Assembly: GCA_025774865.1 (NCBI GenBank)
Contig: JALGZO010000600.1
Coordinates: forward strand, 1 to 21,413
DNA length: 21,413 bases
Source of the DNA: a bacterium
GTDB taxonomy: Bacteria; ARS69
Direction: 5' to 3'
Below are positions 1 to 21,413 of the stretch, one piece after another (positions within the stretch are counted from its first letter, which is position 1; every line of letters starts with the position of its first letter). A model generated the notes under the pieces. That model ran no database searches, was not told where the DNA came from, and saw only the letters and a program-made list of their open reading frames with translations. The position numbers and the translations under genes were made by a program.

Positions 1-890
1 ACGCCGACCGCGTGACCGTGATGAGGCGCGGCCGGAAAGTGAAGACGGTGCGGTCGGCCGACACGGACGAGCGAAAGCTCGCGCAGATGATGGTAGGGCG
101 CGAGCCGGCCGTGCGCGACGCCACGGCGCGTCGGGCCGCCGGGGAGCCGGTGCTCCAGCTGGGTCACGTCGGGGCGATCGGAGAGAAGCGCCGCCGCGCG
201 CGACTCGACGACGTCTCGTTCGACGTGCGCGCCGGCGAGATCGTCGGCGTCGCCGGAGTCGAGGGCAACGGACAGCGTGAGCTCGTGGAGATCATCGCCG
301 GGCTGCGGCCGTTTCGCGGTGAAGTCGAGCTGCGGGGGGCCTCTTTGGCGGGGCTCGGCCCGGCCGGCGTCCGCCGCCTCGGCGTGGCCCACGTTCCCGC
401 GGACCGGACCACGGCGGGGCTCGTCGCCGGGATGACGCTGGAAGAGAATTTCCTCCTCGGTCGAGAGCGCGAGGCCCGCTTCCGACGCGGGCTGGCGTTC
501 GATCGGACCGCGATCCGTCGCCACGCCGAGGGCCGGATCGCGGCCTTCGATGTCAGACCGCCGGACCCGGACGTGACGGCCGAGACCCTGTCCGGCGGGA
601 ACCAGCAGAAGATCGTCATCTCCCGGGAAGTCGAGGGAGCGCCGGCCCTGCTCCTGGCCTCGCACCCGACGCGCGGCGTGGACGTGGGAGCGCAGGAGGC
701 GATCCACGACGCGATTCTCGAGCGGCGAGACGAGGGGGCGGCGGTGCTCCTGGTGTCGTCGGACCTCACCGAAGTGTTGCAGCTGGCGGACCGGATCCTG
801 GTCCTCTACTCCGGGAAGCTGAACGGGGAGTTCGCGCGCGGGGAGGTCGGCGAGGAGGAGATCGGCTTGCGGATGGTGGGCGGGGCGTGA
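1..890 (+). CDS. Nucleoside-type ABC transporter ATP-binding protein, 3' part (5' end outside window)
   Basis: This is the C-terminal part of a double-cassette ABC ATPase of the RbsA/YufO class that energises nucleoside uptake with the two permeases that follow. The reading frame is open from the first bases (first full codon at 3) and begins with ADRVTVMRRG, the typical end of a first ABC cassette, so the true start lies upstream; the GTG at 12 is internal. Numbering from that GTG, the second cassette shows a degenerate Walker A (GVEGNGQREL, about 82-91), the signature LSGGNQQK (193-200) and a degenerate Walker B (ALLLASHPTRGVD) without the usual acidic pair. That degeneration is normal for the second cassette of this family. 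The stop overlaps the next start as GTGA. A BmpA-type binding protein is expected upstream but is not visible. The substrate, nucleoside rather than sugar, is inferred mainly from the permeases. Confidence 0.9.
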   Translation, partial: ADRVTVMRRGRKVKTVRSADTDERKLAQMMVGREPAVRDATARRAAGEPVLQLGHVGAIGEKRRRARLDDVSFDVRAGEIVGVAGVEGNGQRELVEIIAGLRPFRGEVELRGASLAGLGPAGVRRLGVAHVPADRTTAGLVAGMTLEENFLLGREREARFRRGLAFDRTAIRRHAEGRIAAFDVRPPDPDVTAETLSGGNQQKIVISREVEGAPALLLASHPTRGVDVGAQEAIHDAILERRDEGAAVLLVSSDLTEVLQLADRILVLYSGKLNGEFARGEVGEEEIGLRMVGGA

Positions 891-1963
891 GCCCCTCCCG
901 GGCGAAGCTCGTCGGAACGCTGTCGCCCGTCCTCGCCGTGGTCGCCGCCGGTGCACTCGGCTCGTGCCTCGTGCTCGTCATCGGCGAGAGCCCGTGGGAG
1001 GTCGTCCGGGTCATGGTGGGGGGGGTGCTCGGCACCCCGGACGGAATCGGCGCGGTTCTCTTCAGCGCCACCACGCTCAGTCTGACCGGCCTGTCGGTCG
1101 CGTTCGCGTTCCGAGCGGGCCTCTTCAACATCGGAGCGGAGGGGCAGCTTCTCGTCGGAGCGTTTCTCGCCACCCTGACCGCGCTGGCGTTCCCAGGGTG
1201 GCCGGCGCTCGTGCTCGTGCCGGTGTGTGTGCTCGCGGCGGCGGCGGGCGGGGCGGTGTGGGGTGCGATCCCCGGGCTGCTGCGTGCACGACTCGGGGTC
1301 CACGAAGTGATCAACACGATCATGATGAACTTCGTCGCGGCGGGATTGACCAGCTACCTGACGGTGCACGTCTTCAAAGAGCCGGGTCAGGGAATTCCCC
1401 AGACTTCGCAGATCCCCGAGGCCGCGCGTCTGGCCAAGCTCGGTGAGCTCGGTCTTCCCGTTCCGGTCTCGAGTCCGGCGAACGCGACACTGTTCTTGGC
1501 GTTGCTCGTGACCGGGCTCGCGGCCTGGATCCTCTACCGCACCCCGCTCGGCTTCGAGATCCGCGCGCTCGGTCTCGGAGCGCGGGCGGCGCGCACCGCG
1601 GGGCTTCCCACGGCGGCGACGGTCGTCGTCACGATGGCCTTCGCGGGAGCGCTCGCCGGATTGGCGGGCGTGAACGACGTGTTGGGATTCCGGTACCGCT
1701 TCCTCGACGGCTTCTCGGCCGGGATCGGATTTCTCGGGATCGCGGTGGCGTTGCTCGGACGGGCACGCATGAGCGGCGTGATCGCGGCCGCTTTCCTCTT
1801 CGGCGTACTCAACGCCGGAGCCGTCGAAGTGGATCTGTTCACCGACGTGCCGCGCGACCTCGTTCTCGTCGTCCAGGCGGCGGTCCTCCTCTTCGTCGTG
1901 GCCGCGGACGAGCTGTTCCGGCGCGTGTTGTCGGGATGGGGCCGGGCAGGGAGCGTCGCGTGA
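887..1963 (+). CDS. Nucleoside-type ABC transporter permease 1 (YufP/NupP-like, BPD_transp_2)
   Basis: This 358-residue inner-membrane permease forms one half of the translocation channel of a BmpA-type nucleoside importer. It is strongly hydrophobic throughout, with many alanine/valine/leucine-rich segments. It carries the family block FNIGAEGQLLVGAF at about residues 80-93, matching the conserved NIGxEGQ motif of RbsC/YufP-type permeases. A segment around GVHEVINTIMMNF also fits this family. The GTG start at 887 overlaps the ATPase stop (GTGA), so translation is probably coupled. Its own stop overlaps the start of the second permease in the same way. The pairing of two unequal permeases, the first about 360 and the second about 290 residues, is characteristic of the nucleoside branch rather than ribose importers. 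The exact substrate (purine or pyrimidine nucleosides) cannot be read from the sequence. Confidence 0.9.
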   Translation: MSPSRAKLVGTLSPVLAVVAAGALGSCLVLVIGESPWEVVRVMVGGVLGTPDGIGAVLFSATTLSLTGLSVAFAFRAGLFNIGAEGQLLVGAFLATLTALAFPGWPALVLVPVCVLAAAAGGAVWGAIPGLLRARLGVHEVINTIMMNFVAAGLTSYLTVHVFKEPGQGIPQTSQIPEAARLAKLGELGLPVPVSSPANATLFLALLVTGLAAWILYRTPLGFEIRALGLGARAARTAGLPTAATVVVTMAFAGALAGLAGVNDVLGFRYRFLDGFSAGIGFLGIAVALLGRARMSGVIAAAFLFGVLNAGAVEVDLFTDVPRDLVLVVQAAVLLFVVAADELFRRVLSGWGRAGSVA

Positions 1964-2829
1964 TCGATCTCGCGCTCGTGGCCTCCGCGTTCCGACTCGC
2001 AACCCCGCTCCTTTTCGCAGCGCTCGGCGGCGTCGTCTCGGAGCGATCCGGCGTCGTCAACATCGCGCTGGAAGGGAAGCTCCTGGCCGGCGCGTTCGCT
2101 GCCGCGGTGGCGGCCGAGGCGACCGGCAACCCGTGGATGGGCGTAGCCGCGGCCGTCGGAGCCGGGATGCTGATCGGTCTTCTTCACGCCGTGTTCGGCG
2201 TTTGGCTTCGCGGTGATCAGATCGTGGTCGGCGTGGCGCTCAACCTCTTCGTGGCGGGGGTGACCCAGTTCCTCATGGCCTACCTCTACGGGTCGTCGGC
2301 AAACACGCCGCCATTCCCCGGCTTCGGCTCGGCGGGGACGCTGTGGTTCCCGCCACTCGTCTGGTGGGCGTTGCTGCTCGTGCCCCTAGTACATCTGTAC
2401 TTGCGACGGACGCGAGCCGGCCTGCGGCTGGAAGCGGTGGGCGAACACCCGGAGGCGGCGGAGACGCTCGGAGTCAACCCGCTCCGGGTTCGGTTCGCGG
2501 GAGTCGTGTTGGCCGGGGCGCTCGCCGGCCTCGGAGGCGCGTACCTGGCGCTGGAGACGACGCAGTTCGTGAAGAACATGTCGGCCGGCCGCGGCTTCAT
2601 CGCGCTCGCGGCGGTCATCTTCGGCAAGTGGAGGCCGTTCGGCGCGGCGGGAGCGTGTCTCTTCTTCGGGCTGGCGGAGGCGGTGCAGATCCGACTCCAG
2701 GGTTTCGGCATCCCGACCCAGTTCGTGCAGATGATCCCGTACCTTCTCACGATGGTGGCGCTGGCCGGGTTCGTGGGAAGATCGCGGCCGCCGGCGGGGC
2801 TCGGAAAGCCCTTGGCGAGAGAGAAGTGA
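1960..2829 (+). CDS. Nucleoside-type ABC transporter permease 2 (YufQ/NupQ-like)
   Basis: This is the second membrane subunit of the importer, 289 residues from the chosen GTG at 1960. That start creates the same four-base GTGA overlap seen between the two preceding genes, and gives the N-terminus MIDLALVASAFRLATPLLFA usual for the family. An in-frame ATG at 1936 would add eight polar residues inside the upstream gene and is less likely. The diagnostic block SERSGVVNIALEGKLLAGAF lies at about 28-46, corresponding to the conserved VNIGLEGxxL motif. Multiple hydrophobic helices follow, ending near FVQMIPYLLTMVALAGFVG. The family gives the role: lining the channel for nucleoside uptake into the cytoplasm. 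The gene is followed after 61 bases by an exported phosphatase on the same strand, which fits salvage of nucleosides released from nucleotides. Confidence 0.9.
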   Translation: MIDLALVASAFRLATPLLFAALGGVVSERSGVVNIALEGKLLAGAFAAAVAAEATGNPWMGVAAAVGAGMLIGLLHAVFGVWLRGDQIVVGVALNLFVAGVTQFLMAYLYGSSANTPPFPGFGSAGTLWFPPLVWWALLLVPLVHLYLRRTRAGLRLEAVGEHPEAAETLGVNPLRVRFAGVVLAGALAGLGGAYLALETTQFVKNMSAGRGFIALAAVIFGKWRPFGAAGACLFFGLAEAVQIRLQGFGIPTQFVQMIPYLLTMVALAGFVGRSRPPAGLGKPLAREK

Positions 2830-2890
2830 AGCCTTCCGCGGAGAGATCCGACTCCAAGGTGATCTCGACCCGGAGACCGACGGAGCTCGG

Positions 2891-4288
2891 ATGAGAAAAA
2901 TCGCGTTCACCATTCTGGCGCTCGCGGCGCTGGCTGCCTGCGCTCGCGAAACCGTTCGCCCGTCGGCGCCCTCCCCACCGCCCAACGTGGTTCTCCTCAT
3001 CGGTGACGGCTTCGGAGTGGGAGCGTGGGGGCTCGGGCGGGAATGGTCGCGGCATCTCGGACGGGACTTCGTGATGGACCGGCCGGAGGCGGTCGGATTC
3101 CTGGAGACGCACTGCGCCGACGAGCTCGTGACGGACTCGGGCGCGGCCGCTACCGCGTGGGCCACCGGTCAGCTGACGACCCGTCACACGATCGGCGACA
3201 CGCCCGATCGTTTGCCGCTTCTCTTCGAACGGCTGCGCACGGCGGACCGGAGCTTCGGCTTCGTCACGACGAGCCGCGTGACGCACGCCACGCCCGCCGG
3301 CTTCTACGCGCACGCGTCGCACCGGCGCCTCGAAGACTCCGTGGCCGTGTACCTCGCGCCTGCGCGCCCGACCGTCGTGCTGGGCGGGGGCCGGCGTCAC
3401 TTCCTCCCCGAGGCGGAGGACGGCGCACGAACCGACGAGCGAAACCTCCTGCGGGAAGCGGAGGACGCAGGGTTCGTCGTGCTCGACCGGTTCGAAGACC
3501 CGCTCCCGGCGAACCGGCCGGTCCTGGGGCTCTTCTCGTCATCGCACCTTCCCCACGAGCTCGATCGGGAGGACGGGGAGCCGGAGCTCTCGGCGCTGGC
3601 CATCGCGGCGATCCGGCGCCTCCAAGGAGAAGGGAAGCCGTGGTTCCTGTTGATCGAGGAAGGGCGCATCGACTCGGCGTGCCATGACCACGACGGTCCC
3701 GGAGTCGCGTGGAATGCGGTCCGCCTCGATCGCGCCCTGGAGTCCGTGCTCGAGGAAGTCGACCTGTCGCGCACGCTGGTGCTCGTCGGCGCCGACCACG
3801 CGACCACGAGTCCGACGTTTCTGGAAACGGCCCACTCCGAGAGCCTGGATGTCGTGACGGCGTCGGTGGAGGAGATGGAGCGTCGCATCTTCGAAGGTGA
3901 ACCGTGGGCGGGGACCCCTCGCGCCCTCGAGGAGCGGGCGCTGCCGGTCCTCGACGCCGCCGTCCGGCACACGGGGCTCGAGCCCCAGGATCTCGATCGG
4001 ATGCTCGTCGCCAAGAACCAATACGAACGGCGGGCCGCGATCGGGAAGGCGATCTCGCGTCGCTTCGGGATCTCCTTCATCTCCTTCCGGGATCACTTGA
4101 GCTCGAGCCAGGTTCACGGGCATACGCAGGAACCGGTTCCGCTGCGCGCCTGGGGAGTCCGGGCCCAGGAGGCCCAGGGGGTTCGGGACCACGCCCAGCT
4201 CGGACGCTGGATCGCCGACGTGCTCCAGCTGCCAAAAGGCGAGCCGGCCCGGTCCGCGGACACGGCCCACGTCGCCACGCCCGATTGA
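2891..4288 (+). CDS. Lipoprotein alkaline phosphatase (PhoA superfamily)
   Basis: This 465-residue exported phosphomonoesterase begins with a lipoprotein signal ending in the lipobox LAAC (Cys17). It is therefore probably anchored to a membrane, facing the periplasm or surface. The alkaline phosphatase site looks complete: Asp39 in LLIGDG, the nucleophile Ser83 in TDSGAAATA, the THATP block (131-135), Glu256/Asp261/His265 in IEEGRIDSACH, Asp302/His303 in GADHAT, and His411 near HGHTQEP. His132 occupies the place of Asp153 of the E. coli enzyme, as in many bacterial homologues. The length fits the family. The ATG at 2891 follows a GGAG at 2882-2885. The gene sits 61 bases behind nucleoside permeases with no obvious promoter between, suggesting cotranscription. 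Its likely task is to strip phosphate from nucleotides or other monoesters. The true substrate is not known. Confidence 0.9.
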   Translation: MRKIAFTILALAALAACARETVRPSAPSPPPNVVLLIGDGFGVGAWGLGREWSRHLGRDFVMDRPEAVGFLETHCADELVTDSGAAATAWATGQLTTRHTIGDTPDRLPLLFERLRTADRSFGFVTTSRVTHATPAGFYAHASHRRLEDSVAVYLAPARPTVVLGGGRRHFLPEAEDGARTDERNLLREAEDAGFVVLDRFEDPLPANRPVLGLFSSSHLPHELDREDGEPELSALAIAAIRRLQGEGKPWFLLIEEGRIDSACHDHDGPGVAWNAVRLDRALESVLEEVDLSRTLVLVGADHATTSPTFLETAHSESLDVVTASVEEMERRIFEGEPWAGTPRALEERALPVLDAAVRHTGLEPQDLDRMLVAKNQYERRAAIGKAISRRFGISFISFRDHLSSSQVHGHTQEPVPLRAWGVRAQEAQGVRDHAQLGRWIADVLQLPKGEPARSADTAHVATPD

Positions 4289-4313
4289 CACCGGTCGGGC
4301 GCGTCGCTAGGTT
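4285..4313 (+). promoter_or_regulatory. Sigma70-type promoter for the MBL lipoprotein gene
   Basis: A perfect -35 box TTGACA (4285-4290) is followed after exactly 17 bases by TAGGTT (4308-4313), which keeps the first, second and last bases of the -10 consensus. The -35 box overlaps the alkaline phosphatase stop codon. A transcript would start near 4320, about 19 bases before the TTG start, leaving room for the GAGGGAGGG ribosome-binding site at 4326-4334. This implies that the MBL gene can be expressed independently of the transporter genes. Confidence 0.6.
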
Positions 4314-4338
4314 GACCGTTCCGCCGAGGGAGGGCTTC

Positions 4339-5688
4339 TTGTATATCCGCCGACTGGCTCCTGGGTTCTTGCTTCCTTTCGTCCTCGCCGCCTGCGCGGA
4401 AAACGAGCGCTCGGCGTTCGACCCCTCCTCCGACATGAAGCCGCCCGACCTGCTGGGCTTCGCGGTCGTCACGAATGCGGCGGGAACGGAAGCCTGGGTG
4501 GAGTGGGAGGCCGACGAGCCTGCCCGTGCCGTCGTCGAGTACGGCGACGCGATGAACGCACTTCACCGGCACTCCTACGCCGGGGCGCGGGAGTTCGCGA
4601 CGAACGGGCGCACGAGGCTCCTCGCGGCCGAGCCGAGTCGGTCGTACGAATACGCGGTCCGAATGTGGGACCGTGCCGGCAACGAGTCATCCCTCATGCT
4701 CCCGTCCGTGCCCACGCTGGATACGCCGGCGCTCGTCGACGGGGAGCTCATGCTCCTTGCCATGATCGATGTCGGGTGGGGTGACGCGATCTACCTGGAG
4801 ATCCCGCATGCGGGCTCCCCCGGGGGCTTCTCCAACGTGCTGATCGATGCCGGGCACCCGCTCGACGGGATGAAGGTGCTCGATTTCTTCGACCGTCATG
4901 GAGTCACGGACCTGGACTTCGCGTCGCTCAGTCACATTCACGGGGATCACGTCGGCGGTTACTACGGCGACGGCTTCCTGAACGAGGACGGGCTCATCGT
5001 GGACCGAGGCGGCGGCCACCCGGCGGTCCCGATTCCGATCGGGACGTTCATCGACTTCGACGACAAGACCGCCATCAACAGTCCCTATGCGAACCTCATC
5101 TCGGCGCTCGCGGTCCACCCGTCGCTCGGCGAATACGTGGTGGTGGGATGGGGCGAGTCCAGCAACACTCTGGACGCGTTGAAGTGGGGCGACGCCGAGA
5201 TTCACCTCCTGGCGGCGGGACGGAAGCCCTACCTCGACGTCGAGCACACCTATTCCCAGAACGCGGGAAGCGTCGAGAACAACGACTCGATGGTCTGGCG
5301 AGTGCGCTACGGAGACTTCGTGGCCCTTCTGACGGGAGATGCGGAGTTCTCCACGGAGCAGTTCATCCAGAACCACTGGTCCTCGGACTTTCTGCGGGCA
5401 CATTTGCTGAAGCTCGGCCATCACGGATCGAACGACGCGAGCTCGGAGCGCTGGGTGGATTTCGTGACGCCGATGGTCGGATTCATTCCGAACGCCGTGA
5501 GCGAGAACCCCGGCGTGGAGCATCCCTACGTGCTCCAGAGGCTCCGCAATCGCAGCATCGACTACTACGCGTCGGATCGCGTCATCCCGAACCGCGATCG
5601 CTCGCTGCCCGGTGTCCGGGGAGACTTGCTCGTCTACACGGACGGCACCGACTTCACGATCGTCGTGGAGAACGTGCGGTACGAGTGA
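4339..5688 (+). CDS. Secreted lipoprotein with Fn3-like and ComEC-type metallo-beta-lactamase domains
   Basis: This 449-residue protein is probably a membrane-anchored hydrolase. The open frame runs much further upstream, but the TTG at 4339 is preferred. It follows a strong GAGGGAGGG site and yields a lipoprotein signal with lipobox LAAC (Cys19), and upstream codons overlap the phosphatase gene. Residues about 36-125 look like a fibronectin-III-like domain (EAWVEWEADEPARAVVEYG, then SYEYAVRMWDRAGN). The metallo-beta-lactamase domain begins near 138 (MLLAMIDVGWGDAIYLEIP), has the zinc motif HIHGDH (199-204), TGD (332-334) and LGHHGS (359-364), with a further His395. This matches the soluble domain found at the end of ComEC DNA-uptake channels, but no channel helices are present. 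The activity (nuclease, phosphodiesterase or other) is unknown. It ends 19 bases from the convergent EF-G gene with no clear terminator between. Confidence 0.85.
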   Translation: MYIRRLAPGFLLPFVLAACAENERSAFDPSSDMKPPDLLGFAVVTNAAGTEAWVEWEADEPARAVVEYGDAMNALHRHSYAGAREFATNGRTRLLAAEPSRSYEYAVRMWDRAGNESSLMLPSVPTLDTPALVDGELMLLAMIDVGWGDAIYLEIPHAGSPGGFSNVLIDAGHPLDGMKVLDFFDRHGVTDLDFASLSHIHGDHVGGYYGDGFLNEDGLIVDRGGGHPAVPIPIGTFIDFDDKTAINSPYANLISALAVHPSLGEYVVVGWGESSNTLDALKWGDAEIHLLAAGRKPYLDVEHTYSQNAGSVENNDSMVWRVRYGDFVALLTGDAEFSTEQFIQNHWSSDFLRAHLLKLGHHGSNDASSERWVDFVTPMVGFIPNAVSENPGVEHPYVLQRLRNRSIDYYASDRVIPNRDRSLPGVRGDLLVYTDGTDFTIVVENVRYE

Positions 5689-5707
5689 GGCTCGGCGGGC
5701 GCCCCGA

Positions 5708-7774
5708 TCACTCCCCTCGAAACCTCTTCATCGCCTCTTCGGCCGGCTCGAAGTGCGAGATCTCCATCGAGAACGTGCCGCGCCCGCGCGTGAGAGAGCG
5801 AAGGTCGGTGGCGTAGCCGAACGTCCGCGCGAGCGCCACCGTGGCCGACGCCTTTTCGAGCGCGCCGCGACTCTCCATCCCGGTCACCTGCGCGTGACGA
5901 GCGTTGAGATCCCGAAGCACCTCTCCGGCGTACTCCTCCGGCACGAGAACTTCGAGTCGAACGACGGGCTCCAGCATGACGGGGGTCGCGCGCGACGCGG
6001 TATGGCGGAACGCCTCGGCGGTGGCGCCGCGCACCGCGATCTCCGAGGCCGCGTCGCCCGGAAGATCGACTCCGACGAGCCGGACGCGAATGTCGATCAG
6101 CGGATACCCCGCGAACGGACCTGCTCCCATCGAGTCGCGCGCCGACTCCTCGATCCACTCGAGTGACTCGGCGGGGATTCCGTCCCCGGACGCCTCGTTC
6201 GAGAACTCGAATCCCGCGTTGCGGCCGTTCGGTTCGAGGCGTAGCGTCACCGACGCCCGGTGCAGCCGGTCCCCGATCTCCTTGTCGAAGCAACCGGTCT
6301 GGGTCGCCGCGACCCGGATCGTCTCCCGGTAGGCCACCTGCGGATTCCCGATCCTCGCGTCGACCCGAAACTCGCGGGACAGACGCTCGACGAGCACCTG
6401 CAGGTGCAGCTCGCCCATGCCCGAGATGATCTTCTGCCCCGTCTCGAGATCGTCGCGGACCGTGAACGTGGGGTCCTCGACGGCGAGCTCCGCGAGCGAT
6501 TTCTCGAGGTCCGCGAGCTCGGCTTGACTCTTCGGCTCGATGGCGGCCGAGATCACGGGCTCCGGAAATGCGATCTCCTCCAGCAGGATCGGCCGGTCCT
6601 TCGGGGAGAGCGTGTCGCCGGTTCTCGTCCTCTTCGGACCGACGAGAGCGACGATGTCCCCGGCCACGGCCGCGTCCAGCGCCTCCTTCCGATTCGAGTG
6701 CATCCGGTACACGCGGGTGATTCGCTCCTCGATCTCCTGGGTGGCGTTCCAGAGTCGACTCCCCTTGGAGAGCGTTCCCGCGTAGATCCGCGTGTAGTAG
6801 AGGCGGTTACGCGACTCGTCGTTCATCACCTTGTACACGAGCGCCGCGAGCGGAAGGTCGGGGTTGGGGTTGAGCTTCTCGGTCTCGTCGGTGTCGGGAA
6901 CCATCCCTTGGATGGGGGGGACGTCGAGCGGCGACGGGAGGTAGTCCACGGCGGCGTCGACCAGGCGTCGGACTCCCCGGTTCTTGAGCGCGGTTCCGGC
7001 GAGCACCGGGTGCACCGCGCCGGACAGCACGGCCTGGCGCAGCCCCTGTCTGGTCCGCGCGGGATCGAGCGCTCCCCTCTCGAGGAAATCGTCGAGCACG
7101 GTCTCGTCGCCGACGGCCGCCGCCTCGACGAGTCGCTCTCGCAGGCGGTCTCGAAGCTCCGAGTAGGTCGCCGGAACGTCGGTGGCGTCCGGCTCGTCGT
7201 CCTCGCGGGTGGGATCCCACGTCAGGAAGCGGTCCTCGATCAGATCGATCGCCGAGAGGTACCCGGCTTCCGGCTCGACCGGAACGAGCAGTGGCACGAA
7301 CATTCCGTCCAGCTTCCGCTCCATGTCGGCGACGGTTCGATCGAAGTCGGCGCCGGTCCGATCGAGCTTGTTCACGAAGACGATTCGCGGCACGCGGTAG
7401 TCGGAGGCCTGGTGCCACACCTTCTCCGATTGCGGCTCCACACCTTCCACCCCGGACAGGACGACGATCGCACCGTCGAGAACGCGAAGTGACCTCTGCA
7501 CCTCGGCCGTGAAGTCGACGTGGCCGGGTGTGTCGACGATGTTGAGGACGTGATCGCGCCATGGCACGGTCGTGACGGCCGACGTGATCGTGATGCCCCG
7601 CTCCCGCTCCTGCTCCATCCAGTCCATGGTCGCGGTGCCCTCGTCGACCTCGCCGATCTTGTGGGACTCTCCCGAGAAGAAGAGGATGCGCTCGGTGGTC
7701 GTCGTCTTGCCGGCGTCGATGTGCGCGATGATGCCGAGGTTGCGCAGCTTCAGGACGCGTTCTCGAGGGTTCAT
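5708..7774 (-). CDS. fusA: Elongation factor G, probable EF-G2-like paralogue
   Basis: This 688-residue cytoplasmic translation GTPase is full length for EF-G. The G motifs are intact: AHIDAGKT (17-24), DTPGH (81-85) and NKLD (135-138), along with the RGITITSA switch region (59-66) and MGELHLQVLVERL (453-465). The ATG at 7774 gives the usual short EF-G N-terminus (MNPRERVLKLRNLG); an in-frame GTG at 7846 would add 24 unrelated residues and cover the promoter. Domain IV is unusual: where canonical EF-G has a GGRGQYGHV-like loop, this protein has EIGDRLHRASV (499-509), and LPGDAASEIA (571-580) resembles EF-G2-type sequences. It is not next to ribosomal protein or EF-Tu genes, also suggesting a paralogue. 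The ribosomal role is certain at family level; whether it does translocation, recycling or both is not. The symbol denotes family membership. Confidence 0.93.
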   Translation of the reverse strand: MNPRERVLKLRNLGIIAHIDAGKTTTTERILFFSGESHKIGEVDEGTATMDWMEQERERGITITSAVTTVPWRDHVLNIVDTPGHVDFTAEVQRSLRVLDGAIVVLSGVEGVEPQSEKVWHQASDYRVPRIVFVNKLDRTGADFDRTVADMERKLDGMFVPLLVPVEPEAGYLSAIDLIEDRFLTWDPTREDDEPDATDVPATYSELRDRLRERLVEAAAVGDETVLDDFLERGALDPARTRQGLRQAVLSGAVHPVLAGTALKNRGVRRLVDAAVDYLPSPLDVPPIQGMVPDTDETEKLNPNPDLPLAALVYKVMNDESRNRLYYTRIYAGTLSKGSRLWNATQEIEERITRVYRMHSNRKEALDAAVAGDIVALVGPKRTRTGDTLSPKDRPILLEEIAFPEPVISAAIEPKSQAELADLEKSLAELAVEDPTFTVRDDLETGQKIISGMGELHLQVLVERLSREFRVDARIGNPQVAYRETIRVAATQTGCFDKEIGDRLHRASVTLRLEPNGRNAGFEFSNEASGDGIPAESLEWIEESARDSMGAGPFAGYPLIDIRVRLVGVDLPGDAASEIAVRGATAEAFRHTASRATPVMLEPVVRLEVLVPEEYAGEVLRDLNARHAQVTGMESRGALEKASATVALARTFGYATDLRSLTRGRGTFSMEISHFEPAEEAMKRFRGE

Positions 7775-7782
7775 GATGGGCG

Positions 7783-7811
7783 AAGCTAGCACCGCCCCCG
7801 GGGTCCGGCAA
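7783..7811 (-). promoter_or_regulatory. Promoter for the EF-G gene, predicted near-leaderless transcript
   Basis: On the minus strand, TTGCCG (7811 down to 7806) and TAGCTT (7788 down to 7783) are separated by 17 bases. The -10 box is of the same TANNTT type as the one at 4308. Only eight bases lie between the -10 box and the ATG at 7774, so transcription would begin at or one or two bases before the start codon. No Shine-Dalgarno sequence is visible in the bases just upstream of the ATG, consistent with a leaderless message. The -35 match is 4 of 6. Confidence 0.5.
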
Positions 7812-7819
7812 CCGGGGGC
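7794..7819. repeat. Perfect 8-bp inverted repeat with 10-bp spacing in the divergent control region
   Basis: GCCCCCGG at 7794-7801 and its exact reverse complement CCGGGGGC at 7812-7819 are separated by ten bases, giving half-site centres 18 bases apart. The element covers the spacer and -35 box of the EF-G promoter and ends 20 bases before the -35 box of the opposing ABC-transporter promoter. The position fits an operator that could affect both genes. In GC-rich DNA such a repeat can also arise by chance, and it could equally form a hairpin. Confidence 0.4.
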
Positions 7820-7839
7820 ACGCCGTATCTGAGCGGCCG

Positions 7840-7868
7840 TTGACACCCCCGAGTCCCTTTCCTATGCT
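7840..7868 (+). promoter_or_regulatory. Sigma70-type promoter for the ABC sugar-type importer operon
   Basis: A perfect TTGACA (7840-7845) and TATGCT (7863-7868; 4 of 6 to consensus, with the key first, second and last bases) are separated by 17 bases. The predicted start site is near 7875, about 42 bases before the GTG at 7917. The leader carries GGGAG at 7907-7911 as the ribosome-binding site. This is the best promoter match in the window. Confidence 0.7.
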
Positions 7869-7916
7869 GCGCTCCCTCCGACGGCCTCGCGTCCTCTCGT
7901 CGCGCCGGGAGACTCC

Positions 7917-8897
7917 GTGACCGACCTCGAGCCTACAAGCCCCCTCCAGCGCGGCCGGTGGGGGCGCCTCATGCCGTTCCTCTTCCTGTTGCCCGGCGCC
8001 ATCATCATCTTCACGTTCCGGTTGCTGCCGATCGCCTCCGCGCTCGCCGTATCGTTCTTCGACGCGAGCTTCGGGAAGATCCGTGCCTTCGTGGGACTGT
8101 CCCAGTACGGCAAGCTCCTCTCCGACCCGGACTTCTGGCAGAGCGTGGTGAACACGAGCTGGTTCGTCCTGGGGTCGGTGCCGTTGTCCGTGGGAACGTC
8201 GTTGCTGTTCGCGCTGCTCCTGCGGCGGGGCGTGAAGGCCCTCGGGCTCTATCGCACCATCTACTTTCTGCCGGTCGTGACGTCGTTTGTCGCGGTGTCG
8301 ATGGTGTGGAAGCTCATCTTCCATACGCGGTTCGGTCTCGCGAACTCGGTCATCGAGCGATTGGGGGGGAGCGGTCTCGGCTGGCTGGACGAGCCGACCG
8401 GCGTATTCCAGTTGATGGCGGCGGCGGCGGGGGGGACGCTCCCGGAGCCGGCGCAGGGGCCGAGCCTGGCGCTCGTCTGCGTGATTCTCGTCTCGGCGTG
8501 GCGCGGCATCGGATACAACGTCGTGATCTTCCTCGCCGGGCTTCAGAACATTCCCGAGCACTACTACGAAGCGGCCCGGATCGACGGCGCGGGACGCTTC
8601 GGCATCTTCCGCAACGTGACCTGGCCGTTGCTCACACCCACGACGTTCTACGTCGTCGTGATGGCGACGATTCTCTCGTTCCAGGTCTTCGCGCCCATCT
8701 ACTTGATGACGGGCCCCCCGGTCGGGGGACCGCTCGGAACCACGAACGTGATCGTCTACTACCTCTTCGAGAAGGGATTCGACGCGGGCGGCAACATGGG
8801 CTACGCGTCGGCCGTCGCGCTGGTGTTGTTCGCAATCATCCTGGCGCTCACGCTCTTTCAGAGAAAGGTCGTGGAGAAGCGGGTGCACTATGCGTAG
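7917..8897 (+). CDS. ABC importer permease, MalF/UgpA-like
   Basis: This 326-residue inner-membrane subunit belongs to a carbohydrate-type ABC importer. The first membrane segment lies at about 19-36 (MPFLFLLPGAIIIFTFRL), with others near 81-101, 115-135 and 185-207. The EAA loop that docks on the ATPase is clear: YYEAARIDGAGRFGIF (216-231) followed by RNVTWPLLTPTTF. The block GIGYNVVIFLAGLQNIPE before it is typical of MalF/UgpA-type permeases. A glycine/alanine/proline-rich insertion (about 165-185) separates two helices. The GTG at 7917 is preceded by GGGAG, and a strong promoter lies about 50-80 bases upstream. The second permease begins 21 bases after its stop. The family transports sugars, glycerol phosphates and similar solutes; the substrate cannot be fixed from this subunit. 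Confidence 0.92.
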   Translation: MTDLEPTSPLQRGRWGRLMPFLFLLPGAIIIFTFRLLPIASALAVSFFDASFGKIRAFVGLSQYGKLLSDPDFWQSVVNTSWFVLGSVPLSVGTSLLFALLLRRGVKALGLYRTIYFLPVVTSFVAVSMVWKLIFHTRFGLANSVIERLGGSGLGWLDEPTGVFQLMAAAAGGTLPEPAQGPSLALVCVILVSAWRGIGYNVVIFLAGLQNIPEHYYEAARIDGAGRFGIFRNVTWPLLTPTTFYVVVMATILSFQVFAPIYLMTGPPVGGPLGTTNVIVYYLFEKGFDAGGNMGYASAVALVLFAIILALTLFQRKVVEKRVHYA

Positions 8898-8918
8898 CGT
8901 TCCTCGGGGGCGCCTCTG

Positions 8919-9770
8919 ATGTCGGCCGCCGCGGCGAGCTTCCGCAAGAGCTGGGCGCTGCACCTGATGCTGATCGTGGGCGCGATCTCCTTTATCGTGC
9001 CGTTCTACTGGATGGTGAGCACGTCGCTCAAGGGAACGGACGACCTGTTCCAGACGCCGCCGACGTGGTTGCCGAGCGAGCTCGAGTTCGCGAACTATCC
9101 CGAGGCGTGGAGCACCGTCCCGTTCCCGCGTTACTTCTTCAACACGGTATTCGTCGCGGTCAGTATCGTTCTGGGAGCCGTCGTGACGTCGGGGCTGTCC
9201 GCGTTCGCCTTCGCGTTCCTGAAGTTCCGGGCGCGCGAAGGTTTGTTCAACTCGTTTCTGTCGACGATGATGGTGCCGGAGCCCGTTTACATCATTTCCT
9301 CGTACATACTTCTGTACAATCTGCCCGGCGGCGGCCGCGACGGGTGGATCGACGACTACTCCGCGCTCATTGTGCCGTGGCTGGCCCACGTGTTCTCGAT
9401 CTTTCTGCTCCGGCAGCACTTCCTTTCGTTCCCCCGCGACCTCGTGGACGCGGCGGTGATCGACGGATGCGGTCCGATTCGCTTCATCTTCACCATGATC
9501 CTGCCGCTGTCGAAGGCGGCGCTCACCACCGTCTGCCTCTTCACGTTCATCAACACCTGGAACAGCTTTCTGTGGCCGCTCGTGATGACGAATTCCGACT
9601 CGATACGCCCGATTCAGGTGGGTCTCGCGTACTTCGCGCAGGAGCAGGGTACGGAGCACGGTCTGATGATGGCGGCGGCCGTGTTCTCGATCGCGCCGCT
9701 CTTGGTGGCGTATTTCTTCGCGCAGAGGCAGATCATCGAGAGCCTGACGCACACGGGCTTGAAGGGGTGA
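8919..9770 (+). CDS. ABC importer permease, MalG/UgpE-like
   Basis: This 283-residue inner-membrane partner of the preceding permease starts at an ATG at 8919. It shows the short N-terminal helix (about 14-33, with VPFYWMVSTSLKGTDDLF as the usual following motif), several further hydrophobic segments, and the EAA loop VDAAVIDGCGPIRFIF (176-191) followed by TMILPLSKAAL. NTWNSFLWPLVMT (212-224) is highly characteristic of MalG/UgpE proteins. Residues 136-146 form a glycine-rich loop (PGGGRDGWIDD). The stop is four bases before the start of the binding-protein gene, so the three genes form one transcriptional unit. No MalK-type ATPase gene accompanies them, which means a shared ATPase encoded elsewhere must drive the complex. 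Confidence 0.92.
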   Translation: MSAAAASFRKSWALHLMLIVGAISFIVPFYWMVSTSLKGTDDLFQTPPTWLPSELEFANYPEAWSTVPFPRYFFNTVFVAVSIVLGAVVTSGLSAFAFAFLKFRAREGLFNSFLSTMMVPEPVYIISSYILLYNLPGGGRDGWIDDYSALIVPWLAHVFSIFLLRQHFLSFPRDLVDAAVIDGCGPIRFIFTMILPLSKAALTTVCLFTFINTWNSFLWPLVMTNSDSIRPIQVGLAYFAQEQGTEHGLMMAAAVFSIAPLLVAYFFAQRQIIESLTHTGLKG

Positions 9771-9774
9771 CGAC

Positions 9775-11079
9775 TTGAAGGCGATTCTCACGAAGCCGAA
9801 CTTGCTGGCCACCTTCCTGGTGCTCGTGGCCGGTGGCTGCGGGAGGGGAGGCGGCGGCGACGAGCCCGTTCGCTTCTGGCATGCGATGGGCGGTCCGCTC
9901 GGGCGATCACTGGACGGCTTGGTCGCCGATTTCAACGAAAGTCGGGTCGTCCCGTTCGAGAGCGTGTCGATGGGCCGGTACCAGGCGCTTTCGCAGAAGA
10001 TCATGGCCGCCGTCGCGGCGGGCGGACCTCCCGACGTCGCGCAGTGCTACGAAGCCTGGACGGCGAACCTCATCGAAAACGAATCGCTCGTGCCGCTGTC
10101 GCGGTTTCTGGAGGGTCCGGACGGACTGTCGGCCGAGAGCTTCGGGGACATTTACGAGATCTTCCTCGGCGGCGCGCGACACGGCGGTGTCCTGTGGTCG
10201 TTCCCGTTCAACAAGTCGGTCCGCTGCCTCTACTACAACAAGACCATGTTCCGCGAGGTCGGCCTGGATCCGGCAAAGCCGCCGCGAACGTGGGAGGAGT
10301 ATCGGGCCTACGCGAAGACGTTGACGGTCGACGAGGACGGCGACGGTGAGGCGGATCGCTTCGGCCTCGCCGGCCAGATCACCGTCACGATGTTCGAGAA
10401 TCTTCTCGTCCAGAACGGCGGGACCCTCTTGAACGAAGATGAGACCCGCGCGGCGTTCGACTCGCCGGAGGGTGTCGAAGCGCTGGAGTTCATGACGGAC
10501 TTGCTCCGGCGCGATGGCACGGCGCTTCTCTCCCAGGGGTTCGAGTATCAGAACGAGTTTCTCGCCGGCAACGTGGGCATGATCGAAGGCAGCTCGGTGA
10601 GCCTCGCGTTCTTCAACGATCGAGACGGCCAGCCGAAGTACGGCTTCGAGCTCGGGATCGCGCCGCTCCCCGCCGGCGAGTACGACGTTCAGCTCGTCGC
10701 CGGGACCGACGTCGTCATCTTCGTGACCTCGCCGGAGCGCGAGGCGGACGCCTGGAGCTTCGTCAAGTGGTTCACCGACACGGACCAGACCGCCCGATGG
10801 TCGGCCGAAACGGGTTACCTACCGGTGCGAAAGTCGGCGATGAACCATCCGCTCCTCGTGGAGAAGCTGAAGAAGCACGCCGGGCTCTCCGCAGCGTACG
10901 CGCAGCTGGATCGCGCTCTGCCGCAGCCGAAGGCGAAGGGATGGTACGCGGGGCGGCAGATTCTGGAGCGGGACGGAATCGAGCCGGTGCTGCGGGGTCG
11001 CCTCGAGCCTCGTGAAGCGCTGCGGGTGGCGGCCGAAAAGGCGAACGCGGAGCTCGCCAAGGAGAGAGCCGGAGGTTGA
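9775..11079 (+). CDS. Extracellular solute-binding lipoprotein of ABC importer (UgpB/MalE-like)
   Basis: This 434-residue binding protein should capture the substrate and deliver it to the two permeases. The TTG start at 9775 follows AAGGGG at 9762-9767 and gives a lipoprotein-type signal with Cys22 in VAGGC, so it is probably lipid-anchored. Family blocks are clear: RFWHAMGGPLG (33-43), FPFNKSVRCLYYNKTMFREV, PPRTWEEYRAYAKTL, an acidic DEDGDGEAD loop, and SAETGYLPVRKSAM. Several of these, especially FWHAMGGPLG, CYEAWT and the PFN...LYYNK block, resemble UgpB, the sn-glycerol-3-phosphate binding protein. However, the C-terminal region KGWYAGRQ does not keep the arginine I would expect at the corresponding position in E. 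coli UgpB (KGLRLGN, aligned from memory). The substrate is therefore open: glycerol phosphate-like or sugar. It is the last gene of its operon. Confidence 0.9.
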   Translation: MKAILTKPNLLATFLVLVAGGCGRGGGGDEPVRFWHAMGGPLGRSLDGLVADFNESRVVPFESVSMGRYQALSQKIMAAVAAGGPPDVAQCYEAWTANLIENESLVPLSRFLEGPDGLSAESFGDIYEIFLGGARHGGVLWSFPFNKSVRCLYYNKTMFREVGLDPAKPPRTWEEYRAYAKTLTVDEDGDGEADRFGLAGQITVTMFENLLVQNGGTLLNEDETRAAFDSPEGVEALEFMTDLLRRDGTALLSQGFEYQNEFLAGNVGMIEGSSVSLAFFNDRDGQPKYGFELGIAPLPAGEYDVQLVAGTDVVIFVTSPEREADAWSFVKWFTDTDQTARWSAETGYLPVRKSAMNHPLLVEKLKKHAGLSAAYAQLDRALPQPKAKGWYAGRQILERDGIEPVLRGRLEPREALRVAAEKANAELAKERAGG

Positions 11080-11088
11080 GGCCGTGCA

Positions 11089-11117
11089 TTGACTTCCAGC
11101 GTTCGGCGTGATACACG
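11089..11117 (+). promoter_or_regulatory. Possible promoter for the exported-protein operon
   Basis: TTGACT (11089-11094; 5 of 6 to the -35 consensus) is followed after 17 bases by TACACG (11112-11117), a weak -10 (3 of 6); the overlapping GATACA is an alternative. A start near 11124 would leave about 57 bases before the TTG at 11181. It lies ten bases after the binding-protein stop codon, the right place for a new transcription unit, but the -10 is clearly poorer than at 4308 or 7863. Confidence 0.4.
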
Positions 11118-11180
11118 GGACTGCTTATCCCCGCCCACTGGTTCCGTGAGCACCGTTCGAGCGCCCGCTGGGAGATTCGG

Positions 11181-12722
11181 TTGGCCGCCAAGCATGCGCT
11201 TCCGCTGCTCGCCCTCGCCGCCATCTCGCCGTCCTTCGCCGCCGATCACATCCTGATCTCGGAGTTCGCCGTCCGACCGACCGACGGCGAGTTCATCGAG
11301 ATCTTCAATCCGACCGAGGGTATCGTCGACCTGTCGGAGTACTACCTCTCCGACTACGTGCTCGCGGCCGGCATCGATCCGAACAACAACTACTGGCACG
11401 TCGTGCGGGACAGCCTCATTCCCGACCCGGCCTTTCCGAACGACTTTCTGGCGCACTTTCCGGAAGGCACCACGATCGTGCCCGGGCAGACGTACGTGAT
11501 CTCGCTCAAGAACGACGCGGCCTTCACGAGCACGTGGTCGTCGGCCGGGAATCCCGTGATCCCGGACTTCGAGCTGATCAACGACGGTGCGGCGGACGGC
11601 GTTCCTGCCCTCGTCGATCCCGGCGTGCCCGACCCGACCGACCCGGGTCGGAGACTGCCGCTGGTGGCGTCGGCGGCCGGTCTCTCGAACGATCGCGAGG
11701 TCATCGTTCTCTTCAAATGGGACGGGCGCAGCGATCTCGTGCAAGACATCGACATCGTACAGTGGGGGAACGCCGGACCCGATTTTGCGACGCTCTCGCC
11801 GAACAAGACGGGCGTGATCATCGACTCCGCCTACGACGACGACGACATCCCGTCCATGTATCAGCCGGACACCGCGCCGCAGGGACAGGACCTGGCCTCG
11901 ACCGCGCCCGGGGCGCACGATTTCGGGCGCACGATCTCACGGTCCGACTTCCAGGAGGGCACCGAGACCTTCACCGGGGGGAACGGGCTCTTCGGCCACG
12001 ACGAGACGAGCGAGAACCACTCCGAAACGTGGACCCCCAGCACGCTGCACTCGATCGGGTCGCCGGGGGCCTTCGGCCCGCCGACGCTGGTCGGCGCCGC
12101 CGCTCGGAGCCCGGTCCTCGTCGAGCTCCTCTTCTCGCGCGCGCTGGACCGGTCCACGGCGGAGACCTTGAGCCACTACAGCATCCTCCAGATCGAGACG
12201 GCGGGGGGGAGGCTGTCGTCGTCGGCGCTTCGCGTGCACGAGGCCGATCTCGACGCCGACGGAACGAGCGTGATCCTGACGACCGACGAACAGCTCGACC
12301 GCGCCTTGTACGAAGTCCAGGCATCTTCGGACATCCTCTCCGAGGATCTCTCGGAGCCGCTCGTGGGCGAGAGACGTGCGTTCTTCCGCGGGGCGAACAC
12401 GGATCCCGTCGTCCAGCTCGAGGTGCCGCACGGCCCTTTCGTACCTCATCTCGACGGTCAAATGGAGATCACCTACGTCGCGCCCCAGGGCGAGGAGGTC
12501 CGACTCCGCGTCTACGACACGCAGGGGCGTGAGGTCTTCGTCATGGCCCACGAGGAGGTTCCCCCCGGCGGCGTGCGGACGATCATCTGGGACGGACGAG
12601 ATGATCTACGAAGGAAACTCACGCCCGGGCTCTACATGCTGCACCTCGAGGTCTCGGGGACGGGAGCGCGGACGGTCGCTCCGCTCGTCGTGGCGACCGC
12701 CTCGGAGGGGACGCTCCGATGA
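11181..12722 (+). CDS. Secreted lamin-tail domain protein with FlgD-like C-terminal domain
   Basis: This 513-residue exported protein has no recognisable catalytic site. A signal peptide ends at about residue 20 (SFA|AD). From about 23 there is a lamin-tail (LTD) beta-sandwich with large insertions: ILISEFAVRPTDGEFIEIFN at the start, then EGTTIVPGQTYVIS and DIDIVQWGN. Residues about 300-405 resemble the Ig-like domains that follow LTDs in adhesins (VELLFSRALDRSTAETLSHY). The last 103 residues (411-513) form a FlgD-like Ig domain: VPHGPFVPHL, RLRVYDTQGREV, IIWDGRDD, LTPGLYMLHL. Such C-terminal domains serve as secretion or anchoring signals in FCB bacteria. The TTG at 11181 follows GGGAG (11171-11175) by five bases. 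Its stop overlaps the next start as ATGA. Bacterial LTDs often occur in secreted nucleases and phosphoesterases; a binding or scaffold role is inferred here. Confidence 0.8.
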   Translation: MAAKHALPLLALAAISPSFAADHILISEFAVRPTDGEFIEIFNPTEGIVDLSEYYLSDYVLAAGIDPNNNYWHVVRDSLIPDPAFPNDFLAHFPEGTTIVPGQTYVISLKNDAAFTSTWSSAGNPVIPDFELINDGAADGVPALVDPGVPDPTDPGRRLPLVASAAGLSNDREVIVLFKWDGRSDLVQDIDIVQWGNAGPDFATLSPNKTGVIIDSAYDDDDIPSMYQPDTAPQGQDLASTAPGAHDFGRTISRSDFQEGTETFTGGNGLFGHDETSENHSETWTPSTLHSIGSPGAFGPPTLVGAAARSPVLVELLFSRALDRSTAETLSHYSILQIETAGGRLSSSALRVHEADLDADGTSVILTTDEQLDRALYEVQASSDILSEDLSEPLVGERRAFFRGANTDPVVQLEVPHGPFVPHLDGQMEITYVAPQGEEVRLRVYDTQGREVFVMAHEEVPPGGVRTIIWDGRDDLRRKLTPGLYMLHLEVSGTGARTVAPLVVATASEGTLR

Positions 12723-15700
12723 GGTCGATGTGGCTCGCGACGCTCGCGGCGCTCACGGCGACGGCGCTGCCCGCCGCGGCGCAGGACGGACCGCCGCCGC
12801 GCCCGACCGAGCCGATCGCGGTGATCCGCGGGATCACTGCCATCTCCGACGTGAACGCGAACGACGCGTCGGGTTTTTCGCCGCTGGAGTTCATGCAAGT
12901 GACGATCGAGGGGGTCGTGCAGCTCGGAACCGGCGTCCTCGATCCGTTCGATCAGGTGAGCCCCTCCACCTGGTTCTACGTGTCGGACGCGACGGGGGGC
13001 GTCGCGATCGCGCACTCCGGGCAGGTCAACACTCCGGTGACCGCCGGCCAGCGGGTCCAGGTGACCTCCACGGTCAGCACGCAGGGGATCTCGCCGATCG
13101 GCGGCACCCGGACGCTAGACCTGCTCTTCGGAGGCAGCGTTCAAGTGGTCGGCGTCGGGACCGTCGACGCGCCGGACTCGATCACCGCGAGCGACCTGTT
13201 GACGGCCGGGGCGACCTACGAGGGTAGCCGGGTGCGCATCGCGGACCTAACCGTCGTCGATCCCGGCGAGTGGCCGACCGGCGGAGGCTCCGCGTTCGTC
13301 CGTCTGACCGATGGAGTCTCCGAGATCCGAATGTACGTCGACGATGACACGGACCTGTCCGGATCGTCGCCGCCGGCGGCCGCGTTCGATCTGCTGGGCT
13401 ACGTCGCGCAGGACGACGCCTTCCCCTTCCTCGACAATCACTACGTCTATCCCACATCGCTGGCCGACCTCGTGTCCGGCGACGGCTCGGGAACCGTCAC
13501 CGTGGATCCGGATGCCGTCCTCCAGAACGAGACGGACATCACGCTCGCGTTCACGCTGACGGCCCAGGAAGTGACGCTGGGTTCGTTCGAGGTCGAGTTA
13601 CCCGCCGACTGGACGTGGTCCAGCCCCGGCGACACGGCCACGTCGGGTCCGGGATTCGTCGGAGCGCAGGCCGGGTACCGGTTCGAGGGCGGCGTCTGGG
13701 TGTTGTCGGTGACGGGTGCGAACGTGACCAGCGCGAACTCCGGAACGCTGACCGTGGGATCGCTCGTTGCGCCATCCGTGTTGGGGTCGTCCCGGTTCAC
13801 GACGCGAACGGCCACTCCGGGGGGGACTCTCACGGAGGTCACGGCGCCGCCGAGCGTCTCGGTGGTCACCGGCCCGGGAGCCGTCCTGATCAACGAAGTC
13901 TACCCGGTCACCGGGTCGTCGGGGCGGGAAGAGCCGGAGTTCATCGAGCTTCGCAACAAGACGAGCACCGATCTGGACATCGGTGGCTGGACCCTGGCGG
14001 ACATCGGTCGTACGGCCTCGTGCACGCTCGACTCGCGGTGGGCGTTCCCGTCGGGCGCGACCATCCCCGCCGCCGGCTACGTCCTCGTCTGTCGCACCGC
14101 TCTGGACGAGCAGAATCCCGGCAACCCGAACGACGACCGGGGATTCCGCGTGACGTTCCCGGACTTCGGCAATCCGCCGCCCTTCCCGGTGCCGCTCTAC
14201 GAGATGTACGACGACAATTTCGAAATCCCTCGCATGGACGATCCGGAAACGCCCAACCTCGTGCTCGTCGATAGCACCCCGGACGACGATCAGATCGCTC
14301 TCCTGGGCGGCCCCGTCACGAACGGAGGTCAGTGCGAGTCGCCGAACGTGTCGGGACGGTTCCTTCCGTTTGCGGAGTTCGTCGCGCTGCACGACGCCAC
14401 GGGTCAGGAGATCGATGCGATCGCGTACCAGGAGATCGGTCCGTGCGGTCGCGACTTCTGCGGGACCGGCTCTCGGGCGGGGGAGGCGTACCACGTCGGA
14501 CCCCCGAAGTTCGAGCACACGCTCGGGCGTGACTCGGCGTCCACCGACCTTGCGCACTCGTGGCAGGACCTGTTCCCGTCGTCCGTGCCGACCCCCGGGC
14601 TAGCGAACGTGCCGGGAGACACCGTGGCGCCCGCGCTGATCGTCCCGCCCGACGCGGGACTCTCCTCGTCGATGATCGAGATCCGCTACGACGAGCCGGT
14701 GCTCGCGTCCGTCGCGACGGACACGAGCCACTACACCGTGACGGCCGTGGTCCCCGGCGACACGGCGAGCGTCGATGTCGCCGTCACGGGAGTCTTCGGC
14801 GATCCCGAGGAACCGGGTCGGCACTTCTACGTCGCGACGGCCAGCCTCGCGGCGGGTGCGGTGGGCACGCTCGGGGTCATGGACATCCCGGACGTGCAGA
14901 TCGACTCGACCAGCGCGATCGTCAGGGGTCCGAACTCGCTGACCGGGACGGCCACGTTCACCGTCCCCTCCGAGGCGCTGGCGATCTGTCAGATCCAGGA
15001 GTTCGACGACATCGGTTTCTCTCCCCACGTGGGCGACACCGTTCTGGTGGCCGGTTTCGTCACGGTGGGCGACATCCCGGCCGTCGAGTTCGGCGAGCGG
15101 CCCTCGAGGGACCGCGTGAGCATCTGGGTTCAGGAGCCGGGAGGATGTGGCGTCAACGTGTTCGCGTTCCTGCCCGACGCGGCCGACGAGTACGAGGCCG
15201 GGTTTCCGGACATCAGGGAGTTCGGCGTGCAGCTCAACGACCTGGTGCAGATTCGAGGGCGCGTGACGGAGTTCGTATCGAGCTCGGGCTCCGGCGCCGT
15301 GACGGAAATCGAGGCGATTGCCGACGACCCCGGATTCTACAAGTTCCTGCTGCGGGGGCTCGCGGGGCCGACCCCGGTCGAAGTGACGACTCGCGAAGGC
15401 AACGACGAGCGGCTCGAGGGCACTCTCGTTCACACGATCGGCGTCGCGATCAACGCGAACGCGCTCGCGATCTTCATCGACGACGGCTCCGGTTCGATCC
15501 AGATATTCCAGAACTTCTCCAATCTCGACCTGACGCGCTTCACGGTCGGCGACAACCTCGACGTGACCGGGATCATCACGCAGTTCGACGCGAATCCGCC
15601 GTACTTCTCCGGATACGAGCTCGTGCCGCAGAACCAGGACGCCATCTTCAAGGTGGACGGAGAGTTCGCGCAGGGCGATCCGGAACTGAGCGTGCCGCCG

Positions 15701-15985
15701 CGCGTACTCGTGCCGCACCTCGGCGAGACCATCCGCATCACGGCGACGTCGGCCTTCCGCAGCGACATAACCGTCGAGATCTACGACATGGTGGGACGAA
15801 AGGTCACGACGCTGTACGACGGAATCGGCCTGGGTGAGCAGACCTTCGACTGGAACGGGGTCGGGCAGGACGGCTCCGTCGTGGAGCCGGGCGCGTACGT
15901 GTGCCATGTTCGATCAGTGCCGCTCGACGGAGGTCGGGTACGGACCGCGACCGCCCCCATCATCGTCGGTCTGCGGCTCAAATGA
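12719..15985 (+). CDS. Large secreted protein with OB-fold, lamin-tail and FlgD-like domains
   Basis: This 1088-residue exported protein follows the previous gene with an ATGA overlap. A signal peptide ends near 21 (AAA|QD). Residues about 35-145 and 155-250 look like two OB-fold modules (TWFYVSDATGGVAIAH, then AGQRVQVTSTV; second SAFVRLTDGVSEIRMYVDDD). A beta-sandwich follows (270-380). An LTD starts at 386 (GAVLINEVYPVTGS, PEFIELRNKTSTDLDIGGWT). An Ig-like domain lies around 640-730 (IEIRYDEPVLASVATDTSHY). Two further OB-like modules lie around 760-980, with GDTVLVAGFVTVGDIPAV and LAIFIDDGSGSIQIFQNF. A FlgD-like C-terminal domain ends the protein at 988-1088. No nuclease or phosphatase motif was found. 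OB-folds of this kind occur beside the catalytic domains of YhcR-type secreted nucleases, so nucleic-acid or polyanion binding is a reasonable guess, not shown. Domain borders are approximate. Confidence 0.8.
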   Translation: MRSMWLATLAALTATALPAAAQDGPPPRPTEPIAVIRGITAISDVNANDASGFSPLEFMQVTIEGVVQLGTGVLDPFDQVSPSTWFYVSDATGGVAIAHSGQVNTPVTAGQRVQVTSTVSTQGISPIGGTRTLDLLFGGSVQVVGVGTVDAPDSITASDLLTAGATYEGSRVRIADLTVVDPGEWPTGGGSAFVRLTDGVSEIRMYVDDDTDLSGSSPPAAAFDLLGYVAQDDAFPFLDNHYVYPTSLADLVSGDGSGTVTVDPDAVLQNETDITLAFTLTAQEVTLGSFEVELPADWTWSSPGDTATSGPGFVGAQAGYRFEGGVWVLSVTGANVTSANSGTLTVGSLVAPSVLGSSRFTTRTATPGGTLTEVTAPPSVSVVTGPGAVLINEVYPVTGSSGREEPEFIELRNKTSTDLDIGGWTLADIGRTASCTLDSRWAFPSGATIPAAGYVLVCRTALDEQNPGNPNDDRGFRVTFPDFGNPPPFPVPLYEMYDDNFEIPRMDDPETPNLVLVDSTPDDDQIALLGGPVTNGGQCESPNVSGRFLPFAEFVALHDATGQEIDAIAYQEIGPCGRDFCGTGSRAGEAYHVGPPKFEHTLGRDSASTDLAHSWQDLFPSSVPTPGLANVPGDTVAPALIVPPDAGLSSSMIEIRYDEPVLASVATDTSHYTVTAVVPGDTASVDVAVTGVFGDPEEPGRHFYVATASLAAGAVGTLGVMDIPDVQIDSTSAIVRGPNSLTGTATFTVPSEALAICQIQEFDDIGFSPHVGDTVLVAGFVTVGDIPAVEFGERPSRDRVSIWVQEPGGCGVNVFAFLPDAADEYEAGFPDIREFGVQLNDLVQIRGRVTEFVSSSGSGAVTEIEAIADDPGFYKFLLRGLAGPTPVEVTTREGNDERLEGTLVHTIGVAINANALAIFIDDGSGSIQIFQNFSNLDLTRFTVGDNLDVTGIITQFDANPPYFSGYELVPQNQDAIFKVDGEFAQGDPELSVPPRVLVPHLGETIRITATSAFRSDITVEIYDMVGRKVTTLYDGIGLGEQTFDWNGVGQDGSVVEPGAYVCHVRSVPLDGGRVRTATAPIIVGLRLK

Positions 15986-16001
15986 GGAGGCGCCCGGTGA
16001 A
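15986..16001 (+). repeat. First copy of duplicated translation-start element
   Basis: The 16 bases GGAGGCGCCCGGTGAA hold a Shine-Dalgarno sequence, a six-base spacer and a GTG codon at 15997. The same element, with a single C/T change, recurs exactly 47 bases downstream at 16033-16048, where it starts the PorV-like gene. Similarity continues as TCGTTCCGAGAGC versus TCGTTCCGGAGGGC after a small offset. Confidence 0.7.
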
Positions 16002-16047
16002 TTTCGTTCCGAGAGCAATCCATCGAACCCACGGAGGTGCCCGGTGA
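15997..16047 (+). CDS. Possible 16-codon leader peptide coupled to the PorV-like gene
   Basis: From the GTG at 15997, preceded by GGAGG six bases upstream, a small open frame encodes MNFVPRAIHRTHGGAR and stops at TGA 16045-16047. That stop overlaps the GTG start of the PorV-like gene (16044-16046) as GTGA, the coupling arrangement used elsewhere in this window. It may be a translated leader, or simply the remnant of a duplicated gene start. The peptide resembles nothing I recognise. Confidence 0.3.
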   Translation: MNFVPRAIHRTHGGAR

Positions 16048-16048
16048 A
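16033..16048 (+). repeat. Second copy of duplicated translation-start element
   Basis: GGAGGTGCCCGGTGAA, differing by one base from the copy at 15986-16001, forms the ribosome-binding site and GTG start of the PorV-like gene. The Shine-Dalgarno is at 16033-16037 and the GTG at 16044-16046, with identical six-base spacing in both copies. Confidence 0.7.
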
Positions 16049-16931
16049 ATCCGCATCGTTCCGGAGGGCCCTCCTACTGGCCGCGTTCCCGGGGCTGGTT
16101 CTGGCGCCCGCCGCGAGCGCGAAGTTCTTCGACGATCGCGAACTGAGTCCGCGGGCGAGGGGGCTGGGGGGGAGCTACGCGGGGCTCTCGGAGGATGCCA
16201 CGGGCATCTACTACAACCCCGCCGGCCTCGCGAACGTCCCGGGGCTCGATTTCCGAGCGTCCCTCTATCAGCCGTGGAGCGTCTCGTTCGCGCGGGTCAA
16301 TCAGTTCGCCGTCGCGTACCCCACGGAGGGTTGGGGAACGTTCGGATTGGGCTACTCGGACTTCCGCGTCGAGTACCAAGAAACCGTGCTGAGCATCGAG
16401 CGTACACTCACGCTATCGCACGGCTTCACCGCGATGGAAGATCTCTCGTCGAGTCTCGCCCTGGGCTACACGGTCAACCTCTACAACCTGGACTACCCGA
16501 CGCCGTCGGTCTCCGAGCTCGACTTGGGGTCCGAGACGACGCTGGGAATCGATCTCGGGGTCCTCGCGCGGCTGCACGACCGTACGACGGCGGGCGCGTT
16601 CTTCAGGAACGTCAACAACCCGGAGATGGGAGACCCGGTTTCCAGCGACCTCCCTCAGAGTGTCGTGGGCGGTCTCGCTTATCGGCCGTACGACGGCGTG
16701 ATCACTCTCTTCGAAATCGAGAAGCAGCTCGGCGAAGACATCCAGTTCCACGGCGGCGTGGAGTTCAATGTCGCGGAACCGCTGGACATCCGCTTCGGCG
16801 CGCAGTCCAAGCCGAACCTCCTCGACTTCGGCGTGGGGCTCAACTACACGAGCATCCAGGTGGACTTCTCGTACACCCATCACCCCGTCCTCGACCCGAC
16901 GCTGCACTACGGGCTGGGGCTCCAGTTCTAG
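16044..16931 (+). CDS. PorV-like outer-membrane beta-barrel protein
   Basis: This 295-residue protein is predicted to sit in the outer membrane. The frame is open from far upstream, but the GTG at 16044 has GGAGG at 16033-16037 and gives a clean signal peptide (MKSASFRRALLLAAFPG..., cleavage after ASA at 26). The mature N-terminus carries the PorV/FadL-like hallmark: SPRARGLGGSYAGLSEDATG (35-54) followed by IYYNPAGLANV (55-65). The rest alternates hydrophobic and polar residues, as in beta-strands, and ends in an aromatic residue (HYGLGLQF), usual for outer-membrane barrels. PorV-type proteins act in type IX secretion as carriers of cargo with C-terminal sorting domains. The two genes just upstream encode proteins with such C-terminal domains. 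A generic barrel of unknown function remains possible. The HhH-barrel gene begins eight bases after its stop. Confidence 0.8.
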   Translation: MKSASFRRALLLAAFPGLVLAPAASAKFFDDRELSPRARGLGGSYAGLSEDATGIYYNPAGLANVPGLDFRASLYQPWSVSFARVNQFAVAYPTEGWGTFGLGYSDFRVEYQETVLSIERTLTLSHGFTAMEDLSSSLALGYTVNLYNLDYPTPSVSELDLGSETTLGIDLGVLARLHDRTTAGAFFRNVNNPEMGDPVSSDLPQSVVGGLAYRPYDGVITLFEIEKQLGEDIQFHGGVEFNVAEPLDIRFGAQSKPNLLDFGVGLNYTSIQVDFSYTHHPVLDPTLHYGLGLQF

Positions 16932-16939
16932 GGATCGCG

Positions 16940-19468
16940 ATGAGGATCAGTCTCGCCACGAGGTTCCCACGGATCGCGCTCAGGGCGGCGCTCTGGTCCG
17001 CGTGCCTCCTGGGGGGAGCGACGGGCGGGTTCGCCCAAGAAGGCGCGGATCCGCCCGACGCTGCCGCCGTTCGAAGGATCGATCTCAATCGTGCGAGCCT
17101 CCGGGAGATCGAAACCCTGCCCATCCCGAGCGAGGTCGCCCGCGCGATCTGGGAGCAGCGCGAATTCGTGCAGCACTTTCGCGGGGCGGTCGACCTCAAC
17201 GAGATCGACGGCTTGACGCCCGAGATGCTGCAGTCCATCAAGCCGCTGATCGTGATCGAGCCGGTCAAGCGCCATCCCGAGGCGCAGCGCAAGGACGACC
17301 TCTTCTATCGCTTCGAGTGGTGGGAGGGGGCGGAAGGCCGCGACGAGTCGATCGTGGAGCTCTACAAGGTGCTGGCGCTCGAGCCCACCAACATCAACGA
17401 GGCGTCGTACATGGACGTCTACAACCTGCAGAACGCGTCACCGGTCGACGCCGCGGCGATCATCAACTATCGCAAGCAGGTGGGGGAGATCGGCAACCGG
17501 GGTCAGCTTCGGCGCGCGACCGGTCTGACCGGCTGGGGCTATTCGAACATCCGGAACTTCGTCATCTTCGAGCCGCCCGAGGAGGACAACCGGCTCCACG
17601 GCGGGTACTCGCTCCGCGTGGAGTCGACGACGGACTTCCCAGACCTCGTCGATCTGTTTCGGCAGGACCGGGATCCGGGCGAGGGGACGAACGACAACTG
17701 GTGGGATCGCCTGCGGCTCGACAACCCGAATCCGGCCGTCTATCAGAAGCTCCTGCTGCGCTACAAACGGCGGCTCCGCGGGGGGCTCGTGACGGGGCGT
17801 CGCATCGCGGAGGAGGATTTCTTCGACACGAAGAAGGGGTTCGTCAGCTACCAGGACGTCGACCTCGGGCGTCTGAAGGTCGAGAAGATCCTGCTCGGAA
17901 ACTACCAGGTCTCCTGGGGGCAGGGTGTCGTGATGGAGAACACGGACTTCTTCAGCCCGCGGAAGGCCGGCTACAACTTCACGAAGCGCTACGACGGTGT
18001 CATCGGAGACCTGTCCCGGACCCACATGGCGGCGCTGCGGGGCGTCGCGACCGAGGTCACCCTGGGTCCCGTCCGCGCGCTCGGAATTTACTCGGACGAC
18101 GACAAGGACGCGATCCTGAACGCGGACGGTTCCGTGAACATGCTGGTCCGCTTGACTCCGCGCGTCGAAGACGACGAGCTGAAGGCGGCCGGTCTCCGCC
18201 CCATGCGCGACCAGGTGAACGAGAAGCTCTTCGGCGGGAACCTGCGCTACAACTTCCAGCCGGGCAGTTGGCTCGGCTTCGGCGGCTACGAGGCCCGATA
18301 CGATCGCTTCTTCGATCCGAAGTGGGATCCGACGAACCCGTCCGACAAGCACCCGCTGATCGCCGACGACGACGAGGACAACATCGTCGCGCAGGACGCC
18401 GAGATGTTTTCCTCCCTCAAGAGCGACGGCAAGTTCCGACGCGTCTACGGCGCGGATTTTCAATGGGTCTATCGGAACATGGTGGTGCAGGGCGAGTACG
18501 CGGAGCTCGACAAGGGCGGGAAATTCTACAAGATCGGCGACGATCCCAGGGCGATGGTGTTCAACGCCTACGTGCAGGAAGAGAACCTCAACGTCCTCTT
18601 GGTCTACCGCGACTACGACGTCGCGTTCGACAATCCGTACCAGCGTTCCTTCTCGAATTACAAGCGGTTCAAGGGCACCGTTCTGGAAGACGAGTTTCGG
18701 CTCCAGGACCCGATTTACGGTCTGGTCTACGACAACGCGGCCCAGCCGCAGGCCGAGCGCGGCTTCTACATCAACACGCGCTACCGCTTCGCGGACCCGT
18801 TCATCGCCACGGTCGAGTGGGATACCTGGCGGCGGCAGGCGGACAAGAGCAAGTACTCGCGGTTCGTCGGCCGTCTCGAGTACCGTGTCCTGTTCCCGCT
18901 GCGATTCAAGCTCCGTCAGAAGTGGCAGAACCGCGAGCACGAGAATCTGGAAGATCCCACGATCTTCCACCAGTCCGAGACCATCTGGGCAATGGAGTAC
19001 CGGCTATCCCGCTTCGACGAGCTGGAGTTCCGCTACGGCTCCGCGTACATCAAGTGGCCTCCGCGGGGTCGCCTCCAAGGTGAGCCGGAGCCGAACGGCC
19101 GGAACCCGATCTCGGGGAACAACTCCCAGGACGGCAGGTGGTGGAGTGCCAAGCTCACCCACCACATGAAGAACCGCCGGGTCAAGATCGACGGCGAGGT
19201 GATCCTGTACGAAGGATTCTGGTGGTTCTTCGAGAAGAACACGTTCCGAGTCATCGACGGGAACAACGGCTTCCGGACCTGGGTGGAGGTGACGGACCGC
19301 GTGTCGGACGGCCTGACCGCCCGCCTGCGCTACGTGCGCGACAATCAGCAGCGGCTGACGAACGTGGATATCCGGGAGTTCAACGAGGAAGTCGGGGACC
19401 CGATCGACGCCGACGACGTCCGAAACATCATCCACTACTTCCGCGTTCAATTGGACTATACCTTTTGA
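16940..19468 (+). CDS. Outer-membrane barrel protein with two N-terminal ComEA-like helix-hairpin-helix domains
   Basis: This 842-residue exported protein starts at the ATG at 16940, with AGGG at 16930-16933; the open frame upstream overlaps the PorV-like gene and is a shadow. A signal peptide ends near 32 (GGFA). Residues 46-106 form a ComEA-like HhH pair: IDLNRASLREIETLPIPSEV, then FRGAVDLNEIDGLTPEMLQS. A second copy lies at about 150-208: NINEASYMDVYNLQNASPVD, then IGNRGQLRRATGLTG. From about 217 to the end the chain looks like a large beta-barrel, with a conserved-looking block YQVSWGQGVVMENTDFFSP (322-340) and a terminal aromatic residue (VQLDYTF). The architecture matches HhH/barrel proteins known from Bacteroidota, whose function is not established. 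The hairpins lack the GxG of DNA-binding HhH motifs. A surface receptor or DNA-related porin is possible; neither is proven. Confidence 0.8.
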   Translation: MRISLATRFPRIALRAALWSACLLGGATGGFAQEGADPPDAAAVRRIDLNRASLREIETLPIPSEVARAIWEQREFVQHFRGAVDLNEIDGLTPEMLQSIKPLIVIEPVKRHPEAQRKDDLFYRFEWWEGAEGRDESIVELYKVLALEPTNINEASYMDVYNLQNASPVDAAAIINYRKQVGEIGNRGQLRRATGLTGWGYSNIRNFVIFEPPEEDNRLHGGYSLRVESTTDFPDLVDLFRQDRDPGEGTNDNWWDRLRLDNPNPAVYQKLLLRYKRRLRGGLVTGRRIAEEDFFDTKKGFVSYQDVDLGRLKVEKILLGNYQVSWGQGVVMENTDFFSPRKAGYNFTKRYDGVIGDLSRTHMAALRGVATEVTLGPVRALGIYSDDDKDAILNADGSVNMLVRLTPRVEDDELKAAGLRPMRDQVNEKLFGGNLRYNFQPGSWLGFGGYEARYDRFFDPKWDPTNPSDKHPLIADDDEDNIVAQDAEMFSSLKSDGKFRRVYGADFQWVYRNMVVQGEYAELDKGGKFYKIGDDPRAMVFNAYVQEENLNVLLVYRDYDVAFDNPYQRSFSNYKRFKGTVLEDEFRLQDPIYGLVYDNAAQPQAERGFYINTRYRFADPFIATVEWDTWRRQADKSKYSRFVGRLEYRVLFPLRFKLRQKWQNREHENLEDPTIFHQSETIWAMEYRLSRFDELEFRYGSAYIKWPPRGRLQGEPEPNGRNPISGNNSQDGRWWSAKLTHHMKNRRVKIDGEVILYEGFWWFFEKNTFRVIDGNNGFRTWVEVTDRVSDGLTARLRYVRDNQQRLTNVDIREFNEEVGDPIDADDVRNIIHYFRVQLDYTF

Positions 19469-19493
19469 TGACCTGGGGAGGAGAAGGTTGCCC

Positions 19494-20816
19494 ATGAAGC
19501 GAATGTCGCTCCTCACGATCGTGATCCTCGCGGCGGGCGCCCCCCGGGATGCGGCGGGATTGACGTTTCTCGATCTCTTACCCGGGGACGAGGCCTTGTT
19601 GAGCGACGCCCGCGCGGCGGCGCTCGGTCGCACCCGGACGGCCGGTCATACGGGCGCGTTCACGGCCGCCTCGAATCCGGCGCAGTTGTCTAGAAGCGAC
19701 GAGATGCTCGTGATGCTCGGAGGGGGCTTTCAGAAGATGAAGGAAGTTCGCTCGACTCCGGCCTACGACAGCTTCGACGCGTTTCTCGTGAACTCCAGCT
19801 ACGCCCTCAATGACAAGTACCAGTATGAAGGTGGCATCGGGATCTCCGGTCCACTCGGCTCGGGCGGAGTCCTCGGCATGTTCGGCGCCGGCTTGTCGTA
19901 CGCTCCCGTGTGGGACTTCAACTATGACTACCTGGAGGAAGTGCGCGACAACAATCCGTTCACGCAGCCTCGTGACAAGCTCATCGCGTTGAACGAGGTC
20001 CGGTCCGACGGCGCGATCGAAGCCGTCACGGGCGGGGTCGGGGTCGCCCCGCTGGAGTGGCTCGCGGCCGGCGTGTCCGTCCAGTACCTCTGGGGCGATA
20101 GCCATCTCTTCGTTCAGACCCGTCTCGTTCAGGAAGACCTCCGGGGTTTCCTGGACCTGGAGACATCTTCGATGTCCGGCGTCCGCGGTGTGGTCGGGCT
20201 CAGCGTCCGTCCGAATCACCGCTTCGACTTCGCTGCCACCTGGAAGACGGAAACCACGCTGGAAGGGAAGTTCCGCGCCGGTGATGCGGAGGACCCGAAC
20301 GTGTTCAACGGCTCGTTCGACGTGAAGTACCCGAACGAGCTGGGGTTCGGCGTCGTGTTTCGACCGCGGGCGAGGGTCCGCACGACGATCCGGGCCGAGG
20401 CCAACTGGGGTGAATGGTCGAAGTACGAGAACGACCTGGCCAACGACCCGAGGCTTGCCGCCATGTGGGATTTCCTCGTCCTCGACGGGGATCTCGAGGA
20501 CGTGTGGGACTTCCGGGCAGGGATCGAGCACGTGTTCTACAACGATTTTCCGGTCCGCTTCGGGTTCGCTCACAAGTCGTCACCGCAGGACAAGCAGGTC
20601 GTGACCACGTCGTTCACGTTCGGCGGCGGGCTCCTCTTCGGGCCGCTGAGGGCGGATGCCGGCGTGGAAGTGGCGAATCGCAAGTACCGCCACGACGATC
20701 TGTTCGATGATGCGTTCTTCGGAGGCACTTCGCGGGTGACCCAGGATCTCGTGGAAGAGAACGCCACGTTCGGCTACGTCACCCTCAGCACCACGTTCGA
20801 TCCCTGGGGAGGGTAG
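19494..20816 (+). CDS. PorV/FadL-like outer-membrane barrel protein
   Basis: This is a 440-residue predicted outer-membrane barrel. The ATG at 19494 lies six bases after GGAGGAGAAGG (about 19477-19487); an in-frame TTG at 19488 would add two residues and cannot be excluded. A short signal peptide ends near 22 (RDAAG). The N-terminal block DARAAALGRTRTAGHTGAFT (38-57) followed by AASNPAQLSRSDE (58-70) is a variant of the PorV/FadL pattern with its conserved NPA. The remainder has amphipathic strands, such as RFGFAHKSSP and VVTTSFTFGGGLLFGPL, and the end YVTLSTTFDPWGG lacks a terminal aromatic residue. It is 25 bases downstream of the HhH barrel gene and four bases upstream of the 5'-nucleotidase start, so it belongs to the same operon. 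Its partner or substrate is unknown. It may be a transporter for hydrophobic or small solutes, or a secretion accessory. Confidence 0.75.
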   Translation: MKRMSLLTIVILAAGAPRDAAGLTFLDLLPGDEALLSDARAAALGRTRTAGHTGAFTAASNPAQLSRSDEMLVMLGGGFQKMKEVRSTPAYDSFDAFLVNSSYALNDKYQYEGGIGISGPLGSGGVLGMFGAGLSYAPVWDFNYDYLEEVRDNNPFTQPRDKLIALNEVRSDGAIEAVTGGVGVAPLEWLAAGVSVQYLWGDSHLFVQTRLVQEDLRGFLDLETSSMSGVRGVVGLSVRPNHRFDFAATWKTETTLEGKFRAGDAEDPNVFNGSFDVKYPNELGFGVVFRPRARVRTTIRAEANWGEWSKYENDLANDPRLAAMWDFLVLDGDLEDVWDFRAGIEHVFYNDFPVRFGFAHKSSPQDKQVVTTSFTFGGGLLFGPLRADAGVEVANRKYRHDDLFDDAFFGGTSRVTQDLVEENATFGYVTLSTTFDPWGG

Positions 20817-20820
20817 GCCC

Positions 20821-21413
20821 TTGTCGCGCCGGATCTTTGCCGCGTTCCTCTCGCTCGTCGTTCTCGGGGCGGCGGCTCCCGCCGAGGCCGAGATCGTCAA
20901 GCTGACGGTCGTCCATACGAACGACATCCATGGCGGGATCAACCCGTCGGACGCCACGTTCATGAACCGCGACTTCCCGCCGCGGCTCGGGGGCGCCGCC
21001 TCCATGGTGACGCTGCTGCGGCGGCTGCGGGCCGAGATCGAAGCGAGCGGTGGCCACTTCCTCATGATGGACGCCGGCGACACGTTCCAGGGGACGCCCG
21101 TCGGGACGCTCACGAAGGGCCGCGCCGTGCTCGACTTCATGAACTCGGCCGGCTACGACGCGCTCTCGCTCGGAAACCACGACTTCGACGAAGGCAAGGA
21201 GAACTGCCAGGAGCTGGTGGCGCGCGCCAACTTCCCGGTCCTCGCGGCGAACCTGATCGACGAGACGACGGGGACGACGGCCGAATGGGTCGAACCCTGG
21301 ATCATCAAGGACTACGGGAATCTCCGGGTGGGCATCATCGGCCTGATTACCCCGGAGACGGAGAACATGAGCTTTCCGGCGAACGTGGCCGGGCTCGACT
21401 TCGCCCCGATGGC
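20821..21413 (+). CDS. 5'-nucleotidase/UshA-type metallophosphoesterase, N-terminal part (runs off window)
   Basis: The frame stays open from the TTG at 20821 to the end of the window, giving 197 residues. GGGGAGGG at 20806-20813 lies seven bases upstream. A signal peptide ends near 23 (AEA|EI). The calcineurin-like metallophosphoesterase motifs of 5'-nucleotidases are present: HTNDIHGG (32-39) with Asp35 and His37, DAGDTFQGT (84-92) with Asp87, and GNHDFD (118-123). Asn119 is a metal ligand, and His120 and Asp123 match the catalytic dyad of UshA. The remaining metal histidines and the substrate-binding domain lie beyond the window. The family removes phosphate from nucleotides (UshA also splits UDP-sugars) in the periplasm or at the surface. 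It is the last visible gene of the exported-protein operon and complements the nucleoside importer at the window start. Confidence 0.9.
   Translation, partial: MSRRIFAAFLSLVVLGAAAPAEAEIVKLTVVHTNDIHGGINPSDATFMNRDFPPRLGGAASMVTLLRRLRAEIEASGGHFLMMDAGDTFQGTPVGTLTKGRAVLDFMNSAGYDALSLGNHDFDEGKENCQELVARANFPVLAANLIDETTGTTAEWVEPWIIKDYGNLRVGIIGLITPETENMSFPANVAGLDFAPM

Follow-up and report, generated by a model that had tools for sequence, protein, structure and literature searches.

An operon with an HhH outer-membrane barrel, tied to type IX secretion, as a candidate system for scavenging extracellular nucleic acids

Little is known about how DNA or RNA fragments that serve as food pass the outer membrane of diderm bacteria. 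SusCD polysaccharide-utilization loci offer the general concept, in which surface capture leads to outer-membrane transport, periplasmic processing, and import. Members of "Ca. Izemoplasmatales" have no outer membrane. Their "DNA-degradation loci" place together an LTD protein, nucleotidases, and predicted nucleoside/nucleobase ABC transporters (PMC8289736). Natural transformation in Riemerella requires a DUF5689 surface protein, an outer-membrane barrel, and an HhH protein (RS04920, RS04915, and RS02645; PMC8459023). Here we describe a locus in a 21,413-nucleotide stretch of bacterial DNA (the window), which is one whole contig (C604) and carries the following genes.

3 to 890, forward strand: ABC ATPase of a Bmp/CUT2-type importer, C-terminal part (Pfam ABC_tran; N terminus on contig C528; same order on a single contig in relative G002); accessory
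887 to 1963, forward strand: Bmp-type importer permease 1 (BPD_transp_2, 6e-45); accessory
1936 to 2829, forward strand: Bmp-type importer permease 2 (BPD_transp_2, 2.3e-40); accessory
2891 to 4288, forward strand: alkaline phosphatase lipoprotein, PhoA family (PF00245 Alk_phosphatase, 3.6e-53; lipobox LAAC)
4306 to 5688 (start provisional), forward strand: secreted MBL lipoprotein, homologous to the nuclease domain of ComEC (ComEC_Rec2, 2.9e-18); core
5708 to 7846, reverse strand: EF-G, fusA-like (GTP_EFTU/EFG domains); outside the system
7917 to 8897, forward strand: CUT1 permease, MalF/UgpA type (BPD_transp_1; best match UgpA); core
8919 to 9770, forward strand: CUT1 permease, MalG/UgpE type (BPD_transp_1); core
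9775 to 11079, forward strand: CUT1 substrate-binding lipoprotein (SBP), UgpB/dinucleotide-binding-protein group (SBP_bac_1); core
11181 to 12722, forward strand: LTD1, lamin-tail surface protein ending in a FlgD/T9SS-like domain (LTD, 2.9e-9; FlgD_ig, 3.2e-4)
12719 to 15985, forward strand: LTD2, surface protein with lamin-tail and OB-fold domains, ending in a FlgD/T9SS-like domain (LTD, 2.5e-13; OB, 4e-4; FlgD_ig, 1.2e-4); core
16044 to 16931, forward strand: PorV1, PorV-like outer-membrane barrel (PDB 6h3i PorV, 2.3e-6); core
16940 to 19468, forward strand: HhH barrel, outer-membrane protein whose N-terminal part holds two (HhH)2 units (HHH_3, 2.3e-15; family alignment); core
19494 to 20816, forward strand: PorV2, second PorV/BamG-like barrel (BamG, 3e-12; PorV_fam, 1.1e-7); core
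20821 to 21413, forward strand: UshA-type 5′-nucleotidase, truncated by the contig end (Metallophos, 2.6e-6); core in importer-bearing loci

All parts named in a preliminary description of the window were present by Pfam matches and by lipoboxes, the latter found in PhoA, the MBL protein, and the SBP. The locus resembles SusCD loci in concept, but no SusC or SusD homologue and no TonB-dependent receptor was detected among its Pfam matches. LTD protein, nucleotidases, and ABC transporters are shared with the Izemoplasmatales loci; MalFG/UgpB-type importer, PorV-like, and HhH-barrel genes are not mentioned in the passages describing them, and the LTD protein there itself bears a nuclease domain (PMC8289736). 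Window-type loci and the Riemerella system have a DUF5689 surface protein, an outer-membrane barrel, and HhH in common, but in the window the HhH is fused to the barrel rather than separate, its hairpins are degenerate, a nucleotidase and an importer are added, and the barrel has no Pfam match to the carboxypeptidase-regulatory domain carried by the Riemerella barrel. The combination with an HhH barrel had not been recognized earlier as a described system; a literature search confined to open-licence papers returned nothing relevant on HhH plus PorV.

Recurrence of the gene cluster

The ten-gene cluster recurs in unrelated bacteria, and linkage of its genes is solid. The core order is MBL lipoprotein, MalF, MalG, SBP, LTD/OB-fold proteins, PorV1, HhH barrel, PorV2, and 5′-nucleotidase. 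The HhH barrel was found in 34 of 290 genomes, with loci from 22 sampled families. PorV1 lies directly before the full-length barrel in 28 of 32 loci (22 sampled families), putative T9SS-type cargo is encoded upstream in 25 of 29, PorV2 is present in 26 of 30, and the 5′-nucleotidase is present in 16 of 28. The MalFG-SBP genes share an operon with the barrel in seven families, one of which has the SBP alone, and a malF-type permease is kept in the operon across six. Moreover, the MBL gene is immediately upstream of malF in loci L068, L071, and L134, and MBL and MalFG-SBP occupy the same operon in families unrelated to each other. MalFG-SBP was confined to loci with the nucleotidase (p = 0.002), and certain loci have the barrel and PorV1 but neither nucleotidase nor importer. 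The preliminary description had named neighborhood conservation as one of its tests and lack of co-occurrence in relatives as part of its grounds for refutation; the cluster is conserved across families, so that objection falls away. The sugar-type ABC genes, once counted as intervening, instead belong to the core of the operon as MalFG-SBP. EF-G does interrupt MBL and malF on the other strand, but only as a lineage-specific insertion, and we exclude it from the system, as no EF-G lies between MBL and malF in families f69 and f135.

Contig C528 shares a 94-base overlap with the window start (2 mismatches), and the junction is uninterrupted on one contig in relative G002. C528 carries a Bmp binding protein and purine-catabolism genes, both of which had been proposed as finds to be made by extending the contig. 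The missing part of the 5′-nucleotidase was found on none of the other contigs, which gave no downstream extension. The nucleoside-type ABC importer of the window is present as first described but is an accessory and occasional neighbor: two families have it beside or close to the cluster, its genome-wide occurrence is not associated with the barrel (8/34 versus 75/256; p = 0.55), and it was rejected as a core part. The lipoprotein alkaline phosphatase was likewise correctly recognized, but the family to which the window belongs is the only one in which it was seen beside the cluster (G001 and G002, where it neighbors MBL), and none was found in distant loci of the cluster. A module of purine-catabolism and Bmp-importer genes lies beside the cluster in two families, its purine part adjoining the cluster in f1. 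In f135 some 5 kb separate this part from the cluster downstream of it, and its adenine deaminase and carbamate kinase score above cutoffs. We put at about even the chances that this is a conserved operon for scavenging extracellular nucleic acids, most likely oligonucleotides. The scavenging locus proposed earlier is partly retained, in its conserved cluster and in several parts that fit, with its membership revised and with substrate and direction of transport as predictions.

Link to type IX secretion

A connection between the system and type IX secretion, which the preliminary description had not seen, also emerged. The T9SS translocon gene sprA, called at E ≤ 1e-10, was present in all 34 genomes with a full-length barrel, and barrel-bearing genomes have many TIGR04183 matches. 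With the SprA-PorV translocon the locus shares a PorV-like partner, candidate C-terminal-domain cargo, and sprA in every host genome, but the HhH barrel, at 840 residues, is distinct from SprA (about 2,000 residues), which is encoded separately in the same genomes. The PorV1 match to the solved T9SS PorV was obtained with the family profile, and the G002 copy of PorV1 matches PorV_fam at 4.6e-11. The two PorV-like barrels flanking the HhH barrel had been overlooked, as had the T9SS-like C-terminal domains of the LTD proteins. The OB-fold and lamin-tail assignments of the surface proteins hold, and the FlgD_ig/T9SS-like matches of LTD1 and LTD2 in the window fall under Pfam cutoffs. Among LTD2 homologues, OB was found in 26 of 34, FlgD_ig in 22, DUF5689 in 10, and Por_Secre_tail in 5.

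One reading of this link, which we consider unlikely, is that barrel and PorV together form an accessory complex of type IX secretion that docks, releases, or anchors the neighboring OB/LTD proteins at the surface, like PorV with SprA, and that importer and nucleotidase serve some lineages only. The likeness of PorV1 to T9SS PorV, the constant presence of sprA, and the upstream cargo genes are consistent with such a role, as are several loci limited to cargo, PorV1, and barrel with or without PorV2 (e.g., L040, L041, L070, and L072). It leaves unexplained, however, why the operon also encodes SBP, MalFG, MBL, and nucleotidase and why the SBP tracks the barrel: among sprA-positive genomes the SBP subfamily occurs in 23 of 34 with the barrel versus 2 of 65 without (p = 3e-12), or 13 of 22 versus 2 of 52 when counted by family (p = 4e-7). 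Moreover, because those 65 sprA-positive genomes lack the barrel, it is not a general T9SS component.

Components with a possible link to nucleic acids

Several parts independently point to nucleic-acid or nucleotide use, namely, the ComEC-like MBL, the UgpB/dinucleotide-group SBP, the UshA-type nucleotidase, the OB-fold/LTD proteins, an Endonuclease I in relative G136, and the purine/Bmp module. The MBL protein was rightly called a secreted ComEC-type lipoprotein: it matches the ComEC C-terminal nuclease domain (PDB 9ic4) at 2.4e-28, and its metal-ligand motifs are intact (HxHxDH from 4933, TGDAE from 5332, and GHHGS from 5416). It shares fold homology and metal ligands with the ComEC domain, but the window protein is free-standing and secreted and has no membrane channel. 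The earlier remark that no nuclease is visible holds in that, apart from the MBL, no dedicated nuclease family is encoded here, but the MBL itself, with its ligands, is a candidate. The Endonuclease I of G136 is a cargo protein encoded 3′ of the nucleotidase and is the sole case. A PHP-type phosphoesterase was considered for the extra cargo in L083 and L084 and rejected, as Pfam did not support it.

The solved structures nearest to the SBP are 7c14, of the 7c0x/7c14 series (1.3e-60), and UgpB (4aq4; 5.4e-60), which place it in one group with UgpB and its relative, the U3G/dinucleotide-binding protein of Thermus (PMC12718374). The SBP retains the UgpB phosphate-site residues Y/E/S/S/Y/R, and Y69, S148, S273, and Y348 of the site are retained in 7 to 8 of 8 homologues. 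In contrast, all eight have Ala in place of the second Trp of the UgpB glycerol site, which breaks the Trp pair, and the presumed ligand contacts, taken as the positions at which the solved chains of the Thermus series differ, are not conserved: the Q equivalent is A, T, S, or Y, and the window has W for the N equivalent. The UshA-type assignment of the nucleotidase was upheld, as its window fragment is 82% identical to the full-length G002 copy, which has 5_nucleotid_C, and full-length homologues are secreted nucleotidases with Metallophos and 5_nucleotid_C that match CD73/UshA-family structures. At what we take, from the CD73 site, to be the base-stacking positions, the first aromatic, Phe (PFGN), is nearly invariant among 15 homologues, and the second position is Leu or Ile in 10 and Tyr in 5, such that both aromatics are not generally kept.

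A phosphorylated substrate of another kind (glycerophosphodiesters, nucleotide sugars, or phosphorylated glycans) seems to us rather improbable. The SBP is equally near UgpB and keeps its phosphate site, the 5′-nucleotidase family takes in UDP-sugar hydrolases, and PhoA adjoins the cluster in the window's lineage, but the lost glycerol-site Trp speaks against such substrates, and nucleic acids are favored by the MBL of ComEC type, the OB-folds, the Endonuclease I cargo, and the purine module. The nucleic-acid reading is itself weakened by the variable SBP positions, the lost nucleotidase aromatic, the nonassociation of Bmp, the lack of a dedicated nuclease family, the loci without nucleotidase or importer, the loss of the GxG motif from the barrel (below), and the lack of a usable structural model.

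Proposed route and the HhH barrel

If the operon does scavenge nucleic acids, type IX-exported LTD/OB-fold proteins on the cell surface would bind DNA or RNA, which nucleases would then cleave, the candidates being the ComEC-type MBL lipoprotein and, in one relative, the secreted Endonuclease I. The HhH barrel and its PorV-like partners might form the complex by which fragments pass the outer membrane, the UshA-type enzyme would strip phosphates in the periplasm, and the UgpB-like SBP and MalFG-type permeases would import small phosphate-containing fragments, e.g., dinucleotides. In the window's lineage, the neighboring Bmp-type nucleoside importer, alkaline phosphatase, and purine-catabolism genes could handle the end products. 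Conservation of the operon, its gene families, its co-occurrence with T9SS, and the SBP residues are observed, and we infer the substrate, the transport direction, the order of steps, and all protein-protein contacts. The operon offers one candidate per step and a barrel family without a Pfam match, which makes the question testable. We raise as a tentative possibility that the HhH barrel and PorV-like partners form a translocation complex of a new class in the outer membrane. Coupled to OB-fold receptors exported by type IX secretion, it would, in many distant lineages, bring nucleic-acid fragments into the periplasm with no need for SusCD or type IV pili. If so, the role of type IX secretion would widen from enzyme secretion to a dedicated nutrient-capture machine, and the complex would be a marker for extracellular-DNA consumers among uncultured lineages.

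No solved structural relative of the barrel portion was found, the family has no Pfam model match, and structure predictions were unusable (pLDDT of 30.5 from the single sequence and 31.6 from a three-row alignment). The (HhH)2 region matches ComEA (PDB 8dss) at 1.6e-7, and the barrel had been described as ComEA-like and located in the outer membrane. The (HhH)2 fold region bears out that description, but the contact hairpins do not: the GxG DNA-backbone-contact motif is absent from 135 of 136 HhH hairpins in 34 family members, such that the term "ComEA-like" is not supported, and we reject ComEA-like DNA binding. Uptake of DNA for natural transformation, from a surface OB/DUF5689 protein through a barrel channel with periplasmic HhH to ComEC, has its precedent in Riemerella and in the DUF5689 cargo proteins but is very unlikely given the missing GxG motif, the different Riemerella barrel and separate HhH protein, and a nucleotidase and ABC importer that suit feeding rather than transformation. 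The lone hairpin to depart from the loss is hairpin 2 of L086, which reads GFG, and small HhH proteins from other sampled genomes carry GIG in their hairpins.

Conservation of a type IX-associated operon

Domain searches of the window, which is one entire contig (C604) of a fragmented genome (4.7 Mb, 785 contigs), agreed with the gene and family list of the preliminary description and added two outer-membrane barrels that it had not named, PorV1 and PorV2.

5708-7846: EF-G gene, on the strand opposite to the operon
16044-16931: PorV1, PorV-like barrel
16940-19468, plus strand: HhH barrel, predicted outer-membrane protein
19494-20816: PorV2, PorV-like barrel

The PorV1 family profile matched PorV as solved in complex with SprA (6h3i, E=2.3e-6), and PorV2 matched both NCBIfam BamG (3e-12) and PorV_fam. 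FlgD-type domains, which can act as type IX sorting signals, form the C termini of both LTD proteins; the matches fall under Pfam cut-offs in the window but are clear in several homologues. The HhH protein is probably a membrane barrel, as its composition, strand-rich sequence and PorV-like partners indicate; a search of solved structures found no relative of the barrel part.

A profile search detected full-length HhH barrels in 34 of 290 sampled genomes, representing 22 families. Among 33 full-length loci, leaving out the window's own and limiting each count to loci with enough flank, PorV1 was directly upstream of the barrel in 28 of 32, and PorV2 (26 of 30), a type IX-type cargo gene (25 of 29) and a nucleotidase (16 of 28, two of them short versions) were present. 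The neighborhood conservation suggested earlier as a check was thus found, and because identity to the window's barrel drops as low as 25%, gene order has been retained over long times. Moreover, the translocon gene sprA occurred in 34 of 34 barrel genomes versus 99 of 290 overall (p=1.6e-18), an association to which shared ancestry may contribute. It is nearly certain that the operon is genuine, conserved and associated with type IX secretion. An accessory complex of type IX secretion is a main rival to the scavenging function considered below.

Purine module at the left flank

The end of contig C528 overlapped window bases 1-94 over 94 bases with 2 mismatches, which look like strain variation that split the assembly. 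C528 contributes the N terminus of the window's ATPase, a Bmp-type binding lipoprotein, a deaminase of the 5'-deoxyadenosine/guanine deaminase group (513.8 bits, narrowly missing the cut-off of 522), carbamate kinase, YqeC and an aminotransferase. A single contig of a relative, G002, encodes aminotransferase, YqeC, carbamate kinase, deaminase, Bmp, ATPase, two permeases, PhoA, MBL and EF-G, and continues with malF through LTD3. Extending the contig therefore recovered the Bmp protein and nucleoside-catabolism genes that the preliminary description had proposed seeking, as C528 carries them and G002 keeps the order unbroken. In G138 (family f135), adenine deaminase and carbamate kinase genes likewise accompany a Bmp importer, some 5 kb upstream of the barrel operon. 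Genome-wide, the Bmp family was not associated with the HhH barrel (8 of 34 barrel genomes versus 75 of 256, p=0.55).

The purine module includes YqeC (L003:4105-4962), a selenium-cofactor biosynthesis protein, and its presence there suggests that the organism has a selenium-dependent molybdenum hydroxylase.

Importer and binding protein

Genes for MalF, MalG and the binding lipoprotein SBP lie upstream of the LTD genes in families f69, f135, f137, f102, f130 and f1, the window's own, and SBP alone does so in f103. In f69 (two genera) and f135, the gene immediately preceding malF encodes MBL, the secreted ComEC-type lipoprotein; in f1 the opposite-strand EF-G gene separates the two, splitting an otherwise conserved operon (also at loci L034, L036 and L101). 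EF-G and the sugar-type ABC genes had both been called intervening; that holds for EF-G, which the f69 and f135 arrangement marks as not core, but not for the ABC genes, which are core.

MalFG-SBP was found only with the nucleotidase (in families grouped by hand, 7 had both, 3 nucleotidase only, 0 importer only and 9 neither; p=0.002). The SBP subfamily, defined by E<=1e-60, occurred in 23 of 34 barrel genomes versus 2 of 65 other sprA-positive genomes (p=3e-12) or, by family, 13 of 22 versus 2 of 52 (p=4e-7). Several genomes encode SBP away from the barrel with no recognizable MalFG adjoining; the association is therefore more than physical linkage.

UgpB-like SBPs lacking recognizable MalFG neighbors were seen in six genomes (L129, L130, L131, L132, L133 and L138), and only that at L131 adjoins a PorV-like gene. 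A binding lipoprotein that lacks a dedicated permease might serve some other function.

Candidate substrates and the HhH domain

MBL shows homology to the nuclease domain of ComEC (9ic4, 2.4e-28), and its metal ligands HxHxDH, D and HH are all present. The nearest solved structures to SBP were the 7c14/7c0x "sugar-binding" series (1.3e-60) and UgpB (5.4e-60); the 7c0x series probably represents a Thermus U3G-binding protein. That UgpB-related protein is described in PMC12718374, which cites it as a "dinucleotide-binding protein". With UgpB mapped via a printed alignment, SBP retains the phosphate-site Tyr/Ser residues, and all 8 homologues have Ala in place of the second glycerol-site Trp; this pattern favors a phosphate-bearing ligand other than glycerol-3-phosphate. 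The nucleotidase, of the UshA/CD73 family, has intact metal-binding motifs but Leu/Ile replacing the second base-stacking aromatic in 10 of 15. Use of another phospho-compound is also a main rival.

Cargo domains included OB-folds (26 of 34), LTD (16 of 34) and DUF5689 (10 of 34). In G136, the gene after PorV1-barrel-PorV2-nucleotidase (L089:11505-17003) encodes Endonuclease I (2.4e-56) plus an OB-fold in at least 1832 residues, the frame continuing past the fetched stretch. LTD proteins are also known from DNA-degradation loci (PMC8289736). The operon is best read as scavenging nucleic acids, with oligonucleotides the likeliest substrate, at roughly an even chance.

The barrel had been called ComEA-like. 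Its HhH character stands, each N-terminal unit being an (HhH)2, but the evidence runs against DNA binding: across 34 family members, the GxG motif is absent from all but one of 136 hairpins (135 lack it). GxG does occur in small HhH proteins from other sampled genomes. The HhH domain may be structural. Natural transformation, for which Riemerella offers a parallel (PMC8459023), would be the remaining main rival. A search of open-licence papers found no description of an HhH barrel-PorV system.

A shorter class of HhH barrel, about 580-680 residues, was observed at L090-L100 (e.g., L093:9239-11245, L095:9052-11073 and L098:8555-10525), adjoined by a PorV1-like gene in 5 of 11; some genomes hold the long class too, and the shorter class may be the Bacteroidota-type member. 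One locus (L074:2974-5876) has a second HhH protein, of 600 residues, beside an MBL gene, downstream of the main barrel operon of the same genome.
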